From contig CANLWB010000012.1 of assembly GCA_947494695.1 (NCBI GenBank), forward strand, positions 1 to 64,000: a stretch of DNA of 64,000 nt, written 5' to 3'. This stretch comes from an uncultured Flavobacteriaceae bacterium. GTDB lineage: Bacteria > Bacteroidota > Bacteroidia > Flavobacteriales > Flavobacteriaceae. The notes under the pieces are model-generated. The model did no database searches. It saw only the letters and a program-made list of their open reading frames with translations, and was not told where the DNA came from. This document shows positions 1-64,000 of this stretch, piece after piece (within the stretch, counting starts at the first letter, position 1; each line of letters opens with the position of its first letter). A program made the translations under genes and the position numbers.

Positions 1-3000
1 TGGGAGTATGCGCTTGACAAGTTCGAAGCCTTGCGTTTGCGGTTTTCCTGGGAAGAAGAATTACTTCAAATTATAGACAGCCAGGGTTCCTTACAATGGA
101 ATTATCAAGATTTTAGTTCCCAGAATGAATCAGATAGGAAAGCTTATGTTGAAGAATTAATTAAAACCGATAGATTGGAGCGTTTTGATTTGCAATCAGG
201 ATCATTATTTAGAGTCTATTTACTAAAACAATCCGAGAATCATTACCGCTGTATACTAAGTAGTCATCATGCCATTTTAGATGGTTGGAGTAATCCCGTT
301 TTACTAGACTATATTCATAAGACTTATAAAAACATACTATCCAAAGAAAAGGTAGATAGTAGGGTCAACAAGGTTTACAGTGCATCTCAGGAATATCTAC
401 AAAACCATGGATTAGAACACCTTTCATACTGGGAAGATCAACTGGATAAGTTAACAGACCATGAAGATTTAAGCGCATTATTAAAACCGGACTTACGCTC
501 ACAGGTTGTTTTATCCAACTATAAACATATAAAAATTCCAAAAGAGAAGCGTCTTACATTTGAGTCTTCTAGAAGTTTAAAAATAAAGGCGCTGTGTAAA
601 TCCCATGGCTTTACCGTAAATGCCTTATTACAATATTGTTGGCATAAAGAATTAAGTCTTTATAGTCATCAGGAAACTACAGTTGTAGGGACAGTTGCAT
701 CAGGAAGAAATCTTCCAATTGATGGCATTGAAGAATCGATAGGATTATATATAAACACATTACCTGTTGTTTTAAGTCATAATTCAGAATGTATTATTTC
801 TCAAATTAGAGACTTACAGGATCAAATTAATGAAATTAATAGTCGAAGTCATGTTAATCTAGCCTCCTTACAACGCGAAGGTAGACGTATTTTTAATAGT
901 TTATTTATTTATGAAAACTACCCAGTTTCTGAAGATGAAGCGGTGGATGATTTTTTAGGGATCGAGTTTTTAGGGTCCAAAGAGAAACTAGATTATCCTT
1001 TGGGAGTTATAGTGTGGGAAGAAGGCGAGAGTTTGGTGTTTACAGTAAGGTATGCCTCAGAAATCTTTATAGAAGACATTATCACATCAATAGTATCAGG
1101 TATTGATTTGTTGTTGGATCAGATTTTAGAGCATCCCTCTATGGCTGCTTCGTCCTTAAATTATCTGTTACCAGATCAAAACCAGGACCTTCTTAGTTGG
1201 AACACGACCTATCAGTTGTATCCAGAAGATAAGACCATTGTCGAGTTGTTTGAAAATCAGGTAAGAGCTACCCCAGAAGCTACTGCAATAGTCTTTGAAG
1301 ATGTTTCCCTTAGCTATCGGGAGGTTAATGCTCAAGCTAACAAACTTGGTCATTACCTTCGAGAGATGTATGATATTAAGCCCGATGATTTAATTGGGTT
1401 GTTTTTAGAACGCTCGGAGTATATGATCATTTCGATCTTATCGGTTTTAAAGTCAGGTGGTGGCTATGTTCCAATCAGTCCAGAATACCCAAAAGAGCGG
1501 ATAGACTATATTCTAAAGGATATCAACTCAAAGGTTGTTATAACCAATCGTGATGTTTTAAATGCACATGAGGCTGAATTTTCAGATACCGAAGTTTTAG
1601 TTGTAGAGGATGAAGGGGTATGGAAAGACTCCCCAGATAGTAACCCGGAGCTTACGATAACTCCAGATCACATGGCTTATGTGATATACACCAGTGGAAC
1701 AACAGGGAAACCAAAAGGCGTGATGATAGAACATAAAGGGGTGGTGAATTTGGCTATTGGCCTTTCGGAAGCTTTCGAGATGAATACTGTGAATGAGCAA
1801 AAATCATGTCTATGGTTTGCCAATTATGTTTTTGATGCCCATGTGATGGACTTGTTCCCATATATTATTCATGGACATAAGATATTTGTCGCTTCAGAAA
1901 ACCTTCGAACAAATCTAGAAGATTTAAAAGCTTATATCGCTTTACATCAAATAGATATCGCATTAATACCACCAGTTTTACTTAATAAGGAGCAAACCCT
2001 GGGGTTAAAAACATTACTTGTAGGAGGAGATGTTACGCCTCCAGAGGTTATAAAGCATTATCAAGATCAAAACATTAAAGTCATTAATGCTTACGGCCCT
2101 ACCGAGATTACAGTTTGTGCAACGTTACATCATTATACAGACAAGAGTAGCAATACTGTTATAGGCCGCCCCATACCAAATACTACGGTGTATGTTTTAA
2201 ATGCCTTTTTACAGGCTGTTCCTATTGGAGCCGTAGGCGAGTTATACATTGGAGGATCGGGCGTTTCCAGAGGATATTTGAATCTAAAAGACTTAACGGA
2301 AGATCGTTTTATTGTAAACCCCTATCAAACCGCTTTAGAAAAGGAGCGGGGCATCAATGAGCGTATTTATAAGACTGGAGATTTAGTCCGCTATTTACCA
2401 GATGGAAATCTGGAATATATTGGCCGTAATGATTTTCAGGTAAAGATTAGAGGCTATCGAATAGAGTTAGGAGAAATAGAATCCTGTTTAGGTGGATATG
2501 ATGGCATTAAGAATGCGGTCGTTCTGGCAAAAGAAAGCACAACGGGGAACAAATATCTGGTTGCTTATTATGTTTCAGAATCGGTTATAGAAGCAGACGA
2601 TCTCAGGAGTTATGTCAGTGAGAGGCTCCCCGATTATATGTGTCCCACCTCATTTACCCATCTGGAAAGTTTACCCCTTACCATTAATGGGAAACTGGAC
2701 CGCAAAGCATTGCCAGAACCCGAATTAACAGTTACAGACACTTATGTGGCCCCGGAAAGCCAGACCCAGGAAGCGATCTGTGCTATTTATGGAGAAGTAC
2801 TGGGGTTAGATGCCTCTCATATAGGTATCGATGATGACTTTTTTAAACTAGGAGGAAATAGTATTCTGGCAATAAAATTAGTTAATAAACTCAATAAAAC
2901 TTCAAAAAAACAAATGAAAATCAATGTGTTATATCAAAAACCGACGATTAAAAAAATAGAAAGCGAATTATTATCAAACCAAAAATCTTTTAACCCACTA

Positions 3001-3030
3001 ATAAAATTTAATGATGGAAACAATAAATAA
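1..3030 (+). CDS. Non-ribosomal peptide synthetase, terminal C-A-PCP module (5' partial)
   Basis: The reading frame is open at base 1, so the gene starts outside the window. Counting residues from base 31, a condensation domain shows the HHAILDG motif at 79-85. An adenylation domain follows (about 385-880) with YTSGTTGKPKG, NAYGPTE, YKTGDLVRY and the NGKLDRKALP lysine motif. A peptidyl-carrier domain has the phosphopantetheine site LGGNSILA near residue 950. There is no C-terminal thioesterase or reductase domain. By eye alignment to GrsA the ten-residue specificity code reads DAMLLGAVCK, which suggests a non-polar amino acid; this is inference. The next gene overlaps by 20 bp and encodes a thioesterase, so release or editing is likely done in trans. 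Confidence 0.93.
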   Translation, partial: WEYALDKFEALRLRFSWEEELLQIIDSQGSLQWNYQDFSSQNESDRKAYVEELIKTDRLERFDLQSGSLFRVYLLKQSENHYRCILSSHHAILDGWSNPVLLDYIHKTYKNILSKEKVDSRVNKVYSASQEYLQNHGLEHLSYWEDQLDKLTDHEDLSALLKPDLRSQVVLSNYKHIKIPKEKRLTFESSRSLKIKALCKSHGFTVNALLQYCWHKELSLYSHQETTVVGTVASGRNLPIDGIEESIGLYINTLPVVLSHNSECIISQIRDLQDQINEINSRSHVNLASLQREGRRIFNSLFIYENYPVSEDEAVDDFLGIEFLGSKEKLDYPLGVIVWEEGESLVFTVRYASEIFIEDIITSIVSGIDLLLDQILEHPSMAASSLNYLLPDQNQDLLSWNTTYQLYPEDKTIVELFENQVRATPEATAIVFEDVSLSYREVNAQANKLGHYLREMYDIKPDDLIGLFLERSEYMIISILSVLKSGGGYVPISPEYPKERIDYILKDINSKVVITNRDVLNAHEAEFSDTEVLVVEDEGVWKDSPDSNPELTITPDHMAYVIYTSGTTGKPKGVMIEHKGVVNLAIGLSEAFEMNTVNEQKSCLWFANYVFDAHVMDLFPYIIHGHKIFVASENLRTNLEDLKAYIALHQIDIALIPPVLLNKEQTLGLKTLLVGGDVTPPEVIKHYQDQNIKVINAYGPTEITVCATLHHYTDKSSNTVIGRPIPNTTVYVLNAFLQAVPIGAVGELYIGGSGVSRGYLNLKDLTEDRFIVNPYQTALEKERGINERIYKTGDLVRYLPDGNLEYIGRNDFQVKIRGYRIELGEIESCLGGYDGIKNAVVLAKESTTGNKYLVAYYVSESVIEADDLRSYVSERLPDYMCPTSFTHLESLPLTINGKLDRKALPEPELTVTDTYVAPESQTQEAICAIYGEVLGLDASHIGIDDDFFKLGGNSILAIKLVNKLNKTSKKQMKINVLYQKPTIKKIESELLSNQKSFNPLIKFNDGNNK

Positions 3031-3694
3031 TTTTTTTATGATTCATCCGGGAGGGGTGGATTGTCATGTATACCAAGATATAGCCAATCAGCTAAGCGAC
3101 GTTTTTAACTGCTATGGTATTGACAACTATAATTTATATCACAATGAAAAGATCACGAGTCTTCAGAAATTATCAGAAATATACTTGAAAACCATTTTAG
3201 AAATTCAAAAAGTAGATAGCCATGAACCTTTTTACTTTTTAGGGTGGTCGTTAGGAGGGCAAATAGCACTTCAAATAGCTTCAATTCTAGAATCTAAAGG
3301 AGCAGAAAATATTAATGTATTCTTACTTGATACCTTGTTAATGAATGACAACCTTAAACTGGAATCGCTCATTTTAGCTCAGAGAAAAGAAGAACTTCAA
3401 AAAATAGAAACCAATAAAGACATATACGAATCTGAAATGGAAATTTTTTCTCAAAAAATATCAAGAAAATTACAAAAAACAAAAGTTACTTTATTTAAAG
3501 CACAAATTATGGATCCCAGTTATAGCGAAGATTTAAAAACAATACTTAAAAGTTTAAAGTATAATAATATAGAGAATGTTGTGATGAATACATCAAATTT
3601 AGAAGTCGTTGATTTAAAATATTCTAGTCATGATAATTTAATTAAAGATGCATTAATTGTTGAGCATGTAAAGAATACACAATTAATCTATTAA
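3011..3694 (+). CDS. Stand-alone thioesterase of the NRPS cluster (alpha/beta hydrolase)
   Basis: This 227-residue protein begins inside the 3' end of the synthetase gene (20-bp overlap, different frame), a sign of translational coupling. The nucleophile elbow GWSLGG (GxSxG) lies near residue 80 and a C-terminal SSHDN offers the histidine of the triad. Length and position match type II thioesterases, which clear mis-primed carrier domains. Because the synthetase lacks its own thioesterase domain, this protein could also release the product. Between these roles the sequence alone does not decide. The start ATG at 3011 is followed directly by a second ATG, either of which may be used. Confidence 0.85.
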   Translation: MMETINNFFMIHPGGVDCHVYQDIANQLSDVFNCYGIDNYNLYHNEKITSLQKLSEIYLKTILEIQKVDSHEPFYFLGWSLGGQIALQIASILESKGAENINVFLLDTLLMNDNLKLESLILAQRKEELQKIETNKDIYESEMEIFSQKISRKLQKTKVTLFKAQIMDPSYSEDLKTILKSLKYNNIENVVMNTSNLEVVDLKYSSHDNLIKDALIVEHVKNTQLIY

Positions 3695-3717
3695 TATGCA
3701 TTTTAAAGATTGTAAAA

Positions 3718-4920
3718 ATGACCAGAAAAAATAAACAGATTAACTGGAAAAAAAATATAGGCACATATATTGTCAGTCAGGCGATTACTCAATTAGGGTC
3801 TTCTCTGGTTGATTATTCAATCATTTGGTATATCGTTATGGAGACCAAGTCATCAGTATTAATGGCCATAGCGATGGTTTGCGTATTTGTGCCTAAAATA
3901 TTAATATCATTTTACTCAGGAGTATGGGCCGATCGATATAACAGAAAGTTATTATTAATCTGTTCAGATTTAATGATTGCTGCTGTAACCCTTGTTTTTG
4001 GGATACTGTTTTATTTCGGATATACTCATGTTTGGATCATATATTTGATTTTAGGAATACGCTCCATTTGTACCGGAATTCAAACTCCAGTAAGTAAGGC
4101 AATTATACCTATGTTGGTGCCATCGAAGGAACTCATTAGAGTTAATGGAATAAGTACAACAGTGGATTCTGTAATAGCAATATTGTCGCCTGCAGCCGGA
4201 GGGCTTATATTAACGTATTATAGCTTGGATATTATCGCATTTATTGATGTTTTTACAGCAATTATAGGTGTTGCCGCTTTGTCACAAATTAAATTTTCAA
4301 ATACAGGAGAAGACGTGCTTTCAGAGAAAACTTCATATTATAAAGAGTTTTTGGAAAGTTTAAAATATTTAAAGCAAAATGTGATTGCTAAAAAATTTCT
4401 TTTATTATATCTCGTCGTGTTTTTTTTGGCAGTACCAATGATACTGCTTACTCCTCTAAAAATAGCGAGACTTTTTGAAGATGACGTGTGGAGACTTTCT
4501 CTTAGTGAGATGTTATTTGGTATTGGAGGTATAACTGGAGGTATTGTTATTAGTTTGAAAAAATTTGAGATGAACAATTATAACCTTGTTTGTTTTTCTT
4601 TTCTAATGATAGGGGTTTTTTGTTTTTTCCTTTCTCTGCCATTTTTTAGTGTCATTCTAATTGCAATGTTTATTATTAGCTTTTTTATATCATTTTCAAA
4701 CAGCATCACTATAGGTATACTACAAGAACATATAGAATCCAATTATTTAGGTAGAATATTTAGTATCATTCAAATATTCTCTGGTGTTGCAAATTTGGTT
4801 GGTTTTGTTATATTTGGGATTATGGGGGATTCTATTTCAGTAGATCACATTTTTATTTTTACCTCTTTAGCTTTTATTATTTATAGTGTTTTAGCCTATT
4901 TGAAAAGTAATAGAACTTGA
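3718..4920 (+). CDS. MFS transporter, probable peptide exporter
   Basis: The 400-residue protein has about 12 hydrophobic segments and the MFS loop motif GVWADRYNRKLLL between helices 2 and 3. It resembles the MFS_3/EntS-like exporters often found next to peptide synthetase and siderophore genes. It lies 23 bp after the thioesterase gene on the same strand, so it probably belongs to the same transcript and exports or gives resistance to the NRPS product. The substrate is not visible from sequence. Confidence 0.88.
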   Translation: MTRKNKQINWKKNIGTYIVSQAITQLGSSLVDYSIIWYIVMETKSSVLMAIAMVCVFVPKILISFYSGVWADRYNRKLLLICSDLMIAAVTLVFGILFYFGYTHVWIIYLILGIRSICTGIQTPVSKAIIPMLVPSKELIRVNGISTTVDSVIAILSPAAGGLILTYYSLDIIAFIDVFTAIIGVAALSQIKFSNTGEDVLSEKTSYYKEFLESLKYLKQNVIAKKFLLLYLVVFFLAVPMILLTPLKIARLFEDDVWRLSLSEMLFGIGGITGGIVISLKKFEMNNYNLVCFSFLMIGVFCFFLSLPFFSVILIAMFIISFFISFSNSITIGILQEHIESNYLGRIFSIIQIFSGVANLVGFVIFGIMGDSISVDHIFIFTSLAFIIYSVLAYLKSNRT

Positions 4921-5354
4921 TTTTTCCTCTACCTTAGAAGATCGGCTTAGCCCGAAACCCACACTTTACACTTATTATACAAAGAGATTGAACTAATTTT
5001 AAGAAGACAGATTATGTTTTATGCAGATAAGAGCGTCTTGTTAAAATTAGTTCAATCTTTGCGTATTGGGGACAGATATTAATGTGAATTAAAAACATAA
5101 ACCTTATGTGCTTGAAGGTTTTGGTAGAATTCAATAAATTCTCATTTTACACCTGTTTTCAGAACTTAAAAACGTCTGTAAATTTTGTCCGCACCCAATT
5201 CTAAGATAACATCCGACGTATAATTCGTTTCTTTTTTATGGTTTCTTCATTATATAAACAAACCATAATTCTGGCTATGCCAGATTTTTAAGTATTTGAA
5301 CTCCTAAAAGAACAATTCAAATAATTTACACCTCATGTTATGGTAGAACTGGTG
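4921..5354. other. Intergenic region between the NRPS cluster and the LacI regulator
   Basis: This stretch has no convincing open reading frame. Its main structure is an imperfect inverted repeat with arms at 4981-5008 and 5035-5061 (listed separately). The rest is AT-rich and I recognise nothing in it. Confidence 0.6.
4981..5061. repeat. Inverted repeat, 17-bp perfect core
   Basis: The left arm contains GATTGAACTAATTTTAA (4986-5002) and the right arm its reverse complement (5041-5057). Further partial matches extend both arms to about 27 bp, with a loop of about 26 bp. It lies downstream of the convergently placed MFS and LacI-type genes, so it could be a shared terminator, but it has no typical T-tract next to a GC-rich stem. 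It could also be the footprint of a small inverted-repeat element. Confidence 0.7.
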
Positions 5355-6383
5355 TTATATCGGTGGTATCGAAGCATCCTTAACTGATGATTTTCTTATA
5401 TTAAACTCTCCATTAAAAACAATTGTTTCCGTTTCTGCATTAGGATTGTTTATCCTATTCAATAACATTTCTCCAGCTTTTTTAGCCATTTCGCATGTAG
5501 GTTGTTTAACACTACTTAGTTGAGGGGTTACCAGTTCTGCTATTCGTGTTTCTGTAAATCCAACAAAAGCAACATCTTCAGGTACTCTATAACCATTATC
5601 TTTTAGTTTTTTAATGGCTCCCAGTGCTACCATATCATTCACACAAAAAAAAGCATCGGGTATGTCATGATGAAAGATTAAATCTTCAATAACTTCCATA
5701 CCTTCTTTTGCTAACAATCCAGTTTCAATAATTTTGTAATTATCTTCTATAATATGGTGTTTTTTCATAGCTTTTTTAAACCCCTGAATACGTTCATAAG
5801 AAACAGATAAATCTTTATACCCTGACAGGTGATAGATTTTTTTATACCCCTGTCTAATTAGATGTTCTGTAGCGAAAAAACTCCACTTCACGTTGTTAAA
5901 AATAACCTTAGAAACAGGAATAGAGGCTTCAATTCTATTTAAAAATACTATGGGATATCCCTCCTTAACTTTGCTTTGGTAGTATTGTATGTTCTTACGA
6001 CCTATAGTTGGAGCTATAATTAAGCCATCAACCATATTATTAATCAAGGTTTGTACATTCATTAATTCCTGCTCTTCATCCTCATCAGATTGCATTACCA
6101 AGATTTGATAGCCTTTAGAAATTAAAAAGTTTTGGAGTGCTATTACAATTTCAGAATAATATTCATTGATAAATTCGGGTACCACGACACCGATATTTGA
6201 AGAACGTTTTTTACTTAATGATTTGGCTATTGGATTAGGGTGATATCCCATGTCTTTAGCCGTCTTTAAAATAAGCGCTTTAGTTTCCTCTTTTATATCA
6301 TATTTATTGTTAAACGCTCTGGATACAGTAGAAATAGATACGTTCAACTTATCAGCGATGTCTTTTATTGTAAAATGCTTCAT
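5355..6383 (-). CDS. LacI-family transcriptional regulator
   Basis: The 342-residue protein has the LacI helix-turn-helix at its N-terminus (IKDIADKLNVSISTVSRAFN, residues about 6-25), the hinge helix region ending NPIAKSLSKKR, and a periplasmic-binding-protein-like sensor domain from about residue 62. It is divergent from the symporter gene, and two GCGTTTTCGG/TCGCTTTCGG operator-like sites lie between them. It therefore most likely controls the symporter-oxidoreductase-glycosidase operon in response to a sugar, and its own gene. Confidence 0.95.
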   Translation of the reverse strand: MKHFTIKDIADKLNVSISTVSRAFNNKYDIKEETKALILKTAKDMGYHPNPIAKSLSKKRSSNIGVVVPEFINEYYSEIVIALQNFLISKGYQILVMQSDEDEEQELMNVQTLINNMVDGLIIAPTIGRKNIQYYQSKVKEGYPIVFLNRIEASIPVSKVIFNNVKWSFFATEHLIRQGYKKIYHLSGYKDLSVSYERIQGFKKAMKKHHIIEDNYKIIETGLLAKEGMEVIEDLIFHHDIPDAFFCVNDMVALGAIKKLKDNGYRVPEDVAFVGFTETRIAELVTPQLSSVKQPTCEMAKKAGEMLLNRINNPNAETETIVFNGEFNIRKSSVKDASIPPI

Positions 6384-6418
6384 TTAAAATTTGTAATGAA
6401 GCTAAATTAGTGAATTTT

Positions 6419-6466
6419 TCGGAAGCGTTTTCGGTAATTTTTTTTGGTTTCGGTATCGCTTTCGGA
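6419..6466. promoter_or_regulatory. Two LacI-type operator candidates 31 bp apart
   Basis: Two similar sites, GGAAGCGTTTTCGG (6421-6434) and GGTATCGCTTTCGG (6452-6465), each hold a central CG flanked by GAA/TTTC-like halves as in LacI/CcpA-type operators. Their central CG pairs (6426 and 6457) are 31 bp apart, about three helical turns, so two dimers would sit on the same DNA face. They lie between the divergent LacI regulator and symporter genes. Confidence 0.6.
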
Positions 6467-6537
6467 GGGTAAAAACAATATTATTTTAATTCAATTATAA
6501 GGTTGTAGTATCTTTAAAAGAATTAAAAAAATCTTTA

Positions 6538-8184
6538 ATGAATAATATTGATATAATTGTCATTTTGGTGTTTACAGCACTGGTTTTTATCTGTGGCATG
6601 AGTTTTTCTAAAGCAGGTAAAAACATGAAATCCTTTTTTGCGGCAGGTGGAGCCTTACCCTGGTGGATGAGTGGCCTTTCTTTATTTATGAGTTTCTTCT
6701 CTGCAGGTACATTTGTGGTTTGGGGGGCTATAGCATATTCTAGTGGTTGGGTAGCAGTTAGTATTCAATGGACTATGTGTATTGCAGGAGTTATCATAGG
6801 TTTTTTTATTGCTCCTAAATGGCAAAAAACCAAAGCTTTAACCGCAGCAGAATTTATTGCGGATAGATTTGGGGTATCCATTCAAAAAATATATACGTAT
6901 CTATTTTTGTTCATATCAATTTTTACAACGGGAGCATTTTTATACCCAGTAGCAAAAATTGTTGAAGTTTCAACAGGTGTTCCTATCACAACTAGTATTA
7001 TTATTTTGGGGGTTCTCATACTTATTTATACTGCAGTAGGAGGTTTGTGGGCTGTTATTGTGACTGATGTTTTGCAGTTTATTGTGCTTACAGCAGCGGT
7101 ATTGATTGTTTTACCGCTCTCTTTTGATAAAATTGGAGGTATTAATAATTTTATAGCGAATGCACCTGAACATTTTTTTGAATTTACCAACTCTGAATAC
7201 TCAGGAGTTTTTATGGTAGCTTTTGGACTATATAATTTATTTTTTATTGCAGGGAATTGGGCTTATATACAACGGTATACAAGTGTTGCTACACCAAAGG
7301 ACGCTAAAAAAGTAGGTTGGTTATTTGGAGCGCTTTATACGATTAGCCCTTTAGTATGGATGTTACCTCCTATGATATACAGGGTATTAAATCCGGACTT
7401 AGGAAATTTAGCAGATGAAGGCGCTTACCTTTTAATGTGTAAAGAAGTGTTACCTGTAGGTATGTTAGGGTTAATGTTAGGAGGAATGGTATTTGCAACA
7501 TCCAGCTCTGTAAATACTACTTTAAATATTTCTGCAGGAGTACTAGCCAACGATATTTATAAAAATATGTTTCCAAAAACGACCAACCAAGGTTTGGTAA
7601 GAGTGGGAAGAACAGCAACAGTATCTTTAGGGGGTCTTACCATAATAATTGCATTATTGGTTCCATATTTTGGAGGTATCGTTGAGGTGGTTATGAGTGT
7701 AGCTGCATTAACGGGAGGAGCCATGTTTTTACCTCCACTATGGGGATTGTTTTCAAAACATCAAACGGGGAAATCTGTATTGGCAGTTACTGTTATTTCT
7801 TTAGCCATTAATGCCTTTTTCAAATTTTTAGCTCCAGATTCAATAGGTATTACGCTAGATCGTGCTATGGAAATGGTTGTTGGTATGGGAACCCCAATTA
7901 TTCTAATGGGTATTTTAGAATTGTACTTTATTCAATCTAAAAGTGATACATCTCAATACACCAAATATTTAACAATTGCTAGTTCTAAAGAAACTACTAA
8001 TGATAAAGAAGAGGAAGTTAGTAACAATAAGAAAGGTATTAGGGTAATAGGCGTTGGAGTAGCTTCAACAGGAATCTTAATAATCATTCTGTCATTTATG
8101 GCAGGTTCTGCAAAATTGCTAGTTAGTGGTATGGGAATAGCTATTTTGCTTTTAGGATTGTTCATTATAAAAAAATCTAAATAG
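6538..8184 (+). CDS. Sodium:solute symporter (SSS family), sugar importer
   Basis: The 548-residue protein starts with hydrophobic segments and carries the SSS-family pattern of about 13 helices, including the signature region FFAAGGALPWWMSGLSLF in the first helices. A charged linker (about 480-500) precedes two extra C-terminal helices. In Bacteroidota polysaccharide loci such symporters bring monosaccharides or anhydro-sugars over the inner membrane. The gene is first in an operon with the oxidoreductase (24 bp downstream) and the glycosidases, behind LacI-type operators. Confidence 0.92.
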   Translation: MNNIDIIVILVFTALVFICGMSFSKAGKNMKSFFAAGGALPWWMSGLSLFMSFFSAGTFVVWGAIAYSSGWVAVSIQWTMCIAGVIIGFFIAPKWQKTKALTAAEFIADRFGVSIQKIYTYLFLFISIFTTGAFLYPVAKIVEVSTGVPITTSIIILGVLILIYTAVGGLWAVIVTDVLQFIVLTAAVLIVLPLSFDKIGGINNFIANAPEHFFEFTNSEYSGVFMVAFGLYNLFFIAGNWAYIQRYTSVATPKDAKKVGWLFGALYTISPLVWMLPPMIYRVLNPDLGNLADEGAYLLMCKEVLPVGMLGLMLGGMVFATSSSVNTTLNISAGVLANDIYKNMFPKTTNQGLVRVGRTATVSLGGLTIIIALLVPYFGGIVEVVMSVAALTGGAMFLPPLWGLFSKHQTGKSVLAVTVISLAINAFFKFLAPDSIGITLDRAMEMVVGMGTPIILMGILELYFIQSKSDTSQYTKYLTIASSKETTNDKEEEVSNNKKGIRVIGVGVASTGILIIILSFMAGSAKLLVSGMGIAILLLGLFIIKKSK

Positions 8185-8208
8185 TTTAAGATAAAAAATT
8201 GTGTTTTA

Positions 8209-10488
8209 ATGATTGTAAATACATTCAATAAAGGAAAAAGAGAAAGTAAAACAGTTGAATTAACTTGTGATTTAAGCATTACAGGAGGAGGAACTGCAGG
8301 AGTGTGTGCTGCCATTACAGCAGCCAGAAAAGGCATTAAAGTTGTATTAATTCAAGATAGACCTGTGTTGGGAGGTAATGCTTCTTCAGAGGTTAGGCTG
8401 TGGATTTTAGGAGCTACATCTCATATGGGTAATAATAACCGCTGGTCTCGCGAAGGCGGTGTTATAGATGAGATTTTGGTAGAGAACCTCTACCGAAACA
8501 GAGAAGGAAATGCCGTTATTTTTGATACGATTTTACTTGAAAAAGTGTTGAATGAAGAACATATTACACTGCTTTTAAATACGAGTGTTTACGACGTTAC
8601 AAAGTCTAATGACACTAAAATAGAATCTTTAAAGGCTTTTAACTCTCAAAATTCAACAGAGTATATCGTGGAGGCCCCCTTGTTTTGTGATGCGTCAGGA
8701 GATGGTATTGTAGCGTTTAAAGCTGGAGCTTCGTTTAGAATGGGAGCAGAATCCAAAGAAGAATTTGGAGAGTTGTTTGCACCAGACAAATCTTATGGTG
8801 AATTATTGGGGCACTCTATGTATTTCTATAGTAAAAACACAGACAAGCCAGTTAAATTTAAAGCACCAGAGTTTGCTTTAAAGGATATTAAGCAGATACC
8901 GCGATATAAGGGGATAGGAAAAGATGATAGAGGATGTCGATTCTGGTGGTTTGAATATGGCGGGCGCCATGATACCATTCACGATACAGAGCATATAAAA
9001 TATGAACTTTGGAAAGTGATCTACGGCGTTTGGGATTATATTAAAAATTCTGGTGAATTTGATGATGTAGATAACATGACTTTGGAGTGGGTAGGAACCA
9101 TTCCGGGGAAAAGGGAAAGTCGCCGATTTGAAGGACTTTATATGATGAAACAACAGGATGTAGTTAATCAACAAGAATTTGACGATGCCATAGCTCATGG
9201 TGGTTGGGCTATCGATTTACATCCAGCCGATGGTGTTTACAGTAAATTATCGGCTTGTACACAATGGCATTCAAAGGGGGTGTATCAAATTCCATATCGT
9301 TCGTTTGTAAGTAAAGACATAGATAACCTGTTTTTAGCAGGTAGAATTATAAGTGCAACTCATGTGGCTTTCGGGTCTACTCGCGTTATGGCTACAACGG
9401 GGTTATGTGGGCAAGCGGTTGGTATGGCCGGAGCTTTATGTATCGAAAAAGGGATGAACCCCGCAGATATTTTGAAAAATGGAAATATAGGAACGCTTCA
9501 AAATGAGTTAAATGTTGTGGGGCAGAGTATTCCTAATATTCCAATAAACTCAAAATCAAACCTCATTAGTGAAGCAACTGTTGAAGCATCTTCAGAATTA
9601 GAGATTTCTGAAATTCCATTTGATGGTACATGGTTTTTATTGAATATTTCTGCAGCACAATTATTACCATTTAAGGCAAATCAGAGCTATCAATTTAAAG
9701 TATTGGTGAAAGCAGAGGAACCAACACAATTGACCGTTCAGTTGCGTACTTCAAAAAAAACAAAAAATTACACACCTGAAGTGATATTAGAAAAACAGGT
9801 CTTCAATCTAAAACAAGGGGAGCAGTATATAACTGTTGAGTTCATCCATACTGTACAAAAGGATCAATATGCTTTTATTACATTTTTATCGAATGATAGG
9901 GTAAGCTTAAAAACAAGCAACAATCGATATACAGGAGTACTTTCTGTATTTAATGGGGTGAATAAAGCAGTGTCTAATAATGGAAAACAAGTACCCCCAG
10001 CAGATATTGGAGTAGATGAGTTTGAGTTTTGGACACCACATCGCAGGCCGGAAGGAAAAAATATAGCCATGAAAATCTATCCAGCCATCCAATCTTTTGA
10101 AAGTCGTAATATAGGAAATGGTTATGTACGCCCTTGGGGAGGAACGAATGCCTGGGTAGCCAATTTAAGTGATGAAACTCCAACATTAAAAATTGGATGG
10201 GATGAAGCAAAAACAATTTCAGAAATCAAGCTGTTTTTAGATCCTGATTATGATCACCCTATGGAATCAACTCTTATGGGACATCCCGAAGAAGTCGTAC
10301 CGTTCTGTGTTCGTAATTATGTGATCAAAGATTTAGAGGACCAAGTGCTTTATCAAGTTGAAGATAATTACCAAACCATAAATGTTTTTAAACCTAAATC
10401 ACCTTTGAAGTTAAAAGGGTTTACAATTGAAGCAGAGCATCCATCAAAAGATGTTCCTGCAGCCATTTTTGAGATTTTATGTCAGTAA
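8209..10488 (+). CDS. FAD-dependent oxidoreductase (FAD_oxidored family)
   Basis: The 759-residue protein has a Rossmann dinucleotide motif close to the N-terminus (ITGGGTAGVCAA, residues about 24-35), then the family's RPVLGGNASSE block. It matches the FAD_oxidored group often found in Bacteroidota carbohydrate loci, where it is thought to oxidise sugars or sugar acids. The second half (about 430-759) has beta-rich modules with jelly-roll character. No signal peptide is visible, so it is probably cytoplasmic. It overlaps the next small reading frame by 10 bp. The true substrate is unknown; the neighbours suggest a galactan-derived sugar. Confidence 0.85.
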   Translation: MIVNTFNKGKRESKTVELTCDLSITGGGTAGVCAAITAARKGIKVVLIQDRPVLGGNASSEVRLWILGATSHMGNNNRWSREGGVIDEILVENLYRNREGNAVIFDTILLEKVLNEEHITLLLNTSVYDVTKSNDTKIESLKAFNSQNSTEYIVEAPLFCDASGDGIVAFKAGASFRMGAESKEEFGELFAPDKSYGELLGHSMYFYSKNTDKPVKFKAPEFALKDIKQIPRYKGIGKDDRGCRFWWFEYGGRHDTIHDTEHIKYELWKVIYGVWDYIKNSGEFDDVDNMTLEWVGTIPGKRESRRFEGLYMMKQQDVVNQQEFDDAIAHGGWAIDLHPADGVYSKLSACTQWHSKGVYQIPYRSFVSKDIDNLFLAGRIISATHVAFGSTRVMATTGLCGQAVGMAGALCIEKGMNPADILKNGNIGTLQNELNVVGQSIPNIPINSKSNLISEATVEASSELEISEIPFDGTWFLLNISAAQLLPFKANQSYQFKVLVKAEEPTQLTVQLRTSKKTKNYTPEVILEKQVFNLKQGEQYITVEFIHTVQKDQYAFITFLSNDRVSLKTSNNRYTGVLSVFNGVNKAVSNNGKQVPPADIGVDEFEFWTPHRRPEGKNIAMKIYPAIQSFESRNIGNGYVRPWGGTNAWVANLSDETPTLKIGWDEAKTISEIKLFLDPDYDHPMESTLMGHPEEVVPFCVRNYVIKDLEDQVLYQVEDNYQTINVFKPKSPLKLKGFTIEAEHPSKDVPAAIFEILCQ

Positions 10489-10673
10489 GTATGCCTTATC
10501 ACATAAAAAACAGTTTTTTATTTCTGATTGCATTGTCGCTTGGGGCCTGTAGTTCTAGGGAAGAGACCTCTGGTAATGCTGTGCTTTCACTAAATGGACA
10601 TTGGAAATTTCATACCATTTATGATGAAGGTTCAAATTACATGAAGGTAAAAGCAACTAAAACAAAATCATAA
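10479..10673 (+). pseudogene. Short lipoprotein, probable N-terminal remnant of a larger secreted protein
   Basis: The 64-residue frame starts with a lipoprotein signal ending LSLGAC (Cys near residue 24) and then reads LSLNGHWKFHTIYDEGSNYM, like the start of a sugar-binding or golvesin-like beta domain that normally continues for hundreds of residues. Here it stops after 64. Start could also be the ATG at 10491. It is packed between the oxidoreductase (10-bp overlap) and the GH43-like gene (no gap), so it may still be translated, but I judge it a remnant left by an internal deletion. Confidence 0.55.
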
Positions 10674-11807
10674 ATGAAGTATACCCTTTCATTAATAATT
10701 GGAGTAATCACCTTATTAATTGCATGTTCAGGCAAAAAGGACAAAAAAGAGGCGTTGAACAATGTGAAAGAAGAAGTTATAGATTATCAAATTGAATTGG
10801 GCAAAGTATCCCCTAAATCGGTATTTGTAAATGACAGTATGAGTATTTGGGGTGGATCGTTGGTGAAAGGTGCAGATGGTTTGTACCACATGTTTTATTC
10901 CGTTTGGCCAAAAAAATTGGGTTGGGAATGGGTTAACTATTCCATGATTTCACACGCTGTTTCAGATTCACCATTTGGACCTTTTGAACATAAAAATGAT
11001 GTTTTACCAGATCGAGGATCCGAATTTTGGGATGGTTCCACAACGCATAACCCAACAATACACAAATTTAACGGCAAATATTACCTGTATTATATGGGGA
11101 ATTTTGGAGATAAGAAAATTATGAGTACCCCTAGAAAAGCAGAAATAAACTGGGTGCATAGAAATAACCAGCGTATTGGGGTAGCCGTGGCAGATAACCC
11201 CAACGGAGCATGGAAACGTTTTGATAAACCTGTTTTAGACATTACCGAAAATGATGTGTTAGCTCATGATGCATTAATGACATCAAATCCATCTGTATGC
11301 CAAATGGCCGATGGTAAAATATTAATGGTTTATAAAGCCGTTGGAAAAAAGTTTAAACTACCCGCCGGTGGTCCCGTTGTGCATATGGTAGCCATAGCAG
11401 ATTCGCCAACAGGCCCATTTAAAAAATACCCAGACCCTATTTTTACTTTTAAAGGTGAACGCTTTCCTGCTGAAGATCCTTATATATGGTACCAAGATGG
11501 AAAATACCGGGCTATTGTTAAGCGTATGAATCATGAAGGAAAAAGTAATGCGTTTTCATTGGTACATTATGATTCTGAAGATGGAATACATTGGAAACAG
11601 AGTGAATATTTTGAAATATCTGACAGAACAGTAATGTTTACAGATGGTAGAAAAATTAAATTTGACCACCTGGAACGTCCGCAAGTATTTATTGAGGATG
11701 GTGAACCAGTAGCGCTTTTGTGTGCAGCAGATTCTATTGATATGAATAATATTCGTCATTCATTTAATATCCAAATACCATTAAAAATAACAAAACATCA
11801 AAAATAA
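10674..11807 (+). CDS. GH43/GH117-like five-bladed beta-propeller lipoprotein
   Basis: The 377-residue protein has a lipobox (LLIACSG, Cys18), so it is probably anchored in the outer membrane or periplasm. The body shows repeated blade motifs of five-bladed propeller glycosidases, such as GLYHMFYSVW, GKYYLYYMGN, ADGKILMVYKA and DGKYRAIVKR, together with acidic residues in NPTIH, SNPSV and EDPYIWY contexts. It belongs to the GH43-like superfamily, without clear assignment to one CAZy family. It lies in line between the oxidoreductase and a GH2 gene and is likely an exo-glycosidase acting on the same algal oligosaccharide. Confidence 0.75.
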   Translation: MKYTLSLIIGVITLLIACSGKKDKKEALNNVKEEVIDYQIELGKVSPKSVFVNDSMSIWGGSLVKGADGLYHMFYSVWPKKLGWEWVNYSMISHAVSDSPFGPFEHKNDVLPDRGSEFWDGSTTHNPTIHKFNGKYYLYYMGNFGDKKIMSTPRKAEINWVHRNNQRIGVAVADNPNGAWKRFDKPVLDITENDVLAHDALMTSNPSVCQMADGKILMVYKAVGKKFKLPAGGPVVHMVAIADSPTGPFKKYPDPIFTFKGERFPAEDPYIWYQDGKYRAIVKRMNHEGKSNAFSLVHYDSEDGIHWKQSEYFEISDRTVMFTDGRKIKFDHLERPQVFIEDGEPVALLCAADSIDMNNIRHSFNIQIPLKITKHQK

Positions 11808-11812
11808 AGGAC

Positions 11813-13564
11813 ATGAAGAATACATTATACTTATTTGTATTTCTAATAACATGTTATGCATGTAATAAAGATATACCGAAAGAAGAATTAGTTCCAATTT
11901 CACTTAATGGTACTTGGCAATTCTTAGCTTCTAATGACATAGATGAAGAAGCACTTTTTTTAGAGTCATTTAATCAATGGGACACTATTAAGGTACCAGG
12001 GAATTGGGATACACGCGAGCGTTATTCAGAATATGTAGGGAAAGGGTATTATCAAAAAGAATTTAATTTACCTCAAAACTGGAATGGAAAACAAGTTAGA
12101 TTAAAATTTGATGCCGTATATGAAACTTCAAAAGTATGGCTTAACGGACAAGAATTAGGAGTGCATGTTGGTGGATACACCCCTTTTGAATTTAATATTA
12201 CTGATAAAGTTGTTTTTGATAAACCCAATTCTGTCGTAATTGTTGCAAACAACACCTATAAACGTGGAGCTTGGTGGGCATGGGGAGGTATTAGTAGAGA
12301 TGTGACTTTGATGGCTAATGATGATGTAAGATTAGTTTATCAACATATTACTTCGGTTCCAGATTTTGAAAAACAAACCGTAGATTTTACAATTAAGTAT
12401 AAAGTTGAAAATAATGGAAGTACATCTGCTTCAGCTAACATATATTCTGAGATTGAAGGGATTCATAAAGATTCTGTGTCTTTAACAGTTGAAAAAGTAT
12501 CAACGGCGGTCTCATATTTAAAATTTAAAAAACCACTTTCAGATGTCAAGCTTTGGCACTTTAACTCTCCTAATCTTTATGAACTGAATAGTACAATTTC
12601 TATTAATACTAATGAAGTTGATACAGCTTCAGATAAATTTGGGATAAGAAAATTTGAAGTTAAAGGCGAGCAATTCTTTCTAAATAATGAGGCCGTAAGA
12701 ATGCATGGTATTAATCGTGTTCATGACCACCCAGAGTATGGTAATACAGAGCCTGATGATTTAGTTTTAAGAGATATGTTAGATATTAAATCTTTAGGAT
12801 GCAATTTTTCACGTTTAATGCATGCACCACTCTCTGAAAACTTAATAAAAGTGTGTGATAGTATTGGCTTTTTATTAGTAGAAGAAATTCCAGTTTGGGG
12901 AGATGATGACCCGCAAACGTTTCCTGATAACCCTCTAACTAAAAAGTGGATGAAAGAAATGATAGAACGTGATCATAATCACCCATCTGTGGTTGCTTGG
13001 AGTGTCGGTAATGAGTTACGAGAGAATGATTCAATTACAGCAACTTGGCCAGAAAAAAAGATGACCAAGAATCAATACGATTACGTAAAATCCATGTTAG
13101 ATTATGTTGAGAAATTGGACCCTTCAAGATTAAAAACATACGTAACTATTACCACATATAGAAAAGGTGAAATAGGAAGCGAACCCTATGAAAAAGTAGA
13201 TTTTATATCAATGAATTCTTATGGAAGTGCAGTGGAGCTCGCTAAAAAAACTCATGATAAATTTCCAGGAAAACCAATTTTTATCTCCGAAATTGGTATT
13301 GGGCAAATTGGACCAGCGCCTGAAGGAAAACTAACTGATGAGCTTGTAGGGTATTTAAAAGAACTTAAAGATTTACCATATGTAACAGGCGTATCGCTTT
13401 GGAGTTATAACGATTACAGAAGTAATTATCGTGGTACACCAGAATCTGGATTTAGAGAATGGGGTATTGTTGATGAAAAAAGAAATAAAAAAGAAGCCTA
13501 TAAACAACTTAAAGAAATATATTATTATTGGAGTACTAAGGAGCTACTTGAAAACAAGAAATAA
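11813..13564 (+). CDS. GH2 family glycoside hydrolase lipoprotein (beta-galactosidase-like)
   Basis: The 583-residue protein has a lipoprotein signal (CYACNKD, Cys17), a jelly-roll sugar-binding domain (SLNGTWQF to about residue 160), an immunoglobulin-like middle domain and a TIM barrel. The catalytic acid/base is seen in VGNELREN (Glu401) and the nucleophile in ISEIGIGQ (Glu493). GH2 includes beta-galactosidases, beta-glucuronidases and mannosidases; with GH117-like and GH43-like neighbours a beta-galactosidase of agar or porphyran oligosaccharides is the best guess. It is shorter than LacZ and lacks the C-terminal domains. Confidence 0.88.
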   Translation: MKNTLYLFVFLITCYACNKDIPKEELVPISLNGTWQFLASNDIDEEALFLESFNQWDTIKVPGNWDTRERYSEYVGKGYYQKEFNLPQNWNGKQVRLKFDAVYETSKVWLNGQELGVHVGGYTPFEFNITDKVVFDKPNSVVIVANNTYKRGAWWAWGGISRDVTLMANDDVRLVYQHITSVPDFEKQTVDFTIKYKVENNGSTSASANIYSEIEGIHKDSVSLTVEKVSTAVSYLKFKKPLSDVKLWHFNSPNLYELNSTISINTNEVDTASDKFGIRKFEVKGEQFFLNNEAVRMHGINRVHDHPEYGNTEPDDLVLRDMLDIKSLGCNFSRLMHAPLSENLIKVCDSIGFLLVEEIPVWGDDDPQTFPDNPLTKKWMKEMIERDHNHPSVVAWSVGNELRENDSITATWPEKKMTKNQYDYVKSMLDYVEKLDPSRLKTYVTITTYRKGEIGSEPYEKVDFISMNSYGSAVELAKKTHDKFPGKPIFISEIGIGQIGPAPEGKLTDELVGYLKELKDLPYVTGVSLWSYNDYRSNYRGTPESGFREWGIVDEKRNKKEAYKQLKEIYYYWSTKELLENKK

Positions 13565-13599
13565 AGTGAAATTGAAAATAATCTAAAAAAAGTAAGCAT

Positions 13600-14910
13600 A
13601 TGAGTTTAATAAAACAAATGTTAGGAACAAGCTTTTTATTCCTATTATGTGTCACATTGGTTTCTTGTGAACAGACTAAACAAAATAAAGGAGAAGTTGT
13701 GCAGGAAACAAAAGAAAATAAAGAAGGTGTATTTCCTTTTAAGATGCCAACAGAAAAACCTAATATACCTTTAAGTACGGCTTCAGAGCGTATGTTCGAT
13801 TACCCGACTCCAAGAGTTCAGGATAATGAACTTTTTTCACAATTTAAATATACACGTTTAAAAGGCTTTGATTATAGTAATGGAGACGGAACAGTATCTC
13901 GTAGAGACCCATCAAGACCTATACTTGTTAACGGAAAATATTACGTTTGGTATACAAAGCGCCATACCAAAGTGCCGCCAATAGGTTGGAATAGGGCTGC
14001 CGAAGCGACAGATGAAATACCTTCAACAGATTGGGATCTATGTGATATTTGGTACGCTACTAGCGAAGACGGTATGACATGGGAAGAGCAAGGTGTGGCT
14101 GTATCAAGGCCAGAAAAACCAAAATCGGGATGGCGCTCTGTAGCTACACCAGACATTTTAGTTTGGAAAGGTAAATATTATTTGTACTATCAAGCCTTTA
14201 ATGAACCTAGTGGTTTACGAGGAGATTTATGTCCTGTATCTATTTCGTATGCAGACTCTCCTGATGGGCCTTGGACTCATGGTGGTGATCAAGTCATTCC
14301 CTTTGGAAAAGAAAATGAATGGGATAGAAACGCAACGCATGATCCACACCCAATAGTTCACAACGGAAAAATATATGTGTATTACAAAGCCGCTTATAAT
14401 AAATGGCCAGATAACAGATCTAATTATGCCGTTGGTCATGGTTTAGTTATAGCAGAAGACCCTTTAGGTCCGTATACAAAACATCCATTAAATCCTATCA
14501 TGCAATCAGGTCATGAAACAACCTATTGGCCGTATAAAGGAGGTATTGCAACTTTAGCTATAAAAGATGGAAATGAACGTGAGACCATACAATATTCAGA
14601 AGACGGTGTAAATTTTAAAATAGCGTCATGCGTTTCGTTGACTCCAACTGCGGCAGCACCATTTGTTGCAGATGCATTTACAGACACCAAAAACGGTAGA
14701 GGATTTACATGGGGACTATCTCATTTTATTAATGCAGGAACTGCCAACAAAGGCTATTCCATCATTGCAAGATTTGACTGCGACCTGAGTTTAGATTACG
14801 ATGAACCTGCATTTAAAAACACTGGAGTATGGCATAAACCAGACGTATATTTTGCTCAGGGTATGGGGAGTATTAATAAACATCCAGAGGGTAGGGGGGC
14901 TAAAAAGTAA
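13600..14910 (+). CDS. GH117-like family glycosidase lipoprotein
   Basis: The 436-residue protein has a lipobox (LVSCEQ, Cys23) and five-bladed propeller motifs that closely resemble GH117 alpha-1,3-(3,6-anhydro)-L-galactosidases: FSQFKYTRLKGFDYSNGDG, RRDPSRPI (Asp103), GKYYVWYTKR, WRSVATPDILVWKGKYYLYY, THDPHP (Asp248) and SGHETT (His305, Glu306). Members of this family release 3,6-anhydro-galactose from neoagaro-oligosaccharides; some paralogs act on other galactans, so the precise linkage is unproven. Last gene of the glycosidase operon, 35 bp after the GH2 gene. Confidence 0.85.
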   Translation: MSLIKQMLGTSFLFLLCVTLVSCEQTKQNKGEVVQETKENKEGVFPFKMPTEKPNIPLSTASERMFDYPTPRVQDNELFSQFKYTRLKGFDYSNGDGTVSRRDPSRPILVNGKYYVWYTKRHTKVPPIGWNRAAEATDEIPSTDWDLCDIWYATSEDGMTWEEQGVAVSRPEKPKSGWRSVATPDILVWKGKYYLYYQAFNEPSGLRGDLCPVSISYADSPDGPWTHGGDQVIPFGKENEWDRNATHDPHPIVHNGKIYVYYKAAYNKWPDNRSNYAVGHGLVIAEDPLGPYTKHPLNPIMQSGHETTYWPYKGGIATLAIKDGNERETIQYSEDGVNFKIASCVSLTPTAAAPFVADAFTDTKNGRGFTWGLSHFINAGTANKGYSIIARFDCDLSLDYDEPAFKNTGVWHKPDVYFAQGMGSINKHPEGRGAKK

Positions 14911-15014
14911 TGGCCTTGGTCCTTGAATAATAAGAAATTCAAACTAAAAAATGATAATAAGTGAAGCATGAAACTTATTAATAGCATGAAGCTGAATTCT
15001 AGGTTAAAAAGCAA

Positions 15015-15450
15015 CTAATTCGGTGACGAATAAATTATCCCAGTTATTTTCCCAGGATTGTACAGCAGATAAGTATTTGTCTTCCCAATTTTGCTTAAAT
15101 ACTTCGAGGGCTTCCAATGTCAGGTGTTCATTATCCGCTTGATAGATACCCTTAATATCGGCCATTATTGCCTTTCGGTTTTTATAGTTCACACATTTGA
15201 GAGAGTTTCTAATTTGATGTAGGACACATAGTTGTTAGAACATAAAAAGAAGATGTTCTTTACCCCACGTGTGCGCAGGTCATCTAAAATAGACATCCAA
15301 GCAGATGCTTTTTCAGATTCAACAATATTCATACTTAAAATGTCTTATTGCCCTTCCGTATTGATCCCTAAGACAATCATACAGGCTTTAGAGATGACCT
15401 TACCTTCGTGGCGTATTTTATAATGAATGGCATCAATCCAGATTATGACC
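15015..15450 (-). pseudogene. Degenerate IS256-family transposase fragment
   Basis: Translated on the minus strand, 15034-15450 matches the middle of the intact transposase at 38605-39798 (RKAIMADIK, LEALEVFKQNW, KYLSAVQSWENNWDNL). It lacks both ends and has an internal deletion of about 80 bp near 15235, where the copy jumps from the FLC-S region directly to the VLHQIRN region. Stops and frameshifts break the frame. Left of 15034 the match ends sharply. It lies just outside the left end of the proposed island. Confidence 0.85.
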
Positions 15451-15461
15451 ACCCAAAAAAC

Positions 15462-15497
15462 AAAAGCCTTGCTAATCTTACGATTGCAAGGCTTTTT
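15462..15497. terminator. Rho-independent terminator, probable old tRNA-Ser terminator
   Basis: The inverted repeat AAAGCCTTGC ... GCAAGGCTTTTT encloses a short loop and ends in a T run. On the minus strand it directly follows a 13-bp piece of a tRNA 3' end (15498-15510). This order, tRNA end then terminator, is what would be expected if it had once terminated the intact tRNA-Ser gene before island insertion. Confidence 0.75.
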
Positions 15498-15510
15498 GCG
15501 GAGAAAGAGG
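15498..15510 (-). other. Candidate att site: copy of the tRNA-Ser 3' end
   Basis: GCGGAGAAAGAGG is identical to the 3' end of tRNA-Ser(UGA) plus two bases (41462-41474), in the same orientation. No tRNA body follows. A sequence starting GTGAC at 15572 with CCCTTTTTA, and TTTTGCTATCATTTG at 15631-15645, resembles the sequence next to the tRNA at 41341-41389 (TTTTGCTATTATTTG). The two sites would be the left and right ends of an integrated element of about 26 kb. Confidence 0.6.
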
Positions 15511-15763
15511 AACTATCTACAAAGTTAATTTTATTAGGTTTTATAGGCTCTAAAAGAGGTATGAAAATCTAGTGACACCGATATAGTCCCTTTTTAACTA
15601 TAATTTAACATTTTTATTGAATTTGGACTATTTTGCTATCATTTGTAATTGCATATATCCCTTTATTCGTCCCATTTTTAATCAAATTCGACACTTTTTT
15701 TAGAAAAATTTATATTAGAAATTAATCTTTGGCTCAAACAAGTCTGAGTAAAAAATATAAATT

Positions 15764-16144
15764 ATGGAATGTACTACAATTGAATTGACAAATGCAGAAA
15801 AGTACTTTTTAAGATTGTCAGTTCTCAATTTAGATAATCAATATATTACAGATTTTCTGTCGCTTAGAAAGAAAGATTTAAGTCAAATAAAAAAGACCTT
15901 AAAAATAAAGTTCAATACTAAAGATTGGGTCACTTTAATACAGAAAGCCTTTGAACTTGGAATTTTGAAAGAACAAGATTATGTTGATTCAACTGTAAAA
16001 AAAATAGCCTTAGAGTATGCGTCAAAAATCATTAATGATTTTAAAGATGTACCCTACGACTATAAACTTCCTCAGAGTACATTACTTGATTTTGATTATA
16101 CAGTTACGAATACATTAAAACAAATGAAAATTGCTTTAAAATGA
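15764..16144 (+). CDS. Small LuxR/GerE-type HTH-like protein 1
   Basis: The first half of this 126-residue protein (LTNAEKYFLRLSVLNLDN to about residue 65) follows the pattern of a GerE/LuxR DNA-binding domain: LT-x-E-K start, hydrophobic spacing, a recognition-like helix, and a closing helix with AFELGIL. The second half is a helical extension. Its stop overlaps the ATG of the next gene (ATGA), and both proteins share this architecture, so they are a tandem paralog pair that may act as a heteromer. No sensor domain is present. DNA-binding is inferred. Confidence 0.65.
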   Translation: MECTTIELTNAEKYFLRLSVLNLDNQYITDFLSLRKKDLSQIKKTLKIKFNTKDWVTLIQKAFELGILKEQDYVDSTVKKIALEYASKIINDFKDVPYDYKLPQSTLLDFDYTVTNTLKQMKIALK

Positions 16145-16542
16145 TACAGTCTCAAATGCTAAAATTATTTAATGATAAAGAATTAACCTATCTGAGTCTA
16201 TCATATCAAGGAGTAAAAAAGAAGGATATTGCTAAAAAATTAAGCTTTAATAATATGAGAGCTCATGCTGATATGGAACGATTTATTTTTGATAAACTTT
16301 CAGTTAATAATTGGCATAATGCCTTCAGAAGAGCTTTTCATTTACAATTGCTTAATAGAGAAGATTTTTTATCGGTAGATATACAAAAAGAAGCTTCAAC
16401 AATTTCAACAAAAATTATGGAAATTTTGCACTCTGGAGCAATTAGTGATAAAGAAAAAGAACTTGCAATTTATTTAGCCTTATTATCCTTTCAAATTAAG
16501 ATTGAACATAGTTATTTGTTTAAAGAAAAAGAGAAACAATAG
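16141..16542 (+). CDS. Small LuxR/GerE-type HTH-like protein 2
   Basis: The 133-residue protein mirrors its upstream neighbour: FNDKELTYLSLSYQGVKKKD, KDIAKKLSF and a closing helix AFRRAFHLQLL form a GerE-like domain, followed by a helical tail. The start overlaps the previous stop by 4 bp, so translation is coupled. A strong hairpin terminator follows at 16569-16606. The pair stands at the left end of the proposed island and may regulate island genes; no target is visible. Confidence 0.65.
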   Translation: MIQSQMLKLFNDKELTYLSLSYQGVKKKDIAKKLSFNNMRAHADMERFIFDKLSVNNWHNAFRRAFHLQLLNREDFLSVDIQKEASTISTKIMEILHSGAISDKEKELAIYLALLSFQIKIEHSYLFKEKEKQ

Positions 16543-16568
16543 TTAATTAGTTAGTTTGGATTATGAAA

Positions 16569-16606
16569 AAAGCAGGGTTGAATTTTAAATAATTTAGCCC
16601 TGCTTT
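16569..16606. terminator. Terminator after the HTH pair
   Basis: AAAGCAGGG and CCCTGCTTT form a stem around an AT-rich loop, just after the stop of the second HTH gene. It separates this operon from the terpene operon promoter. Confidence 0.8.
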
Positions 16607-16720
16607 CATTTATAACAGAAATTAAATAAGGTTTGCTTTCTATTTCATAAAATTTATTTATTGAGAATCTAACTTTTATTTAGAATCATATGTTTAAACT
16701 TCAACAATGTTGTAAAATAG

Positions 16721-16777
16721 TCCATGTTTAATGGAAAAATATCCATGTATTACAATACATCTAAAAAGATAGTTTTG
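16721..16777 (+). promoter_or_regulatory. Terpene operon promoter with AraC-type direct repeats
   Basis: TCCATGT occurs at 16721 and again at 16742, a spacing of 21 bp. A -7 box of the Bacteroidota type, TAGTTTTG, lies at 16770-16777, 28 bp after the start of the second repeat. The same layout is found before the ABM gene and the LytTR gene. The expected transcript starts about 97 bp before the prenyl synthase ATG. Direct repeats at 21 bp are typical binding sites of AraC-family activators; such a protein is encoded at 19532-20410. Confidence 0.75.
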
Positions 16778-16880
16778 TACGTAAATAATTTACACAATAC
16801 AAAGATTGTTAGTCAAATAGGATAAATTAAAATGCTATGTACCGAAAATCTTTATAAACAAATCTAAAACTTAACCTAAG

Positions 16881-17750
16881 ATGGAAAAACTAAAATCTAC
16901 TCTAACGAGAACAAAATTAAAAATTGATGCCGCTTTTAAAAACATAAAATTTCCTGATAGTAATGTACTGGAGTCTACTAATGAAGCAATGCATTATATG
17001 CTAAATTTAGGAGATGGAGGTAAAAGAATTAGACCCGCAATTGTTCATGCAATCTCAGAAGCATTTAATGGAGATGAGCAACAAGCTTTTGAATTTGCAA
17101 AAGCAGTAGAGTTCATTCATACCTATACATTAATTATAGACGATATTCAAGATGGTGATATTATGAGAAGAAATGCACCAACATGCCATATAAAATTTGA
17201 TGTCAATACTGCTACCTTGGCAGCTTCAAGGCTTTTTGAAGAAGGGTTGTATCCATTTCACAAATATTGTGAAAACATAGAGCTTTTTCGAGAATTAAAT
17301 AATCAATTACATAAAGGTCAATGTGCAGATTTAAATGCTGAATCATGGGGAGAAGACATGTTATCATTACAACATTTACAATTCATACACTCAGGAAAAA
17401 CAAGTGCTTTAATACAGATAGCTATTTTAGGAGGATGTATTTCTAGTAAATTGACAGAACAACAAACCAGTAAACTACTGGACTATGGATATTATTTAGG
17501 TCTTGCATTTCAAGCCAAAGATGATATTCTTAGTAAGACAGAAACCCCTCAATCATTAGGCAAACAAGCAGGAGAAGAGGCAGACGAAAATAAGCTAACC
17601 TATCCATCACTCTTTGGTTCTGTTGAAAATGCGCAAATCGAAGCTAACAAATTATCAGAAAAGGCAATAGACTGTTTAGACGGATTTGAAAAAGAAAGCG
17701 TAACGGTTTTAGAAGATCTTGCAAAATTTACCGTTCAAAGAAAAAGGTAA
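16881..17750 (+). CDS. Polyprenyl diphosphate synthase (probable FPP/GGPP synthase)
   Basis: The 289-residue protein has the trans-prenyltransferase pattern: GGKRIRP (substrate binding), a first aspartate-rich motif DDIQD (residues 87-91) followed by MRRNAPT, and a second motif QAKDDILS. The first motif is the short DDxxD form, while typical bacterial short-chain enzymes have DDxxxxD. The second motif ends in Ser instead of Asp. Such a variant may alter the chain length or activity. It is first gene after the AraC-box promoter and about 200 bp ahead of the terpene cyclase, which suggests it supplies farnesyl diphosphate. Confidence 0.88.
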   Translation: MEKLKSTLTRTKLKIDAAFKNIKFPDSNVLESTNEAMHYMLNLGDGGKRIRPAIVHAISEAFNGDEQQAFEFAKAVEFIHTYTLIIDDIQDGDIMRRNAPTCHIKFDVNTATLAASRLFEEGLYPFHKYCENIELFRELNNQLHKGQCADLNAESWGEDMLSLQHLQFIHSGKTSALIQIAILGGCISSKLTEQQTSKLLDYGYYLGLAFQAKDDILSKTETPQSLGKQAGEEADENKLTYPSLFGSVENAQIEANKLSEKAIDCLDGFEKESVTVLEDLAKFTVQRKR

Positions 17751-17949
17751 TACCATACTCTGTTAATAAATGAATCTTAACTATATCTTTTTTTGAATAA
17801 AAGGTTAAGAAGCCCTCTTCATTTACAAATTCAATCAATAAAAATTAAAATAGTATGAAATGAGCCAGAATAACTGAATGGTAATACCCACCAAAATGTT
17901 TAATGGCGAATTACATCTGACCTATGTAAAACAATAAAAATTTAAACAG

Positions 17950-19515
17950 ATGAAAGAAGTTTTAGCCCAAGAACCTATTACCAGTTTTCACGAATTATTA
18001 GAAAGATTAGATACCTATGACACCATTATTTTCGACCTCGGAGATGTGCTTCTAAATTGGGATTCTATTCACTTTACAACAGAAACCAAAGGAATAGATG
18101 ATGTTAGAAAAATGGTGAAACATCCTATTTGGCAAGATTTAGAAAAAGGTTTAATAAATAGGGAGCAAGCACTTACAATGCTAAGTTGTGAGCTTCAAAC
18201 ACCTTATAGTAAACTAAAAGAATTACTTGAATTAAGTGTGGCTAGTTTACAGGTAAACGAACCCATGCTAGAAGTGCTTAAGGCCTTACGTAATAGAGGG
18301 AAAAAAATATACTGCCTTTCTAATGTAGATTTAGAGTCCTTTAGTTATTTATATTCTAATTTTGATTATTGGAAATATTTTGATGATATATATGTATCAG
18401 CCTTATTACAATTTAGAAAGCCAGATTCGGATATTTTTCGATATATCATCTCAAGCGCATCTATAAATACTAAAAATGCAGTATTTATAGATGATAAATC
18501 TGAAAATTTACAACAAGCAGCTAACTTAGGGATAAGTACGGTAAAGTATACTAAAGATAACTTTGAATATACACCAGTAAAAAGAGGGGTACTTAACCAT
18601 GAAGTTATAAATAAAGAAGTAAGACAAAAGAAAGAACTCGGAGAAATCTATTTAAATGATAGACTACGTAAATTTCCTTTTTGCAAGAGTTTTGTAAGTA
18701 ATGGCGTGGAATTACTAGGAAGTGAAGATTTTTCTAAAGAAATATTTTCTACTGCGGTTATTTTACACTCCTATACGTCACTGCCTAATGACATTATTGA
18801 ATCCATGGCTCAAGAGATACTTAACCATGACGGACAGAACAAATTGCGTTGGTGCTTTTACAAAAATGAAGCTAGGCCAGAAAAATTTCCAGATGATTTA
18901 GATACAACATCCATGGTGTTATCTTTTCTATTAAGTAATAACAAACTCAATATAGATGATACAGTGCCCGTTGCAGAACAAATGATAAATAACAGAAATG
19001 AAGATGGCATCATACAAGTGTATTTTGATGATAATAGACCTAGAATAGATGCTATAGTAGCTATAAATGTGTTGTATTTAATGTACCAAATAGGTTATGG
19101 AGAAAGAAACGAATTAAAAGAAACAGAGGCATTTATATATGAATTTTTAATGAGTAAAGAATACCTTAAGGGGACACGATATTATCCCGCACCAGATGTC
19201 TTTTTATTTTTTCTTTCGAGATTGGTGGTTGACTTCCCGAATAAGTTTGAAAAATTTCGTAAACCACTTACGGAAATTCTTATTGCACGTGTAAATTGTT
19301 CGCCTTTTGCATTAGAACGCGCTTTAAGAGTTATAGCATTAAAAAAGCTAGGAATTGTTAATAGAGTAGATTTTTTAAAACTATTAAATAGTCAATTGGC
19401 AGATGGTGGTTGGCCTATGTATGGACTTTTTATAGCGCCAAGATCCAATACCTATTTTGGAAGTAGGGAACTTAGTACGGCATTTGCACAAGAAGCATTA
19501 AATTTACTAAGTTAA
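17950..19515 (+). CDS. HAD phosphatase-class II terpene cyclase fusion, drimenol synthase type
   Basis: The 521-residue protein joins two domains. Residues 1-200 are a HAD hydrolase: motif I FDLGDVLLNW (Asp29), motif II CLSNVD, motif III lysine in FRKPDSD and motif IV FIDDKSEN. Residues about 225-521 are an alpha-alpha barrel of the class II terpene cyclase kind with the protonation motif DLDTT (Asp316-Thr320, DxDTT) and repeat-like helices ending DGGWPMYGLF. Known proteins with this order are fungal AstC-type and marine bacterial drimenol synthases, which cyclise farnesyl diphosphate to drimenyl diphosphate and then remove the diphosphate. The upstream prenyl synthase and downstream AraC gene fit a drimane-type sesquiterpene pathway. 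Product identity is inferred. Confidence 0.88.
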   Translation: MKEVLAQEPITSFHELLERLDTYDTIIFDLGDVLLNWDSIHFTTETKGIDDVRKMVKHPIWQDLEKGLINREQALTMLSCELQTPYSKLKELLELSVASLQVNEPMLEVLKALRNRGKKIYCLSNVDLESFSYLYSNFDYWKYFDDIYVSALLQFRKPDSDIFRYIISSASINTKNAVFIDDKSENLQQAANLGISTVKYTKDNFEYTPVKRGVLNHEVINKEVRQKKELGEIYLNDRLRKFPFCKSFVSNGVELLGSEDFSKEIFSTAVILHSYTSLPNDIIESMAQEILNHDGQNKLRWCFYKNEARPEKFPDDLDTTSMVLSFLLSNNKLNIDDTVPVAEQMINNRNEDGIIQVYFDDNRPRIDAIVAINVLYLMYQIGYGERNELKETEAFIYEFLMSKEYLKGTRYYPAPDVFLFFLSRLVVDFPNKFEKFRKPLTEILIARVNCSPFALERALRVIALKKLGIVNRVDFLKLLNSQLADGGWPMYGLFIAPRSNTYFGSRELSTAFAQEALNLLS

Positions 19516-19531
19516 AACCAAGGTAAGTAGT

Positions 19532-20410
19532 ATGGTACAAACTATTATAAATAAGCAAAACAACGAATTGGCATTTAGGCTAGAACAGTTCAATAACCTA
19601 GATCAGTTTGATCATTTACAGAGAAAAAACTATTATTCCGTTATCCTATTAAAAAGTAATAGTTTTAATTTGAAGGTGGACTTTTCAGAATATCAACTCA
19701 ATGAAAATCATATTATTTGCTTATCACCCTACCAACCGTTTATGATAACTTCTAAAGAAGAATCCTCAGGGTTTATATTGAGTTTTCATCCCGATTTTTT
19801 TTGTACTTACCGTCATCAAAATGAAATTGAAACCGAGGGGGTGCTTTTTGGTAATTTTCATGGCTTACCTTTTTTCAAATTATCAGAAGAGGACTTGTTT
19901 TTTAACCTTAGAGACCAAATTTCTAGAGAAATGAATAAAGATTCCATAGCACAACACGAAGTCCTGGTAGCTTTTTTAAAAGTATTTCTTATTGAATCTG
20001 TAAGGTTAAAAAAGAAATTCGATAAAGATGCCGTACTTAAATTTACAGACAGACAATCAGAGATTTTACAAAATTTGGCAGATGCTATAGAAAGCAATTA
20101 TACTACATTACACACGCCTCAGGAATATGCAGATATGCTATGCGTAAGTTCTAGAACTTTAGCCGGAATAGTAAAGAAATATTTAAACCAAACCCTAACA
20201 TCTTTAATAACCAACAGAATTATAATAGCAGCTAAAAGAGAGTTGTATTTAACATCAAAGCCAGTAAAGCAAATCGCTGCAGCATTGGGATATGATGACG
20301 AATTTTATTTTAGCCGATTTTTTAAAAAGAAAGTAGGTGTTTCGCCAGATATTTATAGAAAAACAGTTGGATTTGCTAAACTAGAAAAGTTACAAGCTGG
20401 TCTTCTATAA
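19532..20410 (+). CDS. AraC-family transcriptional regulator
   Basis: The 292-residue protein has a cupin-like N-terminal sensing region (residues 1-150) and a C-terminal AraC DNA-binding domain with two helix-turn-helices: PQEYADMLCVSSRTLAGIVKK and VKQIAAALGYDDEFYFSRFFKK. It lies 16 bp after the terpene cyclase gene, so it is probably co-transcribed. Three promoters nearby carry paired TCCATGT sites 21 bp apart, the spacing that AraC-type proteins use, so it likely activates its own operon and the others. Confidence 0.93.
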   Translation: MVQTIINKQNNELAFRLEQFNNLDQFDHLQRKNYYSVILLKSNSFNLKVDFSEYQLNENHIICLSPYQPFMITSKEESSGFILSFHPDFFCTYRHQNEIETEGVLFGNFHGLPFFKLSEEDLFFNLRDQISREMNKDSIAQHEVLVAFLKVFLIESVRLKKKFDKDAVLKFTDRQSEILQNLADAIESNYTTLHTPQEYADMLCVSSRTLAGIVKKYLNQTLTSLITNRIIIAAKRELYLTSKPVKQIAAALGYDDEFYFSRFFKKKVGVSPDIYRKTVGFAKLEKLQAGLL

Positions 20411-20435
20411 AGTTTTAAATAAGCCTATATAAATC

Positions 20436-20471
20436 AAAAAAAAGGAGTATCACTTAAGAAGCTCCTTTTTT
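20436..20471. terminator. Bidirectional terminator between convergent genes
   Basis: AAAAAAAGGAG and CTCCTTTTTT form a hairpin with A and T runs on both sides, placed between the ends of the AraC gene (+) and the ABM gene (-). It can stop transcription from either direction. Confidence 0.85.
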
Positions 20472-20485
20472 CATATTATATCGAA

Positions 20486-21112
20486 TTATTTACAAGCTAA
20501 AATATCTATTTTTTGAATAGCAGTTGCCTTAAAATCATGCAATAAAACTGGTGCATTTTCTAATAGTGCAGCAGCTACTTTACCATTTAAGTGTGCATCT
20601 CTTCCATGGTTATCATTAAAGGTGTCAAATATACCATAAGTAGTATCATCTATTTTTATGGCGTACCATGATAAGGTTTCGGGTTCATCATCAATTAATT
20701 GCCTACCTGCCTTTAAAAATTGTTCTACTGCTTCAGATTTTCCTGCTTTGGCGTTCATAATAACTAATAAGCCATTGGTTTGTGTACCATATTTATGGTT
20801 AGACGCTATCACGTTAACAAATTCAATGCTTACGTTCGCATCAAAATTTTCTAATAAGTGCTCTGCATTACTTAACAAAGCTTTGGCAACTTCGCCTTTT
20901 AAATGAGTTTTTCGTCCTTCTTCTAATTCAAAAGTATCGAAGATCCCAAAGGTATTATCATCAATTTGGAAACCAAACCATGATACTGTTTTAGGCTCTT
21001 GGAGAACGAGTGGTAATCCACTAAATAAGAAGTTTTTAACTTCCTGTTCTTTTCCTGCTTTAGCCTTCATTGTTACTAATAAACCAATGGTTTCTTTCTT
21101 TGCGTGTTTCAT
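20486..21112 (-). CDS. Tandem ABM-domain (antibiotic biosynthesis monooxygenase-like) protein
   Basis: The 208-residue protein holds two copies of one dimeric alpha/beta barrel module: GLLVTMKAKAGKEQEVKNFL with SWFGFQIDDNTFGIFDTF, then GLLVIMNAKAGKSEAVEQFL with SWYAIKIDDTTYGIFDTF. Single-module relatives act as dimers, so this is a fused dimer. ABM proteins include cofactor-free monooxygenases and proteins of unknown role. Its promoter has the same paired repeats as the terpene operon, so it is probably co-regulated and might oxidise the terpene product or deal with stress; this is inference. Confidence 0.85.
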   Translation of the reverse strand: MKHAKKETIGLLVTMKAKAGKEQEVKNFLFSGLPLVLQEPKTVSWFGFQIDDNTFGIFDTFELEEGRKTHLKGEVAKALLSNAEHLLENFDANVSIEFVNVIASNHKYGTQTNGLLVIMNAKAGKSEAVEQFLKAGRQLIDDEPETLSWYAIKIDDTTYGIFDTFNDNHGRDAHLNGKVAAALLENAPVLLHDFKATAIQKIDILACK

Positions 21113-21209
21113 AAAATTATTGTTTTTGGAGTTAGAAAATAATTAATTGAAAACCCTAAACACATAATTAGGATTTTTGTTTTCAATAGATTAACAATTT
21201 ATAATACTG

Positions 21210-21265
21210 CAAATTTGATACTAAAGAGAAGATCATGGAATGGATTTCTGAGACTTACACATGGA
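21210..21265 (-). promoter_or_regulatory. ABM gene promoter with AraC-type direct repeats
   Basis: Read on the minus strand, TCCATGT (21265-21259) is followed 21 bp later by TCCATTC (21244-21238), and 27 bp after the second start lies CAAATTTG (21217-21210), one mismatch from the TAnnTTTG -7 box. Spacing is identical to that of the terpene and LytTR promoters. The expected 5' untranslated region is about 95 bp. Confidence 0.65.
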
Positions 21266-21310
21266 CAATTTTACACAAAAAAAAAGAACACCAAAATACA
21301 ATTTTATAAA

Positions 21311-21406
21311 ATCCCATAAAATTCCTTTTTAGTCCTCATTTCAATATACTTCAGCACTTTTTTTATTAGAGTAGCTAAATACGGTGAATCTTCGCTATAA
21401 AAATTA
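21311..21406 (+). promoter_or_regulatory. Conserved upstream element, copy A
   Basis: This 95-bp stretch matches copies at 31009-31102 and 34457-34551 along its full length (for example CATAAAA, TTTTTAGTCCTCATTT, TTATTAGAGTAG, TAAATA). It ends 9 bp before the ATG of the 21415 gene. It is non-coding in all three places. It may be a promoter or a transcribed leader with a regulator site. Confidence 0.7.
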
Positions 21407-21414
21407 AGATAAAG

Positions 21415-22524
21415 ATGAAATTACAGCAATTCATACATCAGGTAATCCTTTTTGGCTTGCTAAGTATAACAGGTAGTGCCAAGGCTCAAATAACTAGCAA
21501 TACAAGCAAGGTTGTAGGTAATCTGTCAAGTTATAGTGTGAGTTTGTCAGATGATACTACAACTTTAGCTATAGGAACGCACCAAGCCAATAACACCAGT
21601 ACAAAATCAGGACGAGTACGCATATATAAAAAGAATTCAGAGGGGTGGAGTCAAATAGGTAATGACATCAATGGAGAAACAGTAGGAGATTGGTCAGGCT
21701 ATAGTGTGAGTCTATCGGGCAATGGTACTACAGTAGCTATAGGGGCTATACGTAACCATGGGCGCAACGGTGTAAATTCAGGACATGTACGTGTGTATAG
21801 AAACGAGTCAGGAGTTTGGAAACAAGTAGGAGGAGATATCGATGGTGAAGCCCAAGGAGGCTGGTCTGGTTACAGTGTGAGCTTATCTCAAGATGGTGAT
21901 ACCGTAGCTATAGGAGCTGTGCTTAGTAGTAGTAATGGTTCGTGTTCTGGGCATGTGAGGGTGTATAAGAATAATTCAGGAAAATGGATTCAGGTAGGGG
22001 GAAATATAAACGGTAAAGCAGAAAAAGATTATTTCGGGGCTAGCGTCAGTTTGTCTGGTAATGGCAATATGTTGGCTGTAGGAGCACATCAGGGCGGAGT
22101 GCCTTCAGGTTACGTAAGTGTCTATAAAAATATATCGGGGCGTTGGGTGCAAATAGGTAAAGATATTGTAGGCGAGTCAACAGGAGATTTCTCAGGATGG
22201 AATATAAGCTTGTCTAATAATGGTACTACCGTAGCCATAGCAGCATATAATAATAAGAAGAAGAAAAGATATGCCTACGTCCGTACATATCAAAACAAAT
22301 CCAATACCTGGGCACAGCAAGGTGCAGATATAGATGGTAAAGTAATGGGGTATAACCTGTCTGGGATGTTTAACAATATAAATCTTGCTAATGATAGTAC
22401 GATAACGCTTATAGGAGCCTATGAAGAAGAAAATAATAAGAACAAGCAAACCCCAAATATAAGTTATGTGCGCATGTATAGATTTAAAGAGAGCTCAAAT
22501 ATATGGGCAAACATGCAAATATAA
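21415..22524 (+). CDS. Secreted beta-propeller-like repeat protein
   Basis: The 369-residue protein has a signal peptide ending SAKAQ (about residue 25) and six repeats of about 50 residues with the pattern GYSVSLSxDGxTVAIGA ... SGHVRVYKN ... WxQVGxDIxGE, like FG-GAP/integrin-type propeller blades. The same blades form the N-terminal part of the next large gene (22887). There is no C-terminal sorting domain, so it may remain periplasmic or be released another way. It probably acts as a surface or binding protein. It lies directly downstream of conserved element A. Confidence 0.75.
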   Translation: MKLQQFIHQVILFGLLSITGSAKAQITSNTSKVVGNLSSYSVSLSDDTTTLAIGTHQANNTSTKSGRVRIYKKNSEGWSQIGNDINGETVGDWSGYSVSLSGNGTTVAIGAIRNHGRNGVNSGHVRVYRNESGVWKQVGGDIDGEAQGGWSGYSVSLSQDGDTVAIGAVLSSSNGSCSGHVRVYKNNSGKWIQVGGNINGKAEKDYFGASVSLSGNGNMLAVGAHQGGVPSGYVSVYKNISGRWVQIGKDIVGESTGDFSGWNISLSNNGTTVAIAAYNNKKKKRYAYVRTYQNKSNTWAQQGADIDGKVMGYNLSGMFNNINLANDSTITLIGAYEEENNKNKQTPNISYVRMYRFKESSNIWANMQI

Positions 22525-22886
22525 AGATTAAAGGTGGTATAAGAAGAGAGGTGTAGGTTGCTCCAATACAATCTTATTTATTGAAGTATTGAAGTAGGTT
22601 AATTAAATAAGTAAGATTTTCTGCATAATAAGTTGGGGCCTTATTAGTGAGCAGCCTATATACCACCTAAAAAATAGTTAAATAAAAATCTAAAAATTTT
22701 AAAGATATGAAAGAAAGATTACACACAATAACACATTATTTAAAACCTCACAAAAATTGGTAAAGATAAAAGCACTACACCTGTTATATGTGGTGGTGTT
22801 TGTACAGGTAAGTGCCATTCTTTTTGGTTTGATAATACTGGTTAGAACTGCTTTATTCAATTAAAAAATCATAAAAATATAAATAG
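22525..22886. other. Leader region before the large adhesin gene
   Basis: This region has a block (22646-22688) matching the leader of the 31260 gene, sharing CCTATATAC and ATAGTTAAATAAAAA, as well as a GAGGTGTAGG motif at about 22547. A tiny frame with start 22707 (18 codons) and a frame without ATG ending at 22863 (rich in Val/Leu/Ile, like one membrane helix: LHLLYVVVFVQVSAILFGLI) are seen. The latter could be a small membrane peptide or a decayed gene. Confidence 0.45.
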
Positions 22887-25800
22887 ATGAAAAAACGATT
22901 AAAAATTGGAGTCGTCCTCTTTGGTTTAATAAGCTTAAATAGTTATGCTCAAAAACAGATAGGAAACGATATAGAAGGATATTGGCGTTTGGGGTTAGGG
23001 GCAGCCACATGTCTCTCTGCAGATGGTAATACGGTTGCTGTAGGATGTTGGGCTTCAGGTAGGTATAATCTAGCAGAAGCAGCTATACGTAATATTGGTG
23101 TTCATGGCAATAATGGTCAGGTGCGTGTGTATACTAAAAAGACTTCTAGTGTCGCGGGTGTTCATTGGGAGCAGGTGGGTGATTTTATATTGGCAGAAAC
23201 CAACATTGCTGGATTAGATGATGGAGAAGAGTTTGGAAGGGACTTAAGCCTGTCTGATGATGGAACAATTTTGGCCATAGGAGCCAGTGGAAATGATGGT
23301 GCTGGCATAAATACAGGACATGTACGTGTATATGGAAAATTGAAAGATACATCGTCACCTGGTGGTTTTAAATGGCAGCAAATAGGTAATGATATTGATG
23401 GTACCCAAGAGAACAGCTTTTCAGGTTTTTCGGTGAGTTTATCTGGTGATGGTAACGTAGTTGCCATAGGGGCTCAAGGTTTTGATATTAATAATGATCT
23501 TGAAGATGCGGGGCAGGTAAGCGTATACAAGAGAAGCGCTGATAATAATTGGGTGCAGATTGGTGATGCTATTAAGGGGCAATCAAAAACTGAACATTTT
23601 GGCACCAGTGTAAGTATTTCCCAAAATGGAAATATTTTAGCTATAGCTGGACTTAATCTTGGAGACAATTTAGGAAGAGTATATAAAACTAAAGGTTTAG
23701 TAACCAGAGTGTATGAAAACAGGAATAACAATTGGGTTCAGATAGGTGATTTTATAAGTAATGATTTTATAATTAATGATGTTATAAGTAATGAAGGCGT
23801 TGTGAATGTTAATAATAAGAATAAAAGAGGGCAAATACGTCTTACGAGTAGCGGTAACACCCTTGCAATAAATTCAGTTGCAGATGAAACTGTACGTGTA
23901 TATACCAGAGATACCAATAATAATTGGAGTTTAAGAGGAAATGTACTAAAAGAAGAAGGCATAGAAAGTATTGCTTTATCAGATGATGCAAATACTTTGA
24001 TAGTTGGAAAAGCATTTGCAAGGATTAATAATATAGGCAGTGCAGGAAGTGTTCATGTCTACAAGTACAATCCAGATAATACTAACGGTAATTGGCAGAT
24101 GGTTGAGGTTTCAGATGATTATTTTACAGGAGAACATGTAGGTCATCGTTTAGGTCAAGACAATAGTTTAAGTGTGTCTCCAGATGGCACGGTGATAGCT
24201 TTGGGAGCTCCATTTTATGGTATAGAGATAAGACCAAGTAATGGAGCATCTGTGAGGATATCTAGAGGGAGGATCAGAATGTTTAACATTGGCATAAGTG
24301 ATGTAAATATTGAAGGTGCACCAGTAACGGTAAGTAGCACAGATGCTTTTGGGGTAACTTTTAAATTTAATAAAAGTGTTACAGGTTTTAGTGAGGAAGA
24401 TATAGTTATAACCAATGCCTCTGTAACAGATTTTGAAGTGGTTGATGCATTAACGTATACTGCTAACATTGTACCAACCTCTATATGTAGTAATGATGAT
24501 GATATTACCATAAGTGTGGCCGAAGGTGCAGCATTAAATGTAGATTCAGGTTTACCCAATTTAGCCTCTAAAGAGGTAGTTGTAAAAACAGCACCTGGGC
24601 CAGTGGCAGTGGCTAAAAATATTACCGTACAGTTAGATACCAATGGAGAAGTAAGAATCTCACCAGAAGATATTGACAATGGGTCTTTTTTTAGCTGTAG
24701 TACAGTTGCAGGGGGTATTACGCTTAGTCTAGACAAAGACACCTTTACTTGTACAGACGTAGGAGCTCCAGTAGAGGTTGAACTTACCGCCACTTCTGGA
24801 ACTCTAACAGCTACGGCAACTGCTATGGTAACCGTAGAGAATACTATAAATAACCTTATAGCAGTTACTCAAGATATAACAGTAGAGTTAGATACCAATG
24901 GGGAAGTAACCATTTTACCAGAAGATATAGATAATGGTTCTAATTTTAACTGTAGTGGGGTAGCAAGCGCCATTACGCTTAGCCTAAACCAAGACACCTT
25001 TACTTGTGCAGATATAGGAACTCCAGTAGAGGTTGAACTTACCGCCACTTCAGGTGCTTTAACAGCTACTGCAACAGCTATGGTAACCGTAGAGAATACT
25101 GTAAATAGCCTTATAGCAGTAGCTCAAGATATTACAGTAGAGTTAGATACCAATGGGGAAGTAACCATTTTACCAGAAGATATAGATAATGGTTCTAATT
25201 TTAACTGTAGTGGGGTAGCAAGCGCCATTACGCTTAGCCTAAACCAAGACACCTTTACTTGTGCAGATATAGGAACTCCAGTAGAGGTTGAACTTACCGC
25301 CACTTCAGGTGCTTTAACAGCTACTGCAACAGCTATGGTAACCGTAGAGAATACTGTAAATAGCCTTATAGCAGTAGCTCAAGATATTACAGTAGAGTTA
25401 GATACCAATGGGGAAGTAACCATTTTACCAGAGGATATAGATAATGGTTCTAATTTTAAATGTAGCGGTACCTCAGGAGTCATTACGTTTAGCCTAAACC
25501 AAGACACCTTTACTTGTGCAGACGTAGGAGCTCCAGTAGAGGTTGAACTTACCGCCACTTCTGGAGCTCTAACAGCTATTGCAACAGCTATGGTAACCGT
25601 AAAAGATGCCAACAATTGTAAATCTGGTGGGCTTGTAAATGTAAATTCAGGGTTCTCTCCTAATGGCGATGGTATTGCAGATACTTTAGAAATAAAAGGT
25701 CTTGAAAAATTTAAGAACAACGTTGTTAAAATTTATAATCTAAGCCAGAGATTGCTGTTCAGTGGGCATTATAATGGACCAAGCAATGCTTGGAACGGCA

Positions 25801-25904
25801 CGCATAGAGGTAAAAGGGTACCTGTAGGCTCTTATGTATGTGTGATAGATTTCAACGAGTCACATATAGCCAACGAAGTAAAAATGATATACGTTAATTA
25901 TTAA
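22887..25904 (+). CDS. Large secreted adhesin-like protein with T9SS type B sorting domain
   Basis: The 1005-residue protein has a signal peptide (NSYAQ, about residue 21), beta-propeller-like blades (residues 22-470, SLSDDGTILAIGAS ... GHVRVYGK), a Bacteroidota Ig-like module (about 475-570) and four tandem 85-residue modules starting AVAQDITVELDTNGEV and ending TATAMVTVEN. The C-terminus (GFSPNGDGIADTLEI to VNY) is the gliding-motility-associated type B sorting domain used by the type IX secretion system. It is followed by a PorP/SprF-like gene, the standard partner for such proteins. It likely works as a cell-surface adhesin. Confidence 0.88.
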   Translation: MKKRLKIGVVLFGLISLNSYAQKQIGNDIEGYWRLGLGAATCLSADGNTVAVGCWASGRYNLAEAAIRNIGVHGNNGQVRVYTKKTSSVAGVHWEQVGDFILAETNIAGLDDGEEFGRDLSLSDDGTILAIGASGNDGAGINTGHVRVYGKLKDTSSPGGFKWQQIGNDIDGTQENSFSGFSVSLSGDGNVVAIGAQGFDINNDLEDAGQVSVYKRSADNNWVQIGDAIKGQSKTEHFGTSVSISQNGNILAIAGLNLGDNLGRVYKTKGLVTRVYENRNNNWVQIGDFISNDFIINDVISNEGVVNVNNKNKRGQIRLTSSGNTLAINSVADETVRVYTRDTNNNWSLRGNVLKEEGIESIALSDDANTLIVGKAFARINNIGSAGSVHVYKYNPDNTNGNWQMVEVSDDYFTGEHVGHRLGQDNSLSVSPDGTVIALGAPFYGIEIRPSNGASVRISRGRIRMFNIGISDVNIEGAPVTVSSTDAFGVTFKFNKSVTGFSEEDIVITNASVTDFEVVDALTYTANIVPTSICSNDDDITISVAEGAALNVDSGLPNLASKEVVVKTAPGPVAVAKNITVQLDTNGEVRISPEDIDNGSFFSCSTVAGGITLSLDKDTFTCTDVGAPVEVELTATSGTLTATATAMVTVENTINNLIAVTQDITVELDTNGEVTILPEDIDNGSNFNCSGVASAITLSLNQDTFTCADIGTPVEVELTATSGALTATATAMVTVENTVNSLIAVAQDITVELDTNGEVTILPEDIDNGSNFNCSGVASAITLSLNQDTFTCADIGTPVEVELTATSGALTATATAMVTVENTVNSLIAVAQDITVELDTNGEVTILPEDIDNGSNFKCSGTSGVITFSLNQDTFTCADVGAPVEVELTATSGALTAIATAMVTVKDANNCKSGGLVNVNSGFSPNGDGIADTLEIKGLEKFKNNVVKIYNLSQRLLFSGHYNGPSNAWNGTHRGKRVPVGSYVCVIDFNESHIANEVKMIYVNY
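24606..25610 (+). repeat. Four tandem 255-bp coding repeats
   Basis: Units begin at 24606, 24861, 25116 and 25371, each 255 bp (85 codons). Units 2 and 3 are almost identical at the DNA level, while units 1 and 4 differ more. This is a sign of recent unit duplication and copy number could vary between strains. Confidence 0.9.
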
Positions 25905-26010
25905 ATACACAGGTTTACCCCTTTTTCTTATTAAAAGCAATTATTAATTAGACAATCCATTGAATTAATAGGAAGAGGGAAGCTATTTAACCTTCATTAA
26001 AAGCAATAAA

Positions 26011-26907
26011 ATGAACAATTATAAATTATATTTTTTTAGCATAATCTATATCTCTATGTGGAGTATACAATCTTATGCGCAACAAGATGTAACATTCACC
26101 ATGTATAATTACAATATGAATATCATCAATCCTGCTTATGCAGGCACTGGTGAAACATTAGAGCTTACCTCCAACTTTAGAACCCAGTGGCAGGGGCTGG
26201 ATGGTGCACCAAAGACCCAGAGTTTTTCATTGAGTAGTCCAACAAATGAAAAAGTGGGATTGGGGCTTTCCATTACTAACAGTAGTGTATTTGTACTTAA
26301 TGAAACAGATGTTTTTGCTGATTTTTCATATAAATTAAAATTAGATGAAACATTAGAGCTATTCTTGGGGCTTAAAGCAGGAGGCGCTTTTGTGAATATA
26401 AATCTCGCCGATATAGGGCTTGATAATGATCCGCTTTTTTCAGAAAATGTGAGTGTATTTAATCCTAATGTTGGAGTAGGAGCCTTTTTAAAGGGAAAGA
26501 ACTTTTTTATAAATATGTCGGCACCTGCACTTCTAAGAACTAAAAGATACGAAAAGAAGTCGGGCATTGTAACACATGCCACAGACAAAATGCAATTTTT
26601 TGCTGGTGCAGGGTATCATTTTCCTTTGAATAAAGAGATTACGTTTACGCCTTCTTTTTTAACAAGACTCATAAGTGATGTGCCATTCTCTATGGATATT
26701 AGCGGAACATTAGATGTATACGATTTGGTAGAATTTGGTCTCAGTTATAGACTAAAGGAATCTATTAGTACAATCGTATTTTTTAAAATGACAAATAGTC
26801 TAGAAATAGGATATGCTTATGACAGTTCAATAACTGCTGTAAGCAATTATAGAAGGGGAAACCACGAAATAATATTGAAAGTTTCCAATCTACTCAATTT
26901 CAGGTAA
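26011..26907 (+). CDS. PorP/SprF family outer membrane protein (type IX secretion)
   Basis: The 298-residue protein has a signal peptide (IQSYAQ), then the family start QDVTFTMYNYNMNIINPAYAG and a beta-barrel-like body with alternating residues, ending NHEIILKVSNLLNFR. SprF-like proteins bind and anchor type B sorted substrates such as SprB to the cell surface. It lies 106 bp after the adhesin gene, as expected for a substrate-anchor pair. Confidence 0.92.
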   Translation: MNNYKLYFFSIIYISMWSIQSYAQQDVTFTMYNYNMNIINPAYAGTGETLELTSNFRTQWQGLDGAPKTQSFSLSSPTNEKVGLGLSITNSSVFVLNETDVFADFSYKLKLDETLELFLGLKAGGAFVNINLADIGLDNDPLFSENVSVFNPNVGVGAFLKGKNFFINMSAPALLRTKRYEKKSGIVTHATDKMQFFAGAGYHFPLNKEITFTPSFLTRLISDVPFSMDISGTLDVYDLVEFGLSYRLKESISTIVFFKMTNSLEIGYAYDSSITAVSNYRRGNHEIILKVSNLLNFR

Positions 26908-27010
26908 GACACAATCATAAAAATAAGAATAGGAGACAAGTATAAACCAAATTTTAGTTACTAGGTAAGATTAATGATTGTTGTGTATTAATTTTGAAAA
27001 ACAAAAGTTT

Positions 27011-27088
27011 ATCATGTCGACAAAGCGAAGTATGAGCGACGAGACATCTCTCACGTATATAAGATGTCTCGTCGTTCGGAATGAAAAC
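27011..27088. repeat. Flavobacterial intergenic palindromic repeat, copy 1
   Basis: The stretch holds CATGTCGACAAAGCGAAG, a GAGACATCT ... AGATGTCTC hairpin (27041-27070), and GTCGTTCGGAATGA. It has the layout of the GTCATTCCGAA-type intergenic repeats seen elsewhere in the window (30834, 33897). Confidence 0.75.
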
Positions 27089-27211
27089 ATCTTCTATAGT
27101 TGTACTGTAACTTCTGGAGTGGTAAAATGAGAATATTTAGGTTTTTTCATATAACCACAATGAAAACCAAAAAAGAGAGTTATGGTAATATAAACCCAAA
27201 TTATATATAAA

Positions 27212-28204
27212 ATGAATAAGAAAATGATACAAATAAAAACGTTTAAACCTTTATTGTTTTTGCTGTTTACTATAGCGCTTTTTGCATGTAGTTCTAATAA
27301 TGATTCTAATGGAGAAGATAGTGAAGAAATAAGGGCCACTAAAGAAAAATTAGTTGGAGATTGGAAATTAGTAAGTAGTACTATCGATAATAAAAATGTG
27401 TCATCATCAGAATTTAAATGCTTAAAAAATTCAACAGCTACTTTTAATCAAGATGGTACATATGAACTAACGTTTTTAAAACTTGGAAGTGGTTCTACAG
27501 ACCTCTGTTCTAAAACTAGTACACAATCTGGAACTTATATGGTTACTGGTCTAAACAAGGTTACTTTTTTCAATTTTAATTCAGAAATCAAGTTAATCGA
27601 TGATACACTACAAATTACTTCTAAAATCACCAATGGTGAAGAGGAACAAGATCAGGTAGATGTTTTTATTAGAAAGGACAATACGGAATTAGAAGAAGAG
27701 TCTGAAGAGGAAAGAGACGAGGTAGAAACAGATGGCGAGGAAACAGATGATAATGATGACAACACTTTTTATGGAACTGAAGTAATTCAAAAAATATTGG
27801 GAAAGTGGAAAATTGACTCTGACCAAGATTGTCTTCAAAAAAATACAATAGAATTTAAACCTCAAAGTGTTTTTGAGTTTATACAACATAAAAAAAGCTT
27901 TAATCGTAGCGATTTGCTAGACTATAATGTTAGTGTAAGTTACCCTTTACCAGAAAGTATTAAAGCAACAGTGACTAAAGGTAATAATATGGTTGTTTTT
28001 GATACTAGTGCAGAATGTCAATTTACTAAAACCAGTACTTTAGAGTATATTGTAAAAGACGAAAAAACGATAGTACTTAGAAATATTTCGGGTCTCAAAA
28101 TGTTGTTGGAAGATGATCAAACTATTAAGCTTATATATACATTTATAGATAGTGATAGTAATGAACAGGTTAGAGAATTTATTTATAAAAAAGATAAAAA
28201 ATAG
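27212..28204 (+). CDS. Lipoprotein with two lipocalin-like domains
   Basis: The 330-residue protein has a lipobox (LFACSS, Cys near residue 27). Two lipocalin-like modules (KEKLVGDWKLVSS ... and IQKILGKWKIDSD ...) are joined by a highly acidic linker (residues about 155-180, mostly Glu and Asp). Both domains follow the pattern LxGxWK, middle strands and a closing strand with basic residues (VFIRKDN, EFIYKKDKK). This is common for Bacteroidota lipoproteins of unknown role. It follows the SprF-like gene but across a repeat, so it is likely separate. Confidence 0.8.
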   Translation: MNKKMIQIKTFKPLLFLLFTIALFACSSNNDSNGEDSEEIRATKEKLVGDWKLVSSTIDNKNVSSSEFKCLKNSTATFNQDGTYELTFLKLGSGSTDLCSKTSTQSGTYMVTGLNKVTFFNFNSEIKLIDDTLQITSKITNGEEEQDQVDVFIRKDNTELEEESEEERDEVETDGEETDDNDDNTFYGTEVIQKILGKWKIDSDQDCLQKNTIEFKPQSVFEFIQHKKSFNRSDLLDYNVSVSYPLPESIKATVTKGNNMVVFDTSAECQFTKTSTLEYIVKDEKTIVLRNISGLKMLLEDDQTIKLIYTFIDSDSNEQVREFIYKKDKK

Positions 28205-28666
28205 GAGTATTGAATAAATTAGTGGTAGTAGAATGAGTGATCATAACAAAGGGGTGGTAATACTCTTACTCACTAAAATCCTAAATTCACGAAACTAAAA
28301 TTAAAATAAAAAAACTGAGAATAAATTGTTTATGAAAAGAATTCCCCGATCTTGCGTCTGGGCATTTAAATTATCATTCCTGTGAAATTCTGGATTCATG
28401 AAATACTAAATTAAAAATATATTAGTGTATAAAACGGCAATCTAAACTACAGTATTTAAACTCTAAAGTCAAACAAAATAAAGCCAGAAAAATAGAAATA
28501 CCCCTATGGGGCTAGATAAAAGGTGGGGGTAAGAAATTTTTTATTGGAGAATTACATTCTTACACATGAAAAATGGAGGTTTTTACCTCCATTTTTTTAT
28601 TCATAATTCTCTCAATAGGAGCTTATAGATAGCTAGGTATAAAATAAGGTGTAATCCTAGCCTAGC
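28205..28666. other. Intergenic region with terminator, no gene seen
   Basis: AT-rich region between convergent genes. The only clear structure is the hairpin terminator at 28569-28599. No open frame here has coding character. Confidence 0.6.
28569..28599. terminator. Terminator between convergent genes
   Basis: AAAAATGGAGG and CCTCCATTTTTTT form a perfect stem with a four-base loop region and T run. It serves the lipocalin gene (+) and likely also the metalloprotease gene (-). Confidence 0.85.
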
Positions 28667-30619
28667 CTACTTAATAAGTACTTTTTTAACGACCGTACCA
28701 GACTCAGAATATATTTTTACTAAATAAAGACCAGAAGATGCATTTTTAATCTCGACAGTTTTAATTCTAGAGCTGGAGAAATTGTCTTTAAATACCAATC
28801 GTCCGTTAATATCATAAACTTCTAGCTTATCTAAATTAATTGATGATAGATTTTTTTCAATAGAAAATTTTCTCGATGTAGGATTTGGAAAAATGCTAAT
28901 AGCTTTATTTAGCTCTACATTTTCTAAACTTAAAGAATCACAGGAAACTCCTGTCATAATAGATTTATTACAAACAGTACTCCTAGTGCTCCTAGATTGT
29001 ACATTATTTGCTCCAGCTATATTATTACTGTTTAAAACCCTTTGAAACGTTCCATAAGATGCAGCAAAATGCATCACATCATCTAAATTATTTCCGTTGA
29101 CAGTACGGTCTATAACGTGTTGTAGTTGATGCCCATGTCCTAGCTCGTGCAATGATACACTTTCAAAATCTATTTGGTTTGATGCAGGAACACCCATACC
29201 TGTATACCAATTGGTAGCATTATTAAATGTTATATCTATTTCGCTAACATACCAGAATACATTATCCTCTGTATTACACCTTGAAAAATAACTAATGCAG
29301 GAACCAAGAACGCCAGCACCTAATTCGTTGCCATTATCAAATCTTATAATGTTTACGTCGTCAGATTCTACTTTATCTATAGATGTAGCAGTATTACTAA
29401 TGGTCCAGTTAATACCGGTGGTGCAAATCCATTTATTAAAAGAACGCTCAAAAGCAGCTCTTGCTCCAGTTACTTCTGTATCATAAAAAAAAGGTGTAAA
29501 CATTTCAAAGGTAATGCCTCCATAGCTATTAGTATCTACATGCTGTACTGGATAAGCAATAAGCGTACCTGTAATATTACTGGGTACGTTTAACTCAGAA
29601 AATGTTATAATTAAATCGTTTAAAGATTCCCCACTAGATCTGTTGGCATTTGTAATTCTTATTTTTCCGCTCCCAGCCGTTTTAGCTTCAGAGAAACTCA
29701 CATTAGAAGGAACTTCTACCGTGATTCTGGTATTATTCCAGGTTAATACTTGAGAGTCTAGCGCGTTAACCATAGATGCACCTCCATCATCTGCATTTGC
29801 AAACCCCACTTTGCCTTTGGTAGCGCCAAAACCAGTGCCTGTAATAGTTAAAACAGATCTGGTACCTCCACTAATATGTGTAGGCAAAAAGGTAATGTTA
29901 CTGGGAGGTAGAGACGCGAGGGAGTTTTTACTACTTTGTTTTTTTAATGATGATTCTGCAAATACACTAAACGGGACTATAGCAACATATGGCTTTTTAG
30001 TAATTTCTGTAATAGCAGTGTATAATGTTTTTTCTATACCAGAATTAGTGTTGTAAGTATTAAAAACTTTATCATGCTCAAGGTCATACTTAAACAGACT
30101 TTGTGCTGAAGCATAAGGTTTAAACAGGTTAGAATATGATTGTGGTTGTTCAGTAAAAGTAACGTCACTTTTTCTTAAAGTAAATACCCCTATATCTCCT
30201 ATAGTAAGGTTTAAACAAGGAAAAACCTTCATGGCTTCTAAACCAACAACCCCGCCTTGTGTTACAACGTAAATGTCTTTTACAAGGTTGCCTTTAAAAA
30301 CTTTATAAACTTTTAGGGTATTAACCGTATAAATTTTAGAATGATTATCATCCCAAACAGACGCTTTGGCAACTACTTCTCCCTCTACGACTAGGCTAGA
30401 ATTAGTAATCTGTTCTTTTAATGGCACTTTTTTCATTAAATGCTGTGCTTGTAAGCTACCGTAACCAAACAGGCATAAAAACAGCATAAGTGCTCCATTA
30501 CTTATTAGAGTTTTGTAATTAAGGTTAAAATAATAGGAAGTAAAACATTGCATACTTATATCTTCTTTTGTTTCAAAACAACGTTTAACCATATTAAAAA
30601 TGAAGCGTAATGTTACCAT
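28667..30619 (-). CDS. Secreted zinc metalloprotease with IPT/TIG domain and T9SS sorting domain
   Basis: The 650-residue frame probably starts at the internal Met at residue 23 (30553), which gives a normal signal peptide ending GSLQAQ. An IPT/TIG domain (about 240-340, SVLTITGTGFGATKG) precedes a zincin catalytic domain with HELGHGHQLQH at 491-501 (HExxH plus third His) and VMHF as possible Met-turn. The C-terminus IFPNPTSRKF to VLIK is a type A T9SS sorting domain. It is likely an extracellular protease of the matrixin-like group. The glycine usual between second and third His is absent. Confidence 0.87.
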   Translation of the reverse strand: MVTLRFIFNMVKRCFETKEDISMQCFTSYYFNLNYKTLISNGALMLFLCLFGYGSLQAQHLMKKVPLKEQITNSSLVVEGEVVAKASVWDDNHSKIYTVNTLKVYKVFKGNLVKDIYVVTQGGVVGLEAMKVFPCLNLTIGDIGVFTLRKSDVTFTEQPQSYSNLFKPYASAQSLFKYDLEHDKVFNTYNTNSGIEKTLYTAITEITKKPYVAIVPFSVFAESSLKKQSSKNSLASLPPSNITFLPTHISGGTRSVLTITGTGFGATKGKVGFANADDGGASMVNALDSQVLTWNNTRITVEVPSNVSFSEAKTAGSGKIRITNANRSSGESLNDLIITFSELNVPSNITGTLIAYPVQHVDTNSYGGITFEMFTPFFYDTEVTGARAAFERSFNKWICTTGINWTISNTATSIDKVESDDVNIIRFDNGNELGAGVLGSCISYFSRCNTEDNVFWYVSEIDITFNNATNWYTGMGVPASNQIDFESVSLHELGHGHQLQHVIDRTVNGNNLDDVMHFAASYGTFQRVLNSNNIAGANNVQSRSTRSTVCNKSIMTGVSCDSLSLENVELNKAISIFPNPTSRKFSIEKNLSSINLDKLEVYDINGRLVFKDNFSSSRIKTVEIKNASSGLYLVKIYSESGTVVKKVLIK

Positions 30620-30833
30620 TACATTAAACTATGGGACAAAATACATGTATTTAGGGATTTGCTTTTTTGATGATGATCACATGATTTCACTTTAAAATGA
30701 TGAGATTACCATAACTGAATTATCTATAGGTTCTGGCTATACTTCTTATGGTAATGTTTTTGTGTGACTAACTATTTTAAGAAAAGCCAGTAGACAATAA
30801 TTTTATCAAGCGTACAAAATGATATTACAGCGT

Positions 30834-30953
30834 GTCATTCTGAAGGCGATGCATTGAGCCTGTCGAAATGAGGAACGACAGAAGAATCTCCAGAAATTTA
30901 GTAGAGATTCTTCGCTTACTTCGACAGGCTCAGCACAGGTCGCTCTGAATGAC
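30834..30953. repeat. Flavobacterial intergenic palindromic repeat, copy 2
   Basis: A long inverted repeat: GTCATTCTGAA at the left end and GAATGAC at the right, GAGCCTGTCGAA against TTCGACAGGCTC, and AGAATCTC against GAGATTCT around a 13-base centre. Such repeats occur many times in flavobacterial genomes. If transcribed it would form a large hairpin. Confidence 0.85.
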
Positions 30954-31008
30954 AAGCAAATCTAAATCAGTAAATTATAAAATAGTGTCAACGGTAGCGC
31001 TATATAAA

Positions 31009-31102
31009 ATCTCATAAAACCACTTATTAGTCCCCATTTTAACACGCTTAAGCACATTTTTTATAAGAGTAACTAAATAGATTCGAATTTTGATATAAAA
31101 TT
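31009..31102 (+). promoter_or_regulatory. Conserved upstream element, copy B
   Basis: Matches elements A (21311) and C (34457) over about 95 bp. It lies about 158 bp before the ATG of the LamG protein gene. A second conserved block follows at 31195-31241 and matches 22646-22688. Confidence 0.7.
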
Positions 31103-31259
31103 ACCAAAAACAATATTCAATTGATAAAAATAATCCAAGCATATTATAATGAAGGATAATACGTGAAAAGAAGGTGTAGGGAGGCATAAGGATAAGTTAG
31201 TAAGTAACCTATATACTCTTAAATATATAGTTAAATAAAAACGACAAATAAATAAAAGC

Positions 31260-33851
31260 ATGAAAAAACAATTACAACTAAGACAGCATCTCGCCATACT
31301 ATTATGGTTTTTTACGTTAGCCACACATAGTCAGGGATTTGGTAGTGCCTTACATTTCGATGGGCAAAATGATTACGTAGAACTTAATGATTTTGCAAGA
31401 CCTGATAATTTTACTGTAGAATTTTGGATATATAATGAACGTGTTATTGAAGATCAAAATTTTAGTATATTATCTTGGGTTGGGAATGCCGACTTTGTGA
31501 GTTGGATTCTTACGTCGCAGAATCATGTGTTTTATGTAGCGAGAGGGGGTGATGGTCATACAGACGTGAGACAAATAGGTTTTCCGCTTCCAAGTAATGA
31601 GTGGCATCATGTTGCCGTTGTTAAAGATGGAGAAAATATACATCTTTATATTGATGGAAATATTAAAGGACAAATCATCTCTAATAGTAATGAGGTTTCT
31701 AATAGCAATAGTACGGTTATCTTAGGAGCTACTAATGCTGGGAATCCGATTATTTCTGAATTTTTTGGTGGTGCACTGGATGAGTTAAGAGTTTGGAATT
31801 ACCCAAAAACCGCAGATGAAATTCAAATTCAAATAAATAAAGAATTAATGGGTAATGAATATAATTACAATAAGTTAGTAGCTTATTTTAAATTTAATGA
31901 AGGAGATGCTGGAACAGACAATACGAGTATAACCACATTAATTAATGAAGTAGGTAGTAATAATAACACCTTGGAAAATTTCTCCTTGGCAGACAACACT
32001 AACACATCTAATTTTATAGAAAGTCTTGCCGGAAGCGATGTTGTAGATTTACAGCTTGACGTTAATAATGATAACGCTTTAGATTTTGATGGGGATAATG
32101 ATTATGTAGATTTGGAACATTTTGAAGTGCCAGATGAGTTTACCGTAGAATTTTGGATGCATGATAAAACAACAAGTAGTTTGGTTACGTCTACTAGACG
32201 ACATGTAGTTAGTTGGTTGAAGGATGGTAATGGTGGTATTGGTACTGGTACTGAAATAATACTTGAAACAAATAATAGTGGCAACTTAACAGATCTGATA
32301 TATGCGGCATGGAGCTCTGATGATCCTCATTACAGATACGTAGGTTCTCCTATTACAACCGATAATAAGTGGCACCATGTTGCCGTTGTTAGAGCAAAAA
32401 ACGGTTCTACTGGATTACCCAACGCTAATGATCAAGGCTATGATATAACTCTTTACTTTGATGGAGAACAAATAGGAAAAGGAACTGCCAATTACACCGA
32501 AGATAAAACTGATAAGCTTAGAATTGGTAGTTGGGCTGGTGGTTTGGGTAATGACTTCTATGGCAGCTTAGACGAACTAAGAGTTTGGAATTATGCCAGA
32601 ACCCAGGAAGATATTCAAGGGCAAATGCACTCAAAAGCATTAAATAACGAAACTGGTTTATTGGCCTATTATCCTTTTAATCATGGTATTGCCAATGAAG
32701 ACAATACAGGTAAAATCTTATTATTGGATTACTCGGGAAATGATTATCATGGTAATTTAGCTAATTTTTCCTTAATAGATACAGGCACTTCTAACTGGGT
32801 AGATGGAGTAGATGTTACAAAAGTAGAAAATGGTGCTTTTATTACCACATGGCAAGTTAAAGACGGTGAGTCCATTACCATTCCTATTAGAATTAATAAC
32901 ACTAACACTAACACTAATATTAGTAATAGTGATATATATAACTACAACTTTACCGTAGAGTGGGGAGATGGTAGTACAACAGACTTTGTTACCAATAATT
33001 CATCTAATACAGACCTTACCCATGAATACACAAATGCAGGTGCCTATACGGTGACCATTACTGGAAGGTTTCCTGCTATTTATTTTAACGATAGTGGAGA
33101 CAAAGACAAGATACGAACTGTAGAGCAATGGGGTAATATACAATGGTTATCCATGCAGAATGCCTTTTCTGGATGTAGTAATTTTGATGTTTATGCCCAT
33201 GATGCGCCTAATTTAGACCAAGTAACCCAAATGTGGGGCATGTTTTTTGGTGCTACTAAGTTTACTGGACAACAAACTAATATGAACAGTTGGGGCGTGA
33301 GCAATGTTCAAAAATTTTCTAGGATATTTTCAGGCACAAGATTTAATACATCTATTGGCAACTGGAACCTTCAAAGTCTAGATGATGCTAACATTCATAA
33401 TATGTTTCAAGGTGCTAATAGCCTAGATTGTAGTAACGGTACAGCCATTATTGAAGGGTGGGGTAATAACCCTAATATCGCTTCTGGAGCCTTCGTTCTC
33501 AATGTTAGAGATTATGCTGCTTCAGCGGCAATAGCCATAAGTAATCTGGAAGCTAAAGGCTGGACCATTAACGGTACAGAAATTTCAGAATGTCCTACTC
33601 TCTCTACTGATAATAATGAAGTATTTAGTAACGCTATAAAAGTAACTAACCCAGTAACTAATGTATTAACAATTAATGGGCCTGCTGGCTTTGAGCTAAA
33701 AGAAGCTACACTTTATAACATATTAGGTAAACAAATATTAAGTACTACTAACACCACAGTAAATACTAGCAAGCTATCCTCTGGAATGTATATTTTAAAA
33801 ATTAGAAATAAAGAAGGGCTAACAGCCACTAAAAAAATTATAAAGCAATAG
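31260..33851 (+). CDS. Secreted LamG/PKD/BspA-like protein with T9SS sorting domain
   Basis: The 863-residue protein has a signal peptide (ATHSQG), two LamG/concanavalin-like domains (about 28-200 and 270-470, both with FDGxNDYVxL, TVEFWM and KWHHVAVV), a PKD-like module (GDGSTTDFVTNN, about 560-620), BspA/DUF285-like short repeats (MQNAFSGCSNF, MWGMFFGATKF, FSRIFSGTRF, about 630-740) and a type A T9SS sorting domain at the C-terminus (LYNILGKQIL to IIKQ). It is probably a surface-exposed or secreted binding protein. Confidence 0.9.
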   Translation: MKKQLQLRQHLAILLWFFTLATHSQGFGSALHFDGQNDYVELNDFARPDNFTVEFWIYNERVIEDQNFSILSWVGNADFVSWILTSQNHVFYVARGGDGHTDVRQIGFPLPSNEWHHVAVVKDGENIHLYIDGNIKGQIISNSNEVSNSNSTVILGATNAGNPIISEFFGGALDELRVWNYPKTADEIQIQINKELMGNEYNYNKLVAYFKFNEGDAGTDNTSITTLINEVGSNNNTLENFSLADNTNTSNFIESLAGSDVVDLQLDVNNDNALDFDGDNDYVDLEHFEVPDEFTVEFWMHDKTTSSLVTSTRRHVVSWLKDGNGGIGTGTEIILETNNSGNLTDLIYAAWSSDDPHYRYVGSPITTDNKWHHVAVVRAKNGSTGLPNANDQGYDITLYFDGEQIGKGTANYTEDKTDKLRIGSWAGGLGNDFYGSLDELRVWNYARTQEDIQGQMHSKALNNETGLLAYYPFNHGIANEDNTGKILLLDYSGNDYHGNLANFSLIDTGTSNWVDGVDVTKVENGAFITTWQVKDGESITIPIRINNTNTNTNISNSDIYNYNFTVEWGDGSTTDFVTNNSSNTDLTHEYTNAGAYTVTITGRFPAIYFNDSGDKDKIRTVEQWGNIQWLSMQNAFSGCSNFDVYAHDAPNLDQVTQMWGMFFGATKFTGQQTNMNSWGVSNVQKFSRIFSGTRFNTSIGNWNLQSLDDANIHNMFQGANSLDCSNGTAIIEGWGNNPNIASGAFVLNVRDYAASAAIAISNLEAKGWTINGTEISECPTLSTDNNEVFSNAIKVTNPVTNVLTINGPAGFELKEATLYNILGKQILSTTNTTVNTSKLSSGMYILKIRNKEGLTATKKIIKQ

Positions 33852-33896
33852 TAAATTAAGTGCTTGTAAATATAAAATATTGATTTTTAGATGTTT

Positions 33897-34042
33897 GTCA
33901 TTTCGACAGAGTGAATAATGCGATGCGCTGAGCATGGTCGAAGTGAGCGACGAGAAATCTCAGAATAATGAGATTCCCCTCAAAAGCTTCGCTTATATCT
34001 TTAAACAAAATATATTTTGTTTTCGATAGTGTTTGGAATGAC
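33897..34042. repeat. Flavobacterial intergenic palindromic repeat, copy 3
   Basis: Begins GTCATTTCGACAGAG and ends GGAATGAC, with GAGAAATCTCAG and TGAGATTC near the centre. The arms are more diverged than in copy 2. Confidence 0.75.
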
Positions 34043-34456
34043 AACAATAATCAATTTAAAGTCAGATTTTTACATATGAACTTATATCGAACTCACATTA
34101 AAATAAGCGCTTATTAAATACCTCCCCCTTTGCTAATTATCAATATGATGATGTCATCCTGAACTTGTTTCATGGTGGCATCATTTTTTTTCATTAATCT
34201 TAAAAGTTAGGAATGGTGTGGTTACAATGTATACCTGTTTTTTATTTGAAATAATATAAAAAAAGTGTCATTATCAAGGCGCATTATATAAAGAAGAGGT
34301 GTAGCAACGAGACATTTTGGGCTTGATTTTTCTTGAGTATACCAAAATAAATAACTACTGTTTGGGTCTCTCTTTTTTTGTTCATTGTTTACGCCTCAAA
34401 CAAAAAGAATAAACAACTTCAGATACCTTAAAATTACCCGAAATCTAATTTTTTAA

Positions 34457-34551
34457 ATCCCATAAAACCACTTTTTAGTCCTCATTTTAACAGGCTTAAA
34501 CACATTTTTTATTAGAGTAGTTAAATAGGATGAATCTTAGCTTTAAAATTA
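34457..34551 (+). promoter_or_regulatory. Conserved upstream element, copy C
   Basis: Matches elements A and B over about 95 bp. It lies upstream of the AraC-type promoter of the LytTR gene, about 340 bp before its ATG. Confidence 0.7.
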
Positions 34552-34682
34552 TGTTTATCGTGTTTGAAAATTATAAAAAGATAAAAAGAGCAGGGGTAGG
34601 CATTATAGAAATTAACATCTATACATAAATCTAAAACAGGTTTAAATACAAATAAACAATATAAAAACGACTGTAAAGTAAA

Positions 34683-34741
34683 TTATCCATGTCAAATAGA
34701 GAATTATCCATGTTTTAGAGCATAGAATGAAGATAGTTTTG
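34683..34741 (+). promoter_or_regulatory. LytTR gene promoter with AraC-type direct repeats
   Basis: ATTATCCATGT at 34683 is repeated exactly at 34704 (21-bp spacing). TAGTTTTG, a -7 box, lies at 34734-34741, 27 bp after the second TCCATGT. The sequence around the -7 box (AGATAGTTTTGT) is the same as in the terpene promoter. The leader to the ATG is about 140 bp. Confidence 0.75.
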
Positions 34742-34889
34742 TCCATGAAATAGCATTAATAGCGATAGGCGTGTCGTTCACGTTTGGGTTAAATTGAGAA
34801 GCAATTTCTAACTTCAATCGGCACGCTTATTTTAATCTTGTTATGAAGCTATTGATATTAAAAAAACAATAAAAAGAGCTAGTAAGTTA

Positions 34890-35696
34890 ATGAAAGAAAA
34901 AGTAGCAATTTTAGCTAAGAGTAAATCGGAGTGTACATCCTTATTAGAAGACTTAAAGCTAAGTGGTGTAAGCAGAAGTGAGGTCTTTTTCTCTTGGAAG
35001 GATATGTGGTTATCAGAGCAAAAAAACGAATATGATTTTGTACTAATTGATTATTGCTTCTTTGATATATTTAGAGATGATATTGTAGTATATCACCTTT
35101 TCCATAAATATAAATTCAAAATAACCTTTTACAGCAATATTTCTCATAAAGTGAAAACCCAAAAAGGTAATGTAGCTATAGATTTATATAGAATATTTTT
35201 TAAGCCATTTGTAGATTTTGATAACCTGATAAAAAATGCTATAAAAAATGAACAGGTAATTGACATAGAGGAGAATACATTAGGTGGAGTGTCGGGAACT
35301 GAAAAAGCATTACATCTAAAAAAAGATACTTTTTTCTTAAAGGAAGGCTATTCACTTATTAAATTTAACTTAAATGAGGTCTTATGCTTAGAGAGTGACC
35401 GTAATTACATCACGGTATACTTATCTAACGGGAAGCATTTAATACGAGAAACACTCCAATCAGTATTAGAAATTTTACCAAACAATTTTTTAAGAATAAA
35501 CAGGTCTGTAATTATCAATATAGACAAAATATATAAGGTAGTAGGCAATAGAGTGTATATCAAAGGACTAAATAGTTTCCGGCCAGTAATAGCAAATAAA
35601 TACAAATTAGACATTTCAAATGCGGTACCTATGTTTAGTCAAAAACATACAGTGAATTGGAATTATAATGAAAAAGAGAAAAACTGTAAAAACTAA
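34890..35696 (+). CDS. LytTR-domain transcriptional regulator with degenerate receiver
   Basis: The 268-residue protein has an N-terminal region with receiver-like pattern (VAILAKSKSECTSLLEDL, FVLIDYCFFD, FFKPFVDFDNL) but without the usual acidic cluster, and a C-terminal LytTR DNA-binding domain (about 160-255, SLIKFNLNEVLCLESDRNYITVYL, NFLRINRSVIINIDKI). No histidine kinase is next to it. It is preceded by element C and an AraC-type promoter, and followed by three tiny membrane-peptide frames, which it may control. Confidence 0.9.
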   Translation: MKEKVAILAKSKSECTSLLEDLKLSGVSRSEVFFSWKDMWLSEQKNEYDFVLIDYCFFDIFRDDIVVYHLFHKYKFKITFYSNISHKVKTQKGNVAIDLYRIFFKPFVDFDNLIKNAIKNEQVIDIEENTLGGVSGTEKALHLKKDTFFLKEGYSLIKFNLNEVLCLESDRNYITVYLSNGKHLIRETLQSVLEILPNNFLRINRSVIINIDKIYKVVGNRVYIKGLNSFRPVIANKYKLDISNAVPMFSQKHTVNWNYNEKEKNCKN

Positions 35697-35740
35697 GTTT
35701 TACAGCCAATTAAAAAGTTTAAAAGGATTTAAAAAATAAC

Positions 35741-35869
35741 ATGGAAAAAACAATAAAACGCATAATAGTAATTATCATCATTGTAATTGGAGTTTTATGT
35801 ATAGCCAAAGAACTAGGTGTCAACGTAGAAGGCATAATTATGAATGGAGATAAACCACATCTTAAATAG
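35741..35869 (+). CDS. Small membrane peptide 1 (42 residues)
   Basis: The frame has an ATG, a helix of 16 hydrophobic residues (IIVIIIIVIGVLCIA) after a short basic start MEKTIKR, and a charged C-terminal part. It lies 44 bp after the LytTR gene on the same strand. The basic N-terminus and single helix suggest an inner-membrane peptide. No homolog is recognised. Confidence 0.5.
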   Translation: MEKTIKRIIVIIIIVIGVLCIAKELGVNVEGIIMNGDKPHLK

Positions 35870-35905
35870 AGTAATATATAGATTAATAATTAACAAAACT
35901 TTAAA

Positions 35906-36007
35906 ATGAAATATCAGGAAGAAAAATTATATGCTTTATGTGCTGTAATGGTTGTACTCACTATGTGTACAGTGTTATTTGTAATAACATTAATCGTGCA
36001 TTCATAA
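35906..36007 (+). CDS. Small membrane peptide 2 (33 residues)
   Basis: The frame starts at ATG 35906 and codes for a short polar head (MKYQEEKLYA) then a single hydrophobic helix (LCAVMVVLTMCTVLFVITLIV). It is 36 bp after peptide 1. It could be a membrane peptide or chance; the series of three such frames favours real genes. Confidence 0.45.
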   Translation: MKYQEEKLYALCAVMVVLTMCTVLFVITLIVHS

Positions 36008-36030
36008 GTTTTAAAATTAAGTATAGTATT

Positions 36031-36105
36031 ATGAAAATAGTAGTGATAATGGTAATAGTCATAATGTTTTATTGTGGAGTGATAGAATCTGATAACTGGC
36101 ATTAA
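36031..36105 (+). CDS. Small membrane peptide 3 (24 residues)
   Basis: The frame starts at ATG 36031: MKIVVIMVIVIMFYCGVIES, nearly all hydrophobic, then DNWH and stop. It is 23 bp after peptide 2 and 19 bp before the outer membrane protein gene. It is short, so confidence is low. Confidence 0.35.
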   Translation: MKIVVIMVIVIMFYCGVIESDNWH

Positions 36106-36124
36106 AACAATAGTAAAGAGATAA

Positions 36125-36667
36125 ATGAAGACTATTAAAAAAATAATAATAGCACTATTGTTGGTAATAAGCTCAATAGCCAATGCCCAATTTATAGATA
36201 AAGATTACACGCAGATAAGCATGTTTTTAGACCCAACAGTTACAGATTATGGTTTCCAGATAGGTGGTGAAATTCAAAAAATCATGCATTGGGGATATGC
36301 TTCGATAGCCGCTTCTACCTATAATGGCTTTGAGGTAGCTTATACAGACCTAATAGGGACACTAGGTATTAATTTCAATCTGTTTAATAATGATATAATT
36401 AGATATTACAGTGGGGCACGCCTGGGTATAATCTGGAGGGAAACAAGCCCTTTTCCTATGGTTGGTGGTGCTGTAGGTTTTGATATAAGGCTATCAAAAT
36501 TTTATGCTAAAACCAAATATTACATTGGAACCAGATTATGGACGGACTATAGAGAAGACCAGAAAGACCAGTTTTATGGTGATTCTAGTGGCTATCAGAA
36601 AGGACTTATTACCAATAATCCCTTGTTGCAGGAAAATGGAGCAGTCGTATTTTCTATATCATGGTAG
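36125..36667 (+). CDS. Small outer-membrane beta-barrel-like protein
   Basis: The 180-residue protein has a signal peptide ending SIANAQ (about residue 22) and beta-strand patterns with aromatic residues (YYSGARLGIIW, FYAKTKYYIGTRLW), ending VVFSISW with a C-terminal aromatic residue as in outer-membrane barrels. Its function is unknown. It follows the micropeptide group and may share the transcript with the LytTR gene. Confidence 0.7.
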   Translation: MKTIKKIIIALLLVISSIANAQFIDKDYTQISMFLDPTVTDYGFQIGGEIQKIMHWGYASIAASTYNGFEVAYTDLIGTLGINFNLFNNDIIRYYSGARLGIIWRETSPFPMVGGAVGFDIRLSKFYAKTKYYIGTRLWTDYREDQKDQFYGDSSGYQKGLITNNPLLQENGAVVFSISW

Positions 36668-36693
36668 AATAAATAATAACAAATCAAACAGAC

Positions 36694-36730
36694 CATGTCA
36701 TTGTGGGAGTAACGAAGCAATCTCAAAAAG
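36694..36730. repeat. Partial flavobacterial intergenic repeat
   Basis: CATGTCATTGTGGGAGTAAC followed by GAAGCAATCTC resembles one arm of the palindromic repeats at 30834 and 33897 but has no partner arm. Confidence 0.5.
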
Positions 36731-36746
36731 TATTAATAAATAAAAC

Positions 36747-37190
36747 ATGCCCAAAAACTATTTAAACGAAAATGTCTATACCGCAGCTAGAAAACGTATG
36801 CAAGACATTTTTAACACGTTTCCAAAAACATACATAGCCTTTAGTGGAGGAAAAGACAGTACCGTTATGTTGCATTTGGCACTTGAGGTAGCAAAATTAG
36901 AAAACTGTTTGCCTCTTAATGTGTTATTTGTTGACTTAGAAGGCCAATACAATACAACAATACAGAGTAGCTTTAAACTCTAAAGAAATTAACTTGCACT
37001 GGGTCTGTTTGCCTTTAAATCTTAGAAATTCGGTCAGTGTTTTTCAACCACATTGGCGCTGTTGGGATCCAGAGCTATCCAGCCTATGGATTCGTCCCAT
37101 GCCACAACATTCTTAGGTAATTTCAAACACAGAACAGTATCCTTTTTTTAAATATGGAATGGAATTCGAAGATTTTGTATACCAATTTCA
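36747..37190 (+). pseudogene. IbrA-like PAPS-reductase family protein, broken
   Basis: The first 70 codons match the N-terminus of IbrA-like (DUF3440, phosphoadenosine-phosphosulfate reductase fold) proteins, including the PP-loop FSGGKDSTVMLHLAL. A frameshift near 36970 shifts the match to the next frame (LHWVCLPLNLRNSVSVFQP, RCWDPEL, WIRPMP), which then meets a TAG at 37114-37116; matching sequence resumes after it (EQYPFFKYGMEFEDFV) and then ends, joined directly to the ParB-like gene. The protein is thus non-functional: frameshift, stop and loss of the C-terminal part. Confidence 0.85.
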
Positions 37191-37193
37191 GAA

Positions 37194-37670
37194 GTGTTGT
37201 GGATCCCTTTAAACACTATTGTACCAAATGTCTATAATCCTAATAAAATGGCTGTTCCAGAAAAACGTTTGTTGCACCGTTCCATGTTAGAGCACGGTAT
37301 AACGCAGCCTTTGGTGGTGGGACCCGAAAAAAACCAACAATACGTATTGATAGATGGTTACCACCGTTGGAGCATTATTAAAAAAAGTAAGGAACTTAGT
37401 AATAGGTTAAACCATAAGGTTCCTGTGGTTGTATTAAATGTATCAACTAAAAACCAAATAGTAGCCACTGTAAGACACAATAGGGCTCGTGGGCGCCACC
37501 AAATAGGAGAAATAGGTGAAGTAGTAAAAACATTATCAGAAAATGGGTGGTCATCTGCAAAAATTATGGATGCTCTGGGGATGGATGCAGATGAAGTACT
37601 AAGATTAAAGCAATTCAAAGGCTTGGGCGAATTATTTAAAGATGATGATTATTCTAAATCATGGAATTAA
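37194..37670 (+). CDS. IbrB-like ParB/Srx-fold protein
   Basis: The 158-residue protein starts with GTG and carries a ParB-like N-terminal fold: PLNTIVPNVYNPNKM, RSMLEHGITQPLVV, YVLIDGYHRWSII and TVRHNRARGRHQIG. This is the IbrB family, whose genes are normally paired with ibrA; the E. coli pair activates prophage-borne genes. Here its partner is broken, so the function is doubtful, and the start may have been changed by the deletion that joins the two genes. Confidence 0.75.
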   Translation: MLWIPLNTIVPNVYNPNKMAVPEKRLLHRSMLEHGITQPLVVGPEKNQQYVLIDGYHRWSIIKKSKELSNRLNHKVPVVVLNVSTKNQIVATVRHNRARGRHQIGEIGEVVKTLSENGWSSAKIMDALGMDADEVLRLKQFKGLGELFKDDDYSKSWN

Positions 37671-37834
37671 AAGAGGGAAAAGTTAAACTAAATATAGATA
37701 AAGCCAGTACAAGAAACTTCTTCAAATCTCTAAATCCCTTAATATATATAGTTTATCCCTTGTTTTCCTATAACCGAAACATTTTACTTTCTTTTTAAAA
37801 GCGTTAGATGTTGTTTTGAAATAAAAGGAGAAGA

Positions 37835-38335
37835 ATGAAATTATTTAGACAACTATTACAAACTACAATACTCTTACTTTTTGGTTTACTTTCTTGTTCA
37901 ACAAATGATATAGAACAAAATATATTACAGGAAAAAATAGACTTAGCCTTATTAAATGAAAATGAATGGGATTTATCCAATGATATTTTAAATCTTATAA
38001 ACGTACATCGAGTAAATCTTGGAAAGAATATAATGGCTAAAGATTCATCTTATGCAACGGCTTATGCTGTTCAGCATAGTAAATATATGATAACTACTAA
38101 CAGTGTAAATCACAATAATTTTTTTATCAGAAGTAAAGCGCTAAAAGAAAAAGGAGCAATGGCGGTAAGTGAAAATATAGCCTACGGCTACAGTTCTGCA
38201 GAAACAGTTGTAAAGGCTTGGTTAAAAAGTGATGCACATAGAGAAGTTATAGAAGGTAACTTTTCACATATAGGGTTTGGCATTGTAAAATCATTAGAGA
38301 ACAGATATTATTATACAACGCTATATTATAGATAA
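37835..38335 (+). CDS. CAP/SCP-domain lipoprotein
   Basis: The 166-residue protein has a lipobox (LLSCST, Cys21) and a CAP domain: LNLINVHRVNLG, AVQHSKYM, HNNFF, GAMAVSENIAYG, VVKAWLKSDAHREVI and FSHIGFGIV. The His and Glu residues typical of bacterial YkwD-like proteins are seen (HNN, SENIA, SDAHR). The role is unknown; these proteins are usually extracytoplasmic. It lies between the IbrB-like gene and the IS element. Confidence 0.88.
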   Translation: MKLFRQLLQTTILLLFGLLSCSTNDIEQNILQEKIDLALLNENEWDLSNDILNLINVHRVNLGKNIMAKDSSYATAYAVQHSKYMITTNSVNHNNFFIRSKALKEKGAMAVSENIAYGYSSAETVVKAWLKSDAHREVIEGNFSHIGFGIVKSLENRYYYTTLYYR

Positions 38336-38520
38336 TAATACAGATTTAGTACCTGAATTGATTAATATAACCAACATAGGAGCTTTTGATGAATCCATAG
38401 CATACAATATAGATGCAAAAAACAAAATGGTGACACTATCCCGCAAAATATTTCTGGTAGTATCTCACTAAGTGTGTAAAGTTAATTTTTTGATTAATTT
38501 TAAATTTTCTGGGATAATAA

Positions 38521-39856
38521 AATATTTTGTGTTTTGTCATTTATTTAGTTGAAAAATGATTTTGAAATTCATAGGCAAAAAATTTACTTATAAATTTTTA
38601 TTTTATGAATCCAGAACTAGAAAAACAATTAGAAGCCTTAATAGGCAAAATCACAAACAAAGAAGACTTTGATCAAGTAAAAGAACAATTACTTAAGCGA
38701 GGTATAGAATCACTATTGCAGGCAGAAATGACCGCTCATTTAGGTTATTCAAAAGGAGATCCAACATTAACAGATAACCAGCGCAATGGTTTCTCCCAGA
38801 AGACCTTAAAAACTCAAAATGGCGAACAGCGTATAAAAATCCCTAGAGATAGAGCATCGAGTTTCGATCCTGTGATTGTTCCCAAACATCAATCCATAAG
38901 TCAAGAATTAGAGGACTGTATTCAATTGCTTTACGCCAAAGGCATGAGTAATAGTGATATCATAGACTTCATAAAGCACACTTACGGGGTCAACTATTCA
39001 ACATCACAAGTGTCACTCATTACCAACCAGTTATTGGAAGATATTAAACTTTGGCAGCATAGGCCATTGGAGGATGTCTATCCCATAATCTGGATTGATG
39101 CCATTCATTATAAAATACGCCACGAAGGCAAAGTCGTCTCTAAAGCTTGTATGATTGTTTTAGGAGTCAATACCGAAGGGCAACAAGATATTTTAAGTAT
39201 GAACATTGTTGAATCCGAAAAAGCATCTGCCTGGATGTCTATTTTAGATGACTTGCGTACACGTGGGGTAAAAGACATCTTCTTTTTATGTTCGGATAAT
39301 CTCTCTGGGCTAGACAAAGCCGTAGAAGCCATTTTTCCAGACAGTATAAGACAAATATGTATTGTGCACCAAATTAGAAACTCTCTGAAATATGTAAGCT
39401 ATAAAGACCGCAAAGCAATAATGGCCGATATTAAATGCATTTATGGAGCAGATAATGAACATCTGGCATTAGAAGCTCTCGAAATATTTAAGCAAAATTG
39501 GGAAGGTAAATATTTATCAGCCGTACAATCTTGGGAAAATAACTGGGATAATTTAATGGCTTTTTTAAACTACCCAAAAGAGATTAGGAAACTCATTTAT
39601 ACTACCAATATCATTGAAAGTTTCAATGCTAGTTTACGCAAATACACTCGTAACAAAAAAGTGTTTCCTAATGATGATGCAGCTTTAAAATCCATATATC
39701 TAGCTGCTCAAGGAATTAGTAAAAAATGGAAGAAAACTCGATTTAAATGGGCGCAAATTTACAACCAATTGTATATTTGTTTCCCTAACAGGTTATAATA
39801 AACAAACTTTTAACCTATGAATTTTGAAATTATTTTTCAAAAACACAAAATTTTGG
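38521..39856 (+). mobile_element. IS256-family insertion sequence
   Basis: An intact transposase gene lies between related inverted sequences: TATTTTGTGTTTT with GAAAAATGATTTTGAAATTCATAGG on the left (38523-38574), and the reverse complement of close versions on the right (39810-39856). The left arm has about 14 extra bases between the two blocks. The target-site duplication and exact ends are not resolved. A decayed relative lies at 15015-15450. Confidence 0.75.
38605..39798 (+). CDS. IS256-family (Mutator-type) transposase
   Basis: The 397-residue protein has the IS256 pattern throughout, with N-terminal LLKRGIESLLQAEMTAHLGY, and DDE catalytic residues in IWIDAIHYK (first Asp), FFLCSDNLSGL (second Asp) and NIIESFNASLRKYT (Glu), as well as the CIVHQIRNSLKYV stretch. 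The length is normal for the family (about 390-410), with no break, so it is probably active. It moves its element by cut-or-copy transposition. Confidence 0.95.
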   Translation: MNPELEKQLEALIGKITNKEDFDQVKEQLLKRGIESLLQAEMTAHLGYSKGDPTLTDNQRNGFSQKTLKTQNGEQRIKIPRDRASSFDPVIVPKHQSISQELEDCIQLLYAKGMSNSDIIDFIKHTYGVNYSTSQVSLITNQLLEDIKLWQHRPLEDVYPIIWIDAIHYKIRHEGKVVSKACMIVLGVNTEGQQDILSMNIVESEKASAWMSILDDLRTRGVKDIFFLCSDNLSGLDKAVEAIFPDSIRQICIVHQIRNSLKYVSYKDRKAIMADIKCIYGADNEHLALEALEIFKQNWEGKYLSAVQSWENNWDNLMAFLNYPKEIRKLIYTTNIIESFNASLRKYTRNKKVFPNDDAALKSIYLAAQGISKKWKKTRFKWAQIYNQLYICFPNRL

Positions 39857-39862
39857 ATAAAC

Positions 39863-40180
39863 TCAATTTTCTATCTCTTCTGTTAGTTTAGCTCGTTCTT
39901 TCTTTTGAGTTGTTTTAGTTGAATCCAACTTTGTGTTAGATTCTTTAAGTTTAGTTTCGAGTTCTATTAATTTTTCATTTATCTCTGGAAATTCTTTTGT
40001 AATATTAATTTTCTTTAAAGCTTTGTTTTGCTCTTCCTCGGTAAAGCCATCTAATATTTTATTTAATGCATTAATTACAGTGTCAAATCGCATTTTTTTT
40101 ATTAAAAAAACTTCAGCAAGTTCATTTAACAATTTCTTTTGCAATTTTGTTTTAACATCAGTCACATCTTCAAATTCCAT
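39863..40180 (-). CDS. Coiled-coil hypothetical protein at the broken recombinase end
   Basis: The 105-residue frame is rich in Lys and Glu and predicted helical, with a coiled-coil-like C-terminal half (INEKLIELETKLKESNTKL). It overlaps the 3' end of the truncated recombinase gene by 19 bp. I recognise no family. It may be the residual end of another gene joined to the recombinase by deletion, or a gene that arose at the junction. Confidence 0.4.
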   Translation of the reverse strand: MEFEDVTDVKTKLQKKLLNELAEVFLIKKMRFDTVINALNKILDGFTEEEQNKALKKINITKEFPEINEKLIELETKLKESNTKLDSTKTTQKKERAKLTEEIEN

Positions 40181-41223
40181 AATCCACGGAATTGGTTTTT
40201 CTTTATTTCACATAAATCCGCTATTTCTTTTAAATAGGCGTTCATTTTTTGATTACTTAGAATAGGTAAAACTTTGTCACTATTTACGATATCAGAATGG
40301 TCACCGTATTTTTTTAGGATGGCATCAGCAATCGGTAGAATTGGAATATTGCTTCTGGTATCTGTTTTGGCTCTTTTGGTTTTAATCCAGCGTTCACCAT
40401 CTATACCAATAACGATATCATTTTTTGAGAGTTTTTGAACATCGACATAAGCTAACCCTGTAAAGCAACAAAAAATAAAGATGTCTTTTACCTGGTCCAA
40501 ACGTTCAGTGTGTAATTCCTTTTCCACCATTTTTTGGATTTCTTCTTCTGTCAAAAACTCTCTGTCTACAGTTTTTAGCTTTGCTTTCCAATGAAGAAAT
40601 GGATCCTTATCAATCCAATCATTAGCAAATGCAATGCGAATTATTTTTTTAAAATTAGTAATGTATTTAATAGCAGTATTATGGCTACAATTTCGCTCTG
40701 TTTTTAAATAGTATTCAAAACCAGTTATAAATTTATGGTTAACATCTTTGACTAAAATATCTTTAGCTCCGTATTCTTTTTGAATATACTCTGATACATG
40801 CTTTTTTGCTGTTCTATAGCGTTCCGCCGTTCCTGCGGCAAAATCACTACCAACAAGTTTATTTACTCTTTTATTATGGTCTTCGAAGATTTCAAGAAGC
40901 ATTTTTTTACTGGAGTCTTTACCTAAATATGAATCTCTAAGAGAAACTGCTGTTAAAGGCTTGCCTTGAGATAAATATTGTTGTTCAATATTATATATCT
41001 TATTTTTAATAGTAGTTATATAACGATTGATTTCGTGGGACTCCTTAGAGTTTCCCTTGGCTAAGTTCGAATTTGTGTCCCAATTATCAACTAATACTTT
41101 TCTACGAATACTTAATTCTGCACGTTCTCCGTTCAGTGTAATTCTCAGATAGATATTTGCTTTACCATAGTTGTCGGCTTTACACTTTTTGATATAAAAA
41201 AGAAGAGAAAAAGAATTATTCAT
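40162..41223 (-). pseudogene. Tyrosine recombinase, C-terminally truncated
   Basis: The 353-residue frame has the Bacteroidota integrase layout: an N-terminal Arm-DNA-binding domain (FYIKKCKADNYGKANIYLRI), a SAM-like core-binding domain (about 110-215) and the first part of the catalytic domain (FCCFTGLAYVDVQKL, and the lysine hairpin IKTKRAKTDTRSNIPIL). It stops after YLKEIADLCEIKKNQ, just before the expected HxxR, His and Tyr nucleophile boxes. It is thus inactive. It lies about 240 bp from the 3' end of tRNA-Ser, the usual place of an island integrase. Confidence 0.85.
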
Positions 41224-41310
41224 AGTAATTAGTTATTAATTACTATGAATTTACAAAAAATAAAACAAAGGAAATGAGTTGTAATTGTCTTATTTTTAGA
41301 TGATTATATT

Positions 41311-41400
41311 TAATTAGGGGTCAGTTGAAATGCCTTGTAAGTGACTCCTAATTAGCCCCTTTTTATTTGTGATTTTTTGCTATTATTTGATATCAAATAA
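41311..41400. other. Recombinase arm-type sites at the right island end
   Basis: TAATTAGGGGTCA (41311-41323) and TGACTCCTAATTA (41342-41354) are inverted copies. CCCCTTTTTA and TTTTGCTATTATTTG (41375-41389) resemble sequence at the left end (15588-15645). A perfect 18-bp palindrome TTATTTGATATCAAATAA covers 41383-41400. Binding by the recombinase is inferred from the position beside its gene and the tRNA. Confidence 0.5.
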
Positions 41401-41405
41401 AATTT

Positions 41406-41439
41406 AAAAAGCCCATAAACGTAATGTTTACAGGCTTTT
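41406..41439. terminator. tRNA-Ser terminator
   Basis: AAAAAGCCC..AAAC and GTTTACAGGCTTTT form a hairpin downstream (on the minus strand) of tRNA-Ser, leading to a T run when read from the tRNA. Confidence 0.75.
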
Positions 41440-41462
41440 GGTAGAATTTAGTAAATTCTCAG

Positions 41463-41547
41463 CGGAGAAAGAGGGATTCGAACCCCCGGAGGTGTGACCC
41501 TCAACAGTTTTCAAGACTGCCGCATTCGACCACTCTGCCATTTCTCC
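41463..41547 (-). tRNA. tRNA-Ser (anticodon UGA)
   Basis: On the minus strand the acceptor stem GGAGAAA pairs with TTTCTCC, the anticodon arm GCAGT-CTTGAAA-ACTGT exposes TGA, a long variable arm follows, and the T loop reads TTCGAAT. Length of 85 and long variable arm are typical of serine tRNAs. CCA is not encoded. The 3' end is the proposed integration site of the island. The -7 box TATATTTG (minus strand, 41623-41616) serves as promoter. Confidence 0.96.
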
Positions 41548-41570
41548 AGTGTCTTTTGCGTTTACCTTTA

Positions 41571-41613
41571 GCGGGCTTGCCCGCCGGAGGGAAATTCTTT
41601 TCCCGTAGGCGGG
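41571..41613. repeat. GC-rich palindromic repeat upstream of tRNA-Ser
   Basis: GCGGGCTTGCCCGC (41571-41584) is a small hairpin, and CCCGCCGGAGGGAAA with TTTTCCCGTAGGCGGG (41579-41613) forms a larger inverted repeat. The GC content contrasts with the AT-rich surroundings. Similar repeats are dispersed in many flavobacteria. Confidence 0.7.
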
Positions 41614-41615
41614 TG

Positions 41616-41623
41616 CAAATATA
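41616..41623 (-). promoter_or_regulatory. -7 box of tRNA-Ser
   Basis: Read on the minus strand the sequence is TATATTTG, a perfect TAnnTTTG box. It is within the GTGCAAATATA context often seen ahead of flavobacterial tRNA and core genes. Confidence 0.65.
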
Positions 41624-41737
41624 GAACGCTTTTTTAATTCTTTCAAATAAAAAGCAAACTTTTTAAAAAATAATTTTAACAGGTCTGTATACGTCTATTT
41701 TATGGTCCAATATTGGCTAAAAGAAAATTTCAAACCT

Positions 41738-41745
41738 TATTTTTG
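41738..41745 (+). promoter_or_regulatory. -7 box of the nitroreductase gene
   Basis: TATTTTTG fits TAnnTTTG exactly and lies 19 bp before the ATG at 41764, with TTGG about 25 bp upstream as a possible -33 element. Confidence 0.6.
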
Positions 41746-41763
41746 CAGATATACTAACGTGAC

Positions 41764-42393
41764 ATGGATACTATAAAACAGTTGCAATGGCGCTATGCAA
41801 CAAAGAAATTTGATAACACCAGGAAACTTTCCAATGAAAAATTAAGCATACTGAAGGAAGCATTTAATTTAACAGCGACGTCTTTCGGGTTACAAACTGT
41901 TAAACTCGTTGTTATTGAAAATAATACGTTAAGGGAATCTTTGGTCGAACATTCATTTCATCAAAGACAGGTTTTAGAGGCTTCGCATTTATTGGTCATT
42001 TGCATTCAGGATAACATTAGTGAAGGGGATGTAAATGCTTATTATGATAACATTAAAAACATTAGAAATACATCAGAGGACATCTTGGAACCATATCGAT
42101 TAGACCTTGTTAATACGATGGAAAACAAGTCTGTAGAAGAGCGTTTACAATGGTCTAAGAACCAGGCTTACATTGCTTTGGGCAACTTAATGACCGTATG
42201 TGCCATGGAAGGAATAGATTCCTGTCCAATGGAGGGGTTTTTACCAAAAGCTTACGATAAAACATTGGGTTTAGACAAGTTAAAATTGAAGTCAGTACTA
42301 CTATTACCTGTGGGTTACAGGGCCAATGATGATATGTTTTCGGAATTTGAAAAAGTAAGAAAGTCGTTGGACGACACCATTATAGAATTATAA
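41764..42393 (+). CDS. NAD(P)H-dependent oxidoreductase, nitroreductase family
   Basis: The 209-residue protein has the nitroreductase fold pattern: WRYATKKFDNTRKLS at the N-terminus, LTATSFGLQTVKLVVIEN, WSKNQAYIALGNLMTVCAMEGIDSCPMEGF and LLLPVGYRAND. These are FMN enzymes that reduce nitro compounds or quinones. It shows the NfsB-like KKFD start. It is 22 bp ahead of the DegT-type aminotransferase gene, so the two are probably one transcript. Confidence 0.92.
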   Translation: MDTIKQLQWRYATKKFDNTRKLSNEKLSILKEAFNLTATSFGLQTVKLVVIENNTLRESLVEHSFHQRQVLEASHLLVICIQDNISEGDVNAYYDNIKNIRNTSEDILEPYRLDLVNTMENKSVEERLQWSKNQAYIALGNLMTVCAMEGIDSCPMEGFLPKAYDKTLGLDKLKLKSVLLLPVGYRANDDMFSEFEKVRKSLDDTIIEL

Positions 42394-42415
42394 ATCAAAA
42401 TACAATATATTATTT

Positions 42416-43609
42416 ATGCCAGGATTTGAATTATTTGGAGAATTAGAACGTAAAGAAGTTAATGATGTATTAGACAATGGTGTCTTAATGCGCTATGGTT
42501 TTGACGGCATGCGTAATGGGCACTGGAAATCGAAAGAATTGGAAGCTGCTTTATGCCAATCGTTTGAAACCAATCATGTACAACTCGTGTCTAGTGGAAC
42601 GGCAGCCGTTTCTGTAGCATTGGCGGCTGCAGGTGTTGGCGCAGGAGACGAGGTTATTATGCCTTCATTTACTTTTGTAGCCAGTTTTGAAGCTATTATG
42701 ATGCTAGGAGCAACGCCTATATTAGTTGATATTGATGATACTCTTGCACTAGACCCCAAAGCCGTAGAAGCAGCCATTACTTCAAAGACAAAAGCTGTTA
42801 TGGTCGTACAAATGTGTGGAAGCATGGGAGACATGAAAGCTTTAAAAGCCATTTGTGAGACCCATAACTTACTACTTATTGAAGATGCCTGCCAGGCCAT
42901 TGGAGGAAGTTACAATGGACAGCCCCTTGGTAGCATTGGTGATTTGGGGTGCTTCTCTTTCGATTTTGTAAAAACCATTACCTGTGGGGAAGGTGGGGCA
43001 GTAATTACGAACAAACAGAAATACTACACCCATGCAGACCATTATAGTGATCATGGTCATGATCATGTAGGGAATGATAGGGGAGCAGAGACCCATCCTT
43101 TCCTGGGCTATAATTTTAGAATTTCAGAATTACATGCAGCCGTAGGATTGGCTCAAATAAAACGATTGCCGGAGTTCATAGAAATTCAAAAGAAAAACTT
43201 TACTATAATCCGCGAAGCTTTATCTCAAATTCCAGAGGTGACATTTAGAACCGTTCCCGAAGGTGGAGAAGAAAGTTATGCGTTTTTAAACTTCTTTCTA
43301 CCCGATTTGGAGGTTGCACAAAACGTATCTAAGGCCTTTAAAGAACATGGAGTCGATGCTTGTTTTCATTACTACGATAACAATTGGCATTACATAAGGA
43401 AATGGGAACATTTAACGAATTTAAAGTCCTTATTCCCTATTTCGGAGGAAGTTAAAAAAGGATTGGAATATCTTAAAACAAAGGAGTTTTCCCAATCAGA
43501 CCAGTATATAGCTAGAAATATATCCTGTCTAATAAAGCTATCATGGACCGAAGACGAGGTAAGAGAGCGAGCTAACAAGATGGCCGAGATCATCAAAGAA
43601 TTTGTTTGA
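42416..43609 (+). CDS. DegT/DnrJ/EryC1/StrS-family aminotransferase
   Basis: The 397-residue protein has the family pattern: SSGTAAVSVALAAAGVGAGDEV, MPSFTFVASFEAI, EDACQAIGG, and CFSFDFVKTITCGEGGAV with the PLP-binding lysine in the FVKTIT stretch. A His/Asp-rich loop (HADHYSDHGHDH) follows. Members make amino sugars for surface glycans or antibiotics. No other sugar-nucleotide gene is nearby, so the substrate is unknown. Confidence 0.9.
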   Translation: MPGFELFGELERKEVNDVLDNGVLMRYGFDGMRNGHWKSKELEAALCQSFETNHVQLVSSGTAAVSVALAAAGVGAGDEVIMPSFTFVASFEAIMMLGATPILVDIDDTLALDPKAVEAAITSKTKAVMVVQMCGSMGDMKALKAICETHNLLLIEDACQAIGGSYNGQPLGSIGDLGCFSFDFVKTITCGEGGAVITNKQKYYTHADHYSDHGHDHVGNDRGAETHPFLGYNFRISELHAAVGLAQIKRLPEFIEIQKKNFTIIREALSQIPEVTFRTVPEGGEESYAFLNFFLPDLEVAQNVSKAFKEHGVDACFHYYDNNWHYIRKWEHLTNLKSLFPISEEVKKGLEYLKTKEFSQSDQYIARNISCLIKLSWTEDEVRERANKMAEIIKEFV

Positions 43610-43684
43610 TGTATTGTTTTTGTAGGGGTTAAAAAATGCGGTTTTTAAAGATTTGTACTTAGCTTTACGAAATCATAAGGTAAA

Positions 43685-45250
43685 GTGATGAATTTTAAAC
43701 CTTTAATTCTGTTTTTTTTAGTGTTGATCTTGTCAAAATATGTCAATGCTCAGCAAATGCCCATTGACTTTTCTGATGTAGCAGATAATTTCAGCTCATT
43801 TGGAGGGAGTAGTTTTTCTTTTGGGACAGACTTAACCGATTCTGGTAATGATGTAGGTCGGATTTACAATAATGGAACAAATTCTTGGCAGGGAATAACC
43901 ATAGACTTGTTACGTGAAATTGATTTGGATTTTCAAAAAACAATAAGCCTGTCGTTTTATGCTTTTGATTCTAATGCTCATAATATAGTTTTGAAATTAG
44001 AACATGGTACAAACCCAGATGTGCAAGTTATGAAAACTGTATCCTCATCGGGTTGGATCAAGAACATAGAATTCGATTTCTCTAATGCAGTTTTTAGTTC
44101 GGACCATAACGCCGTTGTGGCTACCGGAATATATAATAGGCTAACTATTTTTATTGATGGTGGTGTCATGGTGTCTGGAACATATTTGATAGATGATATT
44201 AATGATGGTTCTAGATTTATAGACGTGAATGCCCTAGATGTTATTTATAATAACCTCGTTTGGGCAGATGAGTTTGATGAAGATGGTACCGTGAATCCTG
44301 AAAACTGGCATCATCAAACACAAGTTATTGTTCCCGGTGTAGGATGGGCCAATGGTGAAGTGCAACATTATACTAATCGAATTGATAATTCTTTCGTCGA
44401 TGGTGGGTTTTTGAACATTGTTGCAAAAAAGGAAAATTATACAGACCAGGGACTAAGTAAAAGTTATACTTCTGCGCGATTAAACTCAAAATTTGCATTT
44501 ACTTATGGACGCGTAGATGTTAGAGCCAAATTGCCTGAAGGAGCCGGTACCTGGCCAGCGATTTGGACTTTAGGTAAAAACATAAATGAAGATGGAGCCT
44601 ATTGGGATGATCAAGGGTTTGATGCTGTTGGTTGGCCCGCTTGTGGGGAGATTGATATTATGGAGCATGGGTTGGGGGCATTAAATGAAGTTTCCAGTGC
44701 ACTTCATACCCCATGTTGTCATGGCGGAAGTCCTAATAAAGGAACGGTTATGGCCTCAGATGTGGCCAGTGATTTTCATATTTACTCTGTCAATTGGTCA
44801 CCCGATCAAATTACATTCCTGTTGGATGGCATTGGCTTTTATACATACAATCCGTCAGTTAAAAATGCCAGTACATGGCCTTTTTTTGAAGATCAATACA
44901 TACTATTAAATATAGCGATGGGAGGAGTGGCAGGAACTATAGATCCGGCTTTTACCGAGAGCCGTATGATAATTGATTATGTTAGAGTTTTCCAAAATGA
45001 TCCATTAAATATTGATGAAAATTCTGAACAAAAATTTGTTATGTATCCAAACCCAGTATTAGATGTAATCCATATAGATACTGTTGAGGACATAGATAAA
45101 ATTGAAATCTACAATCTTGTTGGAAATGTGGTGATGAGTAAAGAAAGACCAGATCGTATTTTTGATATTTCTAATGTGAGCTCCGGAGTTTATTTGCTAA
45201 GAATTTACTCAAACCAAGGCGTTTTAACCAAGAAGTTTATAAAGTATTAA
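43685..45250 (+). CDS. GH16 family endo-beta-glucanase (laminarinase-like), T9SS secreted
   Basis: The 521-residue protein has a signal peptide (KYVNAQQ), an N-terminal beta-sandwich of about 150 residues that looks like a carbohydrate-binding domain, a GH16 catalytic domain (about 190-440) with GEIDIMEHG (Glu322, Asp324, Glu327), and a type A T9SS sorting domain (MYPNPVLDVIHI to FIKY). GAGTWPAIWTLG and the FHIYSVNW region are typical of the laminarinase-like (beta-1,3-glucanase) subgroup. It likely attacks laminarin outside the cell. No laminarin-uptake genes are next to it. Confidence 0.92.
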   Translation: MMNFKPLILFFLVLILSKYVNAQQMPIDFSDVADNFSSFGGSSFSFGTDLTDSGNDVGRIYNNGTNSWQGITIDLLREIDLDFQKTISLSFYAFDSNAHNIVLKLEHGTNPDVQVMKTVSSSGWIKNIEFDFSNAVFSSDHNAVVATGIYNRLTIFIDGGVMVSGTYLIDDINDGSRFIDVNALDVIYNNLVWADEFDEDGTVNPENWHHQTQVIVPGVGWANGEVQHYTNRIDNSFVDGGFLNIVAKKENYTDQGLSKSYTSARLNSKFAFTYGRVDVRAKLPEGAGTWPAIWTLGKNINEDGAYWDDQGFDAVGWPACGEIDIMEHGLGALNEVSSALHTPCCHGGSPNKGTVMASDVASDFHIYSVNWSPDQITFLLDGIGFYTYNPSVKNASTWPFFEDQYILLNIAMGGVAGTIDPAFTESRMIIDYVRVFQNDPLNIDENSEQKFVMYPNPVLDVIHIDTVEDIDKIEIYNLVGNVVMSKERPDRIFDISNVSSGVYLLRIYSNQGVLTKKFIKY

Positions 45251-46419
45251 TACTTCACGTAATCCACAATTTCTAAACCATAGCCTATTAATCCAACACG
45301 TTTTGCGTGGGCTTCGGCATTAGAGATTAGTTTTAGTTTGTGAATATTCAGGTCGTGTAATATTTGTGCACCAATACCAAAATCTCTGGTATCCATATTT
45401 ATTCTGGGAGCCTTATATACTTGACCATCATTTTGATTTTCTTTTAAAACAGAGAGGCGCTTTAAAATATTCATAGATTGAGATTCCTGATTAATAAATA
45501 TAATGGCACCTTTTCCAGCTTTATTAATCACTTCAAACATATTAGCCAGTTGTTTATCAACCTGATTAGTTAGGGTACCTAAAATATCATTATTAACAAG
45601 TGTTGAATTAATTCTGGTAGGAACCTCTTCATTATTTTTCCAGTGTCCTTTTGTTAAAGCTATATGTACTTGATTATTAGTTGTTTGCTTGTAGGCTCTT
45701 AATCTAAAACTTCCAAATCTGGTTTCTATTTGAAAATCCTCTTTTTTATCAATTAATGAGTCGTGTTGCATACGATAAGCAACTAAATCTTCTATAGAAA
45801 CAATTTTGAGATCCAGTTTTTTAGCAACTTCAACCAGTTGAGGCAAACGTGCCATAGTACCATCTTCATTCATGATTTCTACAATGACTCCAGCTGGTTT
45901 TAGGCCGGCTAGCCTTGCAAAATCTATAGCCGCTTCTGTATGTCCTGTTCTTCTTAAAACACCACCTTCTTTAGCGACTAACGGGAAAATATGACCCGGA
46001 CGTGCCAATTCAAACGGTTTGGTATCAGGATCGATTAACGCTTTAATAGTCTCCGCCCTGTCACTTGCCGAAATTCCAGTAGTTACATTACCACCCCTTA
46101 AGTCCACAGATACAGTAAAAGCCGTTTCCATTGGATCTGTATTATTTCGAACCATCATGTTTAATTCCAGTTCGTTACATCGGGTTTCTGTAAGAGGAGT
46201 ACATATAAGGCCTCTGCCATGCGTGGCCATAAAATTGATCATTTGAGGTGTTACCATATCGGCAGCAGCTAAAAAGTCGCCTTCATTTTCACGATTTTCG
46301 TCATCAACAACAATAATAACCTTTCCGTTTCTAATGTCATCAATAGCCTCGTTTATTGTATTTAGTTTGAACTTGGGATTTGTTTCTTTTGGTGTTGGTG
46401 TCATACGGTCCGCTATCAT
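45247..46419 (-). CDS. ribBA: RibBA-type protein: DHBP synthase with degenerate GTP cyclohydrolase II half
   Basis: The 390-residue protein starts with a complete 3,4-dihydroxy-2-butanone-4-phosphate synthase domain (VVDDENRENEGDF, THGRGLIC, DRAETI, RPGHIFPL, RTGHTEAAIDFARLAG). The C-terminal half has the length of GTP cyclohydrolase II, but the zinc cysteines are missing: where active enzymes have a Cys-rich CLTGD-to-RCDC stretch, this one reads STLVNNDILGTLTNQVDKQ. It probably supplies only the butanone-phosphate branch of riboflavin synthesis. Its stop is 4 bp into the end of the GH16 gene (convergent). Start could be at the ATG in MTPTP. Confidence 0.9.
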   Translation of the reverse strand: MIADRMTPTPKETNPKFKLNTINEAIDDIRNGKVIIVVDDENRENEGDFLAAADMVTPQMINFMATHGRGLICTPLTETRCNELELNMMVRNNTDPMETAFTVSVDLRGGNVTTGISASDRAETIKALIDPDTKPFELARPGHIFPLVAKEGGVLRRTGHTEAAIDFARLAGLKPAGVIVEIMNEDGTMARLPQLVEVAKKLDLKIVSIEDLVAYRMQHDSLIDKKEDFQIETRFGSFRLRAYKQTTNNQVHIALTKGHWKNNEEVPTRINSTLVNNDILGTLTNQVDKQLANMFEVINKAGKGAIIFINQESQSMNILKRLSVLKENQNDGQVYKAPRINMDTRDFGIGAQILHDLNIHKLKLISNAEAHAKRVGLIGYGLEIVDYVKY

Positions 46420-46435
46420 AATGCAAAGATATTGC

Positions 46436-48406
46436 TTATTTTAAGGAAAATAAACAATTTTGTTTTAAGTCTTCCTTTATTTTTACATTTAGAAATGGGT
46501 ATGCAAACATATATAAAGGAAGTCCAATAATTAAAGAGAATACGTTTGGTCTTTTACTTCTCTTTTTGTTGTGTCTATAGAATTTAAAAGAACCAAATAA
46601 TGATCGTAAATAATAAAATACAAATACCGAAAACGCGACGATACTAAGTTTTAAAGAAATCGATGCTACGGAAGGTAATTTGTTATTTTTACAGATAAGG
46701 AATAACACTAAAAGTATAACTCCAATACCGTAAAGGATCATAGCCAATTTAGCACGGCGCTTGTAGGTCCTTGCGAAGTCATCAGATTGCGCATAATCAT
46801 TGTCAAAGTTTATTCCCGATTCTTGAATCTGGTCTATAGATAGCCCGCGTTCTTGTAAGCGCTTGACGGCTTCGTAACGAATGTCTTCTCCATGTCCAAG
46901 AGTCTTATAATTCGAAATAACATTTAGAAGTTCTTCGTTTTTATATGGAGCAAGAAATTTATAGTCAACTGCATCTTTTTCCTTAACATTAAACACTTTC
47001 TTTAGAGGGACTATAATATTGCCAAGTTCAAAGACACCCTTATCGGCCGTAGCTCTTCTTGTTAAAAACACGCCTAGAGGAAGCATGGTTAAGGTTGAAA
47101 ACCAGCTTGCTAAAATAGGATTAAGGTTGCCGCTTTTTGCGCTATTGGTAGCAAAAATCCCTATAAAGTGATACGTTAAAAATAGGAGTATAGCAATAAC
47201 CATAGGAAGTCCAATCCCCCCTTTGCGAATAAGCGCGCCTAACGGAGCTCCAACAAAAAATAGGATAATACAAGCAAAACCTAAAGCAAATTTCTCATGA
47301 AGAGAAATAACATGTTTGTTAAGCCAGATTTTTGAATTTTCTCGAGTCTTGTTTTTAGACACAATGATTTGCTCTGCACTGGTAATAGACTTATCCGTAA
47401 TCTCTATCAGTTCATACTTTTTGGGCGCATTGAAAAGATGTAAAAGGTTTCCTGTATAGGCCTGAATATTAACATCCTTTTCAGGTAATTTGGTGTTAAT
47501 CTTCTTAGCAACAGTAGAGCGTTGAAACAAGTTCCTTGAGAAAGATTGGTAATCGCGTTCTTCTTTTTTAGAAAGTGAATCTATGGTTTTATTTAAACCA
47601 ATAACGCTCAACATGTTGTATTTATCCGTTTGTGATTTTTCGTCAAAATCCACTTTATTGAGTTTGGATAGATCGATATTGATGATATACTTTTCAAAAG
47701 TACTCTTTGCAAAGGGTTTTTTTTCTTTGGCTTTAGATTTTTTAGGTGTAATATCGGTATAATAGTTACCATCAAACAATATCAGCTTTAAAACATTGGA
47801 CTCTTTCTTACTGGCAAGCTCTCCTGTCTTTGCTTTGATCGTGGTGGCATTTGTTCTATTATTTGCTCCTTTGATATGTATGGTAATATCATTTAAATAT
47901 TGATCTCTGTCTCCGTGTTTATCCGTGAACTTGATATTGTAAGTACCAACATCGTTAAACTGCCCTTCGGCCAATAACATAGCCGGTTTTAATTTGGCAA
48001 TATTCGTACGGAGGTTAAACGAATTAAGTTCTGCCCAGGGAATAACATTGTTAGAAAAGAAAAACGTAATCGTACCCAATATAACAATAAAAACACTTAG
48101 ACTGGACATAGCCCGCTGAAGAGAAATACCTGTTGATTTCATCGCAGCAAACTCATAATTCTCCGCAAAAGCTCCAAAAACCATAATAGAAGATAATAAT
48201 ATGGTAAGTGGCAATACCAGAGGAATTAACTTTGGCATGAAATAAATGAGAAATTTAGCAATAACAACGATATCCAGATCTTTTCCAGCAAGCTCTTTAA
48301 TGTAAAGCCAAATGGTTTGTAAAACAAAGATCAGCATGAGTATAACAAACACGCTGATAAAAGTTCTTAAGTAGGAGGTTAGTATGTAACGATCTAATAT
48401 TTTCAC
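46436..48406 (-). CDS. LptF/LptG (YjgP/YjgQ) family permease
   Basis: The 656-residue protein begins MKILDRYILTSYLRTF, the classical start of the LptF/LptG family, with three N-terminal helices, a periplasmic domain (about 125-380), then three helices (ALGFACIILFFVGAPLGALIRKGG). It is longer than E. coli LptF because of a C-terminal extension with more helices, common in Bacteroidota. The family transports lipopolysaccharide from the inner membrane. It is 10 bp downstream of lolA, and the ftsK gene comes before that; they are likely one operon. Confidence 0.92.
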   Translation of the reverse strand: MKILDRYILTSYLRTFISVFVILMLIFVLQTIWLYIKELAGKDLDIVVIAKFLIYFMPKLIPLVLPLTILLSSIMVFGAFAENYEFAAMKSTGISLQRAMSSLSVFIVILGTITFFFSNNVIPWAELNSFNLRTNIAKLKPAMLLAEGQFNDVGTYNIKFTDKHGDRDQYLNDITIHIKGANNRTNATTIKAKTGELASKKESNVLKLILFDGNYYTDITPKKSKAKEKKPFAKSTFEKYIINIDLSKLNKVDFDEKSQTDKYNMLSVIGLNKTIDSLSKKEERDYQSFSRNLFQRSTVAKKINTKLPEKDVNIQAYTGNLLHLFNAPKKYELIEITDKSITSAEQIIVSKNKTRENSKIWLNKHVISLHEKFALGFACIILFFVGAPLGALIRKGGIGLPMVIAILLFLTYHFIGIFATNSAKSGNLNPILASWFSTLTMLPLGVFLTRRATADKGVFELGNIIVPLKKVFNVKEKDAVDYKFLAPYKNEELLNVISNYKTLGHGEDIRYEAVKRLQERGLSIDQIQESGINFDNDYAQSDDFARTYKRRAKLAMILYGIGVILLVLFLICKNNKLPSVASISLKLSIVAFSVFVFYYLRSLFGSFKFYRHNKKRSKRPNVFSLIIGLPLYMFAYPFLNVKIKEDLKQNCLFSLK

Positions 48407-48416
48407 GAGTATTTAC

Positions 48417-49058
48417 CTAATCTAATTTATTGATGTAATAATCTTTATATTTATTAGCATCAAAGGTAAATAAGGTTTCGGACAAAGGCTCGTTTGTTTT
48501 AAAAGAATTTACAGTTAAGGTTGTTTTTGTACTGTTTTTTCCAATTTCAATTAAATTGTATACATGTTTGGTTTGCGTATCAACACCCAGAAGAATATAC
48601 GTTATTTCAGAATTTGAATCTATAGGTGTTAATTTAATATATTGTATTTTTCGACCTTTAATATTTTGTTCTATATCCATAGAATAGGTGTACCCGTCTT
48701 CGTAAAAAGAGAGCATTTTACTTGGTGTAATGCTACCTTCTTCGTCTTCACCTTCAGAAGAAATAGTGACTTCTTCATCTTCGGGACTAATGGTATAAAG
48801 TGTTTTTCCATTAAAAATACGCATAATACCAAGAATGTTTAACCTGTATTTGTCGCCTTTCATAACAACATCCCCACGTGTTTCTTGTTTTATATTTTCT
48901 GCTTTATTTTCTAATGTGTATTTAAAATTTATAGAAATATTGTCATAGCTTTTAGCCTTTTGAGAGACTTCATTTAGCATGGATTTTGCCTGATTTTGTG
49001 CAAAGCTATTCATAGTCAAAGCCACAAATAAGATGGTAATAAGATGTTTCATTTTCAT
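48417..49058 (-). CDS. lolA: LolA-like outer-membrane lipoprotein carrier
   Basis: The 213-residue protein has a signal peptide ending SFAQNQ and the LolA-like fold, with ISINFKYTLENKAENIKQET, VVMKGDKYRLNILG and FNGKTLYTISPEDEEVTIS as well as the typical C-terminal IKLTPIDSNS and FDANKY strands. LolA carries lipoproteins through the periplasm. It lies between ftsK and the LptF/G-like gene, an order frequent in this family. Confidence 0.9.
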   Translation of the reverse strand: MKMKHLITILFVALTMNSFAQNQAKSMLNEVSQKAKSYDNISINFKYTLENKAENIKQETRGDVVMKGDKYRLNILGIMRIFNGKTLYTISPEDEEVTISSEGEDEEGSITPSKMLSFYEDGYTYSMDIEQNIKGRKIQYIKLTPIDSNSEITYILLGVDTQTKHVYNLIEIGKNSTKTTLTVNSFKTNEPLSETLFTFDANKYKDYYINKLD

Positions 49059-49065
49059 TTTTTAA

Positions 49066-51501
49066 TTATATCTCGTTTTCTAAATGTTGGTCTAAAGCGG
49101 CCAGGTCTGTAATTAAAACCTGTCTTGCTTTACTACCTTCAAATGGGCCAACTATTCCCGCTGCTTCTAATTGGTCTATTAGTCGTCCTGCTCTGTTATA
49201 TCCCAGCTTTAGTTTTCGCTGTAATAAGGAGGCCGAACCTTGTTGTGCTGTAACGATAACAACAGCAGCGTCTTTAAATAGTTTGTCCCTGTCTGCTATA
49301 TCTATATCAACACCCGTGCCATTCTCTTCGCCAACATATTCCGGAAGGAGATAAGCATCCGGGTACGCCTTTTGAGAGCCAATATAATCAGTAATTTTTT
49401 CAACTTCTGGAGTATCCACAAAGGCACATTGAATACGAATAACATCATTCCCCTGTGTAAATAGCAAGTCTCCTCGCCCAATTAATTGATCGGCACCCGA
49501 GCCATCTAAAATCGTTCTAGAATCTATTTTAGATGTTACTCTAAACGCAATACGTGCTGGGAAATTCGCTTTTATAATACCAGTAATAACGTTTACAGAC
49601 GGACGCTGGGTTGCTATAATTAAATGAATACCAATAGCCCTTGCTAGCTGTGCCAGACGTGCTATTGGAGTTTCTACCTCCTTACCGGCGGTCATGATTA
49701 AATCCGCGAATTCATCCACCACCAAAACGATGTATGGTAAAAACTGGTGTCCGTCGTTCGGATTTAGTTTACGGGCTTTAAATTTCGTGTTGTATTCGGC
49801 AATGTTTCTACACATCGCATTTTTTAGAAGCTCGTAACGGTTATCCATTTCAATACATAATGAATTTAATGTGTTGATAACCTTAGTGTTGTCTGTAATA
49901 ATAGCATCTTCGCTATCTGGTAACTTGGCCAGATAATGACGTTCTATTTTGTTAAAAAGTGTAAGCTCTACTTTCTTTGGGTCGACCAAAATAAATTTAA
50001 CTTCCGCTGGGTGTTTTTTATAAAGTAAGGATGTTAATACCGCATTTAATCCTACAGATTTACCCTGTCCGGTGGCACCAGCCATTAGTAAGTGAGGCAT
50101 TTTTGCCAGATCGACCACAAAGGTTTCATTGCTAATTGTTTTTCCAAGTGCAATAGGAAGCTGCATTTCGGAAGACTGAAACTTTTTGGAAGCAATAACC
50201 GATCGCATGGATACAATGGTTGAGTTCTTATTAGGAACCTCGATACCAATAGTTCCCTTACCCGGAATGGGTGCAATAATACGTATTCCAAGGGCAGATA
50301 ATGATAAAGCAATATCGTCTTCTAAATTCTTGATTTTTGAAATACGAACGCCTGCTTCGGGCACTATTTCGTATAAAGTAACTGTAGGACCAATGGTTGC
50401 CTTAATACTGGCAATACCAATTTTGTAGTTATTTAAGGTCTCTACAATTTTATTTTTATTCTCTTCTAGTTCTTCCTGATTTATGGTAATGCTTTCCGAA
50501 TCATACCTTTTAAGAAGGTCTAAAGGCGGAAATATGTAGTTTGATAATTCTAGTGTTGGATCGAACAAGCCAAAGTCTTCAACGAGTTTATCTGCTAAAT
50601 TGTTCTTTTCTGAAAGTTCTTCGGTAACATGTTCAACTTTCATTTCAAGTTCCTCTTCAGCAACCTCTTCCTCATTGACTACAACCTTAACCTCCATAGA
50701 CGTCGTGTCTTCCGCAGTAGATGTAGCACTTTCATTTACCTTAACAGGGTCATCCTGTACTAGGACAGGTTCCTCGTTTTGAATAGAAATATCCAATGCA
50801 GATTTTATTTGTTCTGCTTCATCAGATAAGTTGTTATCCAAGGGCACAACCAGATCATCAAGATTAGACATCTCATTTTGAAGATCTTTCTTGGCAGATT
50901 TAAAGAGGTTTGCAATGCTTTCAAAAGTAAGACCAAAACGCATAGCGAGATAGGTAATGAATCCGAATAAAAGGAGCAGGGCAGTTCCAATACTTCCTAT
51001 ATAATCTTGTAGATATGAATTAATCTCAAAACCAATTGTACCTCCGAGTACATCGGTTTTGTCACTAAAAAAACCTAACAAAATCGATAACCATATGGTA
51101 ATTAAGATGCCCCAGAACCAATGTTTTCTTAATTTGGCCTTGTTTAGGTTCATCAATACAAAAACTCCAGATAAGAAAACTAGTCCGGAAAGCATAAAAG
51201 ATGCAACACCAAAACCTCGTTGAATAAAGAAATCACCAAACCAGGCTCCAAATTGACTTACCCAGTTTTGGGTCTTGGAGTTTCTGGACGGAAATGTGTT
51301 TATAAGACTTTGGTCTGCTTCACCTGTGAAGAAATAAGACACAAAGGCTATACACAACCAAATACCACAAATAACCAATAGACTGCCAAAAACCAGTCTT
51401 TGCTGACTTGATAGTTCAAATTTTAGTTTTTTTACTGGTTTTTTAGGTGGTTTTTTGGTTTTAGTTTTTCTCTTCGCCATTAGCGTTGTTAGTTTAAACA
51501 A
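49066..51501 (-). CDS. ftsK: FtsK/SpoIIIE DNA translocase
   Basis: The 811-residue protein has four N-terminal helices (about 30-200), an acidic linker (230-310), and a motor with Walker A (MAGATGQGKSVGLN), Walker B (IVLVVDEFADLIMTA) and a C-terminal gamma winged helix (LLQRKLKLGYNRAGRLIDQLEAAGIVGP). FtsK moves DNA at the division septum to clear chromosome dimers. The likely start is the second Met (MAKRKTKTKK, base 51480), since the first seven codons are unusual. Confidence 0.96.
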   Translation of the reverse strand: MFKLTTLMAKRKTKTKKPPKKPVKKLKFELSSQQRLVFGSLLVICGIWLCIAFVSYFFTGEADQSLINTFPSRNSKTQNWVSQFGAWFGDFFIQRGFGVASFMLSGLVFLSGVFVLMNLNKAKLRKHWFWGILITIWLSILLGFFSDKTDVLGGTIGFEINSYLQDYIGSIGTALLLLFGFITYLAMRFGLTFESIANLFKSAKKDLQNEMSNLDDLVVPLDNNLSDEAEQIKSALDISIQNEEPVLVQDDPVKVNESATSTAEDTTSMEVKVVVNEEEVAEEELEMKVEHVTEELSEKNNLADKLVEDFGLFDPTLELSNYIFPPLDLLKRYDSESITINQEELEENKNKIVETLNNYKIGIASIKATIGPTVTLYEIVPEAGVRISKIKNLEDDIALSLSALGIRIIAPIPGKGTIGIEVPNKNSTIVSMRSVIASKKFQSSEMQLPIALGKTISNETFVVDLAKMPHLLMAGATGQGKSVGLNAVLTSLLYKKHPAEVKFILVDPKKVELTLFNKIERHYLAKLPDSEDAIITDNTKVINTLNSLCIEMDNRYELLKNAMCRNIAEYNTKFKARKLNPNDGHQFLPYIVLVVDEFADLIMTAGKEVETPIARLAQLARAIGIHLIIATQRPSVNVITGIIKANFPARIAFRVTSKIDSRTILDGSGADQLIGRGDLLFTQGNDVIRIQCAFVDTPEVEKITDYIGSQKAYPDAYLLPEYVGEENGTGVDIDIADRDKLFKDAAVVIVTAQQGSASLLQRKLKLGYNRAGRLIDQLEAAGIVGPFEGSKARQVLITDLAALDQHLENEI

Positions 51502-51541
51502 AAATACAAATTACTAACGTTTATCCTAATGGATTAGTATT

Positions 51542-51910
51542 TTAAAAAATCTTCGGAATGTAAATAATCAGACCTATAATTACAGCAAAAACCGAGGCAA
51601 TAAATACGGCACCAGCAGCAATATCCTTTATGAAACCTATTTTATGGTGGTGCTCCGGGTGAATAAAATCGGCGATAGCCTCAATAGCTGTATTAACCCC
51701 TTCAATACTCATCACTAAACCCATGCATAATAGTTGAATCATCCATTCCGTCAAAGAAATGTCATAATATATTCCAGCCACTATCATGATAACTGCAATA
51801 GTAAATTGAATCTTTATGCTTGCTTCAGTTTTTAAAAGAAGTAATGCACCTTTAAAGGCATAACCAACGCTCTTTAAGCGATTTATAATGAAAGGTTCTT
51901 TTTTAGACAT
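51542..51910 (-). CDS. dgkA: Diacylglycerol/undecaprenol kinase
   Basis: The 122-residue protein has three membrane helices and the family motif EGVNTAIEAIADFIHPEHHHKIGFIKDIAAGAVF, split here over the second and third helices with conserved Glu, Asn, Asp and Ala. It phosphorylates diacylglycerol or undecaprenol in the inner membrane. It lies between ftsK and tpx on the same strand. Confidence 0.95.
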   Translation of the reverse strand: MSKKEPFIINRLKSVGYAFKGALLLLKTEASIKIQFTIAVIMIVAGIYYDISLTEWMIQLLCMGLVMSIEGVNTAIEAIADFIHPEHHHKIGFIKDIAAGAVFIASVFAVIIGLIIYIPKIF

Positions 51911-51929
51911 ATATAAGTCCGAAAATTAA

Positions 51930-52427
51930 TTACAAAGACTCAAGTGCAGCCTTGTAATTTGGTTCCTCTCCGGTTTCAGATACTTGTTCGGTATAAAGGA
52001 CTTTGCCATGAGCATCAACGGTAATAACAGATCGAGAAAGCAAACCATCAAAAGCACCATTGACCATAATTAAGCCATAATCACTTCCAAAGGCACCAGC
52101 CTTAAAATCTGAAAGCATCACAACGTCTTCCAGGCCTTCAGCGGCACAGAATTGATCCATGGCAAAGGGTAAGTCTCTAGAGATACATAAAACTTTTGTG
52201 TTTTCTAATTTGCTAGCTTCTGTATTAAACGTTCTAACAGACGTCGCGCAAACCCCTGTATTAACACTGGGGAAAATATTTAAAACCAGTTTGCTCCCTT
52301 TAAAATCCTCTAAGGATTTGATAGATAAATCTGTTGCTACTAATTTAAAATCAGGAGTTTGAGATCCTATTTCAGGTAGGTTTCCAGATGTCTCTACAGG
52401 CGTTCCACCCAAAGTTATTTTAGCCAT
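51930..52427 (-). CDS. tpx: Thiol peroxidase (Tpx)
   Basis: The 165-residue protein has the Tpx pattern: VTLGG-like start (KITLGGTPVETSGNLPEIG), the peroxidatic Cys in FPSVNTGVCATSVRTFN, and the resolving Cys in MDQFCAAEGLEDV. It reduces peroxides with thioredoxin. The gene is divergent from katG with about 220 bp between, so both may answer to the same stress signal. Confidence 0.96.
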   Translation of the reverse strand: MAKITLGGTPVETSGNLPEIGSQTPDFKLVATDLSIKSLEDFKGSKLVLNIFPSVNTGVCATSVRTFNTEASKLENTKVLCISRDLPFAMDQFCAAEGLEDVVMLSDFKAGAFGSDYGLIMVNGAFDGLLSRSVITVDAHGKVLYTEQVSETGEEPNYKAALESL

Positions 52428-52603
52428 AAATGTAAGTTTTATTAAAATTTAAAAGTAAGCATATAAAGTTGTTTTGAATACTAATTTATGAAAATATTAT
52501 AGGTATTGCTAAAAACTATGAATAACGATTGATGGATAAGTTTTGATTATGAATTTATAATATATAGATATAAAAAACACGAGCAATTTTAGTAATAAAA
52601 AGG

Positions 52604-52611
52604 TAAATTTG
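52604..52611 (+). promoter_or_regulatory. -7 box of katG
   Basis: TAAATTTG is a perfect TAnnTTTG box, 37 bp before the katG ATG. The upstream 150 bp is very AT-rich. No clear regulator palindrome is seen. Confidence 0.6.
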
Positions 52612-52635
52612 AGAGAATGAATACAAACGAACTAA

Positions 52636-54840
<2,205 letters not shown>

Positions 54841-54864
54841 ATTAACTAGTTTTAAGGGTAAGAA

Positions 54865-55398
54865 TTGGCACAGAGACCTTTCTGGTATTTGTGCCAATTG
54901 TATTTAAGCTATAAGTATATGAATGATAATATAGGTGATTTTTTTCAGGCTATTCAATCCGGAGATAATCAAAAAGTAAAGACGTTACTGGAACGAAACC
55001 CGCACTTGGTTAAAACCAGAGATTCAAGGGGCTTTACTCCTTTAATCTTTGCAGCGTACTTTGATAAAACAGATATCGTGCGAACACTCATTGAAAATAA
55101 TGCCCCTATTGATGATACAGATGCCTCTGGGAATACAGCTTTAATAGGAGTGTCGTTTAAAGGAAATACAGAACTATCTGGTTATCTGATAAGTCAGGGA
55201 GCAAATATTAATGCAAAAAATACAAAAGGAACAACCTCTTTAATTTTTGCATCTATGTATAATAAGCATGATATGGTGGAGCTACTGCTTAAAAATGGAG
55301 CAGACAAAAGTGGAGCAGATAATGAAGGTAAAACCGCAATTGACCACGCTCAGGAAAAAGGGTTTAAAACGGTATTGGAGCTTTTTGAGGTTGAGTAA
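54865..55398 (+). CDS. Ankyrin-repeat protein downstream of katG
   Basis: The frame gives 177 residues, but the start is probably MNDNIGDFFQAIQSGD (ATG 54919), because the first 18 residues have no ankyrin character. About four ankyrin repeats follow: DSRGFTPLIFAAYFDKTDIV, DASGNTALIGVSFKGNTELS, NTKGTTSLIFASMYNKHDMV and DNEGKTAIDHAQEKGFKTV. Catalase-associated ankyrin proteins are known (AnkB with KatB), where they support catalase activity. The last 73 bp of coding sequence reappear at 58211-58283. Confidence 0.85.
   Translation: MAQRPFWYLCQLYLSYKYMNDNIGDFFQAIQSGDNQKVKTLLERNPHLVKTRDSRGFTPLIFAAYFDKTDIVRTLIENNAPIDDTDASGNTALIGVSFKGNTELSGYLISQGANINAKNTKGTTSLIFASMYNKHDMVELLLKNGADKSGADNEGKTAIDHAQEKGFKTVLELFEVE
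55320..55392 (+). repeat. 73-bp direct repeat, copy 1 (ankyrin 3' end)
   Basis: This part of the ankyrin gene is 72/73 identical to 58211-58283, the single difference being C/T in GACCAC versus GATCAC. The repeats flank the effector/immunity cassette. Confidence 0.95.
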
Positions 55399-55474
55399 TA
55401 ACTGATGGTTTTGATAGATCAGATAATAGACAACGGATGAAAAAAATCAGGTTGTTTTTAGGAGGAAATAATTT

Positions 55475-56032
55475 TTATGAACCTTCATCAAATTCGTTTT
55501 TAGAGTCATCAATTATTTTTCCAGTTTTACCATTTATGGTTACATCATGAATGTAAATACCTTTTACATACCAAATACGCCAATTTCCTTCTTCTTTTTG
55601 AATATAAGTATGTTTGTCTTTTATATCTACTTCGCGTTCTTCAAGTACTTTTAATAAATCTTGCCAAGTATAGTTAAAACCTTTGTCGTAATCGGTTTCT
55701 TTTATTAGTTTTCCGTCTTCGTTGTATTCTTTCCAAATACCTTTTTTGTAGCTATTGTATAGGTATTCTCCTGTTAGCTTTAGGTTACCATTTTTGTAAT
55801 ATCGATTAATCTTATGAAAATAAGACTTTTCTGTTTTTATAATCTCATCATAAAAATCAGATGATTCACTCTGTTTGATAATAGTTCCATTGTTAAGAGT
55901 GTCAATATGCCTATTTAAGTGAGTTTTATTTCTATTGAAAGTTTCTATATCGAATTTTTTCATTGTTGTTATTTTTTGAGCCTTACACGAGGTAAATAAT
56001 ATTGTTAGCGTAATTAAAAGTAAACTTTTCAT
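55475..56032 (-). CDS. Putative immunity lipoprotein of the Hcp effector
   Basis: The 185-residue protein has a lipobox-like signal (LFTSCKAQ, Cys16) and MORN-like strands (NRYYKNGNLKLTGEYLYN, GIWKEYNEDGKLIKETDY). It lies directly (2 bp) after the Hcp-protease gene. Secreted-effector genes are regularly followed by such lipoproteins that protect the periplasm; the function here is inferred from this position and not from homology. Confidence 0.65.
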   Translation of the reverse strand: MKSLLLITLTILFTSCKAQKITTMKKFDIETFNRNKTHLNRHIDTLNNGTIIKQSESSDFYDEIIKTEKSYFHKINRYYKNGNLKLTGEYLYNSYKKGIWKEYNEDGKLIKETDYDKGFNYTWQDLLKVLEEREVDIKDKHTYIQKEEGNWRIWYVKGIYIHDVTINGKTGKIIDDSKNEFDEGS

Positions 56033-56033
56033 G

Positions 56034-57986
56034 TTATTCAGGTTTTACAAGTGGATTATTCCACAATTTTTTCCATTGCCAAAGCCATGTTATAATTCGG
56101 TTTTTACTACCATAACTTGGTTGATGGGAATAATCCATAATATTATAGGTTGCACCTTTTTTGTAGCTATATGGATGGTTTCTATTAGGTGAAAACGTAT
56201 GATACAAACCTAGGGCATGTAATGCCTCATGAGCTGTGGTGGATGTATTATGACCTTGAAATAAAACTACTGCATCTGAATTTATACCTTTAGCTTGACC
56301 ACTAACTGTACTCATAATTCTCCCTGTTTTACTGAAAGAACCAGGACACTTGTCACCAATAAAATAAACTTTTAAATAGTTTTTGTACTTTTTGTCTAGT
56401 TTAGTATTTAAATAATCATGTAAGCCTGTTCTGTTGCCGATGTATCCTTTTGTTTTTGGGTCAAATTTTTTGTTAAAGGTTTTGTCGGTTTTTAAGTCTA
56501 ACGATTCAACGACAATGGCTGGTTTTATAAAGGCTTGCTGTAAGTATTTGATTAAAAATGCCTTCTTACCTGTGGCACTACCCGTTTTTGGAGTTCCTAT
56601 GACTAATTCTGTTTCAACCTCCACAAAAACGACCTCTAATTTTTTACGTTTATTTTTAGCATTAGCCAAAAGATTAAGTTGCCCTAATTGTTGTTTTTTG
56701 TAGAGTACCTTTATAGTCTCATCTGTATTAAACGCTTTTAGGCATTCGATAGTTAAGTGGTCTTTTAGGCGTTTTTTTCCTTTATTTTGGCCTGGTATTG
56801 TATCAGTGTTGAGTTTAAAAAGTGTTTTGTCATACTCAAAAGAAAGGTTAAGGTTTTTAGGATTTTCAATTGTTTCTATTTGCAAACTCAAGGTTTGCGT
56901 TTCTTTTGGGTAAATGGTTAGCCAACTTTGTATGTATTCAATTTCTTTTCCAGCACTATCTTTGTGCCAGGGAAATGTAATTGTTTTGTAATGAGTATCT
57001 TTTAAATCATTGTATTTGGTGTCGGTAGTATACTTTTTAAACTTCTCTATCCATTTTTTCTTTGTTTTGTCGTACTCATAATTAGTGCCTAAAATGTCTT
57101 TGTAGGTAAGTTTGTCATTTTTATCTATTTGATGGCGCATATAATCAAAGCCATATTCACCACTATAATTTTTACTAGGTCTAAAATCTACAATTACTTT
57201 AGGAGGTGGTACGATTTGTAAAGGTTTACTTTTTCTGTTTATTCCACTATGACTTAGTTTGGCAACTAATTTATTAACATCGGTCGTTTTAAAGTCTTGC
57301 CATTGTTCTTTAATCTCTAATGAAGATAATTCTATTGTTCCATCATCGTTTATTGCTTCTTCAAAAGTGAGTTCTTTTTCCCCGTTTTCAAATTCTGTTC
57401 CGTCTTCTTTGGTAATTGTTATAGTTGCCGAATCACTGTCTTGATTTTCTATTTGTGCAGTTAATGCTACACTTTCTGTATATGTGGTTTCTTTTATGTG
57501 CTCTTTAGTTTCTGGATGTATCCAGTTTATGTTAGTAATGTTAGGTGCAGATTCTTCTAAAACTGTTGGGACAATAGTATCTTCTTTAAAGGTTTCTCTC
57601 CAATAAGCAGAATATTCAGAACTAGAATTAGAATCTTTAACACCAGCCGCAGAAATTTGAAGTGTTTCAGACATTGGCTGGTTTCCCATAGATGAAAAAT
57701 GATTATTCCAATGAATTAGATGACAATCATAGAAATAGAGTTTTCTGGTTTTGCCTCCCATGATTACAGGATAGATATGCAATTCCAATTGTTTAGTTTG
57801 ATTCGCAGTAAAAGACCAATCGGCAAGATTTAAGTCTTTTCTGGTTTCAATCACTAATTGTAGTCCAGCAAATACCGGTTTTTGAGAAGGTCTGCCATTG
57901 GTATCTGCACTTTGATTAAATCCAAAGTTAAAAGAAAGCACATTTATTTCTTTTTCGTCTATTATAATTTTTGCTTTTACGCTCAT
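56034..57986 (-). CDS. Hcp (TssD)-metzincin fusion, type VI secretion effector
   Basis: The 650-residue protein starts with an Hcp/TssD domain of the Bacteroidota type VI system (about 1-130, MSVKAKIIIDEKEINVLSF, GNQPMSETLQISAAGV). Then come Ig-like and beta-rich linkers (about 140-430) and a C-terminal protease with HEALHALGLYH (586-596, HExxHxxGxxH) and a Met-turn NIMDYS (Met617), both typical of metzincins. The tube protein is thus fused to a zinc peptidase toxin. There are no other type VI genes in the window, so it must use an apparatus encoded elsewhere. Confidence 0.88.
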   Translation of the reverse strand: MSVKAKIIIDEKEINVLSFNFGFNQSADTNGRPSQKPVFAGLQLVIETRKDLNLADWSFTANQTKQLELHIYPVIMGGKTRKLYFYDCHLIHWNNHFSSMGNQPMSETLQISAAGVKDSNSSSEYSAYWRETFKEDTIVPTVLEESAPNITNINWIHPETKEHIKETTYTESVALTAQIENQDSDSATITITKEDGTEFENGEKELTFEEAINDDGTIELSSLEIKEQWQDFKTTDVNKLVAKLSHSGINRKSKPLQIVPPPKVIVDFRPSKNYSGEYGFDYMRHQIDKNDKLTYKDILGTNYEYDKTKKKWIEKFKKYTTDTKYNDLKDTHYKTITFPWHKDSAGKEIEYIQSWLTIYPKETQTLSLQIETIENPKNLNLSFEYDKTLFKLNTDTIPGQNKGKKRLKDHLTIECLKAFNTDETIKVLYKKQQLGQLNLLANAKNKRKKLEVVFVEVETELVIGTPKTGSATGKKAFLIKYLQQAFIKPAIVVESLDLKTDKTFNKKFDPKTKGYIGNRTGLHDYLNTKLDKKYKNYLKVYFIGDKCPGSFSKTGRIMSTVSGQAKGINSDAVVLFQGHNTSTTAHEALHALGLYHTFSPNRNHPYSYKKGATYNIMDYSHQPSYGSKNRIITWLWQWKKLWNNPLVKPE

Positions 57987-58210
57987 TTCTCTTTTTTTGT
58001 TTGGATGAGTCTAGAACCAAGTAATTATTTTTATGCGTTGTGTCTGTTGCTCAACTACTATGTAAATATACAGAAATTACTTATTTTGTATTATGCAAGA
58101 CAAGAAAGATTACTAAGAAAATTGTTCTCGTATTTCTAACCTAGTGAACGTGTCTCCAAAGGGAATCTTTACAAGCTAAATGTCCTGAAATTAGGCAAAA
58201 ACAGCGCAGG

Positions 58211-58283
58211 TAATGAAGGTAAAACCGCAATTGATCACGCTCAGGAAAAAGGGTTTAAAACGGTATTGGAGCTTTTTGAGGTT
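58211..58283 (+). repeat. 73-bp direct repeat, copy 2 (ankyrin 3' end duplicate)
   Basis: This non-genic copy of the ankyrin gene end lies after the effector gene on its other side. Together with copy 1 it brackets 55393-58210, which carries the effector and immunity genes. Confidence 0.95.
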
Positions 58284-58333
58284 ACATATTAATGATTTGT
58301 TTTTATGTATACGATAATGGGTGAGGTGAGAGG

Positions 58334-58980
58334 TTAACTCATTTTAGGAGGAAATAATTGATCCTTTCGTTTTTTCATTTCCTTAGCAATCAGACTACCG
58401 TTAGCTCCTTGTTGTTCAAGGTGTGAAATGATGTTGAGATAAGTATCCTCGTCTTTATCCTGGCTTAGTTTAAATACACTTTCGATGTGTTCTGCTTTAA
58501 TTTCAAAGCCAACAATACCAGTCATCATTTTATTAAGATAGGCTTCCGGAAGGTTATCGTAAATGGTAGGCGATTCATGATTATCGCCTTCAAATTTTAA
58601 GGTAAACCTTCTCATAAATTCAACCAGTTCTTCGTTAGACATGAAATGCATCTCGCCAGTCACGTGTACACTCATATAGTTCCATGTAGAACCTGATTTT
58701 TTATTCGAATACCAGGAAGCACTTACATAAGTATGCGGACCCGTAAAAACGGCCAGTGCCTGAGGGTTTTCTATAAAGGCCTTGTGATGATCGGTATTTT
58801 TCATAATATGACCTTGAAGGTACAATTTACCCTGTCGCTCTTCAATTAAAACCGGAATCTGAGTTGCGACTTGCTTTCCGGAAGTGAAGCTACCGGTTAT
58901 AAATGCAAATGGATAATCCGACAGGAAATTAAGAATTTTGTTTCTGTCTTTTTCTTTAAAATGAGAGAAATCATATATGA
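58334..58980 (-). pseudogene. PaiB-like FMN-binding protein, frameshifted
   Basis: The main frame (58334-58825, 163 residues) begins within the family pattern at LYLQGHIMKNTDHHKAF. The missing N-terminal part can be read on the minus strand upstream: one frame gives FKEKDRNKILNFLSDYPFAF, and the next gives VATQIPVLIEERQGK that joins to LYLQGH. There is a shift near 58875 and no obvious start Met. It is therefore a decayed gene of the PaiB/FMN_bind_2 family. Confidence 0.75.
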
Positions 58981-59133
58981 TTTTAGTACGTTTTGGTGTT
59001 CAAATATGTGTAAATTTTCGGGATTATTATGTGGTTGGCTAAAATTTAAATGTTATCGCTATCAATTCGTTTTGAAACCTATATTTATATGAAATTAATT
59101 CATTTTTTTTCAAAAGCAAATATTTCTGAAAAC

Positions 59134-59166
59134 AAAAAACCATCTTGCTTGGCAAGATGGTTTTTA
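59134..59166. terminator. Terminator after the peroxiredoxin operon
   Basis: AAAAACCATCTTGC and GCAAGATGGTTTTT form a perfect hairpin with a 3-base loop. It lies downstream of the 59188-59445 gene on the minus strand. Confidence 0.85.
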
Positions 59167-59187
59167 GAACTAATTTTTCTTTTCAAA

Positions 59188-59445
59188 TTATGTGTCAATC
59201 GAACCCATAACACGCTGCATGAATGTATTCAATGCGTCCTTCTTCGAAGTGCCAGTTTTAGTCATTTTATGTACTTCAATAGCACCGTACATATTCGAGA
59301 TTAACTCGCCAATAACGTCTAACTCTTCATCTTTTAAGGAAGAAACTTCAGTTAAAGCCTCTAAAGTCTCAATGCTTTCAACTAAAAAATCTTCATCGTT
59401 TTCTTCGATAAAATCTGTAAGATGCTTAATTATTGGTAACCTCAT
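59188..59445 (-). CDS. Conserved small protein of the thioredoxin/peroxiredoxin group (DUF6952-like)
   Basis: The 85-residue acidic, helical protein (MRLPIIKHLTDFIEENDED ... LVESIETLEALTEV) overlaps the thioredoxin gene by 20 bp. The order peroxiredoxin, thioredoxin, this protein is common in Flavobacteriaceae. The function is unknown, but a role in peroxide defence is likely from the operon. Confidence 0.8.
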   Translation of the reverse strand: MRLPIIKHLTDFIEENDEDFLVESIETLEALTEVSSLKDEELDVIGELISNMYGAIEVHKMTKTGTSKKDALNTFMQRVMGSIDT

Positions 59446-59740
59446 GGACTAAATCTTTTAAAACTTCAAACTTATTGGTTTGAACCTGGTTTACAAATGT
59501 TCCATTTTTAAAGACGGCAAATGTTGGTAAATTGTCAACTGTTGCCAATTGTCTTGAATTTGGAAATTTTTCCGCGTCAGCAACAACAAACGTAATATTG
59601 TCAAATTCCGAAGCCAATTTTTTCATTTTTGGTTTCATGATTCGGCAATTACCACACCACGTTGCAGAGTATTGTACAACAACGGTTTTGTTATTGGTTA
59701 CAAGTTCGCTTAAATTATCTTGACTTAATTCTGTAATCAT
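59426..59740 (-). CDS. Thioredoxin-family protein
   Basis: The 104-residue protein has the thioredoxin fold with active site TWCGNCRIMKP (CGNC instead of CGPC). No signal peptide is seen, so it acts in the cytoplasm. It lies 6 bp after the peroxiredoxin gene and probably reduces it. Confidence 0.93.
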   Translation of the reverse strand: MITELSQDNLSELVTNNKTVVVQYSATWCGNCRIMKPKMKKLASEFDNITFVVADAEKFPNSRQLATVDNLPTFAVFKNGTFVNQVQTNKFEVLKDLVHEVTNN

Positions 59741-59746
59741 GAATGA

Positions 59747-60391
59747 CTAGTTTACATGAGCCGCTAAATATTCTGCAGTAGAATTTCTATCGGCATTCAT
59801 CGCTTCTTTTCCTTCTTCCCAGTTTGCAGGGCAAACTTCTCCTTTTTCCTGTACGTGCGTTAAAGCATCAACTAAACGAATGTACTCGTTTACGTTTCTT
59901 CCTAATGGCATGTTATTTACACTTTCGTGTTGCACAACACCTTCTTCATCAATAATGTATGTTGCTCTGTATGTTACATTATCACCTTCTACAGTGACAA
60001 CACCAGTTTCGTCGTTATATTGTTCGTTTGTAATATCTAAAATACCTAAAGTAGATGCTAAATTTCTGTTAGAATCTGCTAAAATTGGGTAAGTAACACC
60101 TTCGATACCACCTTCATCTTTCGCAACATTTAACCAAGCAAAGTGAACTTCTGGAGTATCGCAAGACGCTCCGATTACAATGGTATTACGTTTTTCGAAT
60201 TCAGGTAAGGCAGCTTGAAATGCATGTAGTTCGGTAGGGCATACAAATGTAAAGTCTTTTGGGTACCAAAATAAAACTACTTTTTTCTTGTTGTTAACAG
60301 CTTCTTCAAGAACGTTTACTTTGTAAGTATCGCCCATATCGTTCATTGCGTCAACATTTAAATCTGGAAATTTTTTTCCTACTAATGCCAT
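59747..60391 (-). CDS. 2-Cys peroxiredoxin (AhpC/TSA family)
   Basis: The 214-residue protein has the peroxidatic Cys in FTFVCPTELHAFQ and a resolving Cys in EKGEVCPANWEEG near the C-terminus. It reduces peroxides using thioredoxin. A -7 box TATTTTTG (minus strand, 60440-60433) lies about 40 bp before the ATG. It is the first gene of a three-gene operon. Confidence 0.95.
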   Translation of the reverse strand: MALVGKKFPDLNVDAMNDMGDTYKVNVLEEAVNNKKKVVLFWYPKDFTFVCPTELHAFQAALPEFEKRNTIVIGASCDTPEVHFAWLNVAKDEGGIEGVTYPILADSNRNLASTLGILDITNEQYNDETGVVTVEGDNVTYRATYIIDEEGVVQHESVNNMPLGRNVNEYIRLVDALTHVQEKGEVCPANWEEGKEAMNADRNSTAEYLAAHVN

Positions 60392-60432
60392 TTGTATTTA
60401 AGTTTTTATAATTAATATTTACTTTCAGTTGG

Positions 60433-60440
60433 CAAAAATA
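60433..60440 (-). promoter_or_regulatory. -7 box of the peroxiredoxin operon
   Basis: Read on the minus strand the box is TATTTTTG (TAnnTTTG), within ATTATTTTTGCC. No further regulator site is clear. Confidence 0.6.
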
Positions 60441-60534
60441 ATTCATACACACTGAAAATAAAACACATATAAAATTTTAAATACTTATTGAGTTATAGCA
60501 TTTGTTTATTGTTGTTGAAAATGAGGTGGTTACG

Positions 60535-62028
60535 TTATTGTTTTGTAGCCAATTGTTTTATTTTGATTGAAAAAGCCGCAAACAACAAAGTCATAAACGG
60601 ACTAAGAATACTAAAGAATACATATGGGATGTACGCTGTAGCCCCGGCATAACCAAATAATACTTTAGAATGATAGGCTCCACAGGTATTCCATGGAATA
60701 AGAACGGAGGTTACCGTACCAGAATCTTCAAGGGTTCTGCTTAAATTTTCGGGGGCCAGTCCACGGTCTTTATAAGCTTGTTTAAACATTTTTCCAGGGA
60801 TAACCAAGGCCAAATATTGGTCTGAAGCCGTTAGATTTAAGGCTAGACAGCTTGCTACTGTACTGGCAAACAGACCAAATACTGTAGTTGCCATACTTAA
60901 TAATGCTTTGGTAATTCTTGATAGGGCACCAATCGCATCCATTACCCCTCCAAAAACCATGGCGCAAACAATAAGCCAAATGGTGCCTAACATGCCATGC
61001 ATTCCGCCAGATGTGAACAAATCGTTTAGTTCGGCACTCGAGGTTTCTACTGCTGTATCTACGGTTAGAGCATTCATAATACCTTGATAGGCCGATTGAA
61101 AGGTTAAGGTCTCTGCTCCGGCAATTTTTGCCACAATATCGGGCTGAGCGATGAGCGCCGCAGCACCACCAAGTAAGGATCCGATAAGCAAGGCAATGAG
61201 TGGTGGTGTTTTCTTTACAATCATGATGATGACTATAACTGGCACCGTAAATAGCCAGGGACTTATGTTAAAGGCTCCATTAATAGCTGCTAGTTTATCG
61301 TCTATTTGTGGAGTGCCCGTAACATCTATGCTAAATCCAAGAATTATAAAAATGATGAGTGTTATTACAATGGTAGGAACTGTAGTGAATGCCATATATT
61401 TTATATGACTAAAGAGTTCACTTCCTGCCATGGCTGGAGCCAGATTCGTGGTGTCACTTAGCGGAGACATTTTATCTCCAAAATAGGCACCCGATAGAAC
61501 AGCTCCCGCTGTCATTCCAACCGATATCCCTAAAGTCTCTCCAATACCAACTAAGGCAATCCCAACCGTTGCAGAGGTGGTCCATGAGCTTCCCGTTGCA
61601 ATGGAAATGATAGAACATATAATAACGCAAGCGGCCAAAAATATAGTGGGGTTTAGTATTTGTAACCCATAGTAAATCATGGTTGGTATGATGCCACTTA
61701 TAAGCCATGTTCCTGCGAGCGAGCCAACCATAAGTAGTATTAACAGGGCTCCGGTGGTGGACTTTATATTTTCTGAAACCTCTTCAATCATTCGTTTGTA
61801 GGACACCTTGTTTCTAAAACCAACAATAGCAGCCACAGCGGCACCTAAGAGCAATACAAATTGATTGCTTCCGCTTAAAGCATCATCACCATAAACATAT
61901 ATGTTATAGGCAAGCATTCCGACCAAGGCTATTACAGGAACCTGTGCTTCCCATATGCTCAGGGTTTTGTTATCCATAATTTTTTGATCGTCGATTTTAA
62001 TTTCAGAGAGGTTGTTTTCGTCTTGCAT
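60535..62028 (-). CDS. NhaC-family Na+/H+ antiporter
   Basis: The 497-residue protein has about 11-12 helices and the NhaC-type signature (GSSWTTSATVGIALVGIG, GAYFGDKMSPLSDTTNLAP, IPWNTCGAYHSKVL). It exports sodium in exchange for protons, or a related organic ion. The gene stands alone. Confidence 0.93.
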   Translation of the reverse strand: MQDENNLSEIKIDDQKIMDNKTLSIWEAQVPVIALVGMLAYNIYVYGDDALSGSNQFVLLLGAAVAAIVGFRNKVSYKRMIEEVSENIKSTTGALLILLMVGSLAGTWLISGIIPTMIYYGLQILNPTIFLAACVIICSIISIATGSSWTTSATVGIALVGIGETLGISVGMTAGAVLSGAYFGDKMSPLSDTTNLAPAMAGSELFSHIKYMAFTTVPTIVITLIIFIILGFSIDVTGTPQIDDKLAAINGAFNISPWLFTVPVIVIIMIVKKTPPLIALLIGSLLGGAAALIAQPDIVAKIAGAETLTFQSAYQGIMNALTVDTAVETSSAELNDLFTSGGMHGMLGTIWLIVCAMVFGGVMDAIGALSRITKALLSMATTVFGLFASTVASCLALNLTASDQYLALVIPGKMFKQAYKDRGLAPENLSRTLEDSGTVTSVLIPWNTCGAYHSKVLFGYAGATAYIPYVFFSILSPFMTLLFAAFSIKIKQLATKQ

Positions 62029-62367
62029 TTAAAATATTTTTAGTCGTGTAATGTTACGATAATCCTTATTTTTTAGCAAATTGTTAAACTTCAATTTTTA
62101 AATGTTTGCTATAATTTGTACAGAAATTTCTGAATTTATGTGACTTTTTTGCTAAATCAGTGTCTTATAGTGAGATAGGGAATTTTTTTAAGCATATCGC
62201 AAAAAAAAACACGATAATTTATGATTTTGGTTTTGTTTTAAGTGATTTTTTTTTAATTTGATACCAATTAATTTACATTTTTCTCTTTAACAAATTAACC
62301 TAAACCATTTAAGTTTAATCGCAAACCCTAATGTTATGGCTTAAATGAACCAACCAGATTAATAGCA
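62029..62367. other. AT-rich intergenic region, nothing recognised
   Basis: This divergent gap of about 340 bp separates the antiporter gene from a small hypothetical gene. It has several runs of A and T. No clear promoter box or repeat is identified. Confidence 0.5.
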
Positions 62368-62613
62368 ATGAAATACAACGTAGAACCGTGCCATGAAACA
62401 AAATTAAAAATCGAAAAACTTAATCAAGCCTTATCCCGGAGTTTAAAAACACTGGAATATATTTATATGATTGAGACCGATTACGAAAAAAAGCATCAAA
62501 TTAAAGGTTTCGAAGAACTTTTAAACTTTAAAGTTGACATTCAGGAGCATATTATAAGAACTACTGAAAAGATAAATTCCTATAAAATTTCACAAGATAA
62601 ATTAGAATCATAG
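62368..62613 (+). CDS. Small helical hypothetical protein
   Basis: The 81-residue protein is charged and helical (LKIEKLNQALSRSLKTLEYI ... VDIQEHIIRTTEKINSYKI), without signal or membrane part. I do not recognise a family. It has an ATG with A-rich upstream bases and does not overlap another gene. Confidence 0.55.
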   Translation: MKYNVEPCHETKLKIEKLNQALSRSLKTLEYIYMIETDYEKKHQIKGFEELLNFKVDIQEHIIRTTEKINSYKISQDKLES

Positions 62614-62705
62614 CGTTTAATAATATTGAAATAATTTAAACCTTTTCGCATCCATCAAAAAAGTTTAAATCACTTCAGGTATATATTGTATTTTAGTGCG
62701 CTATT

Positions 62706-63728
62706 ATGGATTCATTAACTCAAATTGTTTTAGGAGCTGCTTGCGGTGAAGCTGTTCTGGGAAAGAAAATAGGAAACAAAGCACTGTTGTTTGGGGCCAT
62801 TGGTGGTACCATTCCAGATTTGGATGTTTATATTGGTAGCCTGCTTTACAATAATGAGATTGATGCCATGCTCTTTCATCGAGGTTTTATGCATTCCATT
62901 GTATTCTCTGTGGTTGCGGCCTTTATTTTGGGATGGCTTACCCATAAACTTTACAACTGGGGAAAGCGTCTTGGGACCACCACGACAAAAGATTGGATCG
63001 GTTTGTTTTTCTGGTCTTTATTTACACATCCCATTTTAGATTGCTTCACACCTTATGGGACACAATTATTTGCACCATTTAGTAATTATCGGGTAGCGTT
63101 TAATAATATTGCGGTGGCCGATCCGGTTTATACACTTCCATTTCTTATTTGTATGATTGTTTTGATGTTTTTTAGAAGGGCATCTAACCGAAGACGATTA
63201 TGGCTGAAATTAGGTGTGGGGATCAGTTCTGTGTATATGATTTTGACTATTATTAATAAGATTTATATCAACGCCTTATTTAAAAAATCGTTAGTAGAGA
63301 ATAATATTAAGTTTAAACGTTACAGTACGCAGCCAGCCATATTAAATAATGTGCTATGGTATGGTATTGTGGAAACAGATTCTCTTTATTTCGTTTCTAA
63401 TTATTCATTACTGGATAGGGAAACCCGATTTTTAAACTTTAGAGCGTTACCTAAAAAACGTGATCTAAGCCCCGATGAATTTAAAGATATTAAAGATTTG
63501 GCATGGTTTAGTAATGAGTATTACAGTGTTTACAAACGTCATGGTAATGAGTATCACTACAACGATTTACGCTATCCTATATTAGATGAAAATGATCCGA
63601 ATTCCTCTGTATTTAGCTTAACACTTTTCAAGGACAACGGACGCTTAAACATAAAACCTTTTGAACCCAAAGTTGATGATGTAGAGCATGTATTCTCGAA
63701 ATTGTGGGAGCGGGTTAAGGGGATTTAG
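62706..63728 (+). CDS. YdjM/DUF457-type membrane-bound metal-dependent hydrolase
   Basis: The 340-residue protein has the family pattern MDSLTQIVLGAACGEAVLG, AIGGTIPDLDV, FHRGFMHSIVF and FTHPILDCFTPYGTQLF, in which His and Asp residues (D-x-D, HR, H, HPxxD) likely bind metal near the membrane. About five helices occur in the first 200 residues, then a soluble C-terminal domain. Members are called membrane-bound hydrolases but the substrate is unknown. Confidence 0.9.
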   Translation: MDSLTQIVLGAACGEAVLGKKIGNKALLFGAIGGTIPDLDVYIGSLLYNNEIDAMLFHRGFMHSIVFSVVAAFILGWLTHKLYNWGKRLGTTTTKDWIGLFFWSLFTHPILDCFTPYGTQLFAPFSNYRVAFNNIAVADPVYTLPFLICMIVLMFFRRASNRRRLWLKLGVGISSVYMILTIINKIYINALFKKSLVENNIKFKRYSTQPAILNNVLWYGIVETDSLYFVSNYSLLDRETRFLNFRALPKKRDLSPDEFKDIKDLAWFSNEYYSVYKRHGNEYHYNDLRYPILDENDPNSSVFSLTLFKDNGRLNIKPFEPKVDDVEHVFSKLWERVKGI

Positions 63729-63738
63729 TTTGTTGGTG

Positions 63739-63886
63739 TATTAAGTATTAAGTATTAAGTATTAAGTATTGAGTATTGAGTATTAAGTATTAAGTATTAA
63801 GTATTAAGTATTGAGTATTAAGTATTAAGTATTGAGTATTAGGTATTAGGTATTAAGTATTGAGTATTAGGTATTAGGTATTGAGT
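63739..63886. repeat. Array of 7-bp tandem repeats
   Basis: About 21 units of TATTAAG, with variants TATTGAG and TATTAGG, stand in head-to-tail order just after the YdjM-type gene. Non-coding. Copy number is likely to vary between strains. Confidence 0.95.
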
Positions 63887-64000
63887 CTTAATTCTGAAAT
63901 GTTAAGTGTTTAGTGTTGCGTCTTACATCCTAACTCCAAGTCCAAAATATCAAGATTCTCCATACAAGATCGCATCATTTGGTAGGTACGTTCAATATCG

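Follow-up and report, generated by a model that had tools for sequence, protein, structure and literature searches.

Direct-repeat operators of AraC-type regulators

The AraC protein of E. coli acting at araI1-I2 combines an N-terminal barrel with a double HTH and occupies direct half-sites with a period of 21 bp, the proximal one of which is located beside the polymerase. This regulator responds to the ligand arabinose and makes use of a long-range looping site. In Bacteroides, too, repeats of the AraC type with this period have been described before: operators of the AraC-type hybrid two-component systems (HTCS) of Bacteroides thetaiotaomicron have been predicted to consist of direct repeats, on average 21 bp apart (PMC3878776), and a predicted direct repeat with 21-bp periodicity, termed a unique motif, has been assigned to the AraC family member RhaR of Bacteroides (PMC3870299).

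A related layout is present in the window analysed here, the whole stretch of 64,000 nucleotides from an uncultured Flavobacteriaceae bacterium, which encodes an AraC-family regulator of 292 aa. The likeness to the HTCS consists of an AraC-type DNA-binding domain, direct repeats of approximately 21 bp and an origin in the Bacteroidota; however, HTCS combine sensor kinase function with carbohydrate targets, while the present regulator is free-standing, possesses an N-terminal barrel and has putative non-carbohydrate targets (PMC3878776). HTCS sensor kinase and receiver domains were looked for in the 292 aa and not found, with only HTH families being recognized. RhaR is likewise a free-standing AraC-family activator, but serves rhamnose catabolism and has other targets (PMC3870299). 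With E. coli AraC (2arc), the identity over the barrel is only 13%.

Drimenol synthases of Aquimarina spongiae and Flavivirga eckloniae, members of the same enzyme family as the synthase encoded in the window, have been characterised, with the words AraC and operon occurring 0 times each in the main text of the two reports, which thus did not deal with regulation of the present kind (PMC9128629, PMC12365925). The open-licence literature gave no match for AraC-family direct-repeat operators in Flavobacteri, AraC family with TAnnTTTG in Bacteroidetes, AraC with DUF1348 or AraC with antibiotic biosynthesis monooxygenase in Flavobacteri, and for AraC with drimenol, among the matches listed, chance co-mentions as judged by title. 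AraC, carboxymuconolactone decarboxylase, Bacteroidetes and operon occur together in a single open-licence report, which appears to be on iron (PMC10434189).

Genes and promoters of the terpene island

The terpene operon on the forward strand begins with a gene for a polyprenyl (farnesyl-type) diphosphate synthase (16881-17750; Pfam polyprenyl_synt, E 3e-49; FPPsyn is the best NCBIfam model, below its cut-off), continues with a drimenol synthase, a HAD-terpene cyclase fusion (17950-19515; PDB 9mhs 'Drimenol Synthase', E 8.6e-283; 9m7d, E 4.3e-280), and ends with the gene for the AraC-family regulator (19532-20410), the proposed binder. The double HTH of the regulator is recognized by HTH_18 (E 1.5e-19) and HTH_AraC (E 7.7e-12), with structural matches to AraC C-terminal domains. 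Its AlphaFold model, with a mean pLDDT of 76.6, matches AraC-type regulatory and double-HTH domains, and the N-terminal regulatory barrel aligns with moderate confidence to ToxT, BgaR and AraC 2arc. H86, C91 and H95 are invariant in 21 of 21 aligned proteins, and this His-Cys-His set may be the sensor.

On the opposite strand, a two-repeat ABM-like protein is encoded at 20486-21112, the second half of which matches PDB 2pd1 ('Hypothetical protein', E 5e-18), with no Pfam family found at E 0.001; the ABM name follows the earlier note and the match to 2pd1, and is putative. A LytTR-domain protein of 268 aa (34890-35696, forward strand; Pfam LytTR, E 1.1e-13) is, like the ABM-like protein, a proposed target. 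A lipocalin-like lipoprotein is encoded at 27212-28204 on the forward strand, before which no operator site of its own was found in the window; its counterparts in genome G248 and in Flavivirga amylovorans are located downstream of an operator-bearing PorP/SprF gene, and a paralogue with 46% identity on contig C6 does have an operator.

The earlier note had described three promoters with a common layout, and the coordinates have been confirmed in the sequence, with both repeats exactly 21 bp apart in all three pairs. The site of the terpene operon (16713-16777, forward strand) consists of TCCATGT at 16721 and 16742 with the -7 box TAGTTTTG at 16770-16777; the site of the LytTR gene (34678-34741, forward strand) of TCCATGT at 34686 and 34707 with the same box at 34734-34741; and the site of the ABM-like gene (21210-21273, reverse strand) of TCCATGT at 21265 and TCCATTC at 21244 with the box CAAATTTG at 21217-21210. 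The distance from the proximal repeat to the box is 28 bp in the terpene promoter and 27 bp in the LytTR and ABM promoters. The operator consensus is approximately AAAATTGTCCAT, present twice with a period of 21 bp; from the first TCCAT to the -7 box the normal distance is 48 bp, which the terpene site exceeds by 1 bp (49 bp). The Flavobacteriaceae sigma-A -7 box TAnnTTTG, located at -12 to -5 (PMC9723704), is matched by TAGTTTTG at two promoters and, with one mismatch, by CAAATTTG at the ABM promoter. Direct repeats 21 bp apart lie upstream of the promoter core, as in AraC-type tandem operators.

Could such a layout be coincidental, or a copied repeat element? TCCATGT alone is indeed common, with 12 occurrences in the window versus 8.2 expected and at least 12 in 14 of 100 shuffles. 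The full layout TCCAT-N16-TCCAT-N21..23-NANNTTTG, on the other hand, occurs three times in the window, while 1000 dinucleotide shuffles give 0.0 on average, and the flanks of the three sites are unlike each other while the geometry is constant.

The genome-wide motif search suggested in the earlier note gave few matches, centred on the AraC gene. The strict form TCCATG-N15-TCCATG-N17..24-TAnnTTTG has three matches in the genome, at 16721, 34686 and, outside the window, C6:219891, versus 0 when the sequence is reversed; the ABM site falls outside this form. With an operator profile built from 42 sites of other genomes, this genome excluded and orthologous sites from close relatives included, the three window sites and the C6 site take ranks 1 to 4 in the 5.49 Mb genome (E 1.3e-13 to 5.4e-6), in the order ABM (E 1.3e-13), LytTR (E 1.1e-11), C6:219891 and terpene (E 5.4e-6). 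Rank 5 (E 6.7e-4) is located within a coding frame and without a box, and all lower ranks have E of at least 0.09. The C6 site, which precedes a lipoprotein gene, is accepted because of its rank and because a paralogue of an island gene follows downstream, and the confinement of the regulon to one island, as originally claimed, does not hold. The candidate C11:191633 was dropped, being located within a coding frame with the box not at the right place, and equally C10:88750, where by eye the box is not at the right place.

Conservation of the layout and the candidate binding protein

The layout is found near the AraC gene in 20 of 20 fetched loci of the same family (AraC identity 44-86%) versus 0 in the reversed sequence (403 kb including the window), and near AraC relatives in 71 of 80 named loci, other families included, with one occurrence in 1.38 Mb of reversed control; these loci are non-independent, since many of the modules are near-identical although the genera are distant, and no fewer than five of the 20 loci recur among the 80. 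Counted in the 71 is L120, where the site precedes another gene at a distance of 7.7 kb from araC. Among the remaining nine loci, a looser site is present in seven (L122, L123, L157, L159, L160, L161 and L184); of the other two, L143 is truncated at the end of the contig, and no site is present in L163. In the 100 loci together, 100 TCCAT pairs occur at 21 bp versus 3-19 at each of the remaining spacings between 8 and 60, while the box offset is 48 in 83 cases versus once each at three other offsets. Even more distant AraC homologues (33-37% identity) show TCCAA-N16-TCCAT with the box at 48 in seven of eight cases, two of the seven being from one genus. With the flank limited to 1.5 kb, the site is found in 15 of 22 clade loci, and further off in the others fetched with longer flanks.

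In a panel of 299 family genomes, a looser pattern gave 64 matches, of which 22 are no more than 20 kb away from a clade AraC gene and 42, including the C6:219891 site, are elsewhere, versus 41 matches in the control. As the matches elsewhere are about as many as those of the control, the excess follows araC, and approximately two thirds of the 64 matches look like background; among the genomes with a clade AraC, 19 of 22 have a match within 20 kb of the gene. Extra matches in L076 (15312) and L139 (11761) are background by appearance. In G019, a third genome of the same genus, a close AraC orthologue, the drimenol synthase and a strict site were all not found. With recurrence near AraC relatives in other families, a chance or copied element has practically no probability left, and a chance origin is rejected on the basis of the shuffle mean, 0 matches in the reversed genome, the peaks of spacing and offset and the panel excess following araC.

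The operator thus travels with this AraC lineage in near-invariant geometry, and its few matches in the genome are centred here, so that the AraC protein, as the earlier note had proposed, is very probably the binder of the operators. LytTR domains, too, bind direct repeats approximately 21-22 bp apart. The LytTR protein, whose gene carries a site and would then be autoregulated, fits this period; however, its orthologue is absent (E 1e-15) from 18 of 20 genomes with the operator near AraC, and in the 80 named loci the operator mostly accompanies AraC relatives, with this LytTR gene not in the stretch. We therefore regard LytTR as a target and reject it as the binder, a role which is very improbable.

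An AraC paralogue in this genome (G000:C1:131698, 32% identity) is located before a CMD-like gene, and its operator, though diverged, has the same spacing. Together with two close AraC copies each in Flavivirga jejuensis (L118, L121) and an Aquimarina genome (L120, L156), this might indicate that several paralogues share the sites and that more than one regulator acts on the terpene and ABM promoters, but the own site of the paralogue differs (distal TTGACAAG by eye; profile E only 0.09) and such sharing seems quite unlikely.

Proposed activation and membership of the regulon

In the mechanism we propose, a dimer of the AraC protein would bind to the two direct repeats, which are separated by two helical turns; the TCCAT of the proximal repeat, starting at approximately -39, would replace the -33 element and the bound protein would touch sigma-A RNA polymerase at the -7 box, leading to class II activation. 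As araC mostly closes an operon bearing its own operator, positive autoregulation would result, with an ABM-like enzyme or CMD/DUF1348-type enzymes as the product of the core operon. In relatives in Flavivirga, Algibacter and Aquimarina, the regulator would have moved to the end of the drimenol synthase operon, and some of these relatives would have acquired new operator copies before the drimenol operon and the LytTR, PorP/SprF and lipoprotein genes. As the inducer, we would guess at a small reactive molecule on which the ABM/CMD enzymes act. We consider this account of dimer binding, class II activation, autoregulation and operator gain highly probable.

Activation rather than repression is inferred from the geometry. 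The sites are close to the promoter core, as would suit a repressor or a protein that switches its state with the ligand; yet the proximal repeat stops short of the -7 box on its upstream side, at the position of a class II activator. A TTG starts in the -33 zone in 6 of 99 sites versus 27 in a control zone, a scarcity expected of activator-dependent promoters, which lends weak support as the repeat itself fills part of this zone. Repression or switching is thus unlikely, and activation by the AraC protein is preferred.

Concerning the genes controlled, the earlier note had united the terpene operon, the ABM gene and the LytTR gene in one regulon. The sites of the ABM-like and LytTR genes are kept in relatives, while control of the terpene operon varies and is weaker than claimed. 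Among LytTR homologues with at least 65% identity, the site precedes the gene in five of six loci (the window, G248/L065, L114, L118 and L187); in the sixth, L120, the gene is present in two pieces only, with no site directly before it. Of nine drimenol-synthase loci, four have a full site, one a half site and four, all from Aquimarina, none; in L120, one of these four, the synthase gene itself is broken. The half site is that of G248, where by eye the proximal repeat alone is left before the box TAATTTTT. An autoregulated enzyme operon with araC at its end, containing an ABM-like gene or CMD together with DUF1348, seems to form the core target, and the drimenol synthase operon, the LytTR gene and the lipoprotein gene seem to be additions to the core regulon here.

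A broader reading, to which we would give an even chance, sees an ancient AraC lineage across the Bacteroidota with a rigid TCCAT-N16-TCCAT-N22-box operator retained despite deep divergence and a core ABM or CMD/DUF1348 operon of its own, from which recruitment by operator spread in relatives of Flavivirga would couple drimenol, the surface-secretion protein PorP/SprF, lipoprotein and LytTR to one small-molecule signal, with H86/C91/H95 as a possible sensor. A concrete and testable candidate regulator with its operator is available for bacterial drimenol synthesis; one signal is predicted to govern drimenol, ABM and LytTR as well as, in relatives, a gene for secretion, and the operator geometry is fixed enough to trace gain and loss of regulon members across the phylum. 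In G248, an additional candidate site (C1:4513483, E 0.005) with one mismatch in the proximal repeat and, by eye, the box TATGTTTG at 48 is located between two divergent genes.

Geometry and rarity of a paired-repeat operator

Three tandem sites with their -7 boxes are present in the window as the earlier note had claimed, ahead of the terpene operon (16713-16777, plus strand), the ABM-like gene (21210-21273, minus strand) and the LytTR gene (34678-34741, plus strand), with repeats spaced by 21 bp at all three and a distance from the proximal repeat to the box of 28, 27 and 27 bp. Lone TCCATGT words are not enriched in the window (12 versus 8.2 expected); the full layout is, with three occurrences versus a mean of 0.0 in 1000 dinucleotide shuffles. 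The genome-wide search that the earlier note had called for bore out the expected rarity, with three strict matches in 5.49 Mb and none in the reversed control, namely the terpene site, the LytTR site and an additional site on another contig (C6:219891), which is found about 250 bp upstream of a gene for a 321-aa lipoprotein with 46% identity to the lipocalin-like lipoprotein of the window (27212-28204). Across 299 family genomes, the strict layout was restricted to the own genome (three) and the same-genus genome G248 (one, about 3 kb from an AraC orthologue of 86% identity), while in G019, the third same-genus genome, neither a strict site nor a close AraC orthologue nor the synthase was detected.

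A profile trained on 42 sites, with the own genome excluded and some close relatives included, was used to score 150 of 6439 first-look candidates. In the own genome the ABM site ranked first (E 1.3e-13), followed by the LytTR site (1.1e-11), the C6 site (4.1e-7) and the terpene site (5.4e-6); the fifth match (6.7e-4) lies within a coding frame. The ABM, LytTR and PorP/SprF promoters of G248 rank first to third by construction, as members of the training set; its next match (0.003) is the terpene promoter, which is absent from that set.

Association of the operator with an AraC lineage

Footprinting of 20 AraC homologue loci from 19 genomes (44-86% identity) identified TCCAT-N16-TCCAT with at most one mismatch and NANNTTTG at 47-49 bp in all 20, with no match in the reversed control (403 kb, window included). 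With the flank limited to 1.5 kb and one box mismatch tolerated, the site was found in 15 of 22 clade loci. In a second set, the best 80 of 557 relatives in named genomes from an AraC-alignment search (Flavobacteriaceae, Cyclobacteriaceae, Chitinophagaceae, Saprospiraceae and others), 71 loci carry the site, versus one control match in 1.38 Mb, and a looser site occurs in seven of the nine failing the ruled pattern; the sets overlap in at least five contigs (L067/L132, L068/L147, L069/L148, L070/L152, L071/L153). At 73-77% identity (n=6, L066-L071) the site heads an ABM-araC pair. At 44-48% (n=12) it heads an operon with a CMD-like gene first and araC last, by reading with a DUF1348-like gene in between in 10 of 12, and L080 and L083 have an additional site, ahead of an isochorismatase-like gene further upstream. 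Pfam assignments, one example of each, are CMD and DUF1348 (L073), YHS and MOSC (L077) and isochorismatase (L080).

In 100 loci, TCCAT pairs were counted 100 times at 21 bp versus 3-19 times at each remaining spacing between 8 and 60, and the box offset is 48 in 83 cases (57, 63 and 68 once each). The consensus of 99 distinct sites reads gAAAATTGTCCAT...AATTaTCCATTT...cAaaTTTG. Since the sigma-A box lies at -12 to -5 according to PMC9723704, the two TCCAT words begin near -60 and -39. The repeat occupies part of the -33 zone, where TTG starts in 6 of 99 sites versus 27 of 99 in a control zone.

In the 299 genomes, a looser pattern matched 64 times, with 22 matches lying no more than 20 kb from a clade AraC gene and 42 elsewhere, versus 41 in the control; a match near araC is present in 19 of the 22 genomes with a clade AraC. 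The excess thus follows araC, whose product is the predicted binder. A LytTR orthologue (E 1e-15) is absent from 18 of the 20 genomes with the operator near an AraC gene. In seven of eight loci with more distant AraC homologues (33-37%), the layout recurs with TCCAA as an altered distal half, and the own-genome paralogue C1:131698 (32%), which precedes a CMD-like gene, has by eye a site of the same spacing and a different distal half. From these differences, the operator appears to evolve together with the AraC protein.

Direct repeats at about 21 bp have been predicted for AraC-type HTCS and for RhaR of Bacteroides in PMC3878776 and PMC3870299, respectively, so that the mechanism is of a known kind. 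As far as searches of the open-licence literature show, the AraC-lineage operator with its fixed box distance, the ABM/CMD core and the predicted extension to drimenol genes are new. Binding and activation by AraC at these sites are predicted from sequence.

Predicted extension to drimenol, LytTR and other genes

The terpene operon (16881-20410) encodes a farnesyl-type diphosphate synthase, a drimenol synthase (17950-19515; PDB 9mhs) and the AraC protein (19532-20410). The drimenol synthase occurs in 2 of 299 family genomes, with araC adjoining in both. Among nine drimenol loci chosen through araC (window, G248/L065, L115, L116, L117, L119, L120, L125, L187), a full site precedes the synthase genes in four, the window, L117, L187 (one mismatch) and L125 (directly ahead of the synthase). 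G248 retains the proximal repeat alone, and neither a full nor a half site was seen ahead of the synthase genes in the four Aquimarina loci, one of which (L120) has a broken synthase gene. In Algibacter lectus (L114, 9680-10000) and Flavivirga jejuensis (L118, 9750-10000; repeats 14 bp apart), what remains of the start of the diphosphate synthase gene was recognized by eye between operator and araC. Judged from this remnant, the drimenol operon appears to have been lost and the operator, now adjoining araC, retained. Two small genes without convincing family (window 15764-16542) recur as a pair in L065, L114-L120 and L187, ahead of either the synthase operon or araC.

At five of six loci with LytTR homologues of at least 65% identity, the site precedes the LytTR gene. 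At the sixth, the Aquimarina contig L120, this gene is in pieces and, in the stretch 1061-2256, the operator stands ahead of an FG-GAP repeat gene, which suggests a further recruited target. For PorP/SprF, sites were found in G248 and L187 and none in the window. Given 93% identity of LytTR and 96% identity of the gene at 36125 to their counterparts in Flavivirga amylovorans, the host is probably a Flavivirga. On the right-hand side of LytTR (38605-41223) lie a Mutator-family transposase and a gene with phage-integrase-type domains.

Diversification of the AraC proteins and a second operator type

A tree of 83 AraC proteins, rooted for drawing only and with a bootstrap not fully settled, places the drimenol-linked members among the ABM-linked ones. 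Near-identical AraC-ABM modules are present in the distant genera Albibacterium, Psychroserpens, Algoriphagus and Zunongwangia (L128, L129, L131, L162), suggesting recent transfer or assembly contamination, and independent cases are therefore fewer than loci. H86, C91 and H95 of the AraC protein are invariant in 21 of 21 aligned AraC proteins and could possibly constitute a metal or redox sensor; in the predicted structure, residues 94-98 are modelled with low confidence.

A second operator type consists of TCCATG followed by TTTTTG or similar, TCCAT at 21 bp and a box offset of 47 (L086, L087 and L089, position 1501; G127:C20:146278, G236:C1:4881287, G001:C12:397078). At the three loci that were read it adjoins genes recognized by eye as encoding SusC-like TonB receptors, and it probably serves another AraC-type or HTCS regulator.
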